A stretch of 64,000 bases of DNA from assembly GCF_000519325.1 (NCBI RefSeq), contig NZ_KI912613.1:3589633-3653632 (forward strand). The letters are read 5' to 3'. Source of the DNA: Patulibacter minatonensis DSM 18081. Lineage in GTDB: Bacteria; Actinomycetota; Thermoleophilia; Solirubrobacterales; Solirubrobacteraceae. Numbering within the stretch: the stretch's first letter is position 1; every line of letters starts with the position of its first letter. Below, piece by piece: positions 1 to 64,000 of this stretch. Below the pieces are notes generated by a model. The model saw only the letters and a list, made by a program, of their open reading frames with translations, was not told where the DNA came from and searched no databases. A program made the translations under genes and the position numbers.

Positions 1-279
1 ATGGAGCAGATCGCCACCTGCCACGAGTCCCTGGACCAGTTCGCCGAGGCCGCCCGCACGACCGACGCGGCGGGCATGGCCGAGTGGATCCGCGCCTGGG
101 TCCTGGAGCGCGCGGGGGAGGAGGGCCTGCCGACGTACTACGCGGCCGGCCCGTTCGAGGGCCTGCACGCGGGCCTCGCCCGCTACTGGAAGCGGGTGCA
201 CGCGGAGGCCGAGGCCGACGCCGCCGCGGCGCACGACGAGACGGTCGTGGGCGACGAGCACCGCCCGACGACGGGCTGA
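1..279 (+). CDS. hypothetical protein, probably 5'-truncated by the window edge
   Basis: The reading frame opens with ATG at the first base of the window and ends in TGA, giving 92 residues. It is rich in Glu, Ala and aromatic residues, has no signal peptide or membrane segment, and ends in an acidic, Ala-rich tail. The ATG may be internal, so the gene could begin upstream. I do not recognise a family. It is followed by a block of 62-bp tandem repeats and then a convergent minus-strand gene. Confidence 0.55.
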   Translation: MEQIATCHESLDQFAEAARTTDAAGMAEWIRAWVLERAGEEGLPTYYAAGPFEGLHAGLARYWKRVHAEAEADAAAAHDETVVGDEHRPTTG

Positions 280-589
280 GCGCCGGTCCCGACGCGACGG
301 CAGGCGCGGGCAACGAGTCCGCCCCGCGGCGGCACGCGGGGGGCCGGCCGGGGTCACGGACGGTCGGAAACCGGCCACGAACGACCCCCGACCCGGCCGT
401 CCCGTCACGCCGAGGTCACGGACGGTCGGGTACCGACCACGAACGACCCCCGACCCGGCCGTCCCGTCACGCCGAGGTCACGGACGGTCGGGTACCGACC
501 ACGAACGACCCCCGACCCGGCCCTCCAGCACGACGGGCGCGGCGGACGTGTCGGGGACCACGCGTGGCCGATCGACGGCCGGGTCGCCG
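280..589. other. gene-free interval occupied by tandem repeats
   Basis: No convincing gene is seen between the first gene and the 3' end of the minus-strand thioredoxin-fold gene. The interval is dominated by the three-copy 62-bp array described separately. Open frames across it on both strands are continuous only because the sequence is GC-rich and repetitive. Confidence 0.6.
352..530. repeat. 62-bp tandem repeat array, three copies
   Basis: Copies begin at 352, 414 and 476, each opening with GGTCACGGACGGTCGG. Each unit holds the near-palindrome GGTCGGGTACCGACC (the first copy is degenerate there) followed by a C-rich stretch. The second and third copies are almost identical until the third diverges near 523. 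The same opening block, as GGTCACGGATGGTCGGATACC, recurs in the array at 3418-3640, so the two arrays bracket the intervening cassette. There is no spacer diversity, so this is not CRISPR. Confidence 0.9.
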
Positions 590-1381
590 TCACCCGCCGC
601 GGGACGCCTCGGCGACGACCCGGTCGATCGCGTCGACGTCGTCCGTCGCCACGCGCCGCCCTTCCCGCGACCCACGCGGGAGCACGTAGAGCGACGGCGT
701 CTCGTTCGTCCCCAGGCCCCGGGCGAGGGCCTCGGCGGCAGCGATGCCGGAGCGCGACGCCGGGGTCTCCCGGGTCTGCACCCGGTTCGTGGCGATCCTG
801 TTGACCGTCGCGATCCGGCGGAGCGTGTCGTCCGTCGCCCAGGCGTCCTGCTCGGAGCCCTGGTTCCAGTAGAGCGCGTCGACGAAGGTCCAGAAGCGTC
901 CCGCGGGGGCCAGCGCGTAGGCGGCGCGACGTGCGCCCTCGCCGTCGGTCGTCCCGGCCGGGGCGTCGCGGTAGTTCACGAGCTCCAGCCGCAGGTTCGC
1001 CTTCCCGGTCCGGACGAGCCGGTCGACGATCTCGCGCTGCGGGCCCAGCTCGTGCGCCTGGCAGCTCGGGCACTTGAGGTCCGCGATCTCGAGGAGCGTG
1101 ACCGGGGCGCCGGGGTCGCCGAGGACCGTGCCGCGTTGCGGGAGACCACGCAGCATCGCGGCGGTCTCGCGCGACCCGCGGACGCCGTCGCGGTCCGGGG
1201 TGCCCTTCGCCGCCGGGTCGGGCCTGAACGCCCCGACGGCGACGACCACCGCGACCACGACGACCACGACCCCCACCGCGCCGCCGAGCAGCCGGAGCCG
1301 GCGGCGGCGCTGCTCGGCCGCGTGCTCCGCGGACTCCCGGGCCTCGCGGGCGCGCCGCGCCGCGGCGGCCTCAGCAGGCAC
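590..1381 (-). CDS. membrane-anchored DsbA-like thioredoxin-fold protein
   Basis: About 263 residues from a GTG at 1381 that overlaps the upstream stop codon by 11 bases. The N-terminus is charged and Arg-rich, followed by a single strongly hydrophobic Val-rich transmembrane segment (roughly residues 27-50) and an extracytoplasmic thioredoxin fold. The active site is CPSC within ADLKCPSCQAHEL, typical of DsbA-like proteins that oxidise or isomerise disulfides outside the membrane; the cis-Pro region is NETPSLYVLP. It is the last gene of a minus-strand set with an ECF sigma factor and its membrane partner, suggesting envelope redox or stress control. An ATG at 1486 is also in frame but would overlap the upstream gene much more. 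Confidence 0.8.
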   Translation of the reverse strand: MPAEAAAARRAREARESAEHAAEQRRRRLRLLGGAVGVVVVVVAVVVAVGAFRPDPAAKGTPDRDGVRGSRETAAMLRGLPQRGTVLGDPGAPVTLLEIADLKCPSCQAHELGPQREIVDRLVRTGKANLRLELVNYRDAPAGTTDGEGARRAAYALAPAGRFWTFVDALYWNQGSEQDAWATDDTLRRIATVNRIATNRVQTRETPASRSGIAAAEALARGLGTNETPSLYVLPRGSREGRRVATDDVDAIDRVVAEASRGG

Positions 1382-1925
1382 GGGGATCGCCCGGGTCGAC
1401 GGCGGGACCCGCGTCCCGCGGCGGGACGAGGAACGCCGACCCGACGGAGCACCGCAGCACCCGGGCCAGGTCGAGGGACGTCCCATCGCCGGCCGCTCCG
1501 GTCGATGCCGCTCCTGCCGCCGTCACCCCGGACGACCGTGCGTCGCTCTCCGGCGACCCGGCACGGGCCTCTGCCGGCCCCATCGTCGCCGCCCGACGGG
1601 CCGACCCGTCCGCGACGTCTGACGCACCCGGGGCGCCGGACGAGCCGGTGGACGTGAAGGCGAACACGACGACCACCGCCAGGACCGCGGCGCACGCGAC
1701 CGCGGCGAGACGACCGCGGAGCGCCGGCGCACGGCCGGCCGCGGGGAACGGGAGCACCGGATCCGGGGTGGCACGCGGCGCCTTCAGGACGGTCGGCGGG
1801 GGGACGGGACGGCGGTCGACGTCCCGCCCCGGTGCGGCGCCCCGCCCACGCGCGGTCGCCCGCTCGTCGGCGGCGCGCATCAGGGCGAGCCGGAGCTCGG
1901 GGAGGTCGACGTCGGGCCCGCTCAT
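1371..1925 (-). CDS. putative membrane anti-sigma factor partner of the ECF sigma factor
   Basis: 184 residues. The N-terminal third begins MSGPDVDLPELRLALMRAAD and is hydrophilic and cytoplasmic; one transmembrane helix (Ala/Val-rich, ending VVVVFAFTSTG) follows at about residues 70-92; the rest is a small, low-complexity Ser/Ala/Gly-rich outside part ending in Cys. Its ATG overlaps the sigma-factor stop codon as ATGA (1922-1925), so the two are probably translated together. Position and topology suggest an anti-sigma factor, but I see no zinc-finger HxxxCxxC motif, so this is inference from context. Confidence 0.6.
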   Translation of the reverse strand: MSGPDVDLPELRLALMRAADERATARGRGAAPGRDVDRRPVPPPTVLKAPRATPDPVLPFPAAGRAPALRGRLAAVACAAVLAVVVVFAFTSTGSSGAPGASDVADGSARRAATMGPAEARAGSPESDARSSGVTAAGAASTGAAGDGTSLDLARVLRCSVGSAFLVPPRDAGPAVDPGDPRAC

Positions 1926-2488
1926 GCCGGGGGCACCAGTCCGCGGAGGGTGGACAGGCCGCGGCTGACCCGCTGCCGGACGACGGCGGTGGAACAGCCG
2001 AGCTCCCGCGCGATCTCCGCGTAGTCGCGCCCGTCGAGGACGTGGGCGACGACGGCGTCGCGGTGCTCGGCGGGCAGCCGGTCGAGCAGCACGAGAGCGT
2101 CTGCACCGCGGGCGACGTCCGCCAGGTGCTCCAGGTGCTCGACCGTCTCGTCGGTCAGGTCGAGGGCCGGCAGGCCGAGGCGATCGCGGGCGTCGTGCCG
2201 CACCCGGGCGCTGCGGTAGCTGTGCGAGAGGACGTTGCGCGCGATGCCGAAGAGCCAGGCCACCGCGGACGCGCCGTCCCGTCCCTCGAACCGGTCCGCG
2301 GACTCGAGCGCCGCGGCGAAGACCTCGGCGGTGAGGTCCGCCGCGAGCTCCGGGGTGCTCGTCCGCCGGAGCATGAAGACGAGGACCGCCCGTTCGTGCC
2401 GCTCGTAGAACTCCCCGAACGCCGCGCCGTCGCCTGCGGCCAGCAGCTCGTGGTCCGGTCTGGGTCGTCGTCTCCGCACACGCATCAT
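1922..2488 (-). CDS. ECF-type RNA polymerase sigma factor
   Basis: 188 residues from the ATG at 2488. Sigma region 2 is visible around DLTAEVFAAALE and AWLFGIARNVLSHSYRS, and region 4 around LDRLPAEHRDAVVAHVL and DYAEIARELGCSTAVVRQRV, the usual two-domain ECF layout. A second ATG follows immediately. The gene is coupled by ATGA overlap to a membrane protein and lies between two secreted thioredoxin-fold genes, which suggests it controls extracytoplasmic redox or stress genes. An in-frame start at 2575 would add an unlikely 29-residue extension. Confidence 0.88.
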   Translation of the reverse strand: MMRVRRRRPRPDHELLAAGDGAAFGEFYERHERAVLVFMLRRTSTPELAADLTAEVFAAALESADRFEGRDGASAVAWLFGIARNVLSHSYRSARVRHDARDRLGLPALDLTDETVEHLEHLADVARGADALVLLDRLPAEHRDAVVAHVLDGRDYAEIARELGCSTAVVRQRVSRGLSTLRGLVPPA

Positions 2489-2620
2489 CAAGGGAGTACC
2501 GCGACGGTGCCGGGTGTGACGAGGACAATCCGTCGACCGGCCGGCGGCGAGGTCCACCTCCGGCGCGCTCTGCACCCGGCATGCACGAGGACGGGGTCCG
2601 GTCGCGCTCGACGGCCGCGC

Positions 2621-3361
2621 CTACCGCGTCCCTCCACGCTCCAGACGGGCGACGGCCTCCTCGATCCCGCGCGCAGAGGTGTTCGAGACGGCGAGGGTGG
2701 ATCCGCCGTCGCGGCGCCGCACGTACAGAGCGGGCGTCCCGGTCGCCTCCAGGCGCGAGAAGCGCTGGTCGTCGGCCCGCGCCGCACGGCGGGACGCGGC
2801 GGTCTCCCGCATGGTGCCGGCACCGACCGGCGCCCCTGCGAGGCGGCCGAGCTCGACGAGGCGAGCGGGCGTGGCCCACTCGCGGGTCTCGTCGCCCTGG
2901 CGGCGCAGCACCTCCCGGGCGAAGCGCCACAACCGGTTCCGGGACGCGAGGTTCAGCGCCGTGGTGCGCAGCCGCGCACCGTCGTGCGTCCCGACGTTCC
3001 CGTCGATGATGTCCACGAGGTGGAGCTCGATCGCCGCACGCCCGGGGCGCACCAGCCGGCGGACGACCGTGCCGAGCTCGGTCTGCTCGAAGCTCCGGCA
3101 CGCCGGGCACTTCAGGTCGGCGAACAGCACGATCCGGACCGGCGCGCTCGCGCGGCCCAGGAGGTTCCCGTGCTCGCGGACCCCCGGGTACGCGGGGGTC
3201 GCGGCGAGGGCGGCCGACGGCGCACCGGACACGAGCGCCGCGGACGTCGCCGTGGCGAGCGACGCCACCGTCGTCACGATCGCGGTCCGTCGCGTCAGGA
3301 GCCGGCCCTCCGGATCGGTCGTGCCGCGGGCGACGGGACGGGGCGATCCGGGACGGGACAT
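2621..3361 (-). CDS. secreted DsbA-like thioredoxin-fold protein with Tat-like signal
   Basis: 246 residues. The N-terminus carries a twin-arginine-like sequence LLTRRTAIVTTVASLA followed by a hydrophobic stretch and an Ala-rich cleavage region (SAALAATPAYPG), so export, possibly by Tat, is likely. The mature part is a thioredoxin fold with active site CPAC in FADLKCPACRSFEQ and a cis-Pro motif in EATGTPALYVRR. The same ADLKCPxC block is found in the protein at 590-1381, so the two are paralogues flanking the ECF sigma gene. Disulfide oxidoreductase activity is inferred from the fold. Confidence 0.82.
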   Translation of the reverse strand: MSRPGSPRPVARGTTDPEGRLLTRRTAIVTTVASLATATSAALVSGAPSAALAATPAYPGVREHGNLLGRASAPVRIVLFADLKCPACRSFEQTELGTVVRRLVRPGRAAIELHLVDIIDGNVGTHDGARLRTTALNLASRNRLWRFAREVLRRQGDETREWATPARLVELGRLAGAPVGAGTMRETAASRRAARADDQRFSRLEATGTPALYVRRRDGGSTLAVSNTSARGIEEAVARLERGGTR

Positions 3362-3417
3362 GTCCGGAGGCTACCGGCGGCTCGCCGGGCGATCGACCGA
3401 CCGGATCACCGCGCCGC

Positions 3418-3640
3418 GGTCACGGATGCCCGGATACCGACCGGAAGTGACCTCCGACCCGGGTCGCCGTTGTGTTGCGGTCACGGATGGTCGGATACCG
3501 ACCGGAGGTGACCTCCGACCCGGCTCGTCGTCGCGCCGCGGTCACGGATGGTCGGATACCGACCGGAGGTGACCTCCGACCCGGCTCGTCGTCGCGCCGC
3601 GGTCACGGATGGTCGGATACCGACCAGCGGTGACCTCCGA
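3418..3640. repeat. 61-bp tandem repeat array, four copies, related to the array at 352-530
   Basis: Units start at 3418, 3479, 3540 and 3601 (exact 61-bp spacing) with GGTCACGGATG, then TCGGATACCGACC, then the near-palindrome GGAGGTGACCTCC. The second and third units are near-identical; the fourth runs into a pentanucleotide repeat; a degenerate restart GGTCACCGATGG lies at 3726. The opening block matches the 62-bp repeats of 352-530, so this is a dispersed family. Confidence 0.9.
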
Positions 3641-3716
3641 CCCGACCCGACCCGATCCGATCCGATCCGACCCGATCCGATCCGACCCGACCCGACCCGA
3701 TCCGATCCGACCCGAC
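3637..3716. repeat. pentanucleotide microsatellite, CCGAC/CCGAT x16
   Basis: Sixteen uninterrupted 5-bp units of CCGAY run from 3637 to 3716, mixing CCGAC and CCGAT. It grows out of the CCGACCC end of the fourth 61-bp unit, which suggests slippage expansion of a repeat end. Any open frame through it is a product of the repeat. Confidence 0.9.
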
Positions 3717-3780
3717 GCGCGCCGCGGTCACCGATGGCCGGAGACCGACCGGGAACGGACCCGGCCCGTCGCGCCGCCCC

Positions 3781-4266
3781 TCACGCCCACCGGAACGCCG
3801 CGTCGATCACGATCTCCGACCGGAGGGAGTTGGCGATGAAGCACTCGTGGTGCGCCAGGTCGACGAGCCGCCGGAGGCGGTCCTCGGACGTGTCCCCGCG
3901 GACCGTGATCGCCGGGCGCAGGACGATCCGCTCCACCCACATCGGCGTGAAGCCGGAGCCGTCGGTGGGCTCGGGCATCTCGCCGGTCGCCTCGTCGCGG
4001 TAGTCGACGACGTCGACGCGGGCGCGCGCGGCGACCGCGAGGAACGCGAGGAGCTGGCACGAGCTGGCCGCCGCGACCAGCAGCTGCTCGGGGTTCAGCC
4101 GCGCCGGATCGCCGCCGAACGCCGGGTCGCTCGTCAGGTCGAGCTCCGTGCGCGCCGGCGTCGCCTGCACCCGGTGGGCGCGGTCGTAGTGGTCGTACCC
4201 GACACCTGTGGAGCCGTCCCACGTGCACGTGGTGGCGTAACGGTGGACGGCCGCGCCCTCGGTCAT
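3781..4266 (-). CDS. OsmC/Ohr-family peroxide-reducing protein
   Basis: 161 residues from the ATG at 4266. The two conserved cysteines of the family are visible: one in VAAASSCQLLAFLAV and one in LAHHECFIANSL, with the conserved LNPEQLLVAA block just before the first. OsmC/Ohr proteins reduce organic or fatty-acid hydroperoxides with these thiols in the cytoplasm. It stands alone and divergent from clpS, with no OhrR-type regulator beside it. The longer frame to 4362 is unlikely because it would extend into the promoter region shared with clpS. Confidence 0.9.
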   Translation of the reverse strand: MTEGAAVHRYATTCTWDGSTGVGYDHYDRAHRVQATPARTELDLTSDPAFGGDPARLNPEQLLVAAASSCQLLAFLAVAARARVDVVDYRDEATGEMPEPTDGSGFTPMWVERIVLRPAITVRGDTSEDRLRRLVDLAHHECFIANSLRSEIVIDAAFRWA

Positions 4267-4394
4267 GCGGACACCTTGGCACAGCACGGCGGGTGTCCTA
4301 TGGTGGAGATGACGGCCCCGCGACCTGAGGTCCCCCGGCACGATCGCCGCCTCGGTCCGCATCCCCCGGGACTTCCCCGTTACCCTGCACGACC

Positions 4395-4682
4395 GTGAGT
4401 CAGACCATCGAGCAGACCCGCGCCGCCGACCCGCTGACGGGACTCGGTGGGGCGTGGAACGTGATCGTCCGGGACGACGACCACAACACGCACCAGGGCG
4501 TCGCGGTGGTCCTCGCCCGGTTCATCCCCGGCGTGTCCGTCGACTCGGGCCTCCGGATCGCCGACAAGATCCACCACACCGGCGCGGCCATCGTGTGGAC
4601 CGGCCACAAGGAGCTGGCCGAGCACTACTGGGAGCAGCTGCGCGACGCGGGCCTGACGATGGCCCCGCTCGAGCAGGCCTGA
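4395..4682 (+). CDS. clpS: ATP-dependent Clp protease adaptor ClpS
   Basis: 95 residues from a GTG start. The core motif WNVIVRDDDHNTHQGVAVVL matches the ClpS pattern of NVxxxDDxxxT, and the later IHHTGAAIVWTGHKELAEHY helix matches the family. ClpS binds N-degron substrates and delivers them to ClpAP or ClpCP in the cytoplasm. Length is normal for the family. It is divergent from the osmC gene and followed by a strong palindromic terminator. Confidence 0.88.
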   Translation: MSQTIEQTRAADPLTGLGGAWNVIVRDDDHNTHQGVAVVLARFIPGVSVDSGLRIADKIHHTGAAIVWTGHKELAEHYWEQLRDAGLTMAPLEQA

Positions 4683-4726
4683 GCCCCGCGGTCCGGGTCC
4701 CGACCCGGGCGACGACCTCGAGAACC

Positions 4727-4756
4727 ACGAAGGCCCGCCGATCGGCGGGCCTTCGT
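4727..4756. terminator. perfect 30-nt palindromic terminator after clpS
   Basis: A perfect inverted repeat with 15-nt halves (ACGAAGGCCCGCCGA and its complement) is followed by CGTT. It lies between the convergent clpS and minus-strand gene ends, so it could serve both. The foot ACGAAGG / CCTTCGTCGTT recurs in two other terminators of this window. Confidence 0.85.
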
Positions 4757-4788
4757 CGTTCCCGGCGCGCCCTGGAGCGCCCGGACGT

Positions 4789-5181
4789 TCAGCTGGCGAC
4801 CGGGGCCCCGGTCATGCGCTCGTCGTCCTCGGCCTTCGCCGGACCGAACGGCTCGTCGCCGTACGGGTCGGTGACGCCGGCACCGCGGCCGTGCGCGATC
4901 GCGACGTTCTTCTCGTACGCGAGGGGCTTCTGGAAGAGCTTCGTCTGGACGGTCCGGAACTCGATCCAGGTCTCGGAGTTCCACATCCGCGTCCAGGTCT
5001 CCTGGTCGGGGACCGCGATCGACATCCGGAACTTGTAGGCGTCCTCGCGCGAGCGGATGACCCGGACCTCGAGCGCGCCTTCACGCAGGAGCTTCGGCGT
5101 CAGCTCCTGGAGCTTCGCGGCGAGGTTGTCGGCCTGCAGGCCTGTCGCGTAGAACGGGATCTCGTAGGCGATCGTCGTCAT
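4789..5181 (-). CDS. conserved-looking hypothetical protein
   Basis: 130 residues beginning MTTIAYEIPFYATGLQADNL. It is a soluble, mixed-charge protein with no signal peptide or membrane segment and several aromatic residues (WTRMWNSETWIEFRT). The C-terminus is acidic and disordered. Codon use is like its neighbours, which supports a real gene. I do not recognise a domain. It is convergent with clpS. Confidence 0.7.
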   Translation of the reverse strand: MTTIAYEIPFYATGLQADNLAAKLQELTPKLLREGALEVRVIRSREDAYKFRMSIAVPDQETWTRMWNSETWIEFRTVQTKLFQKPLAYEKNVAIAHGRGAGVTDPYGDEPFGPAKAEDDERMTGAPVAS

Positions 5182-5468
5182 CGTGCGCCTATCGTCCCAC
5201 GTCCGGGCCGATCGCGCGGGCGAGGCGTCGGGCCGGGGCGGCCGCAGCGATCCGCCGACCGCGTTCGTCACAGGGGAGCCCGGTCCCCGAGCACGCGTCC
5301 TCGGACGCGCCCGCCGGCGGCCGGGGCGATCGACCGCAGGACGCCCCACCCGGAGCCTGGAAACATTCTTGGAGGAACGTGCGTGCGTTCCGTCGTCCCC
5401 CGACGTCCTCACCCCGACGGCGCGCAACGGATGCGCCGTCACCGTCCCCCAGAGAACGAGGAACTCCC
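5182..5468. other. divergent intergenic region, no gene seen
   Basis: 287 bases between two divergent genes. Apart from the ribosome binding sequence GAGGA just before 5469, no hairpin, repeat or promoter pair is convincing. Confidence 0.5.
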
Positions 5469-5909
5469 ATGTCCCGCATCAGCAGCACCGTCCGGCCGAC
5501 CCGTGCGACGAGCGTCGTCCTGGCCGGCGTCGCCGCCCTCACCGCGTTCGCCGGCCCCGCGGTCGCCGCCGACGCCCCGGTCATCAGCGCGCAGAAGACC
5601 TGGACCGGGGCGAAGACGCCCGTGTCCGTCCCCGGCAACCACCTGCACAAGGGCGACACCATCCCGAAGGGCGCGGTGCTCGTGTACCGCGAGGTCACGG
5701 TCACCGGGCCCACCTCGAAGCGGCGACTCGTGCTCACGCTGCCGCGCCGCAAGGGCCTGACCGGCATCGCCGTGTCGGAGGGCTCGTCCGTCAGCGTCCA
5801 GGTCGCCAAGGGCCACGAGCAGTACGAGGGCAAGCGGCGAACCGTCCTCACCGTGCAGGGACGCAAGGGCGACGGGGGCAAGGTCACCGTCTACGGGTAC
5901 GGCCGCTGA
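5469..5909 (+). CDS. small secreted protein of unknown function
   Basis: 146 residues from the ATG at 5469, preceded by GAGGA about six bases upstream. A Sec signal peptide is clear (RATSVVLAGVAALTAFAGPAVAADA), followed by a beta-rich mature part with repeated Val/Thr/Lys segments (REVTVTGPTSKRRLVLTLPR) and a Lys/Arg-rich end. No enzyme motif is visible. It ends 10 bases before the GTG of the fused sigma factor, so the two may be co-transcribed. Confidence 0.75.
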   Translation: MSRISSTVRPTRATSVVLAGVAALTAFAGPAVAADAPVISAQKTWTGAKTPVSVPGNHLHKGDTIPKGAVLVYREVTVTGPTSKRRLVLTLPRRKGLTGIAVSEGSSVSVQVAKGHEQYEGKRRTVLTVQGRKGDGGKVTVYGYGR

Positions 5910-5919
5910 ACGCTGCCCC

Positions 5920-7359
5920 GTGAGCCCCAGCTCCTCGTCCCGCGACGATGCGCTGCTCGCCCGCCTCGCCGCCGGGGACGAGGCGGCGTGGGACGCGATC
6001 GACCGTCGTCACCGTCCGGCGCTCCGGCGCTGGGCGGCGTCCCTGTCCCGTCCTGGCGTCGTCGACCCCGACGACGTCGTCCAGGACGTGCTCGTCCGCG
6101 CGCACCGGGAGCTCGCGGGCGGGTTCGTCCCCGACCACCTGTCGGCCTGGTTGCACCGGATGGTCCGCAACGCCGCGATCGACGCCGTCCGGGCACGGGC
6201 GCGCCGGGTGGCGGATCCCCTGGACGATGCGCTCGTCGCCGACACCGGCGGAGGTCCGGACGTCGTGATCGTGCGCCGCGAGCGGCTGCGTCGCGTCATC
6301 GACGACGTCGCGCGCCTGCCGGACGCCCAGCGGCGCGCGCTCGTCGCGGTCGCGGTCGACGACCGGCCCGTCGAGGAGGTCGCGGACGAGCTGGGGATCA
6401 GCGCCCCCGCCGTCCGCATGACCGTCCGTCGGGCCCGCGAGAACCTCGTCCGGACCGAGGAGGCCCGGGACGCCACGTGCGACCGGATCCGCGAGGTCCT
6501 GCACGACGCCCACGACCGCGGGCGCCGGCCGTCGGAGCAGGCCCGGCTGCACCTCCAGCACTGCTCCGACTGCCGCGCGTACCGCAAGGCGTTCCGCCGG
6601 GTCGACCGTCGCCTGCGGGTCCTCGTCCCACCGATCGTCCCGCTGGCCGGACTCCTCGGAGGGGGCGGGGTCACGGTCGGCGTGGTCGGCAAGTCGGTCG
6701 TCGCGGGCGTGCTCGCGGTGGCGGTCGCCGGCGGTGGCGTCCTCGTCGAACGACAGCACCAGAAGGGCCCCGGCGATCCGTCTCCCGTGACGCTGCAGGC
6801 GGGGATCGTCTCCGACCGAGAGGTCCGGCGTGGCGGGGCGCTGCCGCCCGGGACCTACGCGGTGACCGCCCGCGTCCGGCTGCCGGCCGGCGTCCCGGCG
6901 CGGGGGCAGCAGCGCGCGGTCACCCTGCGGTGCCCACCCGGCACCAGGACGAAGCAGATCATCTACCCGGCGAGCCCGAAGTCGTTCGACGTGGCGACGG
7001 ACATCGACTCCAGGCTCGGGATCGGCGGGCCGACCCTCCGCCTGATCTTCGACGACCGGCGCCTGCCACGAGCACGGACGACACGCGTCGGCGCGCTGTG
7101 CCGACGACCGGACGGCGCGGGGTCGCTCGTCCAGCACCCGAGGCGGGCGCGCCCGGGAGAGGTCCCGATGACGACCGGCACGGGCTTCACGTACCTCCGT
7201 CGGCGTCCGGGCGGGGTCATGCGGGCCACGCTGTCGGCCTACGAACCCGTCTCCGTGATCCGGACGTCCCGCCGTGGCGGGTGGGTCTACGTCGCCGCGG
7301 ACCTGCCCGGCGTCCGCGGATGGGTCCGCCTGTCCCAGCTGCGACCGGCGGGTCCGTGA
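5920..7359 (+). CDS. ECF sigma factor fused to zinc-finger, membrane and SH3-like regions
   Basis: 479 residues from a GTG. Residues 1-180 are a complete ECF sigma factor: region 2 (VDPDDVVQDVLVRAHREL, LSAWLHRMVRNAAIDAV) and region 4 (LPDAQRRALVAVAV, VEEVADELGISAPAVRMTV). Residues 187-218 give a zf-HC2-like site, Cys187 then HLQHCSDC (H-x3-C-x2-C), the usual anti-sigma zinc finger. Hydrophobic residues 236-276 form one or two membrane spans. An extracytoplasmic part ends in a bacterial-SH3-like region (GGWVYVAADLPGVRGWVRL). Sigma and anti-sigma functions therefore seem to sit in one membrane-tethered chain; release probably needs proteolysis or a conformational switch, which is inference. Confidence 0.85.
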   Translation: MSPSSSSRDDALLARLAAGDEAAWDAIDRRHRPALRRWAASLSRPGVVDPDDVVQDVLVRAHRELAGGFVPDHLSAWLHRMVRNAAIDAVRARARRVADPLDDALVADTGGGPDVVIVRRERLRRVIDDVARLPDAQRRALVAVAVDDRPVEEVADELGISAPAVRMTVRRARENLVRTEEARDATCDRIREVLHDAHDRGRRPSEQARLHLQHCSDCRAYRKAFRRVDRRLRVLVPPIVPLAGLLGGGGVTVGVVGKSVVAGVLAVAVAGGGVLVERQHQKGPGDPSPVTLQAGIVSDREVRRGGALPPGTYAVTARVRLPAGVPARGQQRAVTLRCPPGTRTKQIIYPASPKSFDVATDIDSRLGIGGPTLRLIFDDRRLPRARTTRVGALCRRPDGAGSLVQHPRRARPGEVPMTTGTGFTYLRRRPGGVMRATLSAYEPVSVIRTSRRGGWVYVAADLPGVRGWVRLSQLRPAGP

Positions 7360-7423
7360 CGGGACCGCGCCGCCTGCCGCTGGACGACCGCGGCGGCGCG
7401 CTGATGCTGGATCGTGACGAAGC

Positions 7424-7454
7424 ACCTGCGGCCGCGGTGAACACGGCCGCAGGT
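7424..7454. terminator. bidirectional terminator hairpin
   Basis: An 11-bp perfect stem (ACCTGCGGCCG, 7424-7434, with 7444-7454) and a 9-nt loop lie between the convergent sigma-fusion gene and ccr. There is no U-tract, as is usual in GC-rich actinobacteria. Confidence 0.7.
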
Positions 7455-7458
7455 CCGG

Positions 7459-8715
7459 TCAGACGCCGATCTCGCCCTTGATGGCGCCCGGGCCCTCGCC
7501 GGTGCGGCCCTCGTCCTCGGTCTTCGCGCCGACGAGGATGGCGATCTTGCCGGAGTGCTTGTTGTCGCGCATGAGCTGGTGGACGTTGGCGGTCTCCTCG
7601 AACCCGACCGTCTTCCAGAGCACCGGCTTGACCTTGCCCTCGGCGATGAGGGCGTTGGCCTTCATGCACTGGTAGGCGTTGGCGAAGTGGGAGCCGATGA
7701 TCTCCTTCTGCTTCATCCAGAGGTACCGCACGTCGAAGTCGAGCGTGTAGCCCGACGTCGCGCCGCAGATGACGACCTTGCCGAACGGCTTGACCGTGAA
7801 GACGGAGGTCGGGAACGTGGCCTTGCCGACGTGCTCGAAGACGACGTCGGGCGCGTCGCCGAGGAGCTCCTTGACCTTCTTGGAGAACGCGCGGGAGTGG
7901 CCGAAGCGCTCCTTCTCCTGCTCCGGCGTCTCGTCGCCGGTGCGCATCATGCCCTTGAAGTCGTTGCGGTTGATGTACCCGACCGCGCCGAGCTCCTTGA
8001 CGAGCTCGCCCTTCTCGTCGGACGACACCACGCCGACGCACTCCGCGCCGGCGGCGAGGCAGAGCTGGATCGCGAAGACGCCCAGGCCGCCGGCGGCGCC
8101 CCAGATCAGGACCTTGTCGCCGGCCTTGATGGCGGCGCGGTCCATGAGCATGCGGTAGGCGGTGAAGTACGTCAGGCCGTAGGACGCGGCCTCGGCCCAG
8201 GAGAGGTGCGCCGGCTTCGGGAGCAGCTGCTGCGCCTGGACCTTGCAGAACTCGGCGAAGGAGCCCCAGGTGGTCTCGTAGGCCCAGATCTTCTGCGACG
8301 GGGCGGCCATCGGGTCGAGGCCGTGGACCTCGACGTCCTCGTAGGACGCCTGGTTGCAGTGGATGACGACTTCGTCGCCGACCTTCCAGCGCGTGACGCC
8401 GTCGCCGACCTTCCAGACGATGCCCGACGCGTCGGAGCCGCCGATGTGGTGGCCGAACTCGGGGTGGTCGCCGTACTTGAAGACGGAGACGGGCTGGCCG
8501 AGGGCGGCCCAGACGTTGTTGAAGTTCACGCCGGCGGCCATGACCCGCACGACGACCTCGAACGCGCCGGGCTGCGGCACGTCGACGGTCTCGAGCTGGA
8601 TCGCGTCCTCGGGCTCGCCGAGGCGGTCTTCGCGGATCGCCCAGGCGGACATCGTCGCGGGCAGCTCCCCGGGGGCCGTGCGCGCGGTGTGCAGGTCTGT
8701 GAGGTCGACGGACAT
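7459..8715 (-). CDS. ccrA: crotonyl-CoA carboxylase/reductase
   Basis: 418 residues from the ATG at 8715. It is a medium-chain dehydrogenase/reductase. The NADPH-binding Rossmann motif is LIWGAAGGLGVFAIQLCLAA, and family blocks such as AGVNFNNVWAALGQPVS, VVIHCNQASYEDVEVHG and TTWGSFAEFCKVQAQQLLPK match crotonyl-CoA carboxylase/reductases. These convert crotonyl-CoA, CO2 and NADPH to ethylmalonyl-CoA, for the ethylmalonyl-CoA pathway or as a polyketide extender source. The family CO2-pocket Asn, Phe/Glu and His seem present (FNNVW, SFAEF, SHFAN), though I did not map numbering. No other pathway gene is adjacent. A GTG at 8733 is an alternative start. Confidence 0.92.
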   Translation of the reverse strand: MSVDLTDLHTARTAPGELPATMSAWAIREDRLGEPEDAIQLETVDVPQPGAFEVVVRVMAAGVNFNNVWAALGQPVSVFKYGDHPEFGHHIGGSDASGIVWKVGDGVTRWKVGDEVVIHCNQASYEDVEVHGLDPMAAPSQKIWAYETTWGSFAEFCKVQAQQLLPKPAHLSWAEAASYGLTYFTAYRMLMDRAAIKAGDKVLIWGAAGGLGVFAIQLCLAAGAECVGVVSSDEKGELVKELGAVGYINRNDFKGMMRTGDETPEQEKERFGHSRAFSKKVKELLGDAPDVVFEHVGKATFPTSVFTVKPFGKVVICGATSGYTLDFDVRYLWMKQKEIIGSHFANAYQCMKANALIAEGKVKPVLWKTVGFEETANVHQLMRDNKHSGKIAILVGAKTEDEGRTGEGPGAIKGEIGV

Positions 8716-8787
8716 CCGCGGAACCCTACCCACAGTACGACCGGACCGGATGCCCGCCCGGCCCCCGTTGGAGAACCGCTGGGGGTG

Positions 8788-9216
8788 CTAGGGCAGCAGC
8801 AGCTCGCCGTCGGAGCTGCCGCGGGTCTTCCCGACCCGCAGCCGGGCGTCCTCGATCCCGGATCCGGCCTGCAGGCGCCAGGTCCCGCGGGTGACCGTGC
8901 CCTGGATGGCGGCGACGCCGCCGGGCGCGATCGGATCCTTGGTCGCGCGCGTCCGCCCGCCCGATCCGGAGGGCGCCAGGGTCGCCCGGACGGACTTCGT
9001 CGACTGGTTGCTGATGACGATCCGGACCGGACCGCCGCCGAGGCGCGCGGGGGAGATCGTGACGCCCTTGTCGGTGATGGCCGCGCTGACCTGGAGCGTC
9101 GCCGGAGGACGCGAGCCGTTCGGCTTGTCCTTCTGGTCGACGCGGCCGCAGCCGGTCAGGACGGAGCCGGCGACGACCGCGGTGCTCATGAGGACGATGG
9201 AACTGCGGGCGTGCAT
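8788..9216 (-). CDS. small lipoprotein
   Basis: 142 residues from the ATG at 9216. The signal ends in a lipobox, VAGSVLTGC, so the protein should be anchored to the membrane outer face through Cys. The mature part is a single beta-rich domain (PVRIVISNQSTKSVRATLAP, GVAAIQGTVTRGTWRL) resembling cupredoxin-like or immunoglobulin-like folds but without metal ligands. No specific family recognised. Confidence 0.72.
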   Translation of the reverse strand: MHARSSIVLMSTAVVAGSVLTGCGRVDQKDKPNGSRPPATLQVSAAITDKGVTISPARLGGGPVRIVISNQSTKSVRATLAPSGSGGRTRATKDPIAPGGVAAIQGTVTRGTWRLQAGSGIEDARLRVGKTRGSSDGELLLP

Positions 9217-9351
9217 CGCTTCCGGGCTCTCCAGGTTCGGTCGCGGCAGGGGCCGCGGACGATCGGTCGCAACCCTACCCGAGGTCGCGTTCCGTGTCCG
9301 ATCGATCTGCGACACCCGTCGAGCGGACGGTGCGCGCGCGGTCGCGGGACC

Positions 9352-10407
9352 TCAGGCCGAGACGTCGCCGCCGGCCCGGCGGAAGGGCAGGGCGACGACC
9401 CGCGCGGACGTGGGGCCGCCCTCGGCCGGCCGCAGCACCACGGTGTCCTCCGGCTCGATCTCCCGCCGCACGAGCGCCAGGGCGATCGGTCCGAGGGCGG
9501 GGGAGTCGACGCAGGTCGTCACGCGACCGAGCTCGCGCCCGTCCCGGACGATCACGGTGCCGACCGGCACCGTGCGCTCCAGCTCGAGACCCCGCAGGTG
9601 CCGGTTGGGCCGGCCGCGCCAGTGCAGGCGCGCGACGGTCTCCTGCCCGACGTAGCACCCCTTCGTGAAGCTCACAGCCCGTTCGACGATCCCGGCCTCG
9701 GCGGGCATGACGCTCTCGTCCATCTCGTGATGCAGGCGGGGACGGCCCGCCTCGACGCGCGTGACCTCCGCCGCGGAGGCGTCGACCGGACGCGCGCCGT
9801 GCTGCTCGAGGGCCGACCGGACGGCGTCGGTGTCCGCGGCGGCGGGCAGCACGTCGACGCCCGCGGGCGTCCGGACGAGGCGGACGGGGACCCCGTCGAC
9901 GTCGGCGGCGACGGTCGCGTGCTCCTCGTCCGCGAGCGCCTCCGCCGCCGGGCCGAGCACGGACCCGGTGCGAGGTCCGGCCAGGGAGAGCAGCCCCAGC
10001 TGCAGCGTCCGCTTGTGCAGCTCGACGTCGAACCCGATCAGGTGACGGCGCAGGTGGTCGAACAGCGCCTGGAGCCCGCTGCGCTCGCACAGGAGCAGCA
10101 GCTCGACGTCGTCGGACGTCCCCACGTGCACGATCCGCAGGTCGGCGACGATCTTCCCCTTCGGCGTCAGGAGCGCCGCGTAGGTCCCCGTTCCGGGCTC
10201 GAGGGCCTCGACGTCCGCGGTGACCTGGCCGGTCAGGAAGGTGCGCGCCTCCGTGCCGGTCAGCGCGAGCTTCCCCGACGGGGACCGGTCGACGAGGCCG
10301 GCGCCCTCGCGCAGGTCGCGGTAGCCGGCGGCGACGACCTCGGGGTCGGGGGGCTCGTCGGCCGGGGGCGCGGCCGGTGCGTCGTGGGTCTGGGGGACAT
10401 CGGGCAC
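9352..10407 (-). CDS. ygfZ: YgfZ/GcvT folate-binding protein
   Basis: 351 residues from a GTG. The YgfZ signature KGCYVGQE is present in SFTKGCYVGQETVARLHWRG, together with the GcvT-type N-terminal folate-binding fold (GTEARTFLTGQVTADV, TPKGKIVADLRI). YgfZ proteins bind tetrahydrofolate and help assemble or repair certain iron-sulfur enzymes in the cytoplasm. The first 25 residues are a Pro/Ala-rich extension. It is divergent from the gene at 10482, sharing about 75 bases of promoter space. Confidence 0.9.
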   Translation of the reverse strand: MPDVPQTHDAPAAPPADEPPDPEVVAAGYRDLREGAGLVDRSPSGKLALTGTEARTFLTGQVTADVEALEPGTGTYAALLTPKGKIVADLRIVHVGTSDDVELLLLCERSGLQALFDHLRRHLIGFDVELHKRTLQLGLLSLAGPRTGSVLGPAAEALADEEHATVAADVDGVPVRLVRTPAGVDVLPAAADTDAVRSALEQHGARPVDASAAEVTRVEAGRPRLHHEMDESVMPAEAGIVERAVSFTKGCYVGQETVARLHWRGRPNRHLRGLELERTVPVGTVIVRDGRELGRVTTCVDSPALGPIALALVRREIEPEDTVVLRPAEGGPTSARVVALPFRRAGGDVSA

Positions 10408-10481
10408 GTCTCCGACAGTAGCGCCCGCCGATCCGGTTCCCGACGCAGGGCGTTCCGGACGATCATCTAGAGTGCAGGCCG

Positions 10482-10847
10482 ATGTCGCTCGCCAAGAACT
10501 TCCAGCGGGTCCTCGACTCCCTGCCCGACGACTGGTCGGACCTGTCGCTCGATCTGCGGATCGTCGACGAGGACCGCTACGTGGAGGCGGCCACGTACGT
10601 CACCACGACGTGCAACGCGCAGCCGTACTCCCGGCACGACTGGCACTGGCGGATCCTCGTCGCGCACCGGTTCGGCCACGCCGCGGCGCCGACCGCGGTG
10701 CTGTCGGCGCTGTCGCTGCTGGACCAGGCCGGGATCACGGGCGAGATCGTCGTGCGGGACGTCCGCGTCGGACGCGCCGAGGTGGAGCCGATGTGGGGGC
10801 GGGGAGAGACCGCCCGCCAGGAGTTCCGTCGGCTCCGCGCCCACTGA
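10482..10847 (+). CDS. hypothetical protein, small soluble
   Basis: 121 residues beginning MSLAKNFQRVLDSLPDDWSD. It is a compact alpha/beta protein with Trp/His-rich centre (SRHDWHWRILVAHRFGHAA) and no membrane segment. The gene stops 16 bases before the next start and is probably in an operon with the receiver-like gene. Function is not recognised. Confidence 0.75.
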   Translation: MSLAKNFQRVLDSLPDDWSDLSLDLRIVDEDRYVEAATYVTTTCNAQPYSRHDWHWRILVAHRFGHAAAPTAVLSALSLLDQAGITGEIVVRDVRVGRAEVEPMWGRGETARQEFRRLRAH

Positions 10848-10863
10848 CGGCCGGGCGACGCAC

Positions 10864-11214
10864 GTGCGCATCGCCGTCGTGGTTCCCGATCTGCTGTTCG
10901 GGTCGCAGGCCATGGAGATCGTGAAGGCCGCCGGGCACGACCCGGAGCTGACGTCGGACATCGACGGGCTCGTCGAGCTCCTGGCGGCGGAGGACTTCGC
11001 CGCCATCGTCGCCGACCTGAGCGTCGACGGGGTCGAGCGGGCCGAGGCCATCGCCGACGTCCGGCCCGCCGGCGTCCCGGTGCTGGCGTGCTTCCCGCAC
11101 GTCGAGCCCGAGGTCCGCTCCGTCGCGCTCGAGGTCGGGCTGGACCAGGTCGTCCCGCGCTCGCGCCTGGCGCGCGAGGGCGGGGCCCTGCTGAACGCCC
11201 TGCTCGACGCCTAG
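10864..11214 (+). CDS. degenerate response-regulator receiver-like protein
   Basis: 116 residues from a GTG. The layout matches a CheY-like fold: MRIAVVVPDLLFGSQAMEIV as strand 1 and helix 1, then FAAIVADLSVDG with Asp at the phosphorylation-strand position, and VPVLACFPHVEPEVRSVALE after strand 4. The conserved Thr/Ser and Lys of an active receiver are not where expected (ACF; VVPRSR). It is therefore probably a pseudo-receiver used for protein binding. No output domain and no adjacent kinase. Co-transcription with the 10482 gene is likely. Confidence 0.65.
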   Translation: MRIAVVVPDLLFGSQAMEIVKAAGHDPELTSDIDGLVELLAAEDFAAIVADLSVDGVERAEAIADVRPAGVPVLACFPHVEPEVRSVALEVGLDQVVPRSRLAREGGALLNALLDA

Positions 11215-11220
11215 GGGACC

Positions 11221-11237
11221 GGGGCGGGCCCCGCCCC
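11221..11237. terminator. GC-rich palindrome between convergent genes
   Basis: GGGGCGGG, one C, then CCCGCCCC forms an almost loop-less inverted repeat just after the receiver-like gene and before the end of the convergent lipoprotein gene. It may act as a bidirectional terminator; there is no U-tract. Confidence 0.45.
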
Positions 11238-11293
11238 GAGCGTCCCGACGCCGGCCGTGCCGAACGTCGGCGAGGCTCGGGGCACCCGCGGGC

Positions 11294-12397
11294 TCAGCTC
11301 CCCGGCGCCTTGCTCCAGACCATCGCGTCGACGTCCGGCGCCTTCTTCGTGATGCCGACCTTCGCCTCCCAGGTCGCCCACGTGCGCAGCTCGGCACGGG
11401 GGAGCGTGCCGGTCCGGCCGACCTGGTCGACGAAGGCCGGCTTGACCGCGGCGAGCTGCTGCTCGGTGGTCGCCGGATCGATGCTCTTGTCGCCCGACCC
11501 GCTGCGCAGGGCCTTCACCGCCTCGTCGTCCTGGCCCTTCGGGGTCGACGCGACGGCCTCGTAGCCGGCGGCGCTCGCCCGGGCGAACGCGAGGACGTCG
11601 TCGCCGCGGGACGCCAGCGTCTTCGGCGTGGCGACGATCAGCAGCTCGGGGTAGACCGGCGCGCCGTAGGCGTCGAGGCGGAAGACGTGGGTCTTCGGCC
11701 GTCGGGCGGTCAGGGCGACGCCCTCCGCGTTCCAGAACCCGATCGCCGCGGCGACCTTGCCGCTGAGCACCGACGGGACGGCCTCGAAGCCGATCGTCGC
11801 ACGCTCGACCTGCTTCGGATCGCCACCGTCGCCGCGGACGATCTGGTCGAGCGCCGCGTCGTCGCTGGGCAGGCCGGTGACGCCGACCCTCTTCCCCTCG
11901 AGGTCGCGCGGCCGGCGGACGCCCGGCGACGCCAGGACCGCGGCGAGCGGCCGCTGCACGAGCGCGCCGACGGCCACGAGGTCCGCGCCGTCCTGCCGCG
12001 CCAGCGCGACGTCGTGGATGTCCATGACCGCGAGGTCGGTCTTGCCGGCCGCGAGGAGCTTCGCCCCGTCCGCGCCGGAGCCCGGGATCCGGATCTGCAC
12101 CTTCAGCCCCGCCTTGCGGAAGAGCCCGCGCTCCTGCGCCACGTAGAGGCCCGTGTGGACCGCGTTGGGCGCGAAGTCGAGGGTGAGGCTGAGCGGCCGT
12201 GACGCGGCGCCGGGCTCGGTCGTCGCGCCCCCGGCCGTGCGCGTGCCGGTGCTCCCGCCGTCGGAGCCCCCGCAGCCCGCCAGCAGGCCGGCGCTCACCG
12301 CGAGCGCCGCCAGCCGGACCACCGTCCCCGTCGATCGTCGGCGGGACGCCGATCGGACGAGGGTGGCCGGGCTCCGGGGGTCCTGCGATCCAGACAT
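11294..12397 (-). CDS. ABC transporter substrate-binding lipoprotein, NMT1/SsuA-like
   Basis: 367 residues from the ATG at 12397. A basic N-terminus leads to a lipobox, SAGLLAGC, so the protein is surface-anchored. The mature part has the type-2 periplasmic-binding fold of the NMT1/THI5 and nitrate-sulfonate group: LTLDFAPNAVHTGLYVAQERG, LAVMDIHDVALARQDGADLV, and LEGKRVGVTGLPSDDAALDQ. Family ligands include pyrimidine precursors of thiamine and alkanesulfonates; the ligand here cannot be told. No ATPase or permease gene is adjacent, so this is an orphan component. Confidence 0.85.
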   Translation of the reverse strand: MSGSQDPRSPATLVRSASRRRSTGTVVRLAALAVSAGLLAGCGGSDGGSTGTRTAGGATTEPGAASRPLSLTLDFAPNAVHTGLYVAQERGLFRKAGLKVQIRIPGSGADGAKLLAAGKTDLAVMDIHDVALARQDGADLVAVGALVQRPLAAVLASPGVRRPRDLEGKRVGVTGLPSDDAALDQIVRGDGGDPKQVERATIGFEAVPSVLSGKVAAAIGFWNAEGVALTARRPKTHVFRLDAYGAPVYPELLIVATPKTLASRGDDVLAFARASAAGYEAVASTPKGQDDEAVKALRSGSGDKSIDPATTEQQLAAVKPAFVDQVGRTGTLPRAELRTWATWEAKVGITKKAPDVDAMVWSKAPGS

Positions 12398-12736
12398 GGC
12401 ACACAGGGTGGCGGACCGGGGGATCCGGCGGCTTGACGGCCGGTTGAATGAAGCGAGCTGCTCTGAGCCGGCCAGTTCCGGACGACGATCACTCCGTCCA
12501 TCGGAACTCGTCACTGAAGGTCCTGCTTCAGAACCTCGAACAACCCGACCCGTGTCTTCGAGAAATCGGGCCTCGATTCGGCGACTCAGCGCGCATCTCG
12601 GCTCTAGCAAGATGCTCATGGACGCACAAGCAGGCCTACGCGTCCAGTTTTCCGGCGAGGTCGATATTGCTGCCCGGGTGGCTGGTACCTTGCTCGCCGC
12701 TGTCCACTCGGCAGTTCTCTTACCAGGAGTAGTTGT
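12398..12736. other. lower-GC divergent intergenic region
   Basis: About 340 bases between the minus-strand lipoprotein gene and the secreted-protein gene, visibly richer in A and T than the surroundings. No gene is supported on either strand. An AGGAG ribosome binding site at 12725-12729 belongs to the downstream gene. Confidence 0.6.
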
Positions 12737-13735
12737 ATGCGTAGAAGTGTTGTGGTCGCCTTCGTTGCGACGTCCTTGGCGATCGGAGTCGCACAGTCGG
12801 CGTCGGCGGATGTTCGCCGCGGAGGCGTCGATGACCCAGTCGGCGATAGCACCGGCGGGGCGACTAGGGACATCACGCGGTTCGCGGCCAGTTACGACCA
12901 GAACGGCAGGATCTACGGCAACGTCACGTTCGCAGCGCCGTACGATCCCGCGCAGCCGTCGTTTGTGTCGATGAAGTTCGCGTCGATCGACGGATCGACG
13001 TGTGGCGGCGTCAGTGCGAGCCTGTTCGGGTTCCAAGACTCCGCGTCGCCTATTTTCACGATTGATGGCGTCCGTGGAACCGGTTCTGGATTCGGGACGC
13101 AGCTGGACACCACGAGCGTGGCGTTCTCGGCGACCAACTCACAGTTGGCGAATCGCGACTGGAAGTGCGTGACCGTCACGGTGTCGCCGAAGGACGGCGA
13201 CGGGACGATTTCTGATCAGCTCACCGGACCGCTGTACTTCGATGGGTTCGCTCCCGACAGCGACGGTGACGGCGTCGCAGACAGCATCGACAAGTGCCCG
13301 ACGGTCGCCGCACCCGGCACCGCCGACGGGTGCGTCCCGCCGGCCACGACGCCTGCTCCGACGCCTGGGGGCGGCTCAGGTAGCGGCACCGCGCCGGCCA
13401 CCACGACGGCGTCGGCAACGTTCAAGGCTTTGAAGACCGTGAAGCGCGGGAAGTCCACGGCGCTGCGTCTGACGGTGAAGAACCCGACGTCCGCGCTGAT
13501 CAAGGGCGTGAAGGTCATGTTCACCGCCCCAAAGAACACGACGTTCAAGAACGGCAAGAAGCGGTCGAAGACCGTGACCGTCGCCCTCGGAGACATCGGT
13601 GTCGGAAAGACCAAGACGGCATCCGTGACGGTCCAGACGACCAAGAAGTCGAGGAAGTCCTCGACGATCGCAGTCAAGGTGCAGCCGACTGGATTGAAGA
13701 GCACGAAGGTGTCAGTGCCCCTGAAGACCCGCTGA
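12737..13735 (+). CDS. secreted protein with thrombospondin type-3 calcium motif
   Basis: 332 residues from an ATG with AGGAG seven bases upstream. A Sec signal peptide (VVAFVATSLAIGVAQSASAD) is followed by a beta-rich domain of about 150 residues, then a TSP3-like calcium site DSDGDGVADSIDKCP, a Pro/Thr/Gly linker and a C-terminal Ig-like domain rich in Lys and Thr. The C-terminal domain (KRGKSTALRLTVKNPTSALI) resembles CARDB/DUF11-type repeats and the end of the 14820-18122 nuclease. Third codon positions carry more A/T than neighbours, consistent with recent transfer. Cell-surface role likely; exact function unknown. Confidence 0.8.
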   Translation: MRRSVVVAFVATSLAIGVAQSASADVRRGGVDDPVGDSTGGATRDITRFAASYDQNGRIYGNVTFAAPYDPAQPSFVSMKFASIDGSTCGGVSASLFGFQDSASPIFTIDGVRGTGSGFGTQLDTTSVAFSATNSQLANRDWKCVTVTVSPKDGDGTISDQLTGPLYFDGFAPDSDGDGVADSIDKCPTVAAPGTADGCVPPATTPAPTPGGGSGSGTAPATTTASATFKALKTVKRGKSTALRLTVKNPTSALIKGVKVMFTAPKNTTFKNGKKRSKTVTVALGDIGVGKTKTASVTVQTTKKSRKSSTIAVKVQPTGLKSTKVSVPLKTR

Positions 13736-13760
13736 GATCCAACCGCCCGCAAGAGAGTCG

Positions 13761-13779
13761 CCGCCGCGCACTGCGGCGG
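13761..13779 (+). terminator. terminator hairpin after the TSP3 protein gene
   Basis: CCGCCGC (13761-13767), loop GCACT, GCGGCGG (13773-13779), followed by TGGGTTTCG. A 7-bp GC stem with a short T-containing tail, 25 bases after the stop codon. Confidence 0.6.
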
Positions 13780-14032
13780 TGGGTTTCGTCGGTTTCCGCG
13801 CCTTGAAGGTCTTCCGGAACAGTCGAGACGGCGCTGCGAGCGACAAGCGGTGAAGCGTCGCTGAGCAGTGGACCGTCAACGTGTCCCAGCGAAGTCTGCG
13901 GCAGCGCCGCGGGGCTTCGCGCTCAAGCCAGCGACCGGTCGGATGCGATCGGCCGGCCGGCCGGCCCGGGCAAGTCGACTCGAGGGTTCTGTGTCAACCC
14001 GCGCCCGCGGCCCCAGTCGTTACGGTGGTGTG

Positions 14033-14506
14033 ATGGAAGCCAGCGGCGAATCGATCTCCCCCGAGGGCCTCGAGGCCCTGAAGGCGGAGCTGGACGAGCT
14101 CGAGGGTCCGGCGCGCCGGGACATCGCCGCGCGCATCCAGCGGGCGCGCGAGCTCGGCGACCTGAAGGAGAACGCCGAGTACCACCAGGCCAAGGACGAC
14201 CAGGCGCACCTCGAGACCCGGATCGCCGGCCTGCTGGAGCGTCGCCGGAACGCCGTCGTGACCGAGGTCTCGACGAGCGGGAACGTCGTCGGGTTCGGCT
14301 CCACCGTGACGCTCGTCGACGTCGACACCGAGAAGGTCCAGAAGTGGTCCCTCGTCGGTGCCGCGGAGGCCGACGCGAGCGCCGGCAAGATCTCCGTCGA
14401 GTCGCCGGTCGCCCAGGCGGTCCTCGGCCACGCGCTCGGCGACGTCGTGAAGGTCACGACGCCGCGCGGCGTGCGCAACCTGCGCGTCGACAAGCTCGGC
14501 GACTGA
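14033..14506 (+). CDS. greA: transcription elongation factor GreA
   Basis: 157 residues from the ATG at 14033. The N-terminal coiled coil holds the GreA signature (LKAELDELEGPARRDIAARI, ARELGDLKENAEYHQAKDDQ) with acidic tip residues, and the C-terminal FKBP-like domain is present (VTLVDVDTEKVQKWSLVG, SPVAQAVLGHALGD). GreA rescues backtracked RNA polymerase by stimulating transcript cleavage. Length is normal. An upstream in-frame start at 13868 would add a non-conserved Arg-rich stretch and is rejected. Confidence 0.93.
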   Translation: MEASGESISPEGLEALKAELDELEGPARRDIAARIQRARELGDLKENAEYHQAKDDQAHLETRIAGLLERRRNAVVTEVSTSGNVVGFGSTVTLVDVDTEKVQKWSLVGAAEADASAGKISVESPVAQAVLGHALGDVVKVTTPRGVRNLRVDKLGD

Positions 14507-14515
14507 CCCCCGGCC

Positions 14516-14534
14516 GCCCCGGGTGGCCCGGGGC
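14516..14534 (+). terminator. terminator hairpin after greA
   Basis: GCCCCGGG, loop TGG, CCCGGGGC form an 8-bp perfect stem 10 bases after the greA stop, nested in a longer CCCCGGCC / GGCCGGGG pair. No U-tract. Confidence 0.65.
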
Positions 14535-14540
14535 CGGGGC

Positions 14541-14656
14541 GAGGCGGGGAGCGATCCGGCTCTGGTTCGTCGGACGAGCCATCGACGCATCGGTCGGTCT
14601 GCGAGCGGGGAGTGATGCGCGCTTGGTTCGTCAGACGAGCCATCGACGCATCGCGC
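14541..14656. repeat. two-copy direct repeat with 61-bp spacing
   Basis: TGGTTCGTCGGACGAGCC followed by ATCGACGCATCG begins at 14563 and is repeated at 14624 as TGGTTCGTCAGACGAGCC plus the same 12 bases; similarity extends upstream through GCGAG and GGGGAGYGAT. Each copy holds a near-palindrome, GGTTCGTC G GACGAGCC. The 61-bp period is the same as in the unrelated-looking arrays at 3418 and 37295. Confidence 0.85.
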
Positions 14657-14819
14657 GGCCCGCGGCCCGCGAACCGCGAGCCCTGTGCCGCCGGAGCCGT
14701 CTCGCGCCCGGCGGCCGTGCCGGCCTCCGGAGGCGGAGACGCTCGCGCGTCACGACCTCCGCAGGCACCACCGGTCCCGCCACCCCGAACAGGGCGGCGG
14801 GACGCTCCGGGCTCCGGGC

Positions 14820-17800
14820 TCAGCGCACCCGCAGCGTGATCTTGCGGGTCACGACCGTCTTGCCGACCGTGATCCGCACGGTCAGGCGCTGGGTGCCCCG
14901 GCGGGCGCTGCTGCCGACCTTCACCGGGATGCTGACGCGGCCCGTCTTCCCGGCCTTGACCGTGCCGTAGCGGGCGCTGCCCGACTTCCCGGCGCGGAGG
15001 GCGGCGGGGAGGGAGACCTTCACCTGCGCGCCGCGGAACGACGAGGTCGTCAGGTTGCGCAGCGAGACCGAGACGCGCGCGGTGCGGCCGCGGGTGACCG
15101 TCCGGGTGGACGCGATCGACACGCTCACGCGGCCGTCGTCGCCCTTGTCGCCCTTGTCACCCTTGGCTCCGGCGTCGCCCTTGTCGCCCTTCGTGCCGGT
15201 GCCCGTCGCGCCGGTGTCGCCCTTGGCGCCCGTATCGCCCTTGGCGCCCGGTGTGCCGGCGTCGCCCTTCGGGCCGGTCGCGCCGGGGGTGCCCGGATCG
15301 CCCTTCGGGCCGGTCGAGCCGGTCGCGCCGGGCGTGCCCGGGGTCCCGGGGGTGCCCGGAGTACCCGGGGTGCCGGGCGTGCCCGGATCGCCCTTCGGGC
15401 CGCTCGGCGCCGCGATGCTCCTGCCCGTCAGCGGCACCGAGAGGTTCCCGCCGTCGGTGGTGATGGCCAGCGTCGCGGTGGACGTCGTCGTCGCGCGACC
15501 CGGGGCGAACCGGATCCGGATGCGGCACGAGGCGCCCGCGGCGACCGTCTGGTCGGCCGCGCAGGTGCTCGACGTGATCTGGAAGTCGTCGGCCGAGGCG
15601 TCGTCGGTGTCCGTGATCCGGACCTTCGACACCGTCAGCGCGGCGTTCCCCGTGTTCGTCACCGTGACGTCCTGCGAGCCGCCGAACGTCCCGACGGGCT
15701 GGTCGGCGAACGTCGGCGCGGTCGCCTCGGCCTTCGGCGCCGGCGCCACGGCGTCGATCGTCACGAGCTCCGGGTCGTGGTCCGAGATGCCCTGGCCGGT
15801 CGCCTGGTCGAACGGGTGGTCGTTGTTGCTGTGGACGTACCGGACGTCCGCCACGCGGGCGGCGAGGCCCGACGTCGCGAGCGGGTGGTCGAGCGTCTGC
15901 AGCCGGCCGTTGAACTGGTAGCTGTAGCGCTCCTGCGCGGGGGCGCGCTCGCCGAGGTTCGTGAGCGTGCCGCCCGACGTCGCGGTGATCAGCGGCGACT
16001 CGTCCTCGAACGAGTTGTAGTCGCCGACCGAGAGGACCTCCTGGCCGTCCGCCTTCAGGCGCGCGGCCTCGTCGCGGACGATCGTCGCCATCGCGTCGCG
16101 GCAGGCGTCCGAGCCGGCCTTCGACCGGAAGTGGTTGCTGATGATCGTGAACCGCACGCCGGGCTTCGGCTCGACGTCGAGCGCGAGCGGCGGACGACCG
16201 AACAGCTTGCCGCCCTCCGAGCAGTTCGGGATCGTCGTGGTGGTGTCCTTCGCGAGCTGCCGCGGGGCGCCGTGGACGACGACGCCGGACTTGACCAGCA
16301 CGCCGACGTCGATGCCGCGGGTGTCGTTGCCCTCGGGCGCGTAGGCGGTGTAGCCGCCGATCTTCGCGGCGAGGTCGTCGAGCACCTGCTGGCTCGTCTT
16401 CTGCGTGCCGGTCGTGCTCGTCCGGCCGTCGCCGATCTCCTGCACCGCGACGACGTCCGGGGCGCGCAGGCGGTCCTTGATCGCGGTCGCCGTGCGCTCG
16501 AGCTGCGCCTGGTACTCGGCGGGCGTGATGACGTGGTTCAGGTCCCCGACGGCACCGTCCGGGAAGAGGTTCTCGACGTTGAAGCTCGCCACGCGCGTCT
16601 GGCCCGCGGCCGCGGCCGGGGCGGTCGCGACGGCCGGCTCGGCCGGGTCGGGCGTGACCGTCGGCAGCGCACCGGGCTGCGGGGCGATCGAGTAGTTGTA
16701 GTACGAGAAGCCCATCGGGCCGGTCGCGCCGGTGACCTTCGAGAAGAGGCTCCCGATCACGGCCGTCGTCGACGGCGCCGCCGGGTAGTACGGGTTGTTC
16801 GGGTCGCCCGCGCCCGCGTCGTCGACGAGCTTCAGGAGGCTCGGGCCCGGGTTCTGCCGGAAGACGCGCGACTTCGCGTCGCCCGGCGTCAGGAAGAGGT
16901 CGCCGAACTTCGACGTGCCGCCGCTGTTGGCGACGCCCGTCGGGAGGGTGACGAGCATGCCCTCGAGCTGCTCGTAGTAGCTGCGGGTGCCGTCCGCCGA
17001 CGGGTTCGTGACGGTCTGCGCCTCGGCCTTCGCCTGGTCGATGACGACCGGGTCGGGCTTCTCGGCGGCCGTGGCGTCGCCCTCGACGGTGACGACCGGC
17101 GCGTTCGTGGCGGTGCTGCCGCGGAGCGTCGTCTCGTTGAACTTCTCGAAGACCGTGCCCGTGACCTTGATCTTCTTGCCGATCAGGGCCTTGCGGTCCG
17201 TGGCCGTCCCGATGCCGCGCACGCGGGAGACGAAGACGCCCTCGGAGGTGGCCGGGTTGCCGTCGTCCTGGCCCTTCGGCGTCTGGATCCAGACGCCGGC
17301 GTCGGCCGGGTAGGTCGTGTCGTACGTGTAGCCGACGCGGTCGTCGACGCCGGTGACGACGCCCTCGACCGTGACCTCCTGGCCGTTCTTCGGGCTCGCG
17401 ACGCCGCTGCCCTGGACCTGGCTGATCGGGGTGATCGTGCCGCCCGGGTCGGGGTCCGTGCCCGGGTCGGGGTCGACGCCCGTGCAGGTCACGGGTGCCG
17501 CGGCCGAGTTCTTCGGCGCCGGCGCCGCGATCGTGAAGTCGGTGGCGTTCTGGTCCGTGTCCTGGCAGCCGTCGAGCTTGCGGATCGCGGCTGTCGAGTT
17601 GCTGAGGTTCGCGGTGGGGCTGCCCTCGAACGCGTTCGTGGTCGTGCCGTAGCCGACGCGGTCGCGGAGCGTGGAGCCCTTGAGCAGGTCGACCCGGCCC
17701 GCGGTGCCGGACATCAGGAGGTCGCCGGTGGCGTCCGGGGTCGGGAGCGCCGGCAACGTCGTGCCGCTGCCCGTGGACTCCTTGATCAGGTAGCGCCCAC

Positions 17801-18122
17801 CCGCCGGGATCGTCCCGGTCAGCGGCGTGGTCCCGGTCCCGGTGCCCGTGGCGGAGCGGTAGATGACGCTCCAGTTGCCCGCGGTCAGGTCGACGGGGGC
17901 GGCGCTCCGGTTGACGAGCTCGATGAAGTCGCTGTTGTACTGGGCGCCGGAGTTGCCCCCTCCGCCGTAGACCTGCGAGATCGCGAGGTCGGGAGAGCCG
18001 GCGGCCGACGCCGCCTGCGGGAGGGTGGCGGCGACGCCGAGCGATGCGGCGACCGTGAGCGCGGCGAGCACGCGCGTGGGAGCGGGGCGGTCGCCGGGTG
18101 GCAGACCGATGAGACGGGACAC
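14820..18122 (-). CDS. secreted endonuclease/exonuclease/phosphatase-fold nuclease with lamin-tail and collagen-like regions
   Basis: 1100 residues from a GTG at 18122, preceded by AGAGGA. After a signal peptide come a lamin-tail domain (LAISQVYGGGGNSGAQYNSD, FIELVNRSAAPVDL), an OB-like segment (VTVEGVVTGV, IKVTGTVFEKFN), and an EEP nuclease domain at about 500-790 with FNVENLF, VVAVQEIGD, SNHFRSK, GDYNSF and SDHDPE. That is the ExeM/NucH extracellular DNase type, which degrades extracellular DNA for nutrition or biofilm dispersal. Then follow an ASPM/HYDIN-like beta domain, a collagen-like Gly-X-Y tract of about 100 residues with GPKGDPGTPG-type units, and a C-terminal CARDB-like domain. The collagen tract may form a stalk. 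In-frame ATG-like extension to 18200 is less likely because it lacks a ribosome site. Confidence 0.88.
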   Translation of the reverse strand: MSRLIGLPPGDRPAPTRVLAALTVAASLGVAATLPQAASAAGSPDLAISQVYGGGGNSGAQYNSDFIELVNRSAAPVDLTAGNWSVIYRSATGTGTGTTPLTGTIPAGGRYLIKESTGSGTTLPALPTPDATGDLLMSGTAGRVDLLKGSTLRDRVGYGTTTNAFEGSPTANLSNSTAAIRKLDGCQDTDQNATDFTIAAPAPKNSAAAPVTCTGVDPDPGTDPDPGGTITPISQVQGSGVASPKNGQEVTVEGVVTGVDDRVGYTYDTTYPADAGVWIQTPKGQDDGNPATSEGVFVSRVRGIGTATDRKALIGKKIKVTGTVFEKFNETTLRGSTATNAPVVTVEGDATAAEKPDPVVIDQAKAEAQTVTNPSADGTRSYYEQLEGMLVTLPTGVANSGGTSKFGDLFLTPGDAKSRVFRQNPGPSLLKLVDDAGAGDPNNPYYPAAPSTTAVIGSLFSKVTGATGPMGFSYYNYSIAPQPGALPTVTPDPAEPAVATAPAAAAGQTRVASFNVENLFPDGAVGDLNHVITPAEYQAQLERTATAIKDRLRAPDVVAVQEIGDGRTSTTGTQKTSQQVLDDLAAKIGGYTAYAPEGNDTRGIDVGVLVKSGVVVHGAPRQLAKDTTTTIPNCSEGGKLFGRPPLALDVEPKPGVRFTIISNHFRSKAGSDACRDAMATIVRDEAARLKADGQEVLSVGDYNSFEDESPLITATSGGTLTNLGERAPAQERYSYQFNGRLQTLDHPLATSGLAARVADVRYVHSNNDHPFDQATGQGISDHDPELVTIDAVAPAPKAEATAPTFADQPVGTFGGSQDVTVTNTGNAALTVSKVRITDTDDASADDFQITSSTCAADQTVAAGASCRIRIRFAPGRATTTSTATLAITTDGGNLSVPLTGRSIAAPSGPKGDPGTPGTPGTPGTPGTPGTPGATGSTGPKGDPGTPGATGPKGDAGTPGAKGDTGAKGDTGATGTGTKGDKGDAGAKGDKGDKGDDGRVSVSIASTRTVTRGRTARVSVSLRNLTTSSFRGAQVKVSLPAALRAGKSGSARYGTVKAGKTGRVSIPVKVGSSARRGTQRLTVRITVGKTVVTRKITLRVR

Positions 18123-18294
18123 GGGGTTCCTCTCGGGAAGGGGCGGGAGGGACGCCGGGTCGCGGCGCACCGTTGGCGACCGTACGGCCACCGGACCCAC
18201 GCGCCGTCACGCCCCGGTGAACGCCGCGTGTCCCCCGTGTGACCGCCGATCCGGTACCGCCGTAAGCCGTCGCGGGCCCCGGCGGGCGGGTCCG

Positions 18295-19041
18295 TCAGGC
18301 CCCGAAGAGGTCCTCGTCCGCGGGGCGCACGAGCGTGCTCGCGCCCGGGCCGTCCTCGGCCGTCACGTGGTCGCCCAGGCCGCCGACGACGACCGCCGGC
18401 TGACCGGACGCCTTGCCGCGCATCAGGTCGGCGGCGGACGCGACGTGGTCCGCCGTGGCGATGACCGTGGCCTTGAGCTCCCGCCCGTGGCGGTCCGTCG
18501 CGCCGCGCTCGTCGGCGACGGCACGCAGGCCGGCGCAGCCGATCGCGACCTCGGCCTGGCCGTGGCGCCAGGCCCGGCCGAACGAGTCGGCGATCACGAC
18601 CGCGGGTCGGCCCGGCAGCGCCGCGCGGAGCCGGCGGGCGGAGGCGTCGGGGTCGGCGGGCAGCGTGACCGCCCAGCCGTCCTCCACGTTGGAGCGGTCG
18701 ACCCCGGCGTTCGCGCACACGAAGCCGTGGTGGGTCCGGCAGATCAGGACGCCGCGGCGCGCGCGGACGATCTCGCGGGTGCCGTCGAGGATCAGCTGGA
18801 CGAGCTCGGGCTCCTTCTCGAGCTCGGCCGCGAGCTCCGCGGCCCGCGCCGAGACCTCGACGGTCGCCAGGTCGACGAGTGCGCCCTCGGCCTTCGAGAC
18901 GACCTTGTGGGAGACGACGACCGCGTCGTCGGCCCGGAACGGCGCGCCGTCGTGGGCCGCGAGGACGAGTGCGGCGAGGTCGTCGCCGGGCGCGACCTCG
19001 GGCAGGGGCCGCAGCGCGCGGACGGTCAGGGGTGCCGTCAC
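18295..19041 (-). CDS. cofE: coenzyme F420-0:L-glutamate ligase
   Basis: 248 residues. Family motifs are clear: DAVVVSHKVVSKAEGALVDL, HHGFVCANAGVDRSNVEDGW, and VVIADSFGRAWRHGQAEVAIG. CofE (FbiB N-terminal domain) adds glutamates to F420-0 using GTP. It lacks the FMN-binding C-terminal domain of mycobacterial FbiB, so length is that of the stand-alone enzyme. It starts 4 bases after the cofC stop, as third gene of cofD-cofC-cofE. Confidence 0.93.
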   Translation of the reverse strand: MTAPLTVRALRPLPEVAPGDDLAALVLAAHDGAPFRADDAVVVSHKVVSKAEGALVDLATVEVSARAAELAAELEKEPELVQLILDGTREIVRARRGVLICRTHHGFVCANAGVDRSNVEDGWAVTLPADPDASARRLRAALPGRPAVVIADSFGRAWRHGQAEVAIGCAGLRAVADERGATDRHGRELKATVIATADHVASAADLMRGKASGQPAVVVGGLGDHVTAEDGPGASTLVRPADEDLFGA

Positions 19042-19045
19042 GGGC

Positions 19046-19696
19046 CTAGAGGATGCGGGGCAGCAGCCCGCGCGTGTGCGACGCGCCGCCGCGGACCTCG
19101 TCCAGCCGCGCCTGCAGGGCGGCGAGGTCGTCGCCGGTGTCGACGTCGAGCATGACCGTCAGGGGCTCGGACTCGTAGACCGCGGCGCCGGCCGCCTCGC
19201 CGGCCTGCGCGTGGCGCTTGCGGCTGCCCTCGCCGAACGACGGGGTCATGACGTCCGGCGGCGTCAGCACGAGCGCGTTGGTGCCCTCGCCGTGGCGGTC
19301 GGGGACGATCGTGACCTCGCGGCCCTCGGGGGCCGCGCTGAGCAGGCCGTCGATCTCCGCCGGGTCGATCGCCGGGGTGTCCGCCGGCAGCAGGATCACG
19401 CGCTCGGCGCCCTTGGAGAGCGCCATGCCGACGCCGAGGACCGCGGCCTCGCTGTGCCCGAGGTCCCGGGCGTCCATCAGGACCTCGGCGTTGTAGTTGA
19501 TCGCGATCTGCTCGGCGATCGGCTCGCCGGTGACGACGATCACGCCGTCGACGAGCTCCGCGCGCCGCAGGGCGATCAGGACGTCGGTCACCATCGCCTG
19601 CATCAGCGCGACGCGGGAGCGCGCGGGCAGGCGGTCGGCCAGCCGGGTCTTCGCCTGCGGGAACCGCTTGACGGGGACGACCGCGATGGTCCTCAT
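19046..19696 (-). CDS. cofC: 2-phospho-L-lactate or phosphoenolpyruvate guanylyltransferase
   Basis: 216 residues from the ATG at 19696. It starts MRTIAVVPVKRFPQAKTRLA, the nucleotidyltransferase signature of CofC/FbiD, and has LLPADTPAIDPAEIDGLL and RHGEGTNALVLTPPDVM. In actinobacteria the enzyme is FbiD and uses phosphoenolpyruvate plus GTP; which substrate is used here cannot be read from the sequence. Its ATG overlaps the cofD stop as ATGA, so translation is coupled. Confidence 0.92.
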   Translation of the reverse strand: MRTIAVVPVKRFPQAKTRLADRLPARSRVALMQAMVTDVLIALRRAELVDGVIVVTGEPIAEQIAINYNAEVLMDARDLGHSEAAVLGVGMALSKGAERVILLPADTPAIDPAEIDGLLSAAPEGREVTIVPDRHGEGTNALVLTPPDVMTPSFGEGSRKRHAQAGEAAGAAVYESEPLTVMLDVDTGDDLAALQARLDEVRGGASHTRGLLPRIL

Positions 19697-20664
19697 GCGG
19701 GGCTCCGGTCGCCCGCGGCCAGGTCGGCGGCGAAGGCGAGGACGTCCGCGGCGACGGACGCGCGGGACTCCGCGTCGGCCATCAGGACGTTCGCGGTGCG
19801 CACGGCGACGCCGGGGAGCTCGACCTCCTCGTCGGTCAGCAGCCCGTCGAGCAGGCCGTCGTAGACGCGGGCGATGCCGGGGGCGTCCATCGAGACGTCG
19901 GCCCACCGCAGGAACGACGCGGTCGGGCCCTTGAGGACCTGGCCGTCGACGAGCGGGGCGACGGCGACGACGGGCGCCGCGGCGGAGCGCAGGGCCTCCC
20001 GCACGCCCGGCACCGCGAGGATCGGGCCGATCGAGATCACGGGGTTGGACGGCCCGACGACGATCGCCCGCGCCGACGCGATCGCGCGCAGGACCTCGGG
20101 GGTCGCGGTCGCCTGCTCGGCACCGTCGAACGCGACGTCAAGCACGACGGGCGCGGGCTCCTCGCGCAGGCGCCGGATCATGAACTCCTGGAAGTCCCAC
20201 CAGCGGTCGTCGGCGCGCACCCGGGTGCGGACGGGCTCGTCGGCGGGGGGCAGCACGTGGGCGGCGACCCCGTAGGCCGCCGCGTTCTCGGCGAGCACCT
20301 CGGTCGGCCGGGCGCCCTCGGCGAGACGGCGGGCACGGCGGACGCACAGCGCGAGGTCGCGGTCGCCGAGGTTGAACCAGACGTCGTCGCCGAGCTCGCG
20401 CAGGGCGTCCATCACGAGGAACGTGTCGTCCTTCAGGCCCCAGCCGCGCTCGTCGATCCGGTCGGCGAGCCAGAACGTGACGAGGTCGGGATCGGGGCTC
20501 ACGAGACCGCCGTGGATCTCGACGTCGTCCCCGGTGTTCGCGATCACGACGAGGTCGTCCTGGGCGTGCTGCAGGATCCCACGGGCGAGCTTCGCGCCCC
20601 CGGTCCCCCCGGCGAGCACGACGACCGGGGCCTCGGGCAGTGGGCGGGCGACCGCAGAAGACAC
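19693..20664 (-). CDS. cofD: 2-phospho-L-lactate transferase, F420 biosynthesis
   Basis: 323 residues from a GTG at 20664. Signature VVVLAGGTGGAKLARGILQ at the N-terminus, then VIANTGDDVEIHGGLVSPDP and VVGPSNPVISIGPILAVPG, all typical of CofD/FbiA. It joins the activated phospho-acid to the deazaflavin Fo, giving F420-0 or its dehydro form. First gene of the operon with cofC and cofE; Fo synthase is not in the window. It is divergent from the membrane protein gene that starts about 90 bases away. Confidence 0.93.
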   Translation of the reverse strand: MSSAVARPLPEAPVVVLAGGTGGAKLARGILQHAQDDLVVIANTGDDVEIHGGLVSPDPDLVTFWLADRIDERGWGLKDDTFLVMDALRELGDDVWFNLGDRDLALCVRRARRLAEGARPTEVLAENAAAYGVAAHVLPPADEPVRTRVRADDRWWDFQEFMIRRLREEPAPVVLDVAFDGAEQATATPEVLRAIASARAIVVGPSNPVISIGPILAVPGVREALRSAAAPVVAVAPLVDGQVLKGPTASFLRWADVSMDAPGIARVYDGLLDGLLTDEEVELPGVAVRTANVLMADAESRASVAADVLAFAADLAAGDRSPA

Positions 20665-20757
20665 GACGGCGGAGTATAGGCCCGGACCCGGCCGGTCCGG
20701 AGCCTCCCGCGAGGCCGGGTGGACGTCCGGACGGTCGCGTGCGACGGTTGCGTCCAC

Positions 20758-21750
20758 ATGCGCGTCCACGCCCACCGGGGGAACACGCTGGCGGCCGGAG
20801 CGGTCGTCCTGGCGGCCGCCGTCGTCGAGGCCGAGCTGCGGTCCGGGACGACCACCGCCGTCCGCGTCGCGCTGCTGGTGCTGCTGGCGTCGGTCGCGGC
20901 CCTCGGCGCCCTCGGGTCGCCCGTCGAGGCGGCGGGTCTGCGCGCCTACCAGGAGCTGCTGCTCGCGATCACCGCCCTCGCGGTGACCGGGCTCGTCGCG
21001 CACGGGCTCGACCTCTCCGGGGCGTCCCCGGGGCGGCCGGTCGAGGCGTTCTGGGTCGCGGTGGTCGCGGGCGCGGGCGCGGTCGTCGCCCTCGTGCTCG
21101 CGCGGGTCCGGTCGGCGACGATCGTCCTCGGGCTCGGCGCCGCGGCGGCGGTCCTGGCGCTCGTCGCGGGCACCGGCGCGGCGTGGACCGGCGACGACCC
21201 GCGGGTCGGGATCCGCTGGGCGCTGCTCGCGGCCGCGGTCGTCCTGGTCGGCGCGATCATGGTGCGGATCGACCGGCGGTACCAGCAGGCGGTCGCGCTG
21301 GCCGACGCCCTGGCCGGCGTCGTGGTCCTGCTCGCCGCCACGTTCCTCGTGGACGACGTCCGCGGGGCGGCGGAGCTCCTCGGCCTGCCGCGGGCGACGG
21401 AGGACGCCGGTCTGGGCTGGCAGCTCCTGATGCTGACCGCGGGGTTCGCGCTCGCCGGGCTCGGGGCGACGCTCCACGAGCGCGGACCTGGCTGGCTCGG
21501 GGCGCTGGCGCTCGTCGCGAGCCTCGGGGTGCTGGCGCGGGACGGCGGCGGCTTCGCCGGCTGGCCGCTCGTGCTCGTCGCGGTGGCGGCGGTCCTCGTG
21601 GCCGTCGCGCTCCGGCCGGTGGCCCACCGGGGCGTGGTCGACGACCCGGTGCCCGACGACGACCTCCCGCCGCCGGTCCCGTTCCGGCCCCGGGGCCTCG
21701 CACGGGTCCCGCCGGACCGCGACCGCGGCGACGCCGACGACCTGCTGTAG
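20758..21750 (+). CDS. polytopic membrane protein of unknown function
   Basis: 330 residues from the ATG at 20758; a GTG at 20719 is also in frame. Around eight to ten hydrophobic segments rich in Ala, Val and Leu span residues 10-300, followed by a Pro/Asp-rich cytoplasmic or extracellular tail ending in DADDLL. No transport motif or conserved charged residue pattern is recognisable. It is divergent from the F420 operon. Confidence 0.7.
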   Translation: MRVHAHRGNTLAAGAVVLAAAVVEAELRSGTTTAVRVALLVLLASVAALGALGSPVEAAGLRAYQELLLAITALAVTGLVAHGLDLSGASPGRPVEAFWVAVVAGAGAVVALVLARVRSATIVLGLGAAAAVLALVAGTGAAWTGDDPRVGIRWALLAAAVVLVGAIMVRIDRRYQQAVALADALAGVVVLLAATFLVDDVRGAAELLGLPRATEDAGLGWQLLMLTAGFALAGLGATLHERGPGWLGALALVASLGVLARDGGGFAGWPLVLVAVAAVLVAVALRPVAHRGVVDDPVPDDDLPPPVPFRPRGLARVPPDRDRGDADDLL

Positions 21751-21786
21751 CGCGGCGCCGTCGTCCGCCCGGGGCGCGGCCCCTGC

Positions 21787-22536
21787 TCAGGCGGTGCGGT
21801 GCACGTCGCGGCCGGTCGCCTGGTCGCGGGGCCGGACGACGATGGAGTCGAGGTTGACGTGCTCCGGGCGCGTGGCGACGAACGCCACGAGGTCCGCGAC
21901 GTCGTCGGCGACCAGCGGGGTCATCCCGGCGTAGACCGCGGCGGCCTTCTCCTCGTCGCCGTCGAAGCGGACGCGGGCGAAGTCGGTCTCGACCATCCCG
22001 GGCTGGATCTCGGTGACCCGGATCGGACGGCCGAGGAGCTCCAGGCGGAGCGTCCTGGTGGTCGTCCAGACGCCGTGCTTGGCGGCGATGTACCCGCCGC
22101 CGCCGGGGTAGATCTCGAAGCCGGCGATCGAGCCGACGTTGATGATCGTCCCCGAGCCCGAGGCCTCCAGCGCGCCGATCAGGGCCTTCGTGACCCGGAC
22201 GGTGCCCAGCACGTTGGTCTCGTACATCGTGCGCCAGCCGTCGAGGTCGGCGTCGAGCACCGGATCCGCCCCGAGGGCACCGCCGGCGTTGTTGACGAGC
22301 ACGTCCAGCGTCGGCACCTGGGCCGCGAACGCGTCGACGGACGCGTCGTCGGTGACGTCCAGGGCGATCGCCCGGCCGTCGATGTCGGCCGCGATCGCCT
22401 CGAGCCGGTCGACCCGCCGCGCGCCGAGCACGACCTCGTACCCCGCCGCGGCCAGGCGGCGCGCGGAGGCCTCGCCGATGCCGCCGCTGGCCCCGGTGAC
22501 GACGGCGACGGGGCGGGCGGACGGGCTCTCGGGCAT
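21787..22536 (-). CDS. short-chain dehydrogenase/reductase
   Basis: 249 residues. Classical SDR: cofactor motif TGASGGIG, NNAGG, then the catalytic Ser in VGSIAG and YIAAKHG (Tyr-x3-Lys). ARR after strand 2 suggests NADP preference. Length and motifs resemble YdfG/3-hydroxy-acid-type dehydrogenases, but the substrate is not determined. It is divergent from the amidase, about 60 bases apart. Confidence 0.88.
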   Translation of the reverse strand: MPESPSARPVAVVTGASGGIGEASARRLAAAGYEVVLGARRVDRLEAIAADIDGRAIALDVTDDASVDAFAAQVPTLDVLVNNAGGALGADPVLDADLDGWRTMYETNVLGTVRVTKALIGALEASGSGTIINVGSIAGFEIYPGGGGYIAAKHGVWTTTRTLRLELLGRPIRVTEIQPGMVETDFARVRFDGDEEKAAAVYAGMTPLVADDVADLVAFVATRPEHVNLDSIVVRPRDQATGRDVHRTA

Positions 22537-22597
22537 GCCCCGCGTTCTAGCACGACCGGGCCCGGGCGCCCCCGGCGGCGACCGGTACCGTGGCCGG

Positions 22598-24007
22598 ATG
22601 GAGATCGACGAGCTGCTCTGGGCCGGCGCCGACGCGCAGGCCGTCGCCCTCCGCGAGGGGCGGGTGACCGCGCCCGACCTGCTCGAGGCCGTCCTCGCCC
22701 GGCTGGAGGCGACCGCCCCGGCGCTCAACGCGTTCCGCATCGTCTTCCCGGAGTCCGCACGTACCGAGGCCGCCGCGGCCCAGGCGCGACTGGACGCGGG
22801 GGAGACCACGCCGCTCCTCGGCGTGCCGGTGGCGGTCAAGGACGACCAGGACGTCGCCGGCGACGTGTCGCCCGCCGGGGGCCGGCCGCAGGGGCCGCCC
22901 GCGACGCAGGACGGCATCATGGTCCGCCGCCTGCGGGCCGCGGGCGCCGTGGTCGTCGGCCGGACCCACGTGCCCGAGCGGATGCTCTGGCCGTTCACCG
23001 AGACCCTGACCTACGGCGCGACCCGCAACCCGTGGGACCTCGACCGCACGCCGGGCGGCTCGTCGGGCGGCACCGCGGCCGCGCTGGCGGCGGGGATCGT
23101 CGGTGTCGCGTCCGGCTCCGACGGCGGCGGCTCGATCCGCATCCCGTCGTCGATGTGCGGCCTGTTCGGTCTGAAGACCACGCGCGGCGTGCTGCCCGAC
23201 GACGGCGAGGAGCACTGGCACGGCCTGGCGGTCGCCGGGCCGATGGGCCGGTCCGTGGCCGACGCCGCGGCGATGATGGACGTGATCGCCGACGACGGCT
23301 GGGCGTCGGGCGAGGCCCCGTCGGGCGAGCCGCAGCCGAGCTACCGCGAGGCCGCCGACGCCGATCCGCGTCCGCTGCGGATCGCGATCTCGTGGCGCGC
23401 GCCGATCGGGAAGGTCCCGATCGAGGCCCGCCGCCGCGCCGCGATCCTGGAGACCGGCGACCGCCTGCGCGCGCTCGGTCACGAGGTCGTCGAGCGCGAG
23501 GTCCCGTACGGCCCGCGCGCCTTCCCGCAGTTCCTCGTCCGCTACCTGCGGGGCGTCGCCGACGACGTGGAGCCGCTGCCGCGGAAGGACTGGCTGGAGC
23601 CCCGGACGAGGAACGCCCGGCGCCTCGGCCGGCTCGTCCCCGACGCCGTGCTGGCGTGGGCACGCGCGCAGGAGCAGGTCCTCCACGAGCGCTTCCGTCC
23701 GCACTTCCAGGCGTTCGACGTCGTGCTCCAGCCGGGCATGACGGACGTGCCGTGGAAGATCGGCGCGTTCCACGGGCGCGGCGCGCTGACGACGATGCTC
23801 GGCGTCGCCCAGCGGATGCCGCACATGCCCGTCTGGAACGTGCTCGGGTACCCCGTCGCCGCCGTGCCGATCGGCCTGGACGACGCCGGCCTCCCGATGG
23901 GCTGCCAGTTGATCGGGCCGCCGCGGTCCGAGCGGCGGCTCCTGTCGCTCGCCGGCCAGCTGGAGCGCGACCGGCCCTGGGCGCACCTGCGCGCCGCGGG
24001 GGTCTGA
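22598..24007 (+). CDS. amidase-signature family hydrolase
   Basis: 469 residues. The amidase signature is complete: Lys in GVPVAVKDD, the Gly/Ser-rich stretch [17 protein letters not shown], and catalytic Ser in [17 protein letters not shown]. These form the Ser-cisSer-Lys triad of enzymes hydrolysing amides. There are no GatB or GatA neighbours and the length is short for GatA, so a catabolic or detoxifying amidase is more likely. Confidence 0.88.
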
Positions 24008-24088
24008 CGGACGGGCGCCGCGGGCCGCGGAGGCCGCCGGTCACGCGTGGGGAACGCCCCGGCCGTGCCGATCCCTCACGATGAGGGC

Positions 24089-24886
24089 ATGACCTCCGGG
24101 CACGACACCGCCGTCCTCGACGAGCTCCTCGCCGTCGCCGAGGCGGCCGCGCGCGCCGCGGCCGCCGAGCTGACGTCGCGGGCCGGTGACCTCCAGGCGC
24201 TCCGGATCGACACGAAGTCGACGGCCACCGATCCGGTGTCGGAGGCCGACGTCGCCGCCGAGGAGGCGATCCGTCGCGTCCTCGCCGCCCGGGTCCCGGA
24301 CGACGGGATCGTGGGGGAGGAGGGCGACGACGTCCTCGGCACCACCGGTCGCCGCTGGATCGTCGACCCCCTCGACGGCACCGTGAACTACCTCTACGGC
24401 AACCCGCAGTGGTGCGTGTCGGTCGCGTGCGAGGACGTCGTGGGCGTCGTCTACGACCCGGGGCGCGAGGAGCTGTGGGCCGGCGCCGCCGACGGCCGCG
24501 CGACGCTGAACGGCACGCCGCTGCCCCGTGCCGCGGCGCCCGACGGCGGCCTCGGGCACGCGCTGGTCGCGACCGGCTTCGGCTACGACCCGGAGGTCCG
24601 GCGCATCCAGGCGTCGATCGTCTCGCGGGTGCTGCCGGAGGTCCGAGACGTCCGCCGGGCGGGCGCCGCGGCGCTCGACGTCGTCTGGGTCGCCGGTGGC
24701 CGGACCGACGCGTTCTACGAGTACGGCGTGAAGGCCTGGGACACCGCCGCGGGCGAGGTCATCGTGGAGGCCCTGGGCTACGAGGTCCGGACGATCCTGG
24801 GCCACGGCCCGATGGGCGACGGCAAGCTCGTCGCGCCGCCGGAGCTCGTCGACGGACTGCTCGCGCTGGTCGCGCCGGACGCGTAG
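24089..24886 (+). CDS. inositol monophosphatase-family phosphatase
   Basis: 265 residues from the ATG at 24089. Metal-binding motifs are present: GEEG, WIVDPLDGTVNYLYG and, near the C-terminus, KAWDTAAGEVIVEALG. The family hydrolyses inositol, histidinol or fructose-1,6-bisphosphate phosphates with Mg2+. The exact substrate is not clear. It is followed by a terminator and a tRNA-Leu gene on the other strand. Confidence 0.9.
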   Translation: MTSGHDTAVLDELLAVAEAAARAAAAELTSRAGDLQALRIDTKSTATDPVSEADVAAEEAIRRVLAARVPDDGIVGEEGDDVLGTTGRRWIVDPLDGTVNYLYGNPQWCVSVACEDVVGVVYDPGREELWAGAADGRATLNGTPLPRAAAPDGGLGHALVATGFGYDPEVRRIQASIVSRVLPEVRDVRRAGAAALDVVWVAGGRTDAFYEYGVKAWDTAAGEVIVEALGYEVRTILGHGPMGDGKLVAPPELVDGLLALVAPDA

Positions 24887-24898
24887 GCCGGAGAACGA

Positions 24899-24925
24899 CG
24901 AGACCCCCGCGGGGCGGGGGTCTCG
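24899..24925 (+). terminator. terminator hairpin between phosphatase and tRNA-Leu
   Basis: CGAGACCCCC (24899-24908), 7-base loop, GGGGGTCTCG (24916-24925): perfect 10-bp stem. It lies between converging transcripts and may serve both. Confidence 0.75.
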
Positions 24926-24930
24926 AGAGG

Positions 24931-25013
24931 TACCCGGGGAGGGATTCGAACCCTCACTCCGTTGCCGGAAGCGAATTTTGAGTCCGCCGCGTCTACCGTT
25001 CCGCCACCCGGGC
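24931..25013 (-). tRNA. tRNA-Leu (CAA anticodon)
   Basis: 83 nt class II tRNA with a long variable arm. Acceptor stem GCCCGGG pairs with CCCGGGT; the T arm GAGGGTTCGAATCCCTC is intact; the anticodon loop reads CTCAAAA with CAA. No CCA is encoded at the 3' end. Confidence 0.93.
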
Positions 25014-25037
25014 AGGTGGTTCCCGGGATCGTAGGGG

Positions 25038-25529
25038 TCAGGCGGGGACGGTGCCCTGCGGACGCACGTCGGCGCTGCGGGTGTCGGGCACCGTGCGCTC
25101 GACCTCCTCCTGCCAGTTCTGGGAGAAGGCGACGATCGTCACGATGATCACGAGCACCTGGACGGCGAGGATGATGATCGTCAGGAAGCCGAGGTCGGCG
25201 GAGAGCGCGGCGTCCTTGTAGCCGATCGCGTCGCGCTCGTACCACGAGTTGATCGAGACGCCGGCGAAGATCGCGACGAACGCGCCGATCCCGGCGGCCA
25301 TCGGCAGCACCCCGCGGCTCCAGCGCACGACCTGGACGATGAAGATCAGGTTCAACGCGATGAACGCGATGTTCAGGGGCTTGGCGTCCTCCATGAGGTC
25401 CCAGCCCTTGATGGTCGTGGCGGCGATGACCGCGCACGAGCCGAGCAGCGAGAGGATGACCACGAGGCGCATCACCTTGCTGGCCGACTTCTCCCGGTTG
25501 GGGTACTCGAGCTCCACGTTTCGCGCCAT
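25038..25529 (-). CDS. four-helix membrane protein of unknown function
   Basis: 163 residues beginning MARNVELEYPNREKSASKVM. Four hydrophobic segments are visible (about 20-42, 50-70, 76-95 and 115-138), with a charged C-terminal tail. No recognised domain. The gene ends 24 bases from the tRNA-Leu gene on the same strand and is divergent from the second tRNA-Leu. Confidence 0.72.
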   Translation of the reverse strand: MARNVELEYPNREKSASKVMRLVVILSLLGSCAVIAATTIKGWDLMEDAKPLNIAFIALNLIFIVQVVRWSRGVLPMAAGIGAFVAIFAGVSINSWYERDAIGYKDAALSADLGFLTIIILAVQVLVIIVTIVAFSQNWQEEVERTVPDTRSADVRPQGTVPA

Positions 25530-25600
25530 GACGCCGAGGAGCCTACACTCCACGGCGGAGGTCCGGGCGAGTTTCGGACCCTCGGTCGCAAACACGCCGA

Positions 25601-25682
25601 GCGGGCGTGGTGGAATTGGTAGACACGCGGGCTTTAGGTGCCCGTGGCGCAAGCCGTGGGGGTTCGAGTCCCTTCGCCCGCA
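25601..25682 (+). tRNA. tRNA-Leu (TAG anticodon)
   Basis: 82 nt class II tRNA. Acceptor GCGGGCG pairs with CGCCCGC; D-arm GGTGGAATTGGTAGACACG; anticodon loop TTTAGGT with TAG; T arm GGGGGTTCGAGTCCCTT. No encoded CCA. It lies 70 bases upstream of the minus-strand membrane protein. Confidence 0.94.
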
Positions 25683-25725
25683 TCCCGTCACGAGGGGTCC
25701 CGAGGGACGCCCCGTCGGGGCGGCG

Positions 25726-27936
25726 TCACTTCTTCAGCGCCGCCTGCAGGACCGCCCTGGCGACGGGGGCCGCGGTCGCGCCGCCCTGACCGTCCCCGCG
25801 GCGCAGGACGCCCACGGCCACGGGATCCCGCTCGCCGCCGGACGACGGCGCGAACGCCGCCATCCACGCGTCGGTGTCCGACGAGTCGTTCGGGTCGCAG
25901 ATCGTCGTCGACGTGTCCGGCGGCGCGGTCGTCGTCGGGTCCACGGGGTCCGTGAACGAGTCGTCGGGCGGGGTTTCCTCGGTCGTCGTGTCGTCCGTCG
26001 TCGTCGGGTCCGCATCGTCCGTGCTCGTGGTCGGAGGATCGTCCAGGGCGTCGGGATCGGCGCCGCCGTCGGTCGTGGTGCCCTGGGCCAGGGTCAGCCC
26101 CGCGGGCCGGAGGAGCGCGCCGCGACGACCGCGGTACGCGGCACCGTCGGTGCTCGCCCCGTCGCGCGTCGTGGTGCCGTCGGTCCCGCCCGTGCCGCCC
26201 CCGCCGGAGGGGCCCTCGCTGCGGCAGGTGCCGATCTCGGCCGTGCCGGTCTTCCCGGCGACCGTGACGTCCGGGATCTGCGCGGACGTGCCGGTGCCGT
26301 CGGAGACGACGGCCTCCATCATCGTCAGCAGGTCCGACGCGACGCTCGTGTCGATGACGTTGCGGACCTTCGCCTCCGCGTCGGTGCGGCGGAAGGTCAG
26401 CACGGGCTGGTCGCCGCCGGTCGCGACGGTGGTGGCCATCATCGCGACCTGCAGCGGGGTCGCCCGGACGCTCGACTGCCCGATGCCCGAGAGCGCCAGG
26501 TCGGCGTCGTCGAGGTCGTCCGGGATGCGGCTGCGGACCGCCCCGTCGACCGGGGGCGTGCGGTTGAAGCCGAACGCCTCGGCCATCTTCACGAACGGCG
26601 TCGAGCCGACCTTCACCGCCAGCGGCGCGAAGACCGAGTTGCAGGACTGGGCGAACGCCTCCACCAGCGTCCCGCCGCAGCTCTCGCCGTCGGCGTTGCG
26701 GATGCCCAGGGCCGAGGTGGCGACCGGGAACTGCTCGTCGGTCGTCGTCGACCCCTCCTTCAGCGCCGCGGCCGCGGTGATGATCTTCATCGTCGATCCG
26801 GGGGCGCTGGCCTCCTGCCACGCGTCACCGGAGAACGCCAGGACCTCGCCCGTGCGGGTGTCGATGGCGGTCAGGCCACCCCCGGACGGCGCGGACGCCT
26901 GCGCCTGGACGGCGGCCTCCATGACGGGCAGCGAGACCGACGAGACGACCGTCTTCGGCGGGATCGCCTTCTGCCGGCCGAGGACGCGGTCGCCGGCCTT
27001 CAGCGTCAGGCCGGGGGTCCCGACGAGGTCGTCGTTCAGGAGGCGCTCGAGCCCCGACACGCCGACCTGGGTGTTCGCGGGGATCCCCTTCGCCTGGTAC
27101 GCCGCGCGGTCGGACTCCGGGATCGGGCCCATCGCGCCGCGGATCTCCTTGACGACGTCGGCGGGCGCGGACGACCGCCGGTCCCTGCCCTGCGCGATCG
27201 GCGTCTTCCCGTCGCGGAACATGATCGTTCCGCGGGTCGGGATCTGCGCCTGACGGGTGAGCCGCTCGCCGGTGCGCAGCCCGGGGAACGCCAGGCTGCG
27301 GGACCACGCGATGCGGGCGTCGTTCCCGGAGCCCAGGACCCGGAGCCGGAGGTCGCCCTCGATCGTCCCGAAGAGCTTCGTGCGGATGCTGATCGGCGCG
27401 ACGAACTCGTTGCCGTCGCGGGTCGACCCGCCGGTCTCGATCGACTCGCCGGTCGCCAGGCGGTAGGCGTCGCGGTTCAGGCCCGCGAAGCGCTTGACCG
27501 GGTAGACGCGCTGGGCGTCGGTGTCGATCGAGTCGAACATCGCCTGGTAGTCGCGGGAGGCGAAGGCCGACAGGAACTGGTCGACGACCGCCTGCTCGGC
27601 GTCGCGCTCGTCGTCGCCGGCGCCGCACGAGGAGACCAGCAGGATCACCACGATCAGCGCGACGCCGCCGATCGCCGCGAACAGGGCCTGCCGCGGAGGC
27701 GTCCAGCCGCCCGGCTCGGGCCCGTGGCCGCCGTCGGCGGGACCGCCCGTCGGACGGTGCGGGAGGCGCGGGCCGCCGCCGCCGGTGCCCCCGACGCGTG
27801 CGGGCTCCTGCTCCGCCGCGCTCGGGCGCGGCCGTGGGCGGGGCCGGTCGTCGTGCCCCGCGCGCGGGATCGCCGGGCGGAAGGGCTTGAGGGGCTTCAG
27901 CTCCTCCTGGTCGTCGTCGTCCCAGTCGTCGCTCAT
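25726..27936 (-). CDS. class B penicillin-binding protein (transpeptidase) with a large insertion after KTG
   Basis: 736 residues from the ATG at 27936. A Pro/Arg-rich cytoplasmic head of about 80 residues leads to one transmembrane helix (84-103), an NTF2-like MecA-N domain (about 110-225), a dimerisation domain, and a transpeptidase domain with Ser in STMK (about 381), SCN (about 432) and KTG (about 563). Between KTGTAE and the later AWMAAFAPSS lies an insertion of some 115 residues, Gly/Thr then Thr/Asp-rich, with one Cys near each end (GTCRSEG and TTICDPND). In other PBPs this is a short turn. It should crosslink peptidoglycan at the outer face of the membrane. An extension upstream to 28251 lacks support. 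Confidence 0.88.
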   Translation of the reverse strand: MSDDWDDDDQEELKPLKPFRPAIPRAGHDDRPRPRPRPSAAEQEPARVGGTGGGGPRLPHRPTGGPADGGHGPEPGGWTPPRQALFAAIGGVALIVVILLVSSCGAGDDERDAEQAVVDQFLSAFASRDYQAMFDSIDTDAQRVYPVKRFAGLNRDAYRLATGESIETGGSTRDGNEFVAPISIRTKLFGTIEGDLRLRVLGSGNDARIAWSRSLAFPGLRTGERLTRQAQIPTRGTIMFRDGKTPIAQGRDRRSSAPADVVKEIRGAMGPIPESDRAAYQAKGIPANTQVGVSGLERLLNDDLVGTPGLTLKAGDRVLGRQKAIPPKTVVSSVSLPVMEAAVQAQASAPSGGGLTAIDTRTGEVLAFSGDAWQEASAPGSTMKIITAAAALKEGSTTTDEQFPVATSALGIRNADGESCGGTLVEAFAQSCNSVFAPLAVKVGSTPFVKMAEAFGFNRTPPVDGAVRSRIPDDLDDADLALSGIGQSSVRATPLQVAMMATTVATGGDQPVLTFRRTDAEAKVRNVIDTSVASDLLTMMEAVVSDGTGTSAQIPDVTVAGKTGTAEIGTCRSEGPSGGGGTGGTDGTTTRDGASTDGAAYRGRRGALLRPAGLTLAQGTTTDGGADPDALDDPPTTSTDDADPTTTDDTTTEETPPDDSFTDPVDPTTTAPPDTSTTICDPNDSSDTDAWMAAFAPSSGGERDPVAVGVLRRGDGQGGATAAPVARAVLQAALKK

Positions 27937-28223
27937 CGCGTCACCGCCGGGACGGAGGGCGGGACGACCCGCGGGAGCGTGGGGGCGAGCACCGACGACC
28001 CGCGACCCGCCGGGCGCGGGCGTGACGGCACCCCGGCCGGTCCCGTGGGGGGACCGGTCGTCCGGGCGGCCGAGGCGGTGGTGGGACGTACGCGCACCGG
28101 ACCATCGTGCCGCACCGGCGCCCGGCGCGGGGAGGCGTGGCGCGGGGGAGCGCCCCGGACCGGGTGCCGCGGGTCGTCCACGTGCTGTCGCGACCGGGCC
28201 CGCGCGCCGGTACGGTGCCTGCC

Positions 28224-28682
28224 GTGTCCGTCGCCGCGTCCGTCCGCCCACTGCGCCCGGACGACCACCGGGCGTGGGCCGTGCTCTGGGACGGCTACCT
28301 GCGCTTCTACCGCGAGGAGCTGACGCCGGAGGTCACGGCCGACACGTTCCGGCGGCTGTGCGCCGGGACCGCCGGCGTCTTCGCGCTGGTCGCCTGCGAC
28401 GCGGACGATCGCCCGATCGGCCTGGCGCACGCGATCGTGCACCCGTCGACGTGGTCCCCCGGCGGGTACTGCTACCTCGAGGACCTCTTCGTCGATCCCG
28501 CCGCGCGCGGCGGGGACGTCGGCCGGCTCCTGGTCGACGCGGTGGCGGCGGAGGCCGCCGCCCGCGGGACGACGAAGCTCTACTGGCAGACCCAGGCGTT
28601 CAACGGTCGTGCCCGGTCTCTGTACGACCAGGTCGGGACCCTGTCGTCCGCGGTGGTGTACGAGCGGGATCCGGCGACGTAG
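28224..28682 (+). CDS. GNAT-family N-acetyltransferase
   Basis: 152 residues from a GTG at 28224. The acetyl-CoA-binding fold is visible: VRPLRPDDHRAWAVLWDGYL, YLEDLFVDPAARGGDVGRLL (motif A, with GGDVGRLL at the pyrophosphate site) and LYWQTQAFNGRARSLYDQVG. Substrate not known. Its 3' end overlaps by about 80 bases the 3' end of the convergent membrane protein gene. Confidence 0.85.
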   Translation: MSVAASVRPLRPDDHRAWAVLWDGYLRFYREELTPEVTADTFRRLCAGTAGVFALVACDADDRPIGLAHAIVHPSTWSPGGYCYLEDLFVDPAARGGDVGRLLVDAVAAEAAARGTTKLYWQTQAFNGRARSLYDQVGTLSSAVVYERDPAT

Positions 28683-29217
28683 GCCCGCCCGGCACCGGTT
28701 CCGCGGGGTCCGCGACGGCGACCGCCACGGTGGGCCGGAGCGCGACCGCGGCGCCGAGCAGCACCGCTCCCGCGCTGGCCGCGAGCGCCACGACCGCCCC
28801 GGGCCCGGGGTTCGCCGAGAACACGCCGTCGGCGGTGGTCTGCACCATCGTGCCCCCCTCGGCGTAGCGGACGATCACGACCACGGTCCCGATCAGCGTC
28901 CCGAGCCCGGCGGCGGAGATCGTCCACCCGAGCGCGACCGGTGGGCCGTCCGACGACCACAGCGCGGTCACGAGGACCGCGACGGCCAGGACCGCGAGCA
29001 CGACGAGCAGGATCCCGACGAGCGGTGCGACCTGCAGGCCTCCGCGGCCCCCGAGGGCGGCGATCGACACGGGTCTCGAGGTCGGGACGTAGCACGTCCA
29101 CCCGCAGTGACCCTTGTGGCCGTTGGCCGTCAGCCAGGTCAGGAGCGGCGAGACCGTGCAGGCGGCCCCGACGACGGCGGCGCTCGCCACGAGGGGGGTA
29201 CGCCGGCCGGCCCGCAT
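28600..29217 (-). CDS. membrane protein of unknown function
   Basis: 205 residues. Four hydrophobic segments (about residues 10-30, 60-88, 95-118 and 135-165) precede a Pro/Arg/Thr-rich tail of about 40 residues. The first loop has two Cys (GHCGWTCYV). The tail lies inside the convergent GNAT gene, so the real end could be earlier only if the stop were mis-read; the frame is open to 28600. No family assigned. Confidence 0.7.
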   Translation of the reverse strand: MRAGRRTPLVASAAVVGAACTVSPLLTWLTANGHKGHCGWTCYVPTSRPVSIAALGGRGGLQVAPLVGILLVVLAVLAVAVLVTALWSSDGPPVALGWTISAAGLGTLIGTVVVIVRYAEGGTMVQTTADGVFSANPGPGAVVALAASAGAVLLGAAVALRPTVAVAVADPAEPVPGGPTSPDPARTPPRTTGSRPGRTETGHDR

Positions 29218-29323
29218 CCCACGACCGTACTACGGGTGCCCGGAGATCCCGGCACGGATCCGCCGGTTCACCGAATTCGACCGCCGGTAGCTCTTTGCCG
29301 CGGACGGCGGTCGGGGAGGTACG

Positions 29324-30637
29324 GTGTCCACCGTGATGCGCCCCCGATCCGCCCTGCGACGCACGATCCGCCCCCTCCGCGCGCCGCTCGTGGCCGCGGC
29401 CGCGGCGGTGGCCGTGGCGCTCGCGGGCCCGCAGGCCGCGAACGCCGCCGATCCGCTGCCGGTGCCGTGGAGCCCGGTGAACCTCGTCGCGGGCGGTGCG
29501 AACCCCGACGCCGCCCCGGGGGCCAACGACTTCTCCTGCAAGCCCGCGCCGGGCACGCGACCCGTGGTGCTGGTCCACGGCCTCGGTGCGACCCTCGGCA
29601 CGAACTGGGCGACCTTCGCCCCGCTCCTGAAGAACAACGGCTTCTGCGTCTTCGGGCTCACGTACGGCCGGTCCGCCGGGTTCCCGTACGTCGCCGGCCT
29701 GCAGCGGATGGAGGACAGCTCCGCGGAGCTGCAGGCGCTCGTCGACAAGGTGCTGCAGGCCACCGGCGCCGACAAGGTCGACCTGCTCGGCCACTCGGAG
29801 GGCACCGTGATGCCGCGCTGGTACCTCTCCTTCCGCGGTGGCGCGGCGAAGGTCGACAAGTACGTGCAGCTGACCCCGCTCTGGGACGGCACGAACCTGG
29901 CGGGCATCGGCGACCTCGTGGCCGCGGACAAGGCCCTCGGGCTGGGCGCGCAGCAGGGCCTGACCACGCTGCTGTCGCCGGTCTGCGGGTCGTGCGTGCA
30001 GTTCGCGCGCGGGTCGGACTACCTGAACGCGGTGAACGCCGCGGGCCCCGCGATCCCGTCGATCCACTACACGGAGATCGCCACGAAGTACGACGAGCTG
30101 GTCCAGCCCTACACCAGCGGCCTGCTCGACGCCCCGAACGTGAAGAACACGGTCCTCCAGGACGTCTGCCCGCAGGACATGTCGGAGCACCTCGCGGTCG
30201 CCTACTCGCCGAACGTCGCGCAGCTCGTGCTGAACGCGCTGGCGCCCGACCGGGCCCGGCCCGTCCGCTGCGTGACGATGCTGCCGACCGGGCCGGTCGG
30301 CACCGTGCCCGACATCGGCCTGGAGCCGCGGTCCGCGAGCGCCGCGAAGCCCGCCGCCGCCGCGCAGTGCGCCAGCCGCCGCTTCGCGATCCGCGTGCGC
30401 CCCACCGGCCGGGCGATCCGCTCGGTCACCGTCCGGGTCGGCGGGCGGAAGGTCGCGACGCGCCGCGCCGCCGGCACGACCGCCGCGCAGGGCCGGTGGA
30501 CCGCCACCGTCGACCTCACGCGGTACGGGCGCCGCACGGTGTCGGTGGTCAGCCGGGCCGTGCTGCGCGCGAAGGACGCGAAGGGCCGCGCGCGCGTCGT
30601 GACCGACGCGCGCCGCTACCGGACCTGCGGGGCCTGA
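29324..30637 (+). CDS. secreted triacylglycerol lipase/esterase, alpha/beta hydrolase
   Basis: 437 residues from a GTG at 29324 with GGGGAGG four bases upstream; an ATG at 29336 is the alternative. A Sec signal with Ala-rich cleavage (PQAANAADPLP) is followed by a class 2 lipase domain: oxyanion HGLGATLGTNW after VVLVHG, nucleophile in LLGHSEGTVMPRWYL, and His in MSEHLAV. After about residue 340 there is a separate beta-rich domain with paired Cys that resembles the Ig-like C-termini of other secreted proteins here. Likely hydrolyses lipid esters outside the cell. Confidence 0.86.
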   Translation: MSTVMRPRSALRRTIRPLRAPLVAAAAAVAVALAGPQAANAADPLPVPWSPVNLVAGGANPDAAPGANDFSCKPAPGTRPVVLVHGLGATLGTNWATFAPLLKNNGFCVFGLTYGRSAGFPYVAGLQRMEDSSAELQALVDKVLQATGADKVDLLGHSEGTVMPRWYLSFRGGAAKVDKYVQLTPLWDGTNLAGIGDLVAADKALGLGAQQGLTTLLSPVCGSCVQFARGSDYLNAVNAAGPAIPSIHYTEIATKYDELVQPYTSGLLDAPNVKNTVLQDVCPQDMSEHLAVAYSPNVAQLVLNALAPDRARPVRCVTMLPTGPVGTVPDIGLEPRSASAAKPAAAAQCASRRFAIRVRPTGRAIRSVTVRVGGRKVATRRAAGTTAAQGRWTATVDLTRYGRRTVSVVSRAVLRAKDAKGRARVVTDARRYRTCGA

Positions 30638-30666
30638 GCAGGGGCGCGCGGGTCGCCGCCTCCGGG

Positions 30667-31149
30667 TCACCCCGTCGTCATCCCCACGACGATCAGCCCG
30701 GTCGCGATCGCCCCCGCCGCCGCGCGCAGGTGGTTCAGCGGCGTCCACGTCCCGGTGTAGTCGCTCCAGCGCGCCGCCGCGCCCGAGGCGTGCGCGTCGA
30801 CGGTAGACAGCGCGTCGTTCATCGGCACGTGCTTGCCCATCGTCAGGCCGATCACGCCGACGAGGAAGACCCCGGCGCCCGCGGCGAGCCACGGCGACGA
30901 CGGGTCCGACCACGACCGCACCGCGACGACGACCAAGGCGACGCAGAGGAGCGCTCCGCCCATCAGGACGATCATGAACGCCGGGGTGACGGCCTTCTCG
31001 TTGATTGCCTGCATCGCCTCGATGCTCGCGCCGGGGTCGAGCTGGTCGAGCGCCGGCATCACGAACGCCGAGAACGCGAACAGGACCCCGGCGCTCAGGC
31101 CGCACGCCAGCGCGGTCGACAGCGCGAGCCCGAACAGCGGCCCGGTCAT
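30667..31149 (-). CDS. DUF1772/anthrone-oxygenase-like membrane protein
   Basis: 160 residues with four membrane helices. The N-terminus LALACGLSAGVLFAFSAFVMPAL-like core (read as separate segments LSAGVLFAFSAFVMPAL) and NEKAVTPAFMIV, then MGKHVPMND, match DUF1772. Members include anthrone oxygenase-like proteins, but most are uncharacterised. Its ATG overlaps the upstream NmrA-type gene stop as ATGA. Confidence 0.8.
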   Translation of the reverse strand: MTGPLFGLALSTALACGLSAGVLFAFSAFVMPALDQLDPGASIEAMQAINEKAVTPAFMIVLMGGALLCVALVVVAVRSWSDPSSPWLAAGAGVFLVGVIGLTMGKHVPMNDALSTVDAHASGAAARWSDYTGTWTPLNHLRAAAGAIATGLIVVGMTTG

Positions 31150-32015
31150 CGGGCCACCGCCGGCACGTCCCAGGCGCCGCGGGCCGCCGCGTCGCGGACG
31201 TAGTCGCGAAACGGCCGGGCGGGCCGGCCGAGCGCCTCGCGCACGCCGTCGGTGGTCGGCGTGTTGCGGCCGTCGAGGACCTCGGTGAACAGGTAGGCCA
31301 TGAGGCCCGCCACGTCCTCCGGGACGCCGGCGGCGGCGAGCCCGGCCAGGAAGCCCGGGAGCGGGACCTCCGTGTGGACGACCGGACGGCCGATCGCCGC
31401 GCCGATCGCCCCGACCGCCTCGGCGAAGGTCAGCGCCTCGGGCCCCGTCAGCTCGTGGAGCCGGCCCGCGTGGCCGTCCTCGGTCAGGGCGGCGACGGCG
31501 ACGTCGGCGATGTCCTCGACGTCGACGAACGGCTCCCGCACGTCGCCGACGGGCAGCGCGACCTCGCCGGTCAGCACCGGGTCGAGCAGGAAGCTCTCGT
31601 CGAAGTTCTGGGCGAACCAGGCGCAGCGGACGACCGTCCACGGCGTCCCGGCGGCCTGCACCGCCCGCTCGGCGCGCTCGGCCTCCGGCTCGCCGCGTCC
31701 GGAGAGGAGGACGATCCGCTCGACGCCCGCCGCGGTCGCCTGCCGGGCGAACGCGCCGACGGTCTCGGCGGCGCCGGGCACCGCCAGGTCCGGCACGTAG
31801 GCGACGTAGACGGCCCGGACGCCGTCGAGCACGGCCGGCCAGGTCGACGCGTCGTCCCAGTCGAAGGCGGGCGACGCCGAGCGCGAGCCGGCGCGGACGT
31901 CGACGCCCCGGGCGCGGAGGCGGTCGGCGACGCGTCGCCCGGTCTTGCCGGTCGCGCCGAGCACGAGCACGGGGCGGCGGTCGGTGGTGGTGGAGTGCTG
32001 CGGTGTGGTGGTCAT
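31146..32015 (-). CDS. NmrA-like NAD(P)-binding protein
   Basis: 289 residues. Extended-SDR fold with VLVLGATGKTGRRVADRL for dinucleotide binding and no classical Tyr-x3-Lys, as in NmrA/NAD(P)H-quinone-type regulators and reductases. Core segments include VVRCAWFAQNFDESFLLDP and DVEDIADVAVAALTEDG. It is divergent from an AraC-family regulator, which probably controls this gene and the DUF1772 gene downstream. Confidence 0.87.
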   Translation of the reverse strand: MTTTPQHSTTTDRRPVLVLGATGKTGRRVADRLRARGVDVRAGSRSASPAFDWDDASTWPAVLDGVRAVYVAYVPDLAVPGAAETVGAFARQATAAGVERIVLLSGRGEPEAERAERAVQAAGTPWTVVRCAWFAQNFDESFLLDPVLTGEVALPVGDVREPFVDVEDIADVAVAALTEDGHAGRLHELTGPEALTFAEAVGAIGAAIGRPVVHTEVPLPGFLAGLAAAGVPEDVAGLMAYLFTEVLDGRNTPTTDGVREALGRPARPFRDYVRDAAARGAWDVPAVAR

Positions 32016-32096
32016 GCCGACGATTCAAGCGCCGCGAGTCTGGACGTTCCATAGTCGAATCGCTTCGATGCATACGCGAGCGTCTATGATGCGGCG
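32016..32096. promoter_or_regulatory. divergent promoter region between NmrA and AraC genes
   Basis: About 80 bases with lower GC than the flanking genes, containing CATAGTCGAATCGCTTCGAT and a loose inverted pair ATACGC / GCGTCTAT. These are plausible binding sites for the adjacent AraC-type regulator, but no exact operator was identified. Confidence 0.35.
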
Positions 32097-33077
32097 ATGG
32101 ACGCGATGGCCGGCCTCCTCGACGGTCCCCGGGCGCGCGGAGCGTTCCTGCTGCGCTCGGCGATGGACCCCCCGTGGTCGCTGCGGGTGCAGGACGAGGC
32201 GCCGCTCACGATCGTCGCGATCGTCCGCGGTCACGCGTGGCTGCTGCCGGAGGGACGGGACGCCGGGGCCCCGCCCGTGCGGCTGGACGTCGGCGACGTC
32301 GCCATCGTGCTCGGGCCCGACCCATACGTCGTGGCGGACGATCCCGCCACCGCCCCGCAGGCCGTGATCCACCCCGGCCAGCGCTGCACCACCCCGGACG
32401 GCGTCGAGCTCGACGCGATGCGCGAGCTCGGGGTCCGCACCTGGGGCAACGACCCCGACGGCGAGACGGTGATGCTGACGGGGACCTACCACCTGGAGGG
32501 CGAGGTCAGCCGGCGCCTGCTGCGCGCGCTCCCGCCGCGGCTGGTCCTCCGGGAGGACGAGTGGGACTGTCCGGTGATCCCGTTGCTCGCGGACGAGGTC
32601 GTCAAGGACGCGCCGGGCCAGGAGGCCGTGCTGGACCGGCTCCTGGACGTGCTGCTGATCGCCGTGCTCCGCGCCTGGTTCGCGCGACCCGAGGCCGAGG
32701 CGCCCGGCTGGTACCGCGCGTCGGCCGACCCCGTCGTCGGGCCGACGCTCCGGCTCCTGCACCACGAACCCGCCCGCCCGTGGACCGTCGAGGCGCTGGC
32801 GAGCGAGGCCGGGGTGTCGCGGGCGGCGCTGGCCCGCCGCTTCCACGACCTGGTCGGCGAGCCGCCGATGAGCTTCCTCACCGGGTGGCGGATCGCGCTC
32901 GCCGCGGACCTCCTGCTCGAGCCGGGCGCGACGGTCGGCTCGGTCGCGCACGAGGTCGGGTACGGCAGCGCGTTCGCGCTCTCGACGGCCTTCAAGCGCG
33001 TGCGCGGCGTGAGCCCCTCGGTGTGGCGGACGCGGGTCGCCGCAGACGACGCCGCCCCGGTCGAGGCGGCGGTATGA
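32097..33077 (+). CDS. AraC-family transcriptional regulator with cupin-type N-terminus
   Basis: 326 residues. The N-terminal half is an AraC-ligand-binding cupin (VAIVRGHAWLLPEG, VRLDVGDVAIVLGPDPY). The C-terminal 100 residues carry the double helix-turn-helix: VEALASEAGVSRAALARRFH and VGSVAHEVGYGSAFALSTAF, ending KRVRGVSPSVWR. It is divergent from the NmrA-like gene and is presumably its regulator. Confidence 0.88.
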   Translation: MDAMAGLLDGPRARGAFLLRSAMDPPWSLRVQDEAPLTIVAIVRGHAWLLPEGRDAGAPPVRLDVGDVAIVLGPDPYVVADDPATAPQAVIHPGQRCTTPDGVELDAMRELGVRTWGNDPDGETVMLTGTYHLEGEVSRRLLRALPPRLVLREDEWDCPVIPLLADEVVKDAPGQEAVLDRLLDVLLIAVLRAWFARPEAEAPGWYRASADPVVGPTLRLLHHEPARPWTVEALASEAGVSRAALARRFHDLVGEPPMSFLTGWRIALAADLLLEPGATVGSVAHEVGYGSAFALSTAFKRVRGVSPSVWRTRVAADDAAPVEAAV

Positions 33078-33157
33078 CACACGGGGAGCGCCCGACGCGC
33101 AAAGATCCATGGACCCGCCCCGACGATCCCGTCGGTCGGGTCAGGCAGGATCCCCCC

Positions 33158-33883
33158 ATGGACGAGCAGCACCCCGAGCCCGTCGCTCCCTCACCACCAC
33201 CTGGCCCGGAGGCCCCCACCGGGTTCCGCCGGCACCTCACGCCGCCGATGGTGATGAGCACGCTGGCGCTCTTCGTCGCGCTCGGCGGCACCGGCTACGC
33301 GGCGACGAAGCTCCCCGCGAAGTCGGTCGGCGGCAAGCAGCTCCAGGACTCCGCGGTGACGTCCTCGAAGGTCAAGAACGGGTCCCTCCTGGCGAAGGAC
33401 TTCAAGACCGGCGAGCTTAAGGCGGGCAAGGCCGGGGCGCGCGGGGCCGCGGGCCCCGCCGGCGCGACGGGCGCGACCGGGGCACCGGGACCGCAGGGCG
33501 CGACCGGCGCGACGGGCGACACCGGGGCCCGCGGCGGCTTCAGCTCGGTCGTCACGCGGTCGATCGAGACGAACGTGGCGGGTGGCGGCACCGCGGCGCT
33601 GGTGGTGGCGCGGTGCAACGTCGACGAGATGGCGACCGGCGGGGGCGGATCGTTCGTCAACGGCTCCGCCGACAACACGTCGCTCGGGCGCTCCGCGCCG
33701 ATCCGCGTGCTCCGGAACCCGGACGGGACCGTCGTCTCGACCGGCGTCCAGGACGCCAAGCCGGACGGCGCGAACAGCGCCGACGGCTGGACGGTCGTCG
33801 GGACGAACCGCACCGGCAGCGCGATGAACTCCGCCGACTCCCGGACGCTGCGGGCGTTCGTGCTCTGCGTCCCGCGGCCCTGA
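33158..33883 (+). CDS. collagen-like surface protein
   Basis: 241 residues from the ATG at 33158, with AGGA nine bases upstream. An N-terminal segment STLALFVALGGTGYAA is a membrane or signal segment common in Thermoleophilia. After SVGGKQLQDSAVTSSKVKN comes a Gly-X-Y stretch of about 40 residues (GPAGATGATGAPGPQGATG), then a globular C-terminal beta domain with two Cys (ARCNVDEM and LCVPRP). It is probably a short surface filament or stalk. Confidence 0.82.
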   Translation: MDEQHPEPVAPSPPPGPEAPTGFRRHLTPPMVMSTLALFVALGGTGYAATKLPAKSVGGKQLQDSAVTSSKVKNGSLLAKDFKTGELKAGKAGARGAAGPAGATGATGAPGPQGATGATGDTGARGGFSSVVTRSIETNVAGGGTAALVVARCNVDEMATGGGGSFVNGSADNTSLGRSAPIRVLRNPDGTVVSTGVQDAKPDGANSADGWTVVGTNRTGSAMNSADSRTLRAFVLCVPRP

Positions 33884-33952
33884 CGGCCGACGTGCGGCGG
33901 TCCCCGTCCGGGACCCGTGCGCCGCGGCGGCGCTCGGCGGTCCCGGGCCAGG

Positions 33953-34660
33953 TCAGGCCGCGGACGCCTCGCCGTAGAGCACCGACGGCGGGTTCGACAG
34001 TCCGGCCTTCACCTGGCGGCTGATCTCGTCGACGAGGACCTCGTCGTCGTCGGCGCGCAGCCCCGCGATCAGCGCGTCGGCGACCTCGGAGGCCTGGATC
34101 TTGTCGCCTTGCAGGCCCTCGGTCAGGTCGGTCTCGACGTAGCCGACGTGGACGCCGACCACGCGCGTCCCCTGCTCGCGCAGCTGGACGCGGAGGCCGT
34201 TGGTCAGGGACCATGCCGCGGCCTTCGTGGCCGAGTAGTTGGCGAGGTGCGGCATCGCGATCCACGAGACGACGGAGAGCATGTTCACGAGCGTGCCCCC
34301 GCCGTTCCGCGCCAGCACCGGGGCGAACGCCTGCGACACCGCGAGGGTCCCGAAGTAGTTGACGTCGAACTCCCACCGCGCGGTCTCGACGTCGATGTCG
34401 AGCGGCGCGGAGGGCGCCCCGACCCCGGCGTTGTTGACGACGAGCTGGACGTCGCCGAGCTCCTCGGCGAGCGCCCGGACGCCGGCCGCGTCGGTGACGT
34501 CGAGCCGGACGGGGACGACGCGGGGGTCGGTGACGGACGCGGGGTCGCGTGCGCCGGCGTAGACCTTGGCGGCGCCGGCGTCCGCGAGGGCCGCGGCGAA
34601 CGCCGCGCCGATCCCGCGGTTGGCGCCGGTGACGAGGACGGTGAGACCTTCGAGCTGCAT
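33953..34660 (-). CDS. short-chain dehydrogenase/reductase
   Basis: 235 residues. Motifs TGANRGIG, NNAGVG, then catalytic SVVSWIAMPHLANYSATKAA with Ser, Tyr and Lys. GARD after strand 2 suggests NADP(H). Substrate unknown. It stands between the collagen-like gene and the second ECF sigma operon. Confidence 0.87.
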   Translation of the reverse strand: MQLEGLTVLVTGANRGIGAAFAAALADAGAAKVYAGARDPASVTDPRVVPVRLDVTDAAGVRALAEELGDVQLVVNNAGVGAPSAPLDIDVETARWEFDVNYFGTLAVSQAFAPVLARNGGGTLVNMLSVVSWIAMPHLANYSATKAAAWSLTNGLRVQLREQGTRVVGVHVGYVETDLTEGLQGDKIQASEVADALIAGLRADDDEVLVDEISRQVKAGLSNPPSVLYGEASAA

Positions 34661-34764
34661 GGTGTTCCGATCTGCGTTGCGTGAAGCGACTCAGCGAGTC
34701 ATACAGGTTCGGTCATGCAACCCACTCGGGCGGGGCGATCCCGGCGACCCCGCCGCGCCGGCCG

Positions 34765-35673
34765 TCAGCGGAACGTGCCCTCATCGCGGACCGACGCGCC
34801 CGGGTGCGGTCCCATCCGCAGCAGCCGGTTGGTGGCGGCGTCGCGGGGGAGGGACTCGGCCACGTCGAAGTCGATGGTCAGCAGAGGACTCGGGGCGCCG
34901 AGCCGGTCGACCACGCGGACGGGGAGGGCGTCGTCGGTGCGGAGGTAGATGTCGCGGGTCGTCGTGCGCTCGGTCGCGGGGGCGTCGAGCCCCTTGCCGG
35001 GACCCGACGCGCCGGTGAAGGTCTTCAGCGAGCTCGTGATCCGGACGTGCTCGACAGGCGTGCCCCGGATCTCGGTGGGCTCGAGGACCTCGACGCCGTC
35101 CGCGCCGTCCTTCGCCCGGCGGAGGAGCTCGGCCAGGTCGCCGATCTGCGTCACGCCGAGCCCGGGCGGGGTGGTCGCCAGGTCCGGGACGGCGCGTCCG
35201 TCGCGCGGGAAGAACGCCGGGTCGGTGTGCCGGAGCAGCTCGTCCCGCTCGCGGTCGTAGGTCACGAACGTCCTCGCGTCCTCGTCGCGGACGGACTCGA
35301 GCTCGCCGCCCTGGAAGATCGTCCGGTTGCGTCGTCCGTCGGTCGTCTGCCACGACTCGACGGTGCGGACGCCCGAGCCGCTCGTGACGGTCGAGCGGTA
35401 GTGCAGGATCGTGTCGGGCTTCGTGACCGCGGCCGCCGCGCGGTCGAGGATCCCCGGCACGCTGCCGCCGTCGCCGGGCAGGACGGCGACGCCGGCGGTC
35501 GCGACGACCGCGATGGTGCCGGCGAGGGCGACCGGCCGGACGTACCGGGCGTGTCGTCGGGGCAGCGTCTGCGGGCCGGCGAGCAGCAGACGCTCGAGGG
35601 CGTCCTCGTCGGGGCGGGCCTCGGCCTCGGGACGGAGCTCGCGCAGCAGGGTGGTGGGATCGGTCGGGCTCAT
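34765..35673 (-). CDS. single-pass membrane protein, partner of ECF sigma factor
   Basis: 302 residues from ATG at 35673 that overlaps the sigma stop as ATGA. Cytoplasmic N-terminus of about 45 residues, then one hydrophobic segment (VRPVALAGTIAVVATAGVAVL), then a large extracytoplasmic domain with a MucB/RsbR-like pattern (LHYRSTVTSGSGVRTVESWQ, GTPVEHVRITSSLKTF), resembling lipoprotein LpqB/LolA-type folds. Most likely an anti-sigma factor or its sensor; inference from the coupling. Confidence 0.7.
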   Translation of the reverse strand: MSPTDPTTLLRELRPEAEARPDEDALERLLLAGPQTLPRRHARYVRPVALAGTIAVVATAGVAVLPGDGGSVPGILDRAAAAVTKPDTILHYRSTVTSGSGVRTVESWQTTDGRRNRTIFQGGELESVRDEDARTFVTYDRERDELLRHTDPAFFPRDGRAVPDLATTPPGLGVTQIGDLAELLRRAKDGADGVEVLEPTEIRGTPVEHVRITSSLKTFTGASGPGKGLDAPATERTTTRDIYLRTDDALPVRVVDRLGAPSPLLTIDFDVAESLPRDAATNRLLRMGPHPGASVRDEGTFR

Positions 35674-36278
35674 GTGCGGGTCCTGGTGGTCGTGGGGGTG
35701 GTGGGGTTCGGGACGGTGCCCCGGGGGGCGGGACGGTGGGCGGTGTCGGGCCGGACGACGGCGGGCGCCGGGCCGGCGTCCAGCCGGGCCTGCAGCGCCC
35801 GCGCGAGGCGGCGCCGTGCGCGGGAGAGCCGGGCGCGGGTGACGACCGGGCTGAGCTCCAGCACGACCGCGATCCGCCGGGCGGGGAGGTCCTCCCAGAC
35901 GTGCAGCAGCATCAGTTCGCGGTCCTGGGGCTCCAGGGTCTCCAGCGCGTCGAGCAGCGCCCGGCGGTGCTCCCGACGCTCGACGTCCTGCTCGACGCCC
36001 GGGCCGTCGAGGTTCGCGACCTCGCGGACGCGGCCGGCCAGCGCCCCGGCGCGCTCGGCGGAGCGGCGTTGGTTCGCGAGGACCTTCGTCGCGACGTTCA
36101 GGAGCCACGGCAGCACGTGGGCCGGGACGTCGCCGAAGCGGCGCCACGCGACGAGGAACGTCTCGGCCGCCAGGTCGTCGACCTGGTCGGCCGGGGCGCG
36201 GGCGGCCAGGTAGCGGTGGACCGTGGCGTAGTGCGCGCGGTACAGCTCGCGGTAGGCGTCGGGGTCGCGGTCGTCCAT
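35670..36278 (-). CDS. ECF-type sigma factor
   Basis: 202 residues from the ATG at 36278. Sigma region 2 is DQVDDLAAETFLVAWRRF and LPWLLNVATKVLANQRRS; region 4 is LETLEPQDRELMLLHVWE with LPARRIAVVLELSPVVTRAR. A Pro/Thr-rich tail of about 30 residues follows. Co-translated with the membrane partner via ATGA. This is the third sigma system of the window. Confidence 0.87.
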   Translation of the reverse strand: MDDRDPDAYRELYRAHYATVHRYLAARAPADQVDDLAAETFLVAWRRFGDVPAHVLPWLLNVATKVLANQRRSAERAGALAGRVREVANLDGPGVEQDVERREHRRALLDALETLEPQDRELMLLHVWEDLPARRIAVVLELSPVVTRARLSRARRRLARALQARLDAGPAPAVVRPDTAHRPAPRGTVPNPTTPTTTRTRT

Positions 36279-36345
36279 CACCGGGGAGATGTGCGGCCGG
36301 CGCGATTCGTGACCGGGGGCGTCGGAGTCCGCGGCCCGGGGTCCG

Positions 36346-36750
36346 TCAGAACGCGACGCCGCGCGCGTCGGCGTACGACCCGACCGGGACGACCCGCTGC
36401 CCGAGCGGGAGGAGGCTGATCGGGATCAGCTTGAAGTTCGCGATGCCGAACGGGATCCCGATGATCGTCACGCAGAGCAGGACGCCGGTGACCAGGTGCC
36501 CCAGGGCCAGCCACCAGCCGGCGAGGAGGAGCCAGATGACGTTCCCGATCCCGGACATCACCCCGGCGTCGGCGGCCGGCACGACCGTCCGGCCGAAGGG
36601 CCACAGGCAGAACCCGGCGATCCGGAGCGCGGCGATGGAGAACGGGATCGTGACGATCGGGATCACCATCAGGATCGCCGCGAACGTGTAGGCGAGCGCC
36701 ATCCAGAACCCGGCCAGGACGAGCCACAGGACGTTGAGGATCAGGCGCAT
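36346..36750 (-). CDS. yccF: YccF-family inner membrane protein
   Basis: 134 residues. Two copies of the YccF domain are visible, each with the pattern LxLxGWxxALxH and GIPFGIANFKLIPISLLPLG or PFSIAALRIAGFCLWPFG. The family is of unknown function. It lies beside the ECF operon. Confidence 0.85.
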   Translation of the reverse strand: MRLILNVLWLVLAGFWMALAYTFAAILMVIPIVTIPFSIAALRIAGFCLWPFGRTVVPAADAGVMSGIGNVIWLLLAGWWLALGHLVTGVLLCVTIIGIPFGIANFKLIPISLLPLGQRVVPVGSYADARGVAF

Positions 36751-36896
36751 GGGGCGAGCCTACGGCGGGCGGGTGAGGCCGCGATCAACGGGCGGGGCGG
36801 TGGGTGCCGGGTGGGGCAGCGGCGCGGGGGACGGAGGCGGGGCGCTGCGGGCACCCGATCGCCGGATACGTGGGACGGACGCGCGGAACGAGTGCG

Positions 36897-36936
36897 ACGT
36901 GACAACCCCCACCCGTCCCGGAGGGCCTTGTCACGT
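36897..36936. repeat. inverted repeat, arms ACGTGACAA and TTGTCACGT
   Basis: Perfect 9-bp arms surround a 22-nt GC-rich centre. The next unit of the same form begins 60 bases downstream at 36957. Confidence 0.85.
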
Positions 36937-36956
36937 GTCCGGGTGCTGGGGAGGAC

Positions 36957-36997
36957 GACGTGACGAGGGGCGCCGACACCGGGGGGTTCGTCACGTC
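36957..36997. repeat. inverted repeat, arms GACGTGACGA and TCGTCACGTC
   Basis: Perfect 10-bp arms with a 21-nt centre, 60 bases after the first unit. The arms share GTGAC half-sites with the first unit and with the arrays at 352 and 3418. Confidence 0.85.
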
Positions 36998-37079
36998 CTT
37001 CTGATTGGAACCGAGACGCCGGGGTCGCTACGGCCGCGGTCGGCTCGACCCAGCCCCGGCGGGTGCGAGAGACGGCAGC

Positions 37080-37260
37080 GGTGCGGCCGAGGCGGACGGG
37101 ACGGCCGAAGGCGGCGGGGCGCCCGAGGCGGACGGGAGGGCAGCGGAGGGCGGCGGGGCGGACGGGACGGCTGCGGAGGGCGGCGGGGCGGACGGGGCGG
37201 ACGGGACGGCTGCGGTGGGCGGCGGGGCGGCCGAGGCGGACGGGACGGCCGACCGGGGTG
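37080..37260. repeat. G-rich imperfect tandem block
   Basis: Blocks such as GGCGGACGGGACGGC, GGAGGGCGGCGGGG and GGCCGAGGCGGACGG repeat in irregular order over about 180 bases. The product in any frame would be Gly/Ala/Asp-rich low complexity. Confidence 0.75.
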
Positions 37261-37294
37261 GGGGAAGACCCGCCGGCGGTGACGGGTCGACCGC

Positions 37295-37336
37295 GAGGTG
37301 CCAAGCCCCCGCCTCGGACCGAGCCCTTGGCACTTC
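37295..37336. repeat. inverted repeat around GTGCCAAG and CTTGGCAC
   Basis: Arms of 8 bp (11 with one G-T pair) surround a 20-nt centre. A related unit starts exactly 61 bases on, at 37356. Confidence 0.8.
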
Positions 37337-37355
37337 GTGGTCGTTGAGCGACCCC

Positions 37356-37397
37356 GATGTGCCACGGTCCCACGCCGGCAAGGGCCCTTGGCACCTC
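37356..37397. repeat. inverted repeat around GTGCCA and TGGCAC
   Basis: Second unit of the pair, 61 bases after the first; both share the downstream text CYTTGGCACYTCGTGGTCG. It is followed by CCGTGACC, also found in the complement of the 352 and 3418 arrays. Confidence 0.75.
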
Positions 37398-37462
37398 GTG
37401 GTCGTCGTCTCCGTGACCCTGCGAACCGTGCCGTCCCGGCGTCAGCGCGGACTGCGCCGTTT

Positions 37463-37510
37463 CGCCGTCCCGCCGTCCCGCCGTCCCGCCGTCCCGCCGT
37501 CCCGCCGTCC
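37463..37510. repeat. octamer array CGCCGTCC x6
   Basis: Six perfect uninterrupted copies of CGCCGTCC. Unit length is not a multiple of three, so all frames are read in turn and coding is unlikely. Confidence 0.9.
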
Positions 37511-37524
37511 CGCCGGACACGCCG

Positions 37525-37596
37525 CCCCGCCGACCTACTCCACCCCGCCGAACTACTCCACCCCGCCGGACTACGCCGCCCCGCCGGACTACCCCG
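37525..37596. repeat. 18-bp tandem repeat x4 at the glyoxalase gene end
   Basis: Four units of CCCCGCCGRMCTACKCCR (37525, 37543, 37561, 37579). The minus-strand glyoxalase stop codon (37589-37591) lies in the last unit, and the other units repeat the CTA context, so this looks like tandem duplication of the gene's 3' end. Confidence 0.85.
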
Positions 37597-38326
37597 TCCC
37601 GACGTACACCGACTCGACGTTGTTCCCGTCGGGGTCGACGACGAAGCCGCCGTAGTAGTGCGGGCCGTACTCGGGGCGCGGGCCCGGTGCACCGTTGTCG
37701 GCGTACCCGGCGGCCAGGGCGGCGGCGTGGAACGCGTCGACCGTCGCGCGGTCCGGTGCGAGGAAGCCCAGGTGGACGTGCTCGGTGCGGGCGCCGCCGG
37801 CGACCAGCGAGAAGGTGCCGCCGCCCGGGCCCTCGCGGACGTACGAGACCCGCTCGCCCGTGTCGGTCAGCCGCCGGATCGGGGCGTGGGGCGCGATCGC
37901 CTCGAAGAACGTCCGCGACGCGGCGAGGTTGCCGACGCGGATCCAGAGGTGGTCGACGTTGCCGTCGGTCCGCCGGCCGTCGCGATGGACGGCCTCGACG
38001 CTGTTGCCGTCGGGATCGCGGAGGAACGCCCCGTAGTAGGTCGGGGTGAAGTCGCGGACCCCGGGCCGCCCGTCGTCGGGCGCCCCGACCTCGACGCCGG
38101 CGCGCCAGAAGGCGTCGACCAGGTCCCGCGACGCCACCGAGAACGCCAGGTGGAGGTTCCTCGTGACCGGATGCCCCGGACCCGCCTCGGCGAACGAGAA
38201 GTCGCGCCACTGCAGGTAGACCGGCCCGCCGGTCGGTCGCTCGAGCCGGGCGGCCTCGAGCACGGGCCGGTAGAAGCGCTCGGCTGCCCGGCGGTCGGAG
38301 ACGCGGATGGTGACGTGGTCGAACAT
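37589..38326 (-). CDS. glyoxalase/VOC superfamily protein, two domains
   Basis: 245 residues from the ATG at 38326. Two vicinal-oxygen-chelate modules: the first MFDHVTIRVSDRRAAERFYR to FLRDPDGNSVEAVH, the second VDHLWIRVGNLAASRTFFEA to FVVDPDGNNVESVYVG. The His/Glu metal ligands are plausible (DHV, VEA and DHL, VES). The family includes dioxygenases, lyases and resistance proteins; substrate not known. The tandem repeats start right at its stop. Confidence 0.87.
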   Translation of the reverse strand: MFDHVTIRVSDRRAAERFYRPVLEAARLERPTGGPVYLQWRDFSFAEAGPGHPVTRNLHLAFSVASRDLVDAFWRAGVEVGAPDDGRPGVRDFTPTYYGAFLRDPDGNSVEAVHRDGRRTDGNVDHLWIRVGNLAASRTFFEAIAPHAPIRRLTDTGERVSYVREGPGGGTFSLVAGGARTEHVHLGFLAPDRATVDAFHAAALAAGYADNGAPGPRPEYGPHYYGGFVVDPDGNNVESVYVGTG

Positions 38327-38403
38327 CTGCCGGGTCGCCACCGTACACCGGCCCCGAACGGGCGGCGAGCGGTGCACGCCGCCCGGCGCGGCACCGGGGA
38401 TCC

Positions 38404-39270
38404 TCAGCCGGCCTTCGCCCGTCGCTTCGAACCGCCTCGGGACGTCGCCGTCCCGCCGCCCTTCTTCGACCGGGCCCTCGCCGTCGCCAGGCTCTCCTCG
38501 AGCGCCGCCATCAGGTCCTTCGGGGCCTTCTGCGGGGCCGGCTCGGGGTCGTGCTCCGGGATCTCGACCTCGCCGTTCTTCCGCTTCTCGTCGATCAGGC
38601 GCAGCAGGCGGACGCGGTGGCAGTCGTCGTAGCGGGAGGGCTTGAAGTCGTCGGTGAGCTCGCCGATCAGGGCGACGGCGTCGTCGATCTCGCGCTTCGT
38701 CGGCTTCCCCTTCTTCCCCGTCGGGATCGCCCCGATGTCGTCGGGGGTGCGGAGCTCGTCGGCGAAGTGCATCGTCGTCAGGGACAGCAGGCCGTCCTGC
38801 TCGCGGAGGGCGACGAGGTACTCCTTGGCGCGCAGGACGATGCGCCCGATCGCGACCTGGCCCGCCTTCGCCATCACGTCGACGAGCAGGCGGTACGCGC
38901 GGATCGGTCCGTCGCCGTCGCCGGCGGGGAGCAGCCAGTAGGGGTGGTCGAAGTAGACCGGGTCGATGTCCGTGAGCGCGACGAAGAGGTCGATGTCCAC
39001 GGTGCGCGTCTTGTCGGGCTGCGCGGCCTCGAAGTCCTCGTCGGTGAGGACGATCATCCGGTCGTCGTCGGTCTCCCAGCCCTTGGCGACGTCCTCCCAG
39101 TCGACCTCCTTCCCGTCGGTCGATGCGACGCGCTGCATCTGCACCCGCTCGCCGGTCTCCTTGTGCACCTGGTGGAAGTGCACGTCGCGGTCGCGCACCG
39201 CCGAGACGAGCTGCACCGGCACGTTGACCAGGCCGAAGCTCAGCGAGCCGGTCCAGAGGGAGCGCGCCAT
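38404..39270 (-). CDS. ku: non-homologous end-joining protein Ku, first paralogue
   Basis: 288 residues from the ATG at 39270. Ku core present: MARSLWTGSLSFGLVNVPVQ at the N-terminus, PYWLLPAGDG, and FADELRTPDDIG. Ku binds DNA double-strand ends and recruits LigD. The C-terminus is short and basic (KGGGTATSRGGSKRRAKAG). Its ATG overlaps the stop of the second ku gene (TGATG). Confidence 0.93.
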   Translation of the reverse strand: MARSLWTGSLSFGLVNVPVQLVSAVRDRDVHFHQVHKETGERVQMQRVASTDGKEVDWEDVAKGWETDDDRMIVLTDEDFEAAQPDKTRTVDIDLFVALTDIDPVYFDHPYWLLPAGDGDGPIRAYRLLVDVMAKAGQVAIGRIVLRAKEYLVALREQDGLLSLTTMHFADELRTPDDIGAIPTGKKGKPTKREIDDAVALIGELTDDFKPSRYDDCHRVRLLRLIDEKRKNGEVEIPEHDPEPAPQKAPKDLMAALEESLATARARSKKGGGTATSRGGSKRRAKAG

Positions 39271-40253
39271 CAGGACGCCGCCTTCTTCTTCGTGGTCGAC
39301 GGCTTCTTCTTCGTCGTCGACGCCTTCTTCTTGGCGGACGCCCTCTTGGTGGCGGTCGACGTCGACCCACCGGACGACGGCTTCCCGCTCGAGGACTTCG
39401 ACCCGCCGGACGACGCCTTCGCCTTCGCCGAGCTCGCCCCCGCCGTCGCCTTCTTCCGCTCCGCGGCGGTCTTCCGCTTCGGCTTCCCGCCCTTCAGGCT
39501 CGCCTCCAGCGCGTCGGCGAGATCCCCTCCGTCCTCGGGCTTGCGCTTCGCCTTCTTCGGCTCCTTGCCGTGGCGCTTGCGCTCGATGAGGTCCATCACG
39601 GCGTCGCGGTAGGTGTCGTGCTGCTCCTCGGGCTCCCAGTCGCCCTGGAGCATCTCGACGAGCGCGCCGGCCATCTTGACCTCGCGGGCGCCCGGCTTCT
39701 TCCGCAGCGACGGGAGCTCGAGGTCGGACTTGTCGACGAGCTCGTCGTCGAAGCGCATGGTCTGGATCCCGAGGGCGCCGCCGAGCGGGCGGACGGCGAC
39801 GAGGTTCTCGCGGGAGCGCAGGACGAAGCGCCCGATGCCGACCTTGTCGCTCTTCTCCAGCGCCGCGAGGAGGACGCGGTAGCCGTGGACGCCGTCGTCC
39901 TGGGCGCCGACGAGGTAAGGCTTGTCGTAGAAGACGGGGTCGATCTCCTCGGCGCGGACGAAGTGCTCGATCGCGATGACCTTCGGGTGCGTGCCCTCGG
40001 CCGCGGCGATCTCCTCCTTCGTCAGGACGATCTGGCCGTCGTCGCCCTCGTCGTAGGCCTTCTCGATGTCGGCGTACTCGATCTCGTCGCCGGACTCGGC
40101 GCCGATCCGCCGGTGCTCGATCGTCGCGCCGTCGCTCGCGCGGACCTCCCGGAACCGGAGGGTGTGCGGGCTGGTGGCCGAGAACAGCTTCACCGGGATC
40201 GCGACGGACCCGAACGTGATCGTCCCGTTCCAGATGGAGCGCGCAGCGGGCAT
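39270..40253 (-). CDS. ku: non-homologous end-joining protein Ku, second paralogue with Lys-rich tail
   Basis: 327 residues. Core begins MPAARSIWNGTITFGSVAIP; the central part includes YDKPYLVGAQDDG and MRFDDELVDKSDLELP. After about residue 240 the chain becomes very Lys/Ser-rich (KKKPSTTKKKAAS), a tail thought in other bacterial Ku proteins to aid DNA binding. First gene of the pair; overlaps the next by one base. The two differ in the tail, suggesting a heterodimer or different roles. Confidence 0.93.
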   Translation of the reverse strand: MPAARSIWNGTITFGSVAIPVKLFSATSPHTLRFREVRASDGATIEHRRIGAESGDEIEYADIEKAYDEGDDGQIVLTKEEIAAAEGTHPKVIAIEHFVRAEEIDPVFYDKPYLVGAQDDGVHGYRVLLAALEKSDKVGIGRFVLRSRENLVAVRPLGGALGIQTMRFDDELVDKSDLELPSLRKKPGAREVKMAGALVEMLQGDWEPEEQHDTYRDAVMDLIERKRHGKEPKKAKRKPEDGGDLADALEASLKGGKPKRKTAAERKKATAGASSAKAKASSGGSKSSSGKPSSGGSTSTATKRASAKKKASTTKKKPSTTKKKAAS

Positions 40254-40331
40254 GGGGACGACGGGTACCCCGTGGGAGCCGGGCGACGCACCGACCGCTG
40301 GCGGTCGGGCGTACGGGGTAGGGGCCGGGCG

Positions 40332-41243
40332 ATGGCCGCCCCCGACGCATCCGGATCCCCCGACCCCGAGGATCCCGCGCCGCCCGACGACCGGTCGGCG
40401 GACCGGCCGCGGGTCGAGGTCACGCTCTTCACGGACCCGGCGTGCCCGTTCGCGTTCTCGTGGGAACCCGTCCGCTGGGCGCTGCGGTGGCAGTACGGCC
40501 GGCAGCTGCGCTGGCGGACGACGATGATCGTCCTGACCCGCGAGGAGGGGGAGGCCGAGAAGCTCGCCGGGGGCGCCGACGGCCTGCAGGAGGCGTACGG
40601 GATGCCGATCGCGCGCGGCCCGCACGCCCGTCCCGCGTCGAGCGAGCCCGCGTGCCGCGCGGTCGTCGCGGTACGCCTGAACGCCCCGGAGCACGAGGAG
40701 GCGCTGCTCCGTCGCATCCGTGTCCGGACCATGGCGGGCGGGCTGCTCGACGATCCGACCCTGCTCGCCGCGGCGGCGGTCGACGTCGGCCTGGACCCCG
40801 TCCGCGTCCAGACGTGGGCGGCGACCGCGCCGGTCGCGATCGCGCTCGACGAGGACGCCACGGCCGCGCGGACCCCGTCCCCGAGGGCACGGGCGCTCGA
40901 CCACCGCCTCGGCGGTCCCGCCGGCGAGCGGCGCTACAGCGCCCCGAGCCTCGAGCTGCGGCTCCCGTCCGGCCCCGGCGTCGCGAGCGTCCCGGGCTTC
41001 AACTCGCACCCGACGTACGAGATCGCGCTGGCGAACCTCGACCCCGCGCTCCGGCGCCGCGACGCCCCCGACGACGTCCCGACGCTCCTGGACTGGGCCG
41101 GCGTGCCGCTCGCGACGGCCGAGGTCGCCGCCATGATGCGGATCGACCGGGACGACGCCCGCGAGCGGCTCGAACGCGTCGCGACCCGCATCGATTCCGG
41201 CGCCGACGCGTACTGGGCCCTGCCGGACCGCGCGAGAACCTGA
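40332..41243 (+). CDS. DsbA-family protein with CPFA in place of CxxC
   Basis: 303 residues from ATG at 40332. A short acidic head is followed by VEVTLFTDPACPFAFSWEPV. The thioredoxin-fold site is CPFA, lacking the second Cys, as in FrnE-like or 2-hydroxychromene isomerase-like members. GFNSHPTYEIALANL and ATRIDSGADAYWAL lie near the end. Cytoplasmic, no signal peptide. Role unclear; it is divergent from the ku pair. Confidence 0.8.
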   Translation: MAAPDASGSPDPEDPAPPDDRSADRPRVEVTLFTDPACPFAFSWEPVRWALRWQYGRQLRWRTTMIVLTREEGEAEKLAGGADGLQEAYGMPIARGPHARPASSEPACRAVVAVRLNAPEHEEALLRRIRVRTMAGGLLDDPTLLAAAAVDVGLDPVRVQTWAATAPVAIALDEDATAARTPSPRARALDHRLGGPAGERRYSAPSLELRLPSGPGVASVPGFNSHPTYEIALANLDPALRRRDAPDDVPTLLDWAGVPLATAEVAAMMRIDRDDARERLERVATRIDSGADAYWALPDRART

Positions 41244-41366
41244 GCAGCCCTCCCGGCGCAGCGGTCCACGGCCGCGCATCGCCGGTCCCCCACGGCGGTT
41301 CCACGGCCCCTCGCGGACGCCCGAACGCGAGTGGTGGACGCCCTCCCGACGGCCCATGCTTCGCGC

Positions 41367-42326
41367 ATGAGCTACGGCCCCGCCCACCGCACCTACGCCC
41401 GCGACCACGACGCCTGGCGGACGGTCCAGCCGCTGCTGCCCGCCGCCATGCGGACCCTCGGCGACGAGCCGGAGGAGGAGGCGTGGACGAGCGGGGCCGC
41501 GACGCTGCACCTCGACCGCTACCGGGTGGAGGACGCCCCGGCGACCGTCGTCGTGCTCCACGGCGGCGGCGGGCACGGGCGGCTCCTGTCGAGTGCCGGG
41601 CGACTCGCGCGGGACGCCGGCATCGAGGCCGTGATGCCCGACCTGCCCGGGTACGGCCTCACCGACGCGCCGCCGTCGGACCGCCGCTACGAGGCCTGGG
41701 TGCGGCTCGCGGCGGGACTGGTCGTGGCCGAGCGGGAGCGCAGCGGTCGCCCGCTGGTGGTCGCCGGGATGAGCCTCGGCGGGATGCTCGCGTGGCACGT
41801 CGCGGCGTCGCTGCCGGTCGGCACGGTCGCGGGCGTCGTGGCGACGAACCTGCTCGACACCGCGGACCCGGCGGTCCGGGCGGCGGTCGTCCGGCACCCG
41901 GCGCTCGCGCGCGTCGCGCCGGCCGCGCTCCGGGCGCTGCCGCGACGGCTCGACGACCTCCGCGTGCCGCTCTCGCTGGTCGGGAACGTCGGCGGGATCA
42001 GCAACGACCCGGCGGTCACCCGGGCGCTCGTCGCCGACCGTCGCGGGACGGGCTCGCGGGTCGCCCTCGGCTTCCTGCGCACGTGGCTGGCGTACGAGCC
42101 GCCGGTCGCCCCGGAGGACTGGGAGCACGGCCCGGTCCTCCTGGCCCACCCGGGAGCGGACGCCTGGACGCCGACGGCGCTCAGCCTGCGGTTCTTCGAC
42201 CGGATCGCCGGCCCGAAGCGGTTCCTCGAGCTCGAGGACGGCGGCCACCTGCCGATGGAGGAGCCCGGCCTCACGACGATGCGGGACGCGATCGCGGGGC
42301 TCGTGGCGACGCCCGCCGGCGGGTGA
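41367..42326 (+). CDS. alpha/beta hydrolase
   Basis: 319 residues from ATG at 41367. Hydrolase motifs: HGGGGHG as the oxyanion region, nucleophile GMSLGG in VVAGMSLGGMLAWHVA, and C-terminal His in ELEDGGHLPMEEPG. Acid is likely the Asp of LLAHPGADAWTP. Substrate unknown. It is convergent with ligD, ending 3 bases before its stop. Confidence 0.87.
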   Translation: MSYGPAHRTYARDHDAWRTVQPLLPAAMRTLGDEPEEEAWTSGAATLHLDRYRVEDAPATVVVLHGGGGHGRLLSSAGRLARDAGIEAVMPDLPGYGLTDAPPSDRRYEAWVRLAAGLVVAERERSGRPLVVAGMSLGGMLAWHVAASLPVGTVAGVVATNLLDTADPAVRAAVVRHPALARVAPAALRALPRRLDDLRVPLSLVGNVGGISNDPAVTRALVADRRGTGSRVALGFLRTWLAYEPPVAPEDWEHGPVLLAHPGADAWTPTALSLRFFDRIAGPKRFLELEDGGHLPMEEPGLTTMRDAIAGLVATPAGG

Positions 42327-42329
42327 GTC

Positions 42330-45023
42330 CTAGCCGTTCAGCTCCGGCAGCCGCTGCTCCAGCGTCAGCAGCGGCGCGAAGAGGTCGCCCCGCCGCGCCA
42401 CGCGCTCGAGGGTGCGGTCGGCGGTGAAGACGAGGGTCTCGGGGTCGTCGGAGCGCTCGCACGCCTCGACCTCGTCCCAGTCGATCGGCGTCGACACCGT
42501 CGGGCGGCGGCGGGCGCGCAGCGAGTAGACGCCGACCGTGGTCTTCGCCTGGTCGTTCTGGCTCCAGTCGATCAGGACCTTCCGGTGGCGGAGCTCCTTC
42601 GCCATCTTCGACACGACGAGGTCGGGGAGGTGCTTCTCCAGGAACCGCGCCAGCCACCGGGCGAACGGCTTCGTCTCGTCGTAGTCGCCAGCCTCGCCCA
42701 GCGGGGCGTAGAGCTGCATGCCCTTGGACCCCGACGTCTTGCAGACCGCCTGCAGCTCGAACCGGCCGAGGACGTCGCGGATCGCCAGGGCGACGCGGCA
42801 GCAGTCGACGATCGACGCGCCCGGACCGGGGTCGAGGTCGAACACGAGGGCGCGGGGGCCGGACACGCCGTACTCCGCGTCGGGCCGCCCGAGCGACAGC
42901 GACGGGTGCAGCTCGATCGCCGCGAGGTTCGCCGCCCACAGGAGCGTCGGCAGGTCCTGCACCATCACGAAGTCGACGGTGCCGTCCTTCTTCCCGTACG
43001 GCACGGTCGTCGTCGCGACCCAGTCCGGGCGGTGCTTGTCGGCGTGCTTCTGGAAGAACGCCTTCTCCTCGACGCCGTTCGGGTAGCGCTTGAGCGTCAT
43101 CGGGCGGCCCCGCCAGTGGGGGAGGGCGACCGGCGCGATGGCCGCGTAGTACCGCAGCACGTCGGACTTCGTGAACCCGCCGGGGTAGAGCGCCTTGTCG
43201 AGGTTCGACAGCTTCAGCGTCCGCCCCTCGACCTCGACCTGGACGCTCTTCCCGGAGGACGGGATGAGCTCGTCGGGGTCGACGTCTGCGACCTCCGGCT
43301 CGGCATCGCCCGCCGCGTCCGCGGTCGGGTCGGATGGCGGCTCCGGCTCGTCGACGACCGTGGCCTGCACCGGCGCGCCCGTCTCGGGCCGACCGCCGAG
43401 TGCGGCGGCGAGGACGTCGTCGGGGACGTGGTGGGGATCGTCGGAGGCCGGCGCCTTCCCGTCCTCCGAGGACGTCGTGCCCGTCGACGCCGCTCCGCCC
43501 TTCGGGCCACGGGACGTCCGGGAGGACGCCCCGTCCTCGGACGGCGCTGCGGCCTGCTCATCCTCGCCCGCCGCGGACGGCGCCGCAGCCGTCTCCCGCA
43601 CGACGTCCTTCGCGTCCTTGTCGTCCCGGAGGCCCTGGTAGGCGCCCTGGCGGATCGAGCCGTCCGACGTCCACTCGGCGAACCGGACCGCGACGACGAG
43701 CGAGGGGGTGCAGAAGCGGGCCTCCTTCGGCGGTTGCCGGCCGGCGAACGGGGACGTCTTGCGCTCCAGCCGCTCGAGCTTCGCCGTCAGGTCCTCGAGC
43801 GTGTCGCGGTCGAACCCGGTACCGACGCCGCCCGCGTACTGCAGTTCACCCGATTCGTCGAAGACCCCGAGCTGGAGCGACCCGAGGACGCCCGAGCGGC
43901 CGCCCTTCCCGGGCAACCACCCACCGACGACGAACTCCTGCCGCTGCTCGTGCTTCACCTTGACCCACGCCTCCGATCGACGCCCGGGACGGTAAACGGC
44001 GTCGGTGCGCTTGGCGATGACGCCCTCGAGGCCCTGCTCGGCGGTCGCCGCGAGGAGCCCCTCGCCCTGGCCGACGTACGCGGCCGGCGTCTGCCAGTGG
44101 TCGCCGTCGAGTCCGAGCTCCTCGAGCCGCTCCCGACGCTCGGACCACGGCAGGCCGATGAGGGCGTGCCCGTCGAGCCAGAGGAGGTCGAAGACCATGA
44201 GCGTCACCGGCCGCTCCTGCGCGAGCCGCTTCACCTGCGCGCCCCGCGCGTGCATGCGCGACTGGAGCGCCTGGAAGCTCGGCCGCCCGTCGTCGCCGAA
44301 CGCCACGACCTCGCCGTCGAGGATCGCCTCGTGCGACGAGAGCTGCCGGTTCAACGCCCGCAGCTCCGGATAGGCGGGGGTGATGTCGTTGCCGGCGCGC
44401 GAGAACAGGTGGAAGCGCCCCGGCTGCGACCGGACCACCGCCCGGACGCCGTCCCACTTGACCTCGAACGCCCAGTCCTCGAGTCTTCGCGGCAGGCTCC
44501 CGGGCTTCGCGAGCATCGGCTCGATCGCGTCGGGCATGGGCTCCGCGTCCGCGTCGACCGGCGGATCCATGCGGTGGATCATCCAGTCCTTCGGGTCCTT
44601 GCCGGCGTGGAAGAGGGCGTGCTTCCCGGTCAGCCGGTCGCCGGAGAAGACGACGATGATCTCGTCCTTCCGCCACTTCTCCACCTCGAAGGTCCCGCGG
44701 TCCCAGATCGTCATCTCGCCCGCGCCGTAGTTGCCCTCGGGGATCGTGGCCTCGAAGTCCAGGTACGTCAGCGGGTGGTCCTCGGTGTGGACGGCCTTGC
44801 GGTTCTGCTCCGGGTCGGTCGGCAGGCCGCCCGGGATCGCGAACGAGGCGAGCGCCCCGTCGTGCTCGAGGCGCAGGTCCCAGTGCAGGCGCGTGGCGTG
44901 GTGCTCGTGGACGACGAAGCGCGGGGCGTCCTTTCCGGCCGACGCCCCGTCCTCGTCCCCGGAGGGCTCGGGGGTGTCGTCGAAGGACCGCTTGCGCCGG
45001 TACTCGTCGAGGGGCTCGGCCAT
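42330..45023 (-). CDS. ligD: multidomain DNA ligase D
   Basis: 897 residues from ATG at 45023. N-terminal 3'-phosphoesterase (FVVHEHHATRLHWDLRLEHD, GNYGAGEMTIWDRG), a central ATP-dependent ligase with nucleophile Lys in FEVKWDGVRAVVR and EGVIAKR, then an acidic Ser/Ala/Gly-rich linker of about 110 residues, and a C-terminal polymerase/primase domain (LSNLDKALYPGGFTKSD, VFDLDPGPGASI, MAKELRHRKVLIDWSQND). PE-LIG-POL order as in Pseudomonas, unlike the POL-first mycobacterial enzyme. It seals and fills ends brought together by Ku. The long linker is unusual but not diagnostic. Confidence 0.94.
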   Translation of the reverse strand: MAEPLDEYRRKRSFDDTPEPSGDEDGASAGKDAPRFVVHEHHATRLHWDLRLEHDGALASFAIPGGLPTDPEQNRKAVHTEDHPLTYLDFEATIPEGNYGAGEMTIWDRGTFEVEKWRKDEIIVVFSGDRLTGKHALFHAGKDPKDWMIHRMDPPVDADAEPMPDAIEPMLAKPGSLPRRLEDWAFEVKWDGVRAVVRSQPGRFHLFSRAGNDITPAYPELRALNRQLSSHEAILDGEVVAFGDDGRPSFQALQSRMHARGAQVKRLAQERPVTLMVFDLLWLDGHALIGLPWSERRERLEELGLDGDHWQTPAAYVGQGEGLLAATAEQGLEGVIAKRTDAVYRPGRRSEAWVKVKHEQRQEFVVGGWLPGKGGRSGVLGSLQLGVFDESGELQYAGGVGTGFDRDTLEDLTAKLERLERKTSPFAGRQPPKEARFCTPSLVVAVRFAEWTSDGSIRQGAYQGLRDDKDAKDVVRETAAAPSAAGEDEQAAAPSEDGASSRTSRGPKGGAASTGTTSSEDGKAPASDDPHHVPDDVLAAALGGRPETGAPVQATVVDEPEPPSDPTADAAGDAEPEVADVDPDELIPSSGKSVQVEVEGRTLKLSNLDKALYPGGFTKSDVLRYYAAIAPVALPHWRGRPMTLKRYPNGVEEKAFFQKHADKHRPDWVATTTVPYGKKDGTVDFVMVQDLPTLLWAANLAAIELHPSLSLGRPDAEYGVSGPRALVFDLDPGPGASIVDCCRVALAIRDVLGRFELQAVCKTSGSKGMQLYAPLGEAGDYDETKPFARWLARFLEKHLPDLVVSKMAKELRHRKVLIDWSQNDQAKTTVGVYSLRARRRPTVSTPIDWDEVEACERSDDPETLVFTADRTLERVARRGDLFAPLLTLEQRLPELNG

Positions 45024-45094
45024 CGGGGCCCACCGGTACCCCGCGTGGGCCCGTGCCACCCGGACCCGCGGCCGCCCGTGCCACGATGCAGGGG

Positions 45095-46315
45095 ATGTCG
45101 CTCCGCCCGGACGACGCGGCGGCCCCGCGGGGCGTCCGCGGCGAGCTCCTGCTTCTGGGCGTCGCGGTCGCCCTGTTCTCGCTGAACCTGCGGCCGGCGC
45201 TCGTGGCCGTCGGGCCCCTGGCGCCGCAGCTGCGCGACGACACCGGCCTGAGCGCGGCGTCGACGAGCCTGCTGACCACGCTGCCGCTTGTCTGCTTCGG
45301 GCTCTTCGCGACCGTCGCTCCGCGGCTCGGCCGGCGGGTCGGCCTGGAGCGGGCGCTCCTGATCGCGCTGGCGCTGCTCGTCGGCGGGATCGCCCTGCGG
45401 GTCGTGTCCCCGGTGGTGGCGCTGTTCGCCGGCTCCGCGGTCGCGGGCGCCGGCATCGCGATCGCGAACGTCCTCCTGCCCGGGGTGGTCAAGCGGGACT
45501 TCGCGGACCGGACCGGCCCGATGATGGCGGTCTACTCGGTGGGGCTCAACGGCGGCGCGGCGCTCGCCGCGGGGCTGACCGTCCCGCTGCAGGACGCGCT
45601 CGGGCTCTCCTGGCGCGGGGCGCTGGCGCTGTGGGCCGTGGCCGCGCTGGCCACCGCCGCGCTCTGGCTGCCTCGGGCGCTCGGGGCCGCGCCCGCGCCG
45701 GTCGCGGCGTCGGCGCACGCCCGCGGCGTCTGGCGCTCCCGGGTCGCGTGGGCCGTCGCGCTCTTCATGGGCCTCCAGTCGCTCGAGTTCTACGCGATGT
45801 CCGCCTGGCTGCCGACGCTGCTGCAGGACGACGGGACGTCCGCCTCGACCGCCGGGCTGCTCGTCGCGCTGATGAGCGTCGCGAGCATCGGGGCGTCGCT
45901 CGTCGTCCCGGTGCTCGCCGCCCGGTCGCGACGGCAACGGGGCCTGACCGCGTTCGCGGCGGGCTGCTTCGCGATCGGGCTCGTGGGGCTGCTCGTCGCG
46001 CCGTCCGACGGCGCTCTGGCGTGGGTCCTCGTGCTGGGCCTCGGACAGGGGACCGGGATCAGCCTCGCGCTGACGCTGTTCGTCCTGCGCTCGCGGACGC
46101 CCGAGGGGGCCGGCGAGCTCTCCGGCATGGCGCAGACCGTCGGCTACCTGATCGCGGCCGGCGGGCCGCTCGGCGCCGGAGCGCTGCACGACCTCAGCGG
46201 CGGCTGGACGCTCCCGCTCGTCGCGCTGCTGGTGCTGCTCGTCGCGATGGTCCCGGCGGGGTGGCGCGCCGGGGCGGACCGGATGCTCGAGGACCCGTCG
46301 CCCGCGGAGCCGTGA
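45095..46315 (+). CDS. MFS transporter of the CynX/NimT type
   Basis: About 406 residues from the ATG at 45095 (ATG at 45086 is also possible). Twelve predicted transmembrane segments; the N-terminal block FSLNLRPALVAVGPLAPQLR is typical of CynX-like 2-nitroimidazole/cyanate exporters. Substrate unknown. Divergent from ligD. Confidence 0.85.
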   Translation: MSLRPDDAAAPRGVRGELLLLGVAVALFSLNLRPALVAVGPLAPQLRDDTGLSAASTSLLTTLPLVCFGLFATVAPRLGRRVGLERALLIALALLVGGIALRVVSPVVALFAGSAVAGAGIAIANVLLPGVVKRDFADRTGPMMAVYSVGLNGGAALAAGLTVPLQDALGLSWRGALALWAVAALATAALWLPRALGAAPAPVAASAHARGVWRSRVAWAVALFMGLQSLEFYAMSAWLPTLLQDDGTSASTAGLLVALMSVASIGASLVVPVLAARSRRQRGLTAFAAGCFAIGLVGLLVAPSDGALAWVLVLGLGQGTGISLALTLFVLRSRTPEGAGELSGMAQTVGYLIAAGGPLGAGALHDLSGGWTLPLVALLVLLVAMVPAGWRAGADRMLEDPSPAEP

Positions 46316-46324
46316 GCGCGCGGC

Positions 46325-47026
46325 TCAGAAGAAGTCCGAGGCGATGACGACCTCGACGAACGCCGAGGCGATCACGACCGGCACGGCGATGATCACGCAC
46401 GCGGCGACGGCCGCCAGGAGCTCGCGGTTGCGGTCGCGGCTCTCGAGCCACAGGGCCGCCGCGAGGGGCAGGAAGACGGCGATCAGCTCCGGCACTGCGT
46501 GAGGGAGCAGGCGGACGAGGATCTCCGCGGAGGTCATCCCCCCCTTGCCGGAGAGATCGGCGAGCGAGTGCCCGAGGATCAGCGCCTGCTGCAGGATCGA
46601 GTACATCGTCAGCGCGACCACCAGGAGCAGCGCGGGCGTGGCCGCGTTGCGGTGGATCCACGCCTGGACCCCCGACATCTCGCCGGCCTGGATCGGCAGC
46701 GACCGGCGCACCAGGTACGTCGCGAAGCAGACCATCAGGTGCAGCAGGAGCACCGTGAAGTTGCGGCCGAGGATGAACCAGAAGTCGGCCCAGCGGGCGC
46801 TCGGGTCCGCCGCGATCAGCGACCCGCTGGTCGCCTCGGGCGTGGCGGAGACCGACACGATGTACGTGGCGAGAAGCAGGATCGCCGCGATCGCGGCGCT
46901 GATCCCTACCCACGGCAGGAGCTGCGACGGTCGCTCCGACCATGAACGCAGGGCCACGCGGCTGTCGGCGATCGCCGCGTTCCGGGCGGCGAGGCGCGCC
47001 GCCGCGGTGTCCTGTCTCGTCGCCAT
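46325..47026 (-). CDS. membrane protein resembling SpoIIM/DUF95
   Basis: 233 residues from ATG at 47026. Five hydrophobic segments; the end LLPHAVPELIAVFLPLAAA and FVEVVIAS echo the HGxxElxA and IEAFVTP blocks of SpoIIM-type proteins. The organism need not sporulate, as the family is widespread. Moderate confidence in the family. Confidence 0.6.
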   Translation of the reverse strand: MATRQDTAAARLAARNAAIADSRVALRSWSERPSQLLPWVGISAAIAAILLLATYIVSVSATPEATSGSLIAADPSARWADFWFILGRNFTVLLLHLMVCFATYLVRRSLPIQAGEMSGVQAWIHRNAATPALLLVVALTMYSILQQALILGHSLADLSGKGGMTSAEILVRLLPHAVPELIAVFLPLAAALWLESRDRNRELLAAVAACVIIAVPVVIASAFVEVVIASDFF

Positions 47027-47257
47027 GCCCCGATCGTACGGGTCGGTCCCGGCGGCGACGCCCGCTCGATCGTCCAGCCGCGCGACGCGGACCACCTGCA
47101 CGAGCGTCGGATCGCCGTCGCAGACGGGCGTGGGTGCCCACGATGGGCGTCCATCGATCGTCCAGGCGACTCCTGTCGGCCGTCGGTCTTCCGTCCAGGC
47201 GTCCGTCGCGCCCGGTGGCGCCGCGGATGCCGCCCCGGCCCGGGGCGGCGGGGCGAC

Positions 47258-48022
47258 TCAGGGGCCGACGGCCTGCGCGTCCGTCAGCCGGCGGACCGCC
47301 GCGGTCATCAGCTGCTGCTGCACGGCGTCGTCGACCCCCACGAGGGCGAGCAGCGCGAGGCCGCGCCCGACGCGGGAGGTGGCGATCGAGATCGACACGT
47401 CCTCGGTGCGTCCCTCGGCCCGGACCGTCACCGACACCCGGTACGCGCTGGGGCCCGAGCCGCCCGTCAGCGCCGGCGTCGACTCCTGCGGCGCGCTGAC
47501 GGTGCCGCCGGCCTTCTTCGCCGCGTCCCGGACCTGATCGAGGCCCGCCTTCACGATGCAGTCGCGATTGAAGTCGCTGTTGATCGACTCCAGGCTGCGG
47601 AGCGCCTGCGCCGGCGTCTCGTACAGGTAGACGGCGCTGCCGACCGAGCTGTCGCCCTTCCGGAACAGCTCGGTCCGCGCCCGCCCGGAGGTGGCGCGCT
47701 TGGCGGCGACGATCGCCGGGCACGGGCCGTCGACCTCGTCCTTCCCGCCGACCTGGCCGCCCGTCCACGTCCCGGGGAGGTCGGCCCGGACGAGGACGCC
47801 GTCGCGGGCGGTCGCCTTCTCCTGCGCCGCGCTGCCGGCGGGCGCCGACTCGATCTCGGCGGCGGGAGTGGCCGCCGTGGTCGTCGGCGTCGTCGCGGCG
47901 GTGGTCGCGGGGGCCGTGGTCGTCGACGGTGAGCGGGCCTCGGTCGTCGGGTCGTCGTCCCCGCCGCCGCACCCGGCGAGGAGGACGGCGGTCGCGAGCA
48001 GGGGGAGGGCTGGGCGCATCAT
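47258..48022 (-). CDS. lipoprotein with PknH-like sensor-type domain
   Basis: 254 residues. Lipobox LATAVLLAGC, a Thr/Ala-rich linker, then a domain with paired Cys (DGPCPAIV, NRDCIVKAG), resembling PknH extracellular sensor-type folds (SAYRVSVTVRAEGRTEDVSI). Membrane outer face; ligand unknown. Starts with two consecutive ATG codons. Confidence 0.75.
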   Translation of the reverse strand: MMRPALPLLATAVLLAGCGGGDDDPTTEARSPSTTTAPATTAATTPTTTAATPAAEIESAPAGSAAQEKATARDGVLVRADLPGTWTGGQVGGKDEVDGPCPAIVAAKRATSGRARTELFRKGDSSVGSAVYLYETPAQALRSLESINSDFNRDCIVKAGLDQVRDAAKKAGGTVSAPQESTPALTGGSGPSAYRVSVTVRAEGRTEDVSISIATSRVGRGLALLALVGVDDAVQQQLMTAAVRRLTDAQAVGP

Positions 48023-48117
48023 GGGCGCGAGCCTACGGCGTCGACCGGCGGTCCGCCCGGGCGCCGGACCCGGTCCCGGAACGCAGGACGCCCGGCGGGA
48101 CCGGGCGTCTGGAGAGG

Positions 48118-48188
48118 CGGGGGATGGAGGAATCGAACCTCCCGTTGCGGTTTTGGAGACCGCCGTGTTACCGATACACCAATCCCCC
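48118..48188 (-). tRNA. tRNA-Trp (CCA anticodon)
   Basis: 71 nt. Acceptor GGGGGAT pairs with ATCCCCC and discriminator G. Anticodon stem GCGGT / ACCGC with loop CTCCAAA gives CCA. T arm GGAGGTTCGATTCCTCC. No encoded CCA end. Confidence 0.94.
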
Positions 48189-48239
48189 CTCGGGGTCGCA
48201 CATGGTACCCAGAGGACCCTCGGACCGTCGGCTCGCCCG

Positions 48240-48731
48240 TCAGCGCGGGAGCGCGCAGCGGGTCACGGCGTCGCTGCCCTGCACGGAGATGACGAGCGTG
48301 GAGGCGTCGCCGAGCTGGTCGTCGTAGGACCCCTGGCGGGCGGCGTCGCACCAGATCTGCGCCTGGCCCTCGTCGGCGGCGGTCGCCCGGGCCGTGCCGT
48401 CGCCGCGCACGGAGATGCTCGGGCGGTCCCCGTCGACCGTCGGCGGCTTCTGGACCGTCACCGTGGTGGTCGGGGGCGCGGTGCCGCCGCTCGTCCCGCC
48501 CGTCGTGGCGGTGCCGGCACCCGGAGTGGTCGCGGTGCTCGTGGAGGGCACGACGACGGTGGTCTGCGGGACCGCCTGGGTCGACGTCACGACCGGCGCC
48601 TGCGCCTCGGTGGTCGTCGAGGCGGCGGATCCGGTGGACGTCGTGGTGTCGTCGTCGCCCGAGCCGCCGCAGCCGGCGAGGGCGAGCGCCCCGCAGGTCA
48701 GGGCGACGGCGGAGGCGGAGGAGAAACGCAT
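48240..48731 (-). CDS. Thr-rich lipoprotein
   Basis: 163 residues from ATG at 48731. Lipobox ALALAGC, a Thr/Ser/Val-rich linker of about 70 residues, then a short C-terminal domain with two Cys (IWCDAARQG, VTRCALPR), probably a disulfide. No family recognised. Confidence 0.72.
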   Translation of the reverse strand: MRFSSASAVALTCGALALAGCGGSGDDDTTTSTGSAASTTTEAQAPVVTSTQAVPQTTVVVPSTSTATTPGAGTATTGGTSGGTAPPTTTVTVQKPPTVDGDRPSISVRGDGTARATAADEGQAQIWCDAARQGSYDDQLGDASTLVISVQGSDAVTRCALPR

Positions 48732-48873
48732 GGACAGGTGATACCGCGGGACCCGGATGCGGTGGGCCGCGCGTTGCAGGCACCCCGCCCGCGGCCGGCA
48801 CCGCGGGTGCCTACGATCACCCGGTGCCCCCGTCCCGCCCAGCGCCGTCCGTCGCGACCGGCGCGCGTCGACC

Positions 48874-50403
48874 GTGAGCGTCGCCGGGGAGGACGCCCCG
48901 ACGACCCGCCGCGGCTGGGTCGTCGCCGGGCTGATGGCCACGCTGGCGCTCTCGGCGCTGGAGGGCACGATCGTCGCGACCGCCGCGCCGCAGGTCGTCG
49001 GCGACCTCGGCGGCTTCTCGCTCTTCGGCTGGGTCTTCTCGGCCTACCTGCTGACGCAGACCGTCACGATCCCGCTGTACGGCAAGCTCGCCGACCAGTA
49101 CGGCCGCAAGCCGGTGCTCCTGATCGGCGTCTCGATCTTCCTCGCGGGCTCGGCGCTCTGCGCGGCCGCGTGGGGGATGGTGGCGCTGATCGTCTTCCGG
49201 GCCGTCCAGGGCGCGGGGGCGGGGGCGATCCAGGCCACAGTGCAGACCGTCGCGGGCGACCTCTACGCGGTGGAGGACCGCGGGAGGATCCAGGCGCGGC
49301 TGTCGAGCGTGTGGGCGGTCTCGGCGCTCGCCGGTCCGGTGCTCGGCGGGGTGCTCGCCGAGACGCTGTCGTGGCGGTGGATCTTCGTGCTGAACGTGCC
49401 GGTCGGCCTGGTCGCGATGGCGATCGTGTGGCGGCACCTGCACGAGGACGTCCGGCGCCGGGCGCACCGGATCGACGCGCTGGGGACCGCCCTGATCTTC
49501 GCGTCGGCGGGCCTCCTGGTCTTCGCGCTGCTGCGCGGCGGCGCCGCGTGGGACTGGCTGTCGGCCCCCAGCCTCGCGATCCTGGCGGCCTCGGCCGTCG
49601 CGGCGCTCCTCGCGGTCCGGGTCGAGCGGCGGGCCGAGGAACCGGTGATGCCGCCGTGGGTGTGGCGGCGCAGGGCGTTCGTGGGCGCGAACCTCGGCAT
49701 GGCCGGGCTCGGCCTCCTCTTCGCGGGGCCGTCGATCGTGCTCCCGGTCTACGGCCAGCTCGTGCTGGGCCTGAGCGTCGCGGTGGCGGGGCTCCTGCTC
49801 GCCTCGATCCTGATCGCGTGGCCGGTCGCGTCGTCGCTGGCCCCCCGGCTCTACCTGCGGGTCGGGTTCCGGCGGAGCGCGATGCTCGGGGCGATGCTCT
49901 CCCTCGCCGCGACCGCGGGGTTCGTCCTCCTGCCGCACGAGCCGTCGGTCGTCCCGGTGCTGGTGGTCGGCCTGGTGCTGGGTGCCGGGTGCGGGCTGCT
50001 CTCGGTCCCGCTGGTGGTGTCGGTGCAGACCGAGGTCGGGTGGGAGGACCGCGGGGTCGCGACGAGCACGGCGATGTTCTGTCGCGTGCTGGGGCAGAGC
50101 CTCGGCGCCGCCGTGTTCGGGGCGATCGCGAACGCGACGCTCCACGCGCACCTGCGGGACGCGCCGCAGGACCTGCGGGCGCAGCTGCCCGCCGACGTCG
50201 ACGGGATCAGCCGGACCCTGCAGGGCGGCGCGGGGCTGGACGACCGCGCCGCGACGTACCTCGGCACGGCCGTGACGGCCGCGACGGAGCACGTGTTCCT
50301 TGGACTGGCGGTCGCGGCGGCCGCGACCCTGGTGGTGCTCGCGCTCGTGATGCCGCGCGTGGCGCCGCCCGTGCCGTCGGGGGCGACGGCGCCGGCGGAC
50401 TGA
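48874..50403 (+). CDS. MFS drug exporter, DHA2/EmrB type
   Basis: 509 residues from GTG at 48874. Around fourteen transmembrane helices, with the motif GKLADQYGRKPVLLIGVS between helices 2 and 3 and GPVLGGVLAETLSWRWIFVL as DHA2 motif C. Likely exports drugs with protons. No regulator is adjacent. Confidence 0.9.
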   Translation: MSVAGEDAPTTRRGWVVAGLMATLALSALEGTIVATAAPQVVGDLGGFSLFGWVFSAYLLTQTVTIPLYGKLADQYGRKPVLLIGVSIFLAGSALCAAAWGMVALIVFRAVQGAGAGAIQATVQTVAGDLYAVEDRGRIQARLSSVWAVSALAGPVLGGVLAETLSWRWIFVLNVPVGLVAMAIVWRHLHEDVRRRAHRIDALGTALIFASAGLLVFALLRGGAAWDWLSAPSLAILAASAVAALLAVRVERRAEEPVMPPWVWRRRAFVGANLGMAGLGLLFAGPSIVLPVYGQLVLGLSVAVAGLLLASILIAWPVASSLAPRLYLRVGFRRSAMLGAMLSLAATAGFVLLPHEPSVVPVLVVGLVLGAGCGLLSVPLVVSVQTEVGWEDRGVATSTAMFCRVLGQSLGAAVFGAIANATLHAHLRDAPQDLRAQLPADVDGISRTLQGGAGLDDRAATYLGTAVTAATEHVFLGLAVAAAATLVVLALVMPRVAPPVPSGATAPAD

Positions 50404-50434
50404 TCCGCCGCCGTCGGCCGCCCGGGGGATCGGG

Positions 50435-50806
50435 CTACTTGCCGACGTTCTGGAGCTGCTTCTGGGCGTCCTCGAGCTGCTTCTTCGCGTCGTCGGGGAG
50501 GTTGCCCTGCTCCTTCGCGGCGTCGATCGCGTCGTTCGTGGCGTCCTTGGCCTTGTCGGTGATCTCGCCGGCGCGCTGCTCGAGCTCCTTCTGGACGTCC
50601 TCCGCCGAGCGCTTGCCGGAGCGCACGTCCTCGGCGGCCTTCTGGGCGTCCTCCTGGAGCTGCTTGCCCTGCTGCTGGAGCTCGACGCCCTGCTGCTGGA
50701 TCTTCTCGGCGGCCTGCTTCTCGTCGTTCCCGCCGCAGGCGGCGAGCGTGATCGTGAGGAGGGCGGCGACGGGGAAGGCGATGAGGCGGGTCTGTGTGTT
50801 CTTCAT
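50435..50806 (-). CDS. coiled-coil lipoprotein
   Basis: 123 residues. Lipobox LLTITLAACG, then a Gln/Lys/Glu-rich helical region (QQQGVELQQQGKQLQEDAQK) with heptad-like spacing. Probably a structural or membrane-associated coiled-coil protein. Function unknown. Confidence 0.75.
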   Translation of the reverse strand: MKNTQTRLIAFPVAALLTITLAACGGNDEKQAAEKIQQQGVELQQQGKQLQEDAQKAAEDVRSGKRSAEDVQKELEQRAGEITDKAKDATNDAIDAAKEQGNLPDDAKKQLEDAQKQLQNVGK

Positions 50807-50923
50807 GGTCCGTACCGTATGGGCCGGATCGGCCCGCCGCCGCGTCATCCGACGCATTCGGCGCGTACCGCTCGTCGCGTCCCGGACGGTCGGGTGGGAG
50901 CCCGTGCGGGCCACCACCGAGCG

Positions 50924-51940
50924 TTACGCGCCGGCCCCGCTGCGCTCGCCCACCAGACGGCCGTCGCCGGCGTCGGCGAGGCCCCGCACCGCGACGCCGC
51001 GGGCGCCCAGCGCCAGCAGTCCCGGCCAGCCGTCGGCGACGACCACGGGCTCCCAGGACGGGGCGGTCCACCGGGCCGCGGCGATCGCGTCGTGCGCCGC
51101 CACACCGCGGTCCCAGGCGGCCTGGAGGTCGTCGTGCTCCCCGGCGCGCAGCGCGGCGGCCGCGGCGCGCAACCCGTCGGCGGCCGCCTCGAGCGCGTCG
51201 GCGGTGGGCGTGGCGTTGGCGTGGAGGATCTCGACCCAGAGCCCGGACGGGGCGCCCGCCACGCGCGTCATGTCCCTGAGCGCGCCGCCGGAGAGCACCG
51301 CGGCCAGCGGCCCACCGGCCGGCGGGCCGGCGGCGAGCTCGGCGAGCGTCCCCGCCACGACGTGCGGCGCGTGGCTCGTGGCGGCCAGCGCCCGGTCGTG
51401 GTCCTCGGGCGTGCACGCGACGAGGCGCGCGCCGAGGGCGTCGAGGACCGGCGCGGCGGTCAGCAGGGTGGCGGTCGTGTCGGCGACCCCGTCGGGATCG
51501 TCGGCGGGCGGGCAGACGGCCCAGGTGGCGCCGTCGAGCAGGTCGGCCCGGGCCGCCGCGAAGCCGCCGCGCTCGGCGCCTGCCAGCGGGTGCGCCGGCA
51601 GGAACCGCCCCGCGGCACCGGGCACCCGCGCGCGGACCTCGTCGACGACGGGCCCCTTCACCGACGCGGTGTCGACGACGACCAGGTCGGGGTTCGCGGA
51701 CAGCGCCGCGGCGGCGACCTTCGCGGTCGCGTGCGGCGGGACGCAGAGCAGCAGCACGTCGACCGCGCGCGCCGTGGCCTCGGGCGATCCGTCGGCCGGG
51801 ACGCCGAGGTCCTCGCACCACGTGCGCGGGTCGGGCCAGACGTCGCACCCGCGGACGTCGACCCCGGCCGCACGCAACGCGAGGAGCGCGGAGCCGCCGA
51901 TCAGCCCGAGCCCGCAGACCCCGACCCGCGGACCGCTCAT
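50924..51940 (-). CDS. tyrA: prephenate dehydrogenase
   Basis: 338 residues from the ATG at 51940. NAD-binding motif VGVCGLGLIGGSALLALRAA, HPLAGAERGGF with the family His, and SHAPHVVAGTLAEL. Converts prephenate to 4-hydroxyphenylpyruvate for tyrosine. The C-terminal part has no ACT domain. Its start overlaps the pheA stop as ATGA. Confidence 0.92.
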   Translation of the reverse strand: MSGPRVGVCGLGLIGGSALLALRAAGVDVRGCDVWPDPRTWCEDLGVPADGSPEATARAVDVLLLCVPPHATAKVAAAALSANPDLVVVDTASVKGPVVDEVRARVPGAAGRFLPAHPLAGAERGGFAAARADLLDGATWAVCPPADDPDGVADTTATLLTAAPVLDALGARLVACTPEDHDRALAATSHAPHVVAGTLAELAAGPPAGGPLAAVLSGGALRDMTRVAGAPSGLWVEILHANATPTADALEAAADGLRAAAAALRAGEHDDLQAAWDRGVAAHDAIAAARWTAPSWEPVVVADGWPGLLALGARGVAVRGLADAGDGRLVGERSGAGA

Positions 51941-52842
51941 CCGCGCGCCGTCCGCGCGAGCATGCGCTCCAGGCGCCGGTCCTGGTCGCCGTCGCCGGCG
52001 GAGCCCCGCTTCTCGGGCCGGGTCGGGTCCTCGGGGTAGGACCCGAGGAAGCGGACGTCGGCGGTGCGCTCGAGCAGCCCGACCGTCGCGTCGCGCACGC
52101 GGGCGTCGTGGAGGTGCCCCTCGACCTCGACGAAGAACACGTACTCGCCCAGCAGCTCCTTCGTCGGCCGCGACTTGATCGCCGTCATGTTCACGCCGCG
52201 GCCGGAGAACTCCTGCAGCAGGGACACGAGGCTGCCGGCGCGGTTCTGGTCGGGGAAGAGCACGAACGCGGAGCGGTCGCGGCCCGTCGCGGCGGGGCTC
52301 TCGTGGCCGAGGCGCAGGAACCGGGTCGAGGCGCGCTCGTCGTCCCGGATGCCGCGCTCGGTCGCCACGAGGCCGAACTGGGCACCCGCGTCGGGCCCGG
52401 CGAGCGCGGCCCAGCCGGGCCGGGCCTCCTCGGCGACCTCCCGGCAGGCGACGGCGTTGGAGCTCGCCGCGCGCGTCTGCAGCCCGTGCCGGCGGATGAA
52501 GGTCTGGCACTGCGCCAGCCCGACGGCGTGGGAGACCACGCCCGTGAGCGGCGCGTCGTCGCCGGGCAGGCGCCACAGGTCGAAGGCGACGGGGATCACG
52601 CGCTCGGCGACGATCACGACGTCCTCGTCGGTGGCGATCAGGAGGTCGAGGTTCGCGGCGACCGGGCCGTCGAGGCTGTTCTCGAAGGCGATCACCGCGC
52701 CGTCCGCCGATCCGCCCGTGACCGCGGCGATGACCTCGTCGGCGTGGTCGAGGGCGACGAGCCGCTCGCCGGCCCGGGCGAGGTCGATCGCCGCGCGGTG
52801 GGTGAAGGTGCCCTCGGGCCCGAGGAACGCCAGGTCGGCCAT
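51937..52842 (-). CDS. pheA: prephenate dehydratase
   Basis: 301 residues. N-terminal dehydratase with MADLAFLGPEGTFTHRAA, IAFENSLDGPV and TRFLRLGHES (Thr-Arg-Phe motif), then a C-terminal ACT domain with GSLVSLLQEFSGRGVNMTAI and EYVFFVEVEGH for phenylalanine feedback. A basic tail follows. Makes phenylpyruvate. Co-translated with tyrA. Confidence 0.94.
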   Translation of the reverse strand: MADLAFLGPEGTFTHRAAIDLARAGERLVALDHADEVIAAVTGGSADGAVIAFENSLDGPVAANLDLLIATDEDVVIVAERVIPVAFDLWRLPGDDAPLTGVVSHAVGLAQCQTFIRRHGLQTRAASSNAVACREVAEEARPGWAALAGPDAGAQFGLVATERGIRDDERASTRFLRLGHESPAATGRDRSAFVLFPDQNRAGSLVSLLQEFSGRGVNMTAIKSRPTKELLGEYVFFVEVEGHLHDARVRDATVGLLERTADVRFLGSYPEDPTRPEKRGSAGDGDQDRRLERMLARTARG

Positions 52843-52888
52843 CCGGCGAGCCTACCCGGCGCCCTCCTGGCTAGACTGCGACCTCCTC

Positions 52889-52959
52889 GCGGGCGAGGTG
52901 TTGTGGTTGCACAGGAGCCTTCCAAGCTCTTAGGGCGGGTTCGATTCCCGTCGCCCGCT
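52889..52959 (+). tRNA. tRNA-Gly (TCC anticodon)
   Basis: 71 nt. Acceptor GCGGGCG / CGCCCGC, discriminator T. Anticodon stem GGAGC / GCTCT-like with loop CTTCCAA gives TCC. T arm GCGGGTTCGATTCCCGT. No encoded CCA. It is divergent from the pheA start. Confidence 0.9.
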
Positions 52960-53003
52960 CCTTCCGGCCCGGCCGACCCACCGGCGGCCGGCGGCCCGAT
53001 GCG

Positions 53004-53036
53004 ACGAAGGCCCCGGTCGGTGACCGGGGCCTTCGT
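53004..53036 (+). terminator. terminator after tRNA-Gly
   Basis: ACGAAGGCCCCGGTC (53004-53018), 3-base loop GGT, and the complementary arm (53022-53036) form a perfect 15-bp stem followed by CGTT. Same foot as at 4727-4756. Confidence 0.85.
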
Positions 53037-53350
53037 CGTTCCTGCAGCTGCCGCCTGGGTATCCCGCGCCCGCCCTACTGCTGCGGACGCGGGGGTCTTG
53101 GCGGTTCCATCAGCTGGTGCGGCGGGTGGAAACGGTGCGGGCGGTGTTCGGCATTCGGTGGCTCCTCGGTGGCTCTTCGTCCTGCGGTGTCATCCATAGA
53201 ACCACCCGTTCCTTGGCACGAGGGTGGGGTGACCTCTGGAGTTCCTAAGGGTTCGGGAGCAGGCGGGTAAGCGGCGGCGAACCGGGGGCTCTCGGCGCCC
53301 GACCGGTCGGCCGACCGCCGAGCGCCCGCTGCGGTAGCCTTCCGCGTCCT
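53037..53350. other. intergenic region between tRNA genes, no gene supported
   Basis: About 310 bases. A 40-codon minus-strand frame from 53197 to 53075, Pro/His-rich, is the only candidate and is too weak to call. No repeat or hairpin other than the terminator is seen. Confidence 0.5.
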
Positions 53351-53424
53351 CGGGGAGTGGCGCAGTCTGGTAGCGCACCCGGCTGGGGGCCGGGCGGTCG
53401 CAGGTTCAAATCCTGTCTCCCCGA
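53351..53424 (+). tRNA. tRNA-Pro (GGG anticodon)
   Basis: 74 nt. Acceptor CGGGGAG / CTCCCCG, discriminator A. Anticodon stem CCCGG / CCGGG with loop CTGGGGG gives GGG. T arm GCAGGTTCAAATCCTGT. No encoded CCA. Confidence 0.94.
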
Positions 53425-53431
53425 CTGAGGA

Positions 53432-53461
53432 ACGAAGGACCCGCACCGGCGGGTCCTTCGT
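53432..53461 (+). terminator. terminator after tRNA-Pro
   Basis: ACGAAGGACCCGC, 4-base loop, GCGGGTCCTTCGT form a perfect 13-bp stem followed by CGTTCC. Third member of the shared-foot group. Confidence 0.85.
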
Positions 53462-53514
53462 CGTTCCGGGCCCGGTCCGGCGACGACCGTGGCCTCGCGC
53501 TCGCGGTCGCCGGG

Positions 53515-53871
53515 TCAGGCCGCGGAGTCCGTCGTGCGGAGCACCGAGATCCTGCCGGCGTCGATGACGAACGCCTCGACCCGCCGGAAGGGCCGTGGCG
53601 GTCCGCCGTCGGGCGACCGGAGGCGTCCGCCGCCGACGGTGAAGCCGCAGCCCGGCCCCGCGAACAGCCGGTCGACCGAGGAGCGGGCCCGCCCGGTCGG
53701 GAGCTCGGCGGTCAGGCGGGTGCGGAAGGCGTCGCACCCGTCCGCCACCGGGAAGCCGTTGCGCTCCCAGCGGAGGTCGTCGGTGACGCACGCGACGATG
53801 CCGGCCACGTCACCCGCGGCGCGGGCGGCGATGTAGGCCTCGATCAGCTGGTTCTCGGATGACGCGGGCAT
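53515..53871 (-). CDS. SnoaL-like/NTF2-fold protein
   Basis: 118 residues beginning MPASSENQLIEAYIAARAAG. The SnoaL/NTF2 helix and sheet pattern is visible (DVAGIVACVTDDLRWERNG, RVEAFVIDAGRISVLR). The family includes polyketide cyclases and many unassigned small-molecule-binding proteins. Confidence 0.78.
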   Translation of the reverse strand: MPASSENQLIEAYIAARAAGDVAGIVACVTDDLRWERNGFPVADGCDAFRTRLTAELPTGRARSSVDRLFAGPGCGFTVGGGRLRSPDGGPPRPFRRVEAFVIDAGRISVLRTTDSAA

Positions 53872-54081
53872 GGGGCTCCCGGTGCTCGTCGGGGCCGGGG
53901 ATCCGGCCGGTGCGACGATCGTGCCGTCCGGCGCTCTCGGTGACCAGAACCCGATGTCCCCGCGTCGCGATGACGAACGTCACCTCCGGGTCGGCGAACG
54001 GCGTCGGATGGACCACCATCGGTCCGGCGGATCCGCCATCCGGCCGATGACGGGCCTGCGGCCACGGCCTAGAGTCCGGCC

Positions 54082-54891
54082 ATGGACAGGATCGTCTCCC
54101 GACCGGCCACCGGACCGCGACGTCGTCGCCTACGTCGACGCCCCGTCGCGGTGCTCGGCCTCTCGCTGCTCGCGCTGATCGTGACGCCGTCCGGGGCGCT
54201 CGCCGCACGCGACGCCACGCCTAAGGAGCTCGCCGCGTTCGCCGCCGCCAACAACGTCGGCGACGGTCCGCAGTGCCTGACGGACGAGGACGGGACGTCG
54301 CCCGTCGCAGGGACCGACCTCGAGGGCCGCGTGTCCGAGCTGGACCCGACGTGGGGATTGTCGTACAGGTCGGGTGCGTGTTCGATGGCCGAGGGCCGGA
54401 CGCTCTACCGCATCGTCGGCGGCACGTGGACGGTCGTGACCACCGTCAGCGGATTCAACTACTGCCGGGCCGTCTCCCCGGCGCTCCCCGACCGCGTCGG
54501 CGAGGAGCTGGGCATGTGCGACCCGACGCCCGGTGGGACCGTGCTCGGCGCGCCGGGGCTCATGCCGAACGGGAAGGGATGGGGGGCCTCGCGCCCGCGG
54601 ATCATCTACAACGGGGGCGTCCCGAGCGGGCTGATCGTGAAGATCCGGTGGAAGCACTGGGGGTCGCGCACCGCGACCGGACGCGGGCGGACGTTCATCT
54701 ACAAGCCCCAGGGCGGCTACTACCGGGGGTCCGTCCGGGCGCAGCTCCGAGCCGGCCGGTTGGGCACCTGCACGACCGGCGGACGCAAGACGTACCGCCG
54801 GCTCGAGGTACGGGTGCCGTCCCGCCCGGGAGGGAAGCTCGGCCGGTGGTTCTCCTGGAGCGGCGCCCAGGACCTCTGCAGCATCGACTGA
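54082..54891 (+). CDS. secreted protein of unknown function
   Basis: 269 residues. Basic N-terminus (GPRRRRLRRRPVAVLGLSLL), hydrophobic signal and cleavage near GALAARDA. The mature chain has six Cys, suggesting disulfides, and beta-rich C-terminal sequence (KYRRLEVR-like: GRKTYRRLEVRVPSRPG). Nothing catalytic is recognisable. It is convergent with the HPP gene. Confidence 0.75.
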   Translation: MDRIVSRPATGPRRRRLRRRPVAVLGLSLLALIVTPSGALAARDATPKELAAFAAANNVGDGPQCLTDEDGTSPVAGTDLEGRVSELDPTWGLSYRSGACSMAEGRTLYRIVGGTWTVVTTVSGFNYCRAVSPALPDRVGEELGMCDPTPGGTVLGAPGLMPNGKGWGASRPRIIYNGGVPSGLIVKIRWKHWGSRTATGRGRTFIYKPQGGYYRGSVRAQLRAGRLGTCTTGGRKTYRRLEVRVPSRPGGKLGRWFSWSGAQDLCSID

Positions 54892-54907
54892 CGGGACGGT
54901 GGCCCGG

Positions 54908-55411
54908 TCAGCTGTTCGGCGCCGCCTCGAGCGCCGGCCGCCGCACCGGGTACCGCTGCCCGTGCAGCAGCGGCGACAGCACCATCGTGGTCGCCACGAG
55001 CGTCGCGGCGCCGAGCAGGACGACGGTCAGCGGGAACCAGAGGTCGCCCTGGTGCTGGATCGCCACGGCCGCGGTCGCGACGGCCGGGGCGTGCAGGACG
55101 TCGAGGCACATCATCGCCACCGCGGCGACCGAGGCGGCGAGGGCCACCGCGAGCGCGCCGCCCCCGAGACCGGCGAAGACCGCCACGCCGACGCACGCAC
55201 CGACGAGATGTCCGCCGACCACCCGCCGCGGCGCGACGCCGGGGAGGTGCGGAGCGCTGTGCTTCAGCGCGGCCGTCGAGAGGAACGGCGCGATCAGGAG
55301 CGGGGAGCCGAGCGTCCGCCCCAGCGCCGCGACGAGCGCCGCGCTGCAGAACACGCCGAGGCCCATCCGGGCGAGGGGCGGCAGGTGGGGAGGGACCGTC
55401 GGCAGGGGCAT
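54908..55411 (-). CDS. HPP-family membrane protein
   Basis: 167 residues. Four transmembrane helices, with the HPP-type core LDVLHAPAVATAAVAIQHQ where the family has HPP. Some HPP proteins are linked to nitrite transport; function here is open. Divergent from the LysR gene. Confidence 0.75.
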   Translation of the reverse strand: MPLPTVPPHLPPLARMGLGVFCSAALVAALGRTLGSPLLIAPFLSTAALKHSAPHLPGVAPRRVVGGHLVGACVGVAVFAGLGGGALAVALAASVAAVAMMCLDVLHAPAVATAAVAIQHQGDLWFPLTVVLLGAATLVATTMVLSPLLHGQRYPVRRPALEAAPNS

Positions 55412-55436
55412 CGCGGCGACGGAGCATGCCGACCAC

Positions 55437-55475
55437 GACCGTTCGGATCCAATATCAAGTGGTGACCGTTCGATC
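55437..55475. promoter_or_regulatory. direct repeat in the LysR/HPP divergent promoter
   Basis: GACCGTTCG at 55437 and 55464 (27-base period) flank an A/T-richer CCAATATCAAGT. Candidate LysR binding sites between the two divergent genes. Confidence 0.4.
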
Positions 55476-55492
55476 AGCTATCGTGATGACGC

Positions 55493-56458
55493 GTGAACGT
55501 CCGGCACCTGCGGTTCTTCGTCGCGCTCTCCACCGAGCGCCACTTCGGCCGCGCCGCCGCGGCCTGCCACGTGTCGCAGCCCGCGCTCTCGATGGCGATC
55601 CGCCGGCTCGAGGCCGAGCTCGGCGTGCGGCTCGTCGAGCGCGGCGGCGGCAGCACCGTCGGGCTGACGGAGGCGGGGGAGGCCCTCGTCGACCGCGCCC
55701 GCGCGACCGTCCGCGGCGTCGACGACATCGAGGCCGAGGCCTCGCGGCTGCGCGGACGACTGACGGCGACGCTGCGGCTCGGCACGGTGCCGACCGCCGT
55801 CGCGGCGGCGCCCGCGCTCGTCGCCCCGCTGCTCCGCGCCCACCCCGGCGTCCGCACCGAGATCCGGACGTCGTCGGGGCGCGACCTCCTGGGGCGGGTC
55901 GCGCGGCACGAGCTCGACGCCGCGCTGGTCTACGAGGACGACGGCCTCGCCGGCGTCCGGAGCACCGCGCTCTACCGGGAGCGCTTCGTGCTGGTCGGCG
56001 GCCGCGACGACGACCCGCCCGGACCGGTGTCCTGGGGGACGGTCGGCGGGCTGCCGCTGTGCCTGCTGACCCCCGAGATGCAGCAGCGGACGATCCTCGA
56101 CGACGTGTTCCGCCGCGCCGGCGCGACGGTCCGCCCCGTGGCGGAGGCCGACGCGCTCCCCGCCCTCCTCGGGTTCGTCCGCGAGGGCTGGGCGACGGTG
56201 CTCGGCCGGACCTGGTTGTCCGGGCAGCGGCTCCCTGCGGACGTGCGCGTCCGGTCGATCGTCGACCCGGTGATCGAGCCGACGATCACGCTCGTGACGG
56301 CCGCGGCGGGGCCGGCGACCCCGGTGGTGCGGGCGCTCCTGGACGCCGTCTCCGGCCTCGACGTCGAGGAGCTCCTGGGCGCCGCAGGCGTCCACGACGA
56401 GGGACGGACAGGCCCCGCGGCCGCGTCGGCCTCCCCGGGGAGCCCGTCACCGGCCTGA
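55493..56458 (+). CDS. LysR-family transcriptional regulator
   Basis: 321 residues from a GTG. N-terminal winged helix: VRHLRFFVALSTERHFGRAA, CHVSQPALSMAIRRLEAELG. The C-terminal half has the substrate-binding co-inducer domain (LRLGTVPTAVAAAPALVAPL). It probably regulates itself and the divergent HPP gene; ligand unknown. Confidence 0.88.
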   Translation: MNVRHLRFFVALSTERHFGRAAAACHVSQPALSMAIRRLEAELGVRLVERGGGSTVGLTEAGEALVDRARATVRGVDDIEAEASRLRGRLTATLRLGTVPTAVAAAPALVAPLLRAHPGVRTEIRTSSGRDLLGRVARHELDAALVYEDDGLAGVRSTALYRERFVLVGGRDDDPPGPVSWGTVGGLPLCLLTPEMQQRTILDDVFRRAGATVRPVAEADALPALLGFVREGWATVLGRTWLSGQRLPADVRVRSIVDPVIEPTITLVTAAAGPATPVVRALLDAVSGLDVEELLGAAGVHDEGRTGPAAASASPGSPSPA

Positions 56459-56528
56459 ACCACCCGGGATCGGATCCTCGCCGACGGATCGGGCGGGGCG
56501 TCGCGCATCCGATCTAGGCTCTGAGGCC

Positions 56529-58922
56529 GTGCCTCCCGCCTTCAGCGACGCGTGGGTCCGCCGCGCGGCACCCGAGGGCGCGGACCTCGCGGGACGCGGC
56601 TCGCGCGTCGCCCGGCTCATGCTCTCGGTGATCCGGCCGATGACGGTCGCGATCGCGCTGCTCCTCGGCCTGCTGTCGCCCGACGTCCAGACGCTGCCGC
56701 TGGTGCTGCTCGCGGCGGTGGGGTTCGCGGAGACGGCGTGGACCGCCCGGTGGCTCCTGCGCGCCACCGTCGGGGACGACGACCCACGGGCGCTCGGCCC
56801 GCTGATCCTCGACGCCGCGCTCCTGATGGTGGCGATCGGCCTGAGCGGCGGCGCGGACTCGTACGTCGTCTTCATCGTGATGGTGCTGCCGATCGCGGCG
56901 GCCGTCGTTGCGGGCCCCCGGGCGATCGTCGTCCTCGGCGTCGTCGGCATCGGGGGTTTCGGCCTCGTCGTCGGGTGGGGCGCGGAGCTCGCCGTGTTCG
57001 CCGTCGAGGGGGTCTGGGCCGTGATCGTGGCGATCGCCGTCGGGCGCCAGCGCGGGATCCTGCTCCGGCGCCTCGCGCAGATCGACGACTCGGTCGCGGC
57101 GCTGCGGGCCCCGGGACGGCAGGTGCGGGACGGGATCGGACCGGAGCTCCGGACGACCGTCGTCGCCCCGATCGCCCGGGTCCGGCAGGCGCTGCGGGAT
57201 CCCGCGTCGCCGACCTCCGCGGTGCTGCACGAGCTGGCGGACCGGGTCGGCGCCGCGTCGGTCCGCGTCCGCTCGGTGGTCTCGGAGCTCCACGCCCCGT
57301 CGGGCCGGCCCCGCGGCCTCGACGGGCCGCTCGTCGACCTGGTCGCCCGGCGCGCGCCGACGGCGCGGACCCACCTGGCGGTCGGCACGGCGCGGGACCG
57401 CCGGTTCGACGCGCTGCTCGTGTCGATCGTCCGCGACGCGCTCACCGTGGTCGCGACGCCGGACAGCACCACGGTCGCGATCGACGTCGTCCCCGACGGA
57501 CGGGGCGCCGTGATCCGCGTCGTCGCGACGCCACCCCCGGTCCGCGATCCCGAGGACACCGATGAGCGCCACCGGGTCCTGGCCCTGCGGGTGGCCGGTG
57601 CCGGCGCTCGGCTCGAGGTGGAGGACCCGGCCCGCGGCGTCGTCGTCGTGAAGGTCCGCGACCTCCGGGCCCCCGACGGGGAGGACCCCCGCACCGCGCT
57701 CGCGGGCGTCCGGGGCGTCCGGCGCGTCATCGCGGTCTGCCGCATGGTGGGCGCGCTCGCCGGGTTCGCGGTGGCGCTGATCGCCGGCGGCAACGATCCG
57801 GGCTGGGGGCTCGCGGGCCTCGCGGTGATCGTCGTCGGCGCCGCGACGACGGCCGTGCTGGTCACGCGTCCGATCCGCGCGCCGGTGCTGCTCCTGCTCG
57901 TCGCGATCGACACGATCCCGATCGTGTGGCTGTGGTCGGTGGTGGGGCCGGACACCCAGCGCTTCCTGCTGCCGATCGGCATGATGCTGCCGGTCGCGTG
58001 GGCGTTCGTCGCCGGACCGGGCCTGCTCCTCGCGATCGACGTCGGCATCGTCGGAGGGCTCGCGGCGTACCACGACCTCGGGCCGGCGGGCACCCCGGCG
58101 GCCCTCGCCGGCGTCTGGGCCGCCTCCGTCGGCATGGTGCTCGCGACGGCCGGGAAGATCCTCGCGTCCCAGCTGCGGGACGCCGCGCTCCGGCGCAACC
58201 GGTCGGTGCAGCGGATGCTGGAGGGGGAGGAGGGCGAGCGGCGGCGACTGGCCGCCGACCTCCACGACGACGCGCTGCAGCTCCTCCTGGCCGCCCGGCA
58301 GGACCTGATCGAGGCCGCGGACGGCGATCCGGACGGCGCGGGCCTCGCGCTCCAGGCGCTCGACGAGGCCGACGCGGCGCTGCAGTACGTGCTCGACGAG
58401 CTCGACCTCGACGACCGCGCGCCGCTGGTCGAGGGCGGGCTGCGGGCGGCGCTCGGGCAGATCGCCACCGACGTCGAGGCCCGAAGGCGCGGCCCGCGGA
58501 TCGTGCTGCACGTCGACCCCGCGGCCGAGGGGCACCGCGACGGCCTGATCGTCCGGGTCGCGCGCGAGCTGCTGACGAACGTCGTCCGGCACGCCACCGC
58601 GACCGCCGCGCACGTCAGCGTCGTCTCGACCCCGGACGGTCTGCGCCTCGAGATCGCCGACGACGGCGTGGGCTTCGACCGCCGGCTCGTCGAGGACGCG
58701 GCCGAACGCGGGCACGTCGGGCTGGCGACCATCGACGAGCGCGTCCAGGAGGCCGGCGGCACGACGTCCCTGCTCGACACCGACCGCGGCGGCGCGCTGG
58801 TCCGGATCGACGTGCCGGTGCCGCGGGCCGGCGTGGTCCACGCCGCGACGGCGAACGGCGCCGCCGGGGTCGCCGTCCCGGGCACGGCCCCTCCGCAGGA
58901 CCCGGCGGGCGGCAGGGCCTGA
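56529..58922 (+). CDS. tandem histidine kinase, degenerate plus intact unit
   Basis: 797 residues from a GTG. First half: five or six membrane helices (about 35-175), a DHp-like segment without a His, and an ATPase-like stretch (IVRDALTVVATPDSTTVAID) lacking the N-box Asn and G boxes. Second half: another six membrane helices (about 400-545), then a HisKA_3-type core with phospho-acceptor His579 in LAADLHDDALQLLLAA, the N box VARELLTNVVRHAT and G boxes DDGVGFD and GHVGLATIDERV. It should phosphorylate a NarL-type regulator, none of which is adjacent. The inactive half may sense or dimerise. Confidence 0.85.
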   Translation: MPPAFSDAWVRRAAPEGADLAGRGSRVARLMLSVIRPMTVAIALLLGLLSPDVQTLPLVLLAAVGFAETAWTARWLLRATVGDDDPRALGPLILDAALLMVAIGLSGGADSYVVFIVMVLPIAAAVVAGPRAIVVLGVVGIGGFGLVVGWGAELAVFAVEGVWAVIVAIAVGRQRGILLRRLAQIDDSVAALRAPGRQVRDGIGPELRTTVVAPIARVRQALRDPASPTSAVLHELADRVGAASVRVRSVVSELHAPSGRPRGLDGPLVDLVARRAPTARTHLAVGTARDRRFDALLVSIVRDALTVVATPDSTTVAIDVVPDGRGAVIRVVATPPPVRDPEDTDERHRVLALRVAGAGARLEVEDPARGVVVVKVRDLRAPDGEDPRTALAGVRGVRRVIAVCRMVGALAGFAVALIAGGNDPGWGLAGLAVIVVGAATTAVLVTRPIRAPVLLLLVAIDTIPIVWLWSVVGPDTQRFLLPIGMMLPVAWAFVAGPGLLLAIDVGIVGGLAAYHDLGPAGTPAALAGVWAASVGMVLATAGKILASQLRDAALRRNRSVQRMLEGEEGERRRLAADLHDDALQLLLAARQDLIEAADGDPDGAGLALQALDEADAALQYVLDELDLDDRAPLVEGGLRAALGQIATDVEARRRGPRIVLHVDPAAEGHRDGLIVRVARELLTNVVRHATATAAHVSVVSTPDGLRLEIADDGVGFDRRLVEDAAERGHVGLATIDERVQEAGGTTSLLDTDRGGALVRIDVPVPRAGVVHAATANGAAGVAVPGTAPPQDPAGGRA

Positions 58923-58933
58923 CCGTCGCCCGG

Positions 58934-60661
58934 TCAGCGCCGCTCGACCACCGCGCCCTGCCACGGGGCGAGCCGCAGCGCGTCCGGGGTCGTCCCGTCG
59001 TCCGCGCGGTCGGTCGCCAGCAGCACGTGGCCACCGGGCAGCCGCACGTCGGTGCCCGAGAGGTTCACGTGGCAGTCGAGCGGGCCGCGCCGGAGCGTCA
59101 GGACGCCGTCCGCGAGCACCGGCAGCTCCATCGGGGCGCGGTGCAGCTCGGGCCGGGCGCGGCGCAGCGCGATCAGGTCGGTCGTGAACCTCAGGTGCGA
59201 GTCGGGGTCGCGCTCCTGGGCGGCGACCGAGGTGACCCGGGGGTCGTGGGCGGGGAGCCACGGGGTGCCGGTGGTGAAGCCGGCGTGCGGCGCGTCGTCC
59301 CACGGCATCGGGGCGCGGCACGGGTCGCGGCTGTCCTTGCCGGGCAGCCCGCCGTGGGCGAGCGGGTCGCGGGCGTCGGCGAGCGGGACGGGCGGCGCGT
59401 CGCCGAGCCCGAGCTCGTCGCCGTAGTAGAGCATCGCCGTGCCCCGCAGGCTCATCAGCAGGAGCAGCGCGCCGCGCACCCGCCGCTGGTCGCCGCCGAG
59501 CCACCGGGTGACGTACCGGGACCCGTCGTGGTTCGACAGCGTCCAGACCGGCTGGGCGTGCGCCGGCAGCACCCGCTCGGTCTCGGCGACGATCGACCGC
59601 AGCGGCCCGGCCTCGTACGGCTGGCCCATGAAGCGGAAGTTGAACGCCATGTGCAGCTCGCTGCCGGGCCCCGCGCCCGCGGCGCCGTAGTAGCGCGACA
59701 GCGCCTGCAGGTCGTGCGTGTTGGTCTCGCCGAGCAGGATCGGCCGCCGCGGGTGTCGGTCGACGAGGGCGCGCCAGTCGCGCAGGACGTCGTGGACCTC
59801 CGGCCGGTTCATCGAGTAGACCGGCCGCTGCCCGCGGAGCCGGACGTTCGTGCGGTCCTCGGCGGTCGCGGGCGGGTTGTCCCGCAGCTCGCGGTCCTTG
59901 ACGATCGCCTGGCAGACGTCGATGCGGAACCCGTCGACGCCCAGACCGGTCCAGTGGCGCAGGATCGTGCGGAACGCCCGGCGGACGCGCGGGTCCCACC
60001 AGTTGAGGTCCGGCTGCCGTGGCGTGAAGTTGTGGAGGTAGTACTGCCCGGTCGGCGCGTGCCACCGCCAGGCGGGCCCGCCGAACATCGAGACCCAGTT
60101 GTTCGGCGGCGACCCGTCCGGCCGGGCGTCCGCCCACACGTAGAAGTCGCGGAACCGCGCGTCGCGGGACGAGCACGCGTCGACGAACCACGGGTGCCGA
60201 TCGGAGGTGTGGTTCGGGACGACGTCGTGGAGCACGCCGACGCCCTGCTCGTGCGCCTGCGCGAACAGCTCCCGTGCGTCCTCCGACGTGCCGAAGTCGG
60301 GGTGGACGGCCAGGTAGTCGGAGACGTCGTAGCCCCAGTCCGCGTCCGGACTGGCCGTGATCGGGGTCATCCAGATCCCGGACACCCCGAGGCGTCGCAG
60401 GTAGGGCAGGCGTGCGGCGACGCCCGGGAGGTCGCCGTGGCCGTCGCCGTCGGTGTCGAGGAACGACCGCGGGTACACCTGGTAGAGCACGCCGTCCCGC
60501 CACCAGCCCGGGCGCAGGGCCTCGGGCGCCCACGCGGGGTCGGGTGCAGTGGTGCGCGCCGCGGGGTCGCCTGCCGGCGCGGCCGCCGACGCGCCGGGGC
60601 GGACGCGGGTGGCCGTCGCCGCCGGATCGGTCTCGCGCGTCGGTGGTCGGAGGTGCGACAT
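58934..60661 (-). CDS. GH13 alpha-glucosidase or related glucan hydrolase
   Basis: 575 residues. GH13 regions are complete: DVVPNHTSD, nucleophile Asp in DGFRIDVCQ, acid/base Glu in ILLGETNTHD and the third Asp in TLSNHDGSRY. The loop with W-Y-Q-VYPRSF at the start and QPDLNWWDPRVRRAF fit oligo-1,6- or alpha-glucosidases. No signal peptide but a 45-residue Ala/Pro head. Divergent-orientation neighbour is the kinase. Confidence 0.9.
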   Translation of the reverse strand: MSHLRPPTRETDPAATATRVRPGASAAAPAGDPAARTTAPDPAWAPEALRPGWWRDGVLYQVYPRSFLDTDGDGHGDLPGVAARLPYLRRLGVSGIWMTPITASPDADWGYDVSDYLAVHPDFGTSEDARELFAQAHEQGVGVLHDVVPNHTSDRHPWFVDACSSRDARFRDFYVWADARPDGSPPNNWVSMFGGPAWRWHAPTGQYYLHNFTPRQPDLNWWDPRVRRAFRTILRHWTGLGVDGFRIDVCQAIVKDRELRDNPPATAEDRTNVRLRGQRPVYSMNRPEVHDVLRDWRALVDRHPRRPILLGETNTHDLQALSRYYGAAGAGPGSELHMAFNFRFMGQPYEAGPLRSIVAETERVLPAHAQPVWTLSNHDGSRYVTRWLGGDQRRVRGALLLLMSLRGTAMLYYGDELGLGDAPPVPLADARDPLAHGGLPGKDSRDPCRAPMPWDDAPHAGFTTGTPWLPAHDPRVTSVAAQERDPDSHLRFTTDLIALRRARPELHRAPMELPVLADGVLTLRRGPLDCHVNLSGTDVRLPGGHVLLATDRADDGTTPDALRLAPWQGAVVERR

Positions 60662-60779
60662 CCACCCGGAACGGTGGCGGACGCCGCGGACGTCTGCGCC
60701 GCGACCGCCGCCCGAGGACGACCGTCCGGGGCACGCGGGGTCGGGCGGGTCCGGCGGCGCGGGTGGCGGCGCGGCGCGC

Positions 60780-61217
60780 TCAGGCCGGTGGCCGCACCGA
60801 GCGGATCGTCCCCTGGGCGACGGCGCACACGGTCTCGGTGCCGTCCTCCGCGACCTCGACGACCTCGCACCGGCAGACGGTCTGCCGGGCGGTGGCGTGC
60901 ACGACGGTCGCCCTGGCGCTGAGCGTGCCGGTGCGGCCCGGCCGCACGTAGTCGATCGTCATGCCGGCGGTCAGCACCGCGGGCCCGAGGACGGAGCCGC
61001 CGGCGAACGTCAGCGCGTTGTCGGCGAGGTAGGCGAGGACGCCGCCGTGCACGACCCCCTGCTGCTGGCGGAGCTCGTCGCGGACGTCGACCTCGAGCGT
61101 CGCCCGGCCGCCCGCGATCGTGGCCAGCCGCGCGCCGATGAGGCGGCTGAAGGGCTGGCCCCGGAGCGCGCGGGCGGCGGCCTCGGGGGTCAGCAGGGCG
61201 TCGGGTGCGGGGCTCAT
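60780..61217 (-). CDS. PaaI-family hotdog thioesterase
   Basis: 145 residues from ATG at 61217. Hotdog fold with QGVVHGGVLAYLADNAL, the catalytic loop of the PaaI/YbdB group, and AGMTIDYVRPGRTGTLSARA. Likely acyl-CoA thioesterase. An upstream start at 61271 is less likely. Confidence 0.87.
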   Translation of the reverse strand: MSPAPDALLTPEAAARALRGQPFSRLIGARLATIAGGRATLEVDVRDELRQQQGVVHGGVLAYLADNALTFAGGSVLGPAVLTAGMTIDYVRPGRTGTLSARATVVHATARQTVCRCEVVEVAEDGTETVCAVAQGTIRSVRPPA

Positions 61218-61289
61218 CGTCTGGACCTCGGGTCGGGGACTCCCCGAGGATCCCCGGTCGCCCGGCGGCACGTGCGGCCGGGGCCCGGC

Positions 61290-62834
61290 CTACTCGGCGA
61301 AGACGGGCGGAGCGGCGCCGGGGGAGGCATCCGCCGCCGGCCGGAACCTCATGAGCGCCATCCCGAGCGCCGGGAGGAACGCGAGGGCGAGGAGGGCGAC
61401 GGCCCAGGCGAAGGTCCCCCCGAACGCGCTCGCCAGCGGCTCCGCGATCGCCTCCCGCTGGGCACCGCTGAGGCCGTGGACGGCCTCGAAGCCCCCGCCG
61501 CTCCCGGCACCCTCCAGCTTCGAGCCCAGCCGGTCCTTGATGTTCGACGCCAGGATCACCGACACGATCGCCGTGCCGATCGACGCGCCGGACTGCCGGA
61601 TGATGTTCATCGCGGTGCTCGTGCGGGCGATCGCCTGCGGCGGGACGGCCTGCATCGCGGCGGTCATCGTCGGCATCATCGAGAGGCCCATCCCGAGCCC
61701 GAGCACGAACCCGAAGGACGCGAGCAGCGCCAGGGGCGTGTCGGCGTCCACGAACGCGAACGGCGCCATCCCGGCGACGAGCAGCGGGATGCCGAACGCC
61801 GCGAGGCGGTTGGGGCCGTAGCGGTCGGTGAGCCGGCCGGCGATGGGCATCGTGATCATCGCGCCGACGCCCTGCGGGATCAGCAGGAGGCCCGACCCGA
61901 GCGCGGACTCGCCGCGGACCGACTGGTAGTAGAGCGGCACGAGCAGCAGCGCACCGAAGAACGAGATCGAGAACAGCAGGAAGACGCCCGCGGCGGCACC
62001 GGCGCGGGTGCCGACGAAGGTGCGGATGTCGATCAGCGGCTCCTTCGTCGTCCAGCTGTGGCGCAGGAACGCGGCCACGAGCACGGCGCCGACGACGATC
62101 GGCCCCCACGACTTCAGCGCGCCGAAGCCGTCGCTCGAGGACTCCGCCAGACCGAAGATCAGGACCGTGAGGCCGGGGGAAAGCAACAGGAGCCCGATCC
62201 AGTCGAGCTTGTGCGCGCCCTGCGGCCGGTCGGTCTCGAGCACCTTGAGCGCCCCGACGAAGCCGACGATCCCGATCGGGACGTTGATGAAGAAGATCCA
62301 GCGCCAGGAGACGTCGTCGACGAGCCAGCCGCCGAGGACGGGTCCGACGATCGGTGCCACGAGCATCGGCACGCCGAGCGCCCCCATGACCCGGCCCATG
62401 CGGTGGGGGCCGGCCTTCTTGGTCATGATCGTCATGACCGCGGGCATGATCATGCCGCCGCCGACGCCCTGCAGGACGCGGAAGAAGATGAGCGACCCGG
62501 CGCTCCAGGCGAGGCCCGACAGGATCGATCCCGCCATGAAGAGCACGAGCGACCAGAGGTAGATCCGCTTCGTCCCGAAGCGGTCGGACGCCCAGCCGGT
62601 GAGCGGGATCACCGCCGCCAAGGCGAGCGTGTAGCCGGTGACGACCCACTGGATCGTCGTGATCGTGGAGTCGAAGTCGGACGCGAGGCGGTCGATCGCG
62701 ACGTTGATGATCGTCGTGTCGAGGATCGACATGACCGCACCGATCATCACGACGCCGGCGACGATCCAGGTGTCCCGGTCGATCGGGTCCGAGGCGCCCG
62801 GCGCCGCGGCCCGCGCAGGAGGGGAGGAGGACAT
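61290..62834 (-). CDS. MFS drug exporter, DHA2 type
   Basis: 514 residues, fourteen membrane helices. ILDTTIINVAIDRLASDF at helix 1, TGWASDRFGTKRIYLWSLV as motif A, and GPVLGGWLVDDVSWRWIFFI as motif C. Proton-coupled multidrug export. A 26-bp palindrome lies 13 bases upstream, but no regulator gene is seen next to it. Confidence 0.92.
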   Translation of the reverse strand: MSSSPPARAAAPGASDPIDRDTWIVAGVVMIGAVMSILDTTIINVAIDRLASDFDSTITTIQWVVTGYTLALAAVIPLTGWASDRFGTKRIYLWSLVLFMAGSILSGLAWSAGSLIFFRVLQGVGGGMIMPAVMTIMTKKAGPHRMGRVMGALGVPMLVAPIVGPVLGGWLVDDVSWRWIFFINVPIGIVGFVGALKVLETDRPQGAHKLDWIGLLLLSPGLTVLIFGLAESSSDGFGALKSWGPIVVGAVLVAAFLRHSWTTKEPLIDIRTFVGTRAGAAAGVFLLFSISFFGALLLVPLYYQSVRGESALGSGLLLIPQGVGAMITMPIAGRLTDRYGPNRLAAFGIPLLVAGMAPFAFVDADTPLALLASFGFVLGLGMGLSMMPTMTAAMQAVPPQAIARTSTAMNIIRQSGASIGTAIVSVILASNIKDRLGSKLEGAGSGGGFEAVHGLSGAQREAIAEPLASAFGGTFAWAVALLALAFLPALGMALMRFRPAADASPGAAPPVFAE

Positions 62835-62846
62835 CGGGCAATCGTA

Positions 62847-62872
62847 CAGTCACTAGAAGAATCTAGCGACTG
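62847..62872. promoter_or_regulatory. 26-bp palindromic operator upstream of DHA2 exporter
   Basis: CAGTCACTAGA, AGAA, TCTAGCGACTG: 11-bp arms with one mismatch, 12 bases before the start codon. Typical size for a TetR- or MarR-type repressor site controlling an efflux pump. Confidence 0.65.
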
Positions 62873-62991
62873 AATGGCGTGTTGCCACTCGCGCGATCGC
62901 CCGGGCGACGGGCCCTCGCGTGCCCGTGTGACGACCTCCACGGGCCGGGGAGGGAGCGGATGCGGCTTCCGGGGTACATGCTCTCCTGCAG

Positions 62992-64000
62992 ATGCCGCTG
63001 TTCTCCGACGATCAACGCACGGACGATCCTGTCCGGCTGGACATAGATGAACCGTTCGCGGGTGTCGATCATGTGAACGTGGACGACATCACCCGAGTGC
63101 TGGAGCGCCGACGCGCCGGGCACCCCGACCCGTACAAGGTCGCGCTCTGCATCGAGGGCGGCGGGATGCGCGGCGTCGTGTCCGCCGGGATGGTCGCCGC
63201 GCTGCAGGAGCTCGACGGCGCGCGGCTGTTCGACCACGTCTACGGCTCCTCCGCCGGCGCGCTCAACGGCGCGTACTTCCTCGCCGGACAGGCCGACGCC
63301 GGTCTGCCGATCTACTTCGAGGACCTCCCCGAGCGCCGCTTCGTCTGCTGGCGCCGCTACCTCCGCGGGGGTCCGCTGCTGCACCTCGACGACCTGATCG
63401 ACGAGGTCATGACCCACGTGCGGCCGCTCGACTTCGAGGCCCTGCACCGCAGCCGTCCGACCTTCCACGCGCTCGCCTACGACCTGGCGGAGCAGCACGT
63501 CGTCGCGATGCCCGACCCGCAGGACCGCGAAGGCCTCTTCGAGCGCCTGCGCGCCTCGTGCCGCGTCCCGGTCTTCGGCGGCCCGCCCGTCGTCCACGGC
63601 GAGCACGCCTGGTGCGACCCGCTGCTGCACGAGCCGATCCCGTGCCGGACCCCGCTCGCCCTGGGCGCGACCCACCTCGTGGTCCTCTCCACCCGGCCGA
63701 CCCCGAACCTCACGCGGGCCGGCGTCGTGCAGCGCTCCTTCGAGGGACGCCTGCTGGCCCGCTGGGACCCGCGGCTCGCGGCGTCGATGGTCGCCGACGG
63801 CACGACCCCGTACGACGACGCCACGCTCTTGGAGGACCTCGTCGAGGCCGGTCGCGCGCTCGTGATCGCCCCCGAGGGGCCGATCGTGGGCCGCCTGGAG
63901 ACCGACCCCGTCGCGCTGCGCGCCGGCGCCGACCGCGGACGGGCGGCCGTGATGGCGTCCGAGGCCCTGACCGGCGGCCGGATCCCCGAGGCACCCGCCG
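62992..64000 (+). CDS. patatin-like phospholipase, truncated at the window end
   Basis: Open frame from the ATG at 62992 to the last base, 336 codons with no stop. The oxyanion motif is GGGMRGVVSAGMVA, the nucleophile is in VYGSSAGALNGAY (GxSxG), and the dyad Asp is probably in HAWCDPLLHEPI. Patatin-like enzymes hydrolyse lipid acyl esters. The first 27 residues are less conserved-looking; a GTG at 63073 is an alternative. The C-terminus is outside the window. Confidence 0.8.
   Translation, partial: MPLFSDDQRTDDPVRLDIDEPFAGVDHVNVDDITRVLERRRAGHPDPYKVALCIEGGGMRGVVSAGMVAALQELDGARLFDHVYGSSAGALNGAYFLAGQADAGLPIYFEDLPERRFVCWRRYLRGGPLLHLDDLIDEVMTHVRPLDFEALHRSRPTFHALAYDLAEQHVVAMPDPQDREGLFERLRASCRVPVFGGPPVVHGEHAWCDPLLHEPIPCRTPLALGATHLVVLSTRPTPNLTRAGVVQRSFEGRLLARWDPRLAASMVADGTTPYDDATLLEDLVEAGRALVIAPEGPIVGRLETDPVALRAGADRGRAAVMASEALTGGRIPEAPA

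What the first reader, a model, noticed from the sequence alone, without database searches (positions are those of the whole stretch)
352..37397. A ~61-bp spacing recurs in intergenic palindromic repeats at several places
Arrays at 352 (62 bp), 3418 (61 bp), 14563 (61 bp), 36897 (60 bp) and 37295 (61 bp) all use nearly the same spacing although their sequences differ. The arrays at 352 and 3418 share GGTCACGGAY and TACCGACC. The 36897 and 37295 pairs have GTGAC or GTGCC half-sites, and 37411 repeats the CCGTGACC seen on the minus strand of the first arrays. All lie between genes and contain palindromes. A shared length with varied sequence suggests a mechanism that sets the period, such as protein binding, a structured RNA unit, or copying by a transposon-like enzyme.
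Basis: seen in the sequence. Interest (0 to 1): 0.78.

Follow-up and report, generated by a model that had tools for sequence, protein, structure and literature searches.

The report
Helix-phased palindrome arrays after genes
Dozens of gaps between genes in this bacterium carry rows of a palindromic DNA word whose spacing almost always falls near 61, 72 or 82 letters, steps of about one turn of the double helix, so the rows are likely docking lines for an unidentified DNA-binding protein.

Summary
In 1.244 Mb of the genome (window included) 61 is the commonest tandem lag from 50 to 80: 14 array segments, 60 and 62 add 3 each, every other lag at most 4. These arrays belong to several unrelated palindrome families. 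The window's first two arrays are family A: GGTC N6 GGTCG N5 CGACC N6 GACC, 130 sites in this genome, 0 to 2 in each of seven same-genus genomes, reversed control 0. Family A spacings form a ladder: 61-62 (33), 70-73 (43), 80-82 (5), with one exception at 75. It holds where neighbouring linkers are unrelated and is not split by core lineage. A same-genus relative has a different palindrome at 58-60 and 68-71. Arms do not covary, which speaks against hairpins. The REP transposase family was not found. Rows lie about 50 bp after stop codons and are rare in divergent gaps. Known family A loci are commoner around dnaA/parB, but the site list is incomplete. Best reading: phase-locked binding arrays for an unknown protein, REP/BIME-like in place, not in grammar or enzyme.

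The parts
352..510 (.). Family A array 1: cores at 352-386, 414-448, 476-510 (spacing 62, 62), in a convergent gap 280-589
3418..3635 (.). Family A array 2: cores at 3418-3452, 3479-3513, 3540-3574, 3601-3635 (spacing 61, 61, 61), between two - strand genes
3637..3716 (.). CCGAC/CCGAT five-base repeat (16 copies) that follows the fourth core
3726..3760 (.). Degenerate fifth family A core (3 of 18 fixed positions differ), 125 bp after the fourth; not counted in the spacing statistics
14553..14652 (-). Palindrome family I, two copies 61 bp apart between convergent genes
36896..36997 (.). Palindrome family J (GACGTGACRA .. TYGTCACGTS), two copies 61/60 bp apart
37295..37397 (.). Palindrome family K (GGTGCCAAG .. 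CTTGGCAC), two copies 61 bp apart, in the same gap as J
1..279 (+). Called gene whose stop codon lies 72 bp before array 1
590..1381 (-). Called gene ending 79 bp after array 1 (thioredoxin/DsbA-like by look, not tested against a family library); 36% identical to 2621-3277 beside array 2
3781..4266 (-). Called gene ending 145 bp after the last scored core of array 2 (OsmC-like by recall, not tested)

Best explanation
The arrays are likely rows of docking sites for an unidentified DNA-binding protein that would grip the double helix, because successive palindromes are spaced in steps of about one helical turn (61-62, 70-73, 80-82 bp). Shown: in family A the fixed letters are four half-sites (GGTC, GGTCG, CGACC, GACC) whose starts lie 10-11 bp apart, while the six letters between half-sites and the linkers between cores vary from place to place. 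Shown: rows sit about 50 bp after stop codons, most often between convergent genes. Inferred: a protein binds each core as a symmetric complex and contacts its neighbours along the row, so that an insertion or deletion in a linker survives only if it keeps the rotational phase. Inferred: copy number grows and shrinks by recombination between neighbouring cores, which makes linkers alike within a row but different between rows. Inferred, least certain: the bound rows act at gene ends, as roadblocks or topological anchors between facing genes.
For: (1) Ladder: 119 sites with at most 2 of 18 fixed positions changed; 81 of 82 spacings under 100 bp fall in 60-63, 70-73 or 80-83. One value per locus and rung (41 values) gives a resultant of 0.87, best at 10.1 bp but flat from 9.95 to 10.3; 0 of 2000 uniform draws reach it. 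(2) Not simply a by-product of copying: linker identity between loci is 0.377 (212 pairs) against 0.333 shuffled, within a locus 0.90 (27 pairs); 5 of 49 adjacent linker pairs look unrelated (z under 3) and all 5 are on the ladder; 10 of 10 two-core loci are on the ladder, and in 8 of 10 neither flank resembles the linker. (3) 61 and 72 rows are not two lineages: core letters do not sort by rung (13 and 14 loci), and 6 of 33 rows mix rungs. (4) Replication in another species: unrelated palindrome R in a same-genus genome, 203 copies at 25 loci; of 173 spacings under 100 bp, 154 are 58-60 and 15 are 68-71. (5) Duplex rather than strand: N6 arms match 2.25 of 6 against 2.68 shuffled in A (36 loci); in R pairing is 0.722 against 0.766 shuffled, with columns 19/23 G.G in 22 of 25 loci. 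(6) Place: family A 19 convergent, 13 tandem, 2 divergent, 1 undetermined of 35 loci, 51 neighbouring 3' ends at a median of 51 bp, against 114 convergent, 417 tandem, 177 divergent, 38 edge gaps in the sample.
Against: No protein has been identified. Families H and E/G show only 60-62 between near same-direction sites and no 72 rung. Some families are off the ladder: O and P at 74, M at 55; one A spacing is 75; four R spacings are 56, 57, 75 and 76. 61.4 and 59.0 are not whole turns at 10.5 bp, so what is shown is a fixed step, not that all sites face one side. With two or three rungs the period is only loosely fixed. The right flank of rows weakly continues the linker (0.478 against 0.375), so copying took part, and old copying may have decayed beyond detection in two-core loci. 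Why unrelated families in one genome share 61 is not explained by one protein. Families C, G, H and M occur in divergent gaps too. Most loci were reached through a sequence seed, so rows that break the grammar are under-counted.
Confidence: 0.6

Rival explanations
1. REP/BIME-like mobile repeats: short palindromes copied by a REP-associated tyrosine transposase or a similar enzyme, tandem rows arising as in REPIN clusters.
For: Extragenic, high copy, after genes, species-specific, unrelated families in sister species; same general location as published REPs (passages of PMC3733652).
Against: No Y1_Tnp match in this genome or in the relative with 257 R sites; no candidate gene common to most rows; a transposase that copies a fixed unit does not predict steps of one helical turn with unrelated linkers. 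Other transposase families were not searched.
Confidence: 0.2
2. RNA or single-stranded hairpins, for example tandem transcription terminators or mRNA-protecting stem loops at gene ends.
For: Position after stop codons and few divergent gaps; the cores are palindromes; one terminator-like site at 3447-3467, inside array 2.
Against: No covariation between arms in A or R, conserved mismatches in R; no other terminator-like site in 200-3900; no Rfam match besides tRNAs; RNA hairpins give no reason for a 10-bp spacing ladder.
Confidence: 0.12
3. A copying ruler: tandem duplication by slippage or an enzyme that measures about 61 bp, without any bound protein.
For: Linkers are nearly identical within rows and the right flank weakly continues the linker (0.478 against 0.375 in other loci); several unrelated families share 61.
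Against: Three rungs rather than one, mixed rungs within rows, unrelated linkers on the ladder; left flanks show little sign of a linker copy (0.392 against 0.357).
Confidence: 0.13

Closest known systems
REP elements and BIMEs (with RAYT/TnpA-REP)
   Same: 20-40 bp extragenic palindromes, high copy, after genes and between convergent genes, several families per genome, often species-specific (abstract and passages of PMC3733652, passages of PMC2817692).
   Different: No RAYT match in the genome; no GTAG or CGTC tag at the edge of the family A core; direct tandem units instead of mainly inverted dimers; arms do not covary; a spacing ladder of one helical turn, which the passages read do not mention.
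REPINs of Pseudomonas fluorescens SBW25
   Same: Preferred inter-element distances (71 and 110 bp) and tandem clusters (passages of PMC3116915).
   Different: There the distance belongs to an inverted pair that is the mobile unit and three clusters lie next to RAYTs; here cores lie in direct tandem with locus-specific linkers and rungs at 61/72/82.
BIME-2 bound by DNA gyrase, BIME-1 bound by IHF in E. coli
   Same: Extragenic palindromes bound by a protein (as cited in passages of PMC2817692).
   Different: REPs there alternate in orientation; no helical ladder in the passages seen; the protein here is unknown.
MIRU-VNTR minisatellites of Mycobacterium tuberculosis (recalled; one search gave a listing only)
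   Same: Tandem repeats of roughly 50-80 bp in an actinobacterium (recalled).
   Different: Not known to me to be symmetric palindromes or helix-phased; not compared here.

Membership tests
REP/BIME | 20-40 bp extragenic palindrome in high copy | tested here: met
   35 bp core, 130 sites with at most 1 mismatch, reversed control 0; 34 of 35 loci lie between two called genes, 1 undetermined
REP/BIME | GTAG or CGTC tag beside the stem | tested here: not met
   Beside the family A core only G at -1 (0.82) and C at 37 (0.88) stand out. Families B and J do end in CGTC within their arms
REP/BIME | RAYT (Y1_Tnp, PF01797) in the genome | tested here: not met
   0 matches in own genome, 0 in G001 and G004, 1 in G036; the control rings in 5 of 14 known genomes
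REP/BIME | base-paired hairpin maintained by compensatory change | tested here: not met
   Family A 2.25 of 6 against 2.68 shuffled, 36 loci of the capped list; family R 0.722 against 0.766, 25 loci. One search is biased by the seed pattern and not used
REP/BIME | located after genes, few in divergent gaps | tested here: met
   A: 19 convergent, 13 tandem, 2 divergent, 1 undetermined of 35; R: 8, 15, 1, 1 of 25
CRISPR array | unique spacers between identical repeats | tested here: not met
   Adjacent linkers within a locus are 0.90 identical on average (27 equal-length pairs); cas genes not searched
Intrinsic terminator | hairpin followed by a T run | tested here: not met
   1 site (3447-3467, between cores 1 and 2 of array 2) in 200-3900, shuffles 0.1; none at array 1
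Known structured RNA | match to an Rfam family | tested here: not met
   Only 5 tRNAs in the window
Phased protein-binding array | spacing quantised near the helical repeat | tested here: met
   replicated in R. H and E/G show a single rung only
Phased protein-binding array | a protein that binds it | not testable with these tools
   Needs pull-down or footprinting

The most novel reading that the evidence does not exclude
Each species of this genus has evolved its own palindrome-and-protein pair that coats gene ends with helix-phased rows, and in this species the rows form an origin-centred network (32 of 39 known loci within 1.21 Mb of dnaA) that organises half of the chromosome, an origin-side counterpart to terminus-organising systems, with fast co-evolution of site and protein.
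Probability: 0.18. Interest if true: 0.9.

Novelty: new variant of a known kind. Interest (0 to 1): 0.72.

Why it matters
REP-like palindromes are usually explained as hairpins or as transposase substrates. Here is a set with no REP transposase found and no hairpin covariation, whose spacing moves in helical turns in two species with unrelated sequences. That is a sequence signature of duplex-binding protein rows at gene ends, and it gives a simple test (shift the spacing by half a turn or a whole turn) for what such repeats do. If the concentration of family A on the origin side holds up, a role in chromosome organisation becomes testable.

Tried and rejected
RAYT-driven repeats: Y1_Tnp searched, 0 matches. 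Structured RNA: Rfam and covariation negative. Reading the 36-sequence alignment as anti-covariation: rejected, because the seed pattern forced one arm to match; the grammar replaced it. Linking all five window arrays into one sequence family: rejected. A cognate gene flanked by arrays: among 196 proteins beside 53 arrays no gene family marks most rows; the largest recurrent group, transporter-like proteins (by look, untested), is beside 6 of 35 family A loci, more than the 11 of 427 sampled gaps, but it was picked after the fact and not followed. All-against-all blast of gaps and raw word counts mostly showed base composition. The family B genome search gave zero because my pattern was one base out of frame; it is no evidence. 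GC skew was too irregular to place the terminus. The genome-contig scan found one lone match, in Rhodococcus tukisamuensis, and says that near genomes may be left out.

Mended on recount: I first took the list as complete for exact sites. It is capped: three exact sites found in held stretches (2339972, 2930338, 2930399) are missing from it, and 11 of the 130 sites are in neither. The spacing ladder does not rest on that list (one search scanned held stretches).

Searches for prior print of helix-phased palindrome arrays or of repeats in this class. Nothing in their listings described it; most subscription papers are not held. Seen: PMC3733652 (outline, abstract and passages), PMC3116915 (passages), PMC12306157 (passages), PMC2817692 (passages). 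Other papers were seen in listings only.
Full report
What was checked. The window is bases 3,589,633-3,653,632 of a 5.52 Mb single-contig genome, G+C about 74% in sampled stretches. All five arrays are there. Between lags 50 and 80, lag 61 leads with 14 array segments (2 from the window); 60 and 62 have 3 each; the others have at most 4; lag 39, outside that range, has 6. Within gaps between genes, 17 of 52 repeat-bearing gaps (of 742 examined; 3 of the 17 from the window) have best lag 60-62 and one has 122.

Families. The 61-bp arrays are not one sequence. Family A holds the arrays at 352 and 3418. Family B (GACGTGGTCG .. CGACCACGTC) has three loci in the sample, spaced 61, with one mixed 60/61. 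Families C/D (CGCTGCAGG / CGCTGCGGAT), E/G (GGGTGCGGTTSGTC ..), F, and window pairs I, J and K are 61 (J 61/60). Genome searches give 16 E/G sites, 61 or 62 apart wherever two are near, and for H 34 rows, which include a few sites read on both strands; same-direction H sites less than 100 bp apart are 60-62 apart, and one opposite-direction pair is 66 apart. O and P are 74, L is 70, M is 55. So the unit length is often near 61 while core length runs from 35 to about 49 bp.

Family A grammar. A pattern with fixed half-sites only, GGTC N6 GGTCG N5 CGACC N6 GACC, has 130 sites with at most one mismatch and a reversed-pattern control of 0. The seven same-genus genomes have 0, 0, 0, 0, 1, 1 and 2. 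A 16-letter seed gave 104 in the own genome and 0-9 in each of 60 relatives. In the stretches held (about 1.6 Mb), 119 sites with at most 2 changed positions were kept (79 exact, 34 one, 6 two); 22 with three changes were dropped; the reversed control had 4, all with three changes. Most of these stretches were chosen from the seed hits, that is by sequence and not by spacing.

The ladder. Spacings below 100 bp: 61 (20), 62 (13), 70 (2), 71 (9), 72 (30), 73 (2), 75 (1), 80 (1), 81 (3), 82 (1), 82 in all. Rung means, by arithmetic on those counts, are 61.4, 71.7 and 81.0. The exact sites listed, which include four loci not held, give the same rungs. Collapsed to one value per locus and rung there are 41 values, with best period 10.1 bp, flat from 9.95 to 10.3; none of 2000 sets of uniform draws between 58 and 84 bp reaches the observed strength. 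The rung is not inherited with a lineage: core letters are no more alike within the 61 or 72 class than between (13 and 14 loci; within minus between -0.018, 98% of shuffles at least as high). Of 33 rows, 14 use only the 72 rung, 13 only 61, 3 mix 61 and 72, 2 mix 61 and 80-82, 1 mixes 72 with 75-81. At 593679 related linkers differ by 10 letters (72 to 62) and at 5383055 by 9 (72 to 81).

Is the spacing only a copying trace? Linkers are alike within a row (0.90) but near random between rows (0.377 against 0.333). Five of 49 neighbouring linker pairs look unrelated (z under 3; one is borderline at 2.7), all on the ladder. Ten rows have just two neighbouring cores; all ten spacings are on the ladder, and in eight neither flank resembles the linker at z of 3 or more, though old copies could have decayed. 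The left flank of rows shows little sign of a linker copy (0.392 against 0.357), the right flank a weak one (0.478 against 0.375). Some copying is therefore involved, but it does not appear to set the rung.

A second species. In the same-genus genome G001 lag 59 is the commonest in a 400-kb sample (6, tied only with its own multiple 177; 118 has 5). Its family R, CGTTCCGGYTSAGGGCCGGTRNGCGGRCCTSAGCCGGAACG, was sought with a 19-letter seed: 257 sites with at most 2 mismatches, against 1-5 in each of the other seven genus members (own genome 5). In held stretches, 203 copies (at least 31 of 41 positions) at 25 loci have 173 spacings below 100 bp: 59 (137), 58 (7), 60 (10), 68-71 (15), and 56, 57, 75, 76 (one each). 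So another sequence gives another base period and, by arithmetic on the counts, a step of about 10.7 bp. A genome of another genus, G036, has arrays at 53, 54, 55 and 58 bp with near-identical copies, which I did not follow.

Hairpin or duplex? In family A the two N6 arms match at 2.25 of 6 positions, below the 2.68 expected when arms are dealt among loci (36 loci from the 82 listed exact sites). In R pairing is 0.722 against 0.766, and some column pairs are kept as mismatches: 19/23 G.G in 22 of 25 loci, 15/27 G.A in 21, 11/31 same-letter in 19. A selected RNA or single-strand hairpin should show the reverse. The conserved letters look like half-sites on duplex DNA.

Where they sit. With home-made gene calls (the same method) family A rows are convergent 19, tandem 13, divergent 2, undetermined 1 of 35; gaps of 40 bp or more in the sample are 114 convergent, 417 tandem, 177 divergent, 38 edge. 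Fifty-one neighbouring 3' ends lie at a median of 51 bp, 18 neighbouring 5' ends at 220 bp. R rows: 8 convergent, 15 tandem, 1 divergent, 1 undetermined of 25, against 19, 89 and 38 gaps of 100 bp or more. Flanking genes are varied; transporter-like proteins recur at 6 of 35 loci against 11 of 427 sampled gaps, a choice made after the fact. Families C, G, H and M also occur in divergent gaps.

Chromosome position. dnaA is at 1.253 Mb and the strongest ParB match at 1.247 Mb. Of the 130 sites, 119 are placed, at 39 loci; 32 of 39 loci lie within 1.21 Mb of dnaA, where 44% is expected (P 1e-6). Eleven sites are unplaced because the list is capped, and they may lie in the gap of that list (2.34-3.55 Mb). 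If all eleven were separate loci outside the zone the figure would be 32 of 50 (P 0.003). The unbiased systematic sample alone has 4 loci, too few to judge. The 1.21 Mb limit was chosen after seeing the data. Convergent gaps show 22 of 49 in that zone; H (13 loci) and E/G (8) are not significant. The bias is a lead, not a settled fact.

Mechanism. Most likely a protein, not identified, binds each symmetric core and its neighbours along the helix, so linkers may change only by whole turns. That the sites are bound, by what, and to what end are inferences. A role at gene ends as roadblock or topological anchor follows from position alone. That several families in one genome share 61 remains unexplained: related proteins with one oligomer geometry, or a shared copying step, are both open.

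Known or new. The location and abundance are those of REP/BIME elements (abstract and passages of PMC3733652 and passages of PMC2817692). Tag, RAYT and hairpin covariation were tested and not met, so I do not file these arrays as REPs. I call them a new variant of the known kind 'extragenic palindromic repeats', distinguished by helical phasing; the paper searches listed nothing that describes it.

Noticed in passing
G000:C1, dnaA at 1.253 Mb: 32 of 39 known family A loci lie within 1.21 Mb of dnaA; 11 of 130 sites are unplaced, so the bias is provisional.
   Followed up: partly
family A loci 507985, 646626, 1758500, 1970348, 2225302, 2339828 of G000:C1: Related transporter-like proteins (by look) lie within two genes of 6 of 35 family A loci, against 11 of 427 sampled gaps; picked after the fact.
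   Followed up: partly
L138:13396-13737, L127:8797-9149, L137:12998-13258, L131:7138-7344 (genome G036): Arrays of 53, 54, 55 and 58 bp units with almost perfect copies in a genome of another genus of the family.
   Followed up: no
window 3637-3716: A CCGAC/CCGAT five-base repeat of 16 copies lies between the fourth and the degenerate fifth core of array 2.
   Followed up: no
window 37071-37249 and 37455-37601: Two more tandem regions lie in the same gap as the J and K pairs, one between them and one after them.
   Followed up: no
L086:16689-16841 and L094:13853-14005: Two distant family G rows are each followed by nearly the same 50-residue open frame (98% identical), a likely segmental duplication that carries a row.
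   Followed up: no
window 590-1381, 1922-2488 and 2621-3277: Two similar proteins (36% identity), thioredoxin/DsbA-like by look, lie beside arrays 1 and 2, with a sigma-factor-like gene (by look) between them.
   Followed up: no
L185 (G036:C1:1466926-1467258): Genome G036 does hold a Y1 transposase match (E 5e-7), unlike G000, G001 and G004.
   Followed up: no
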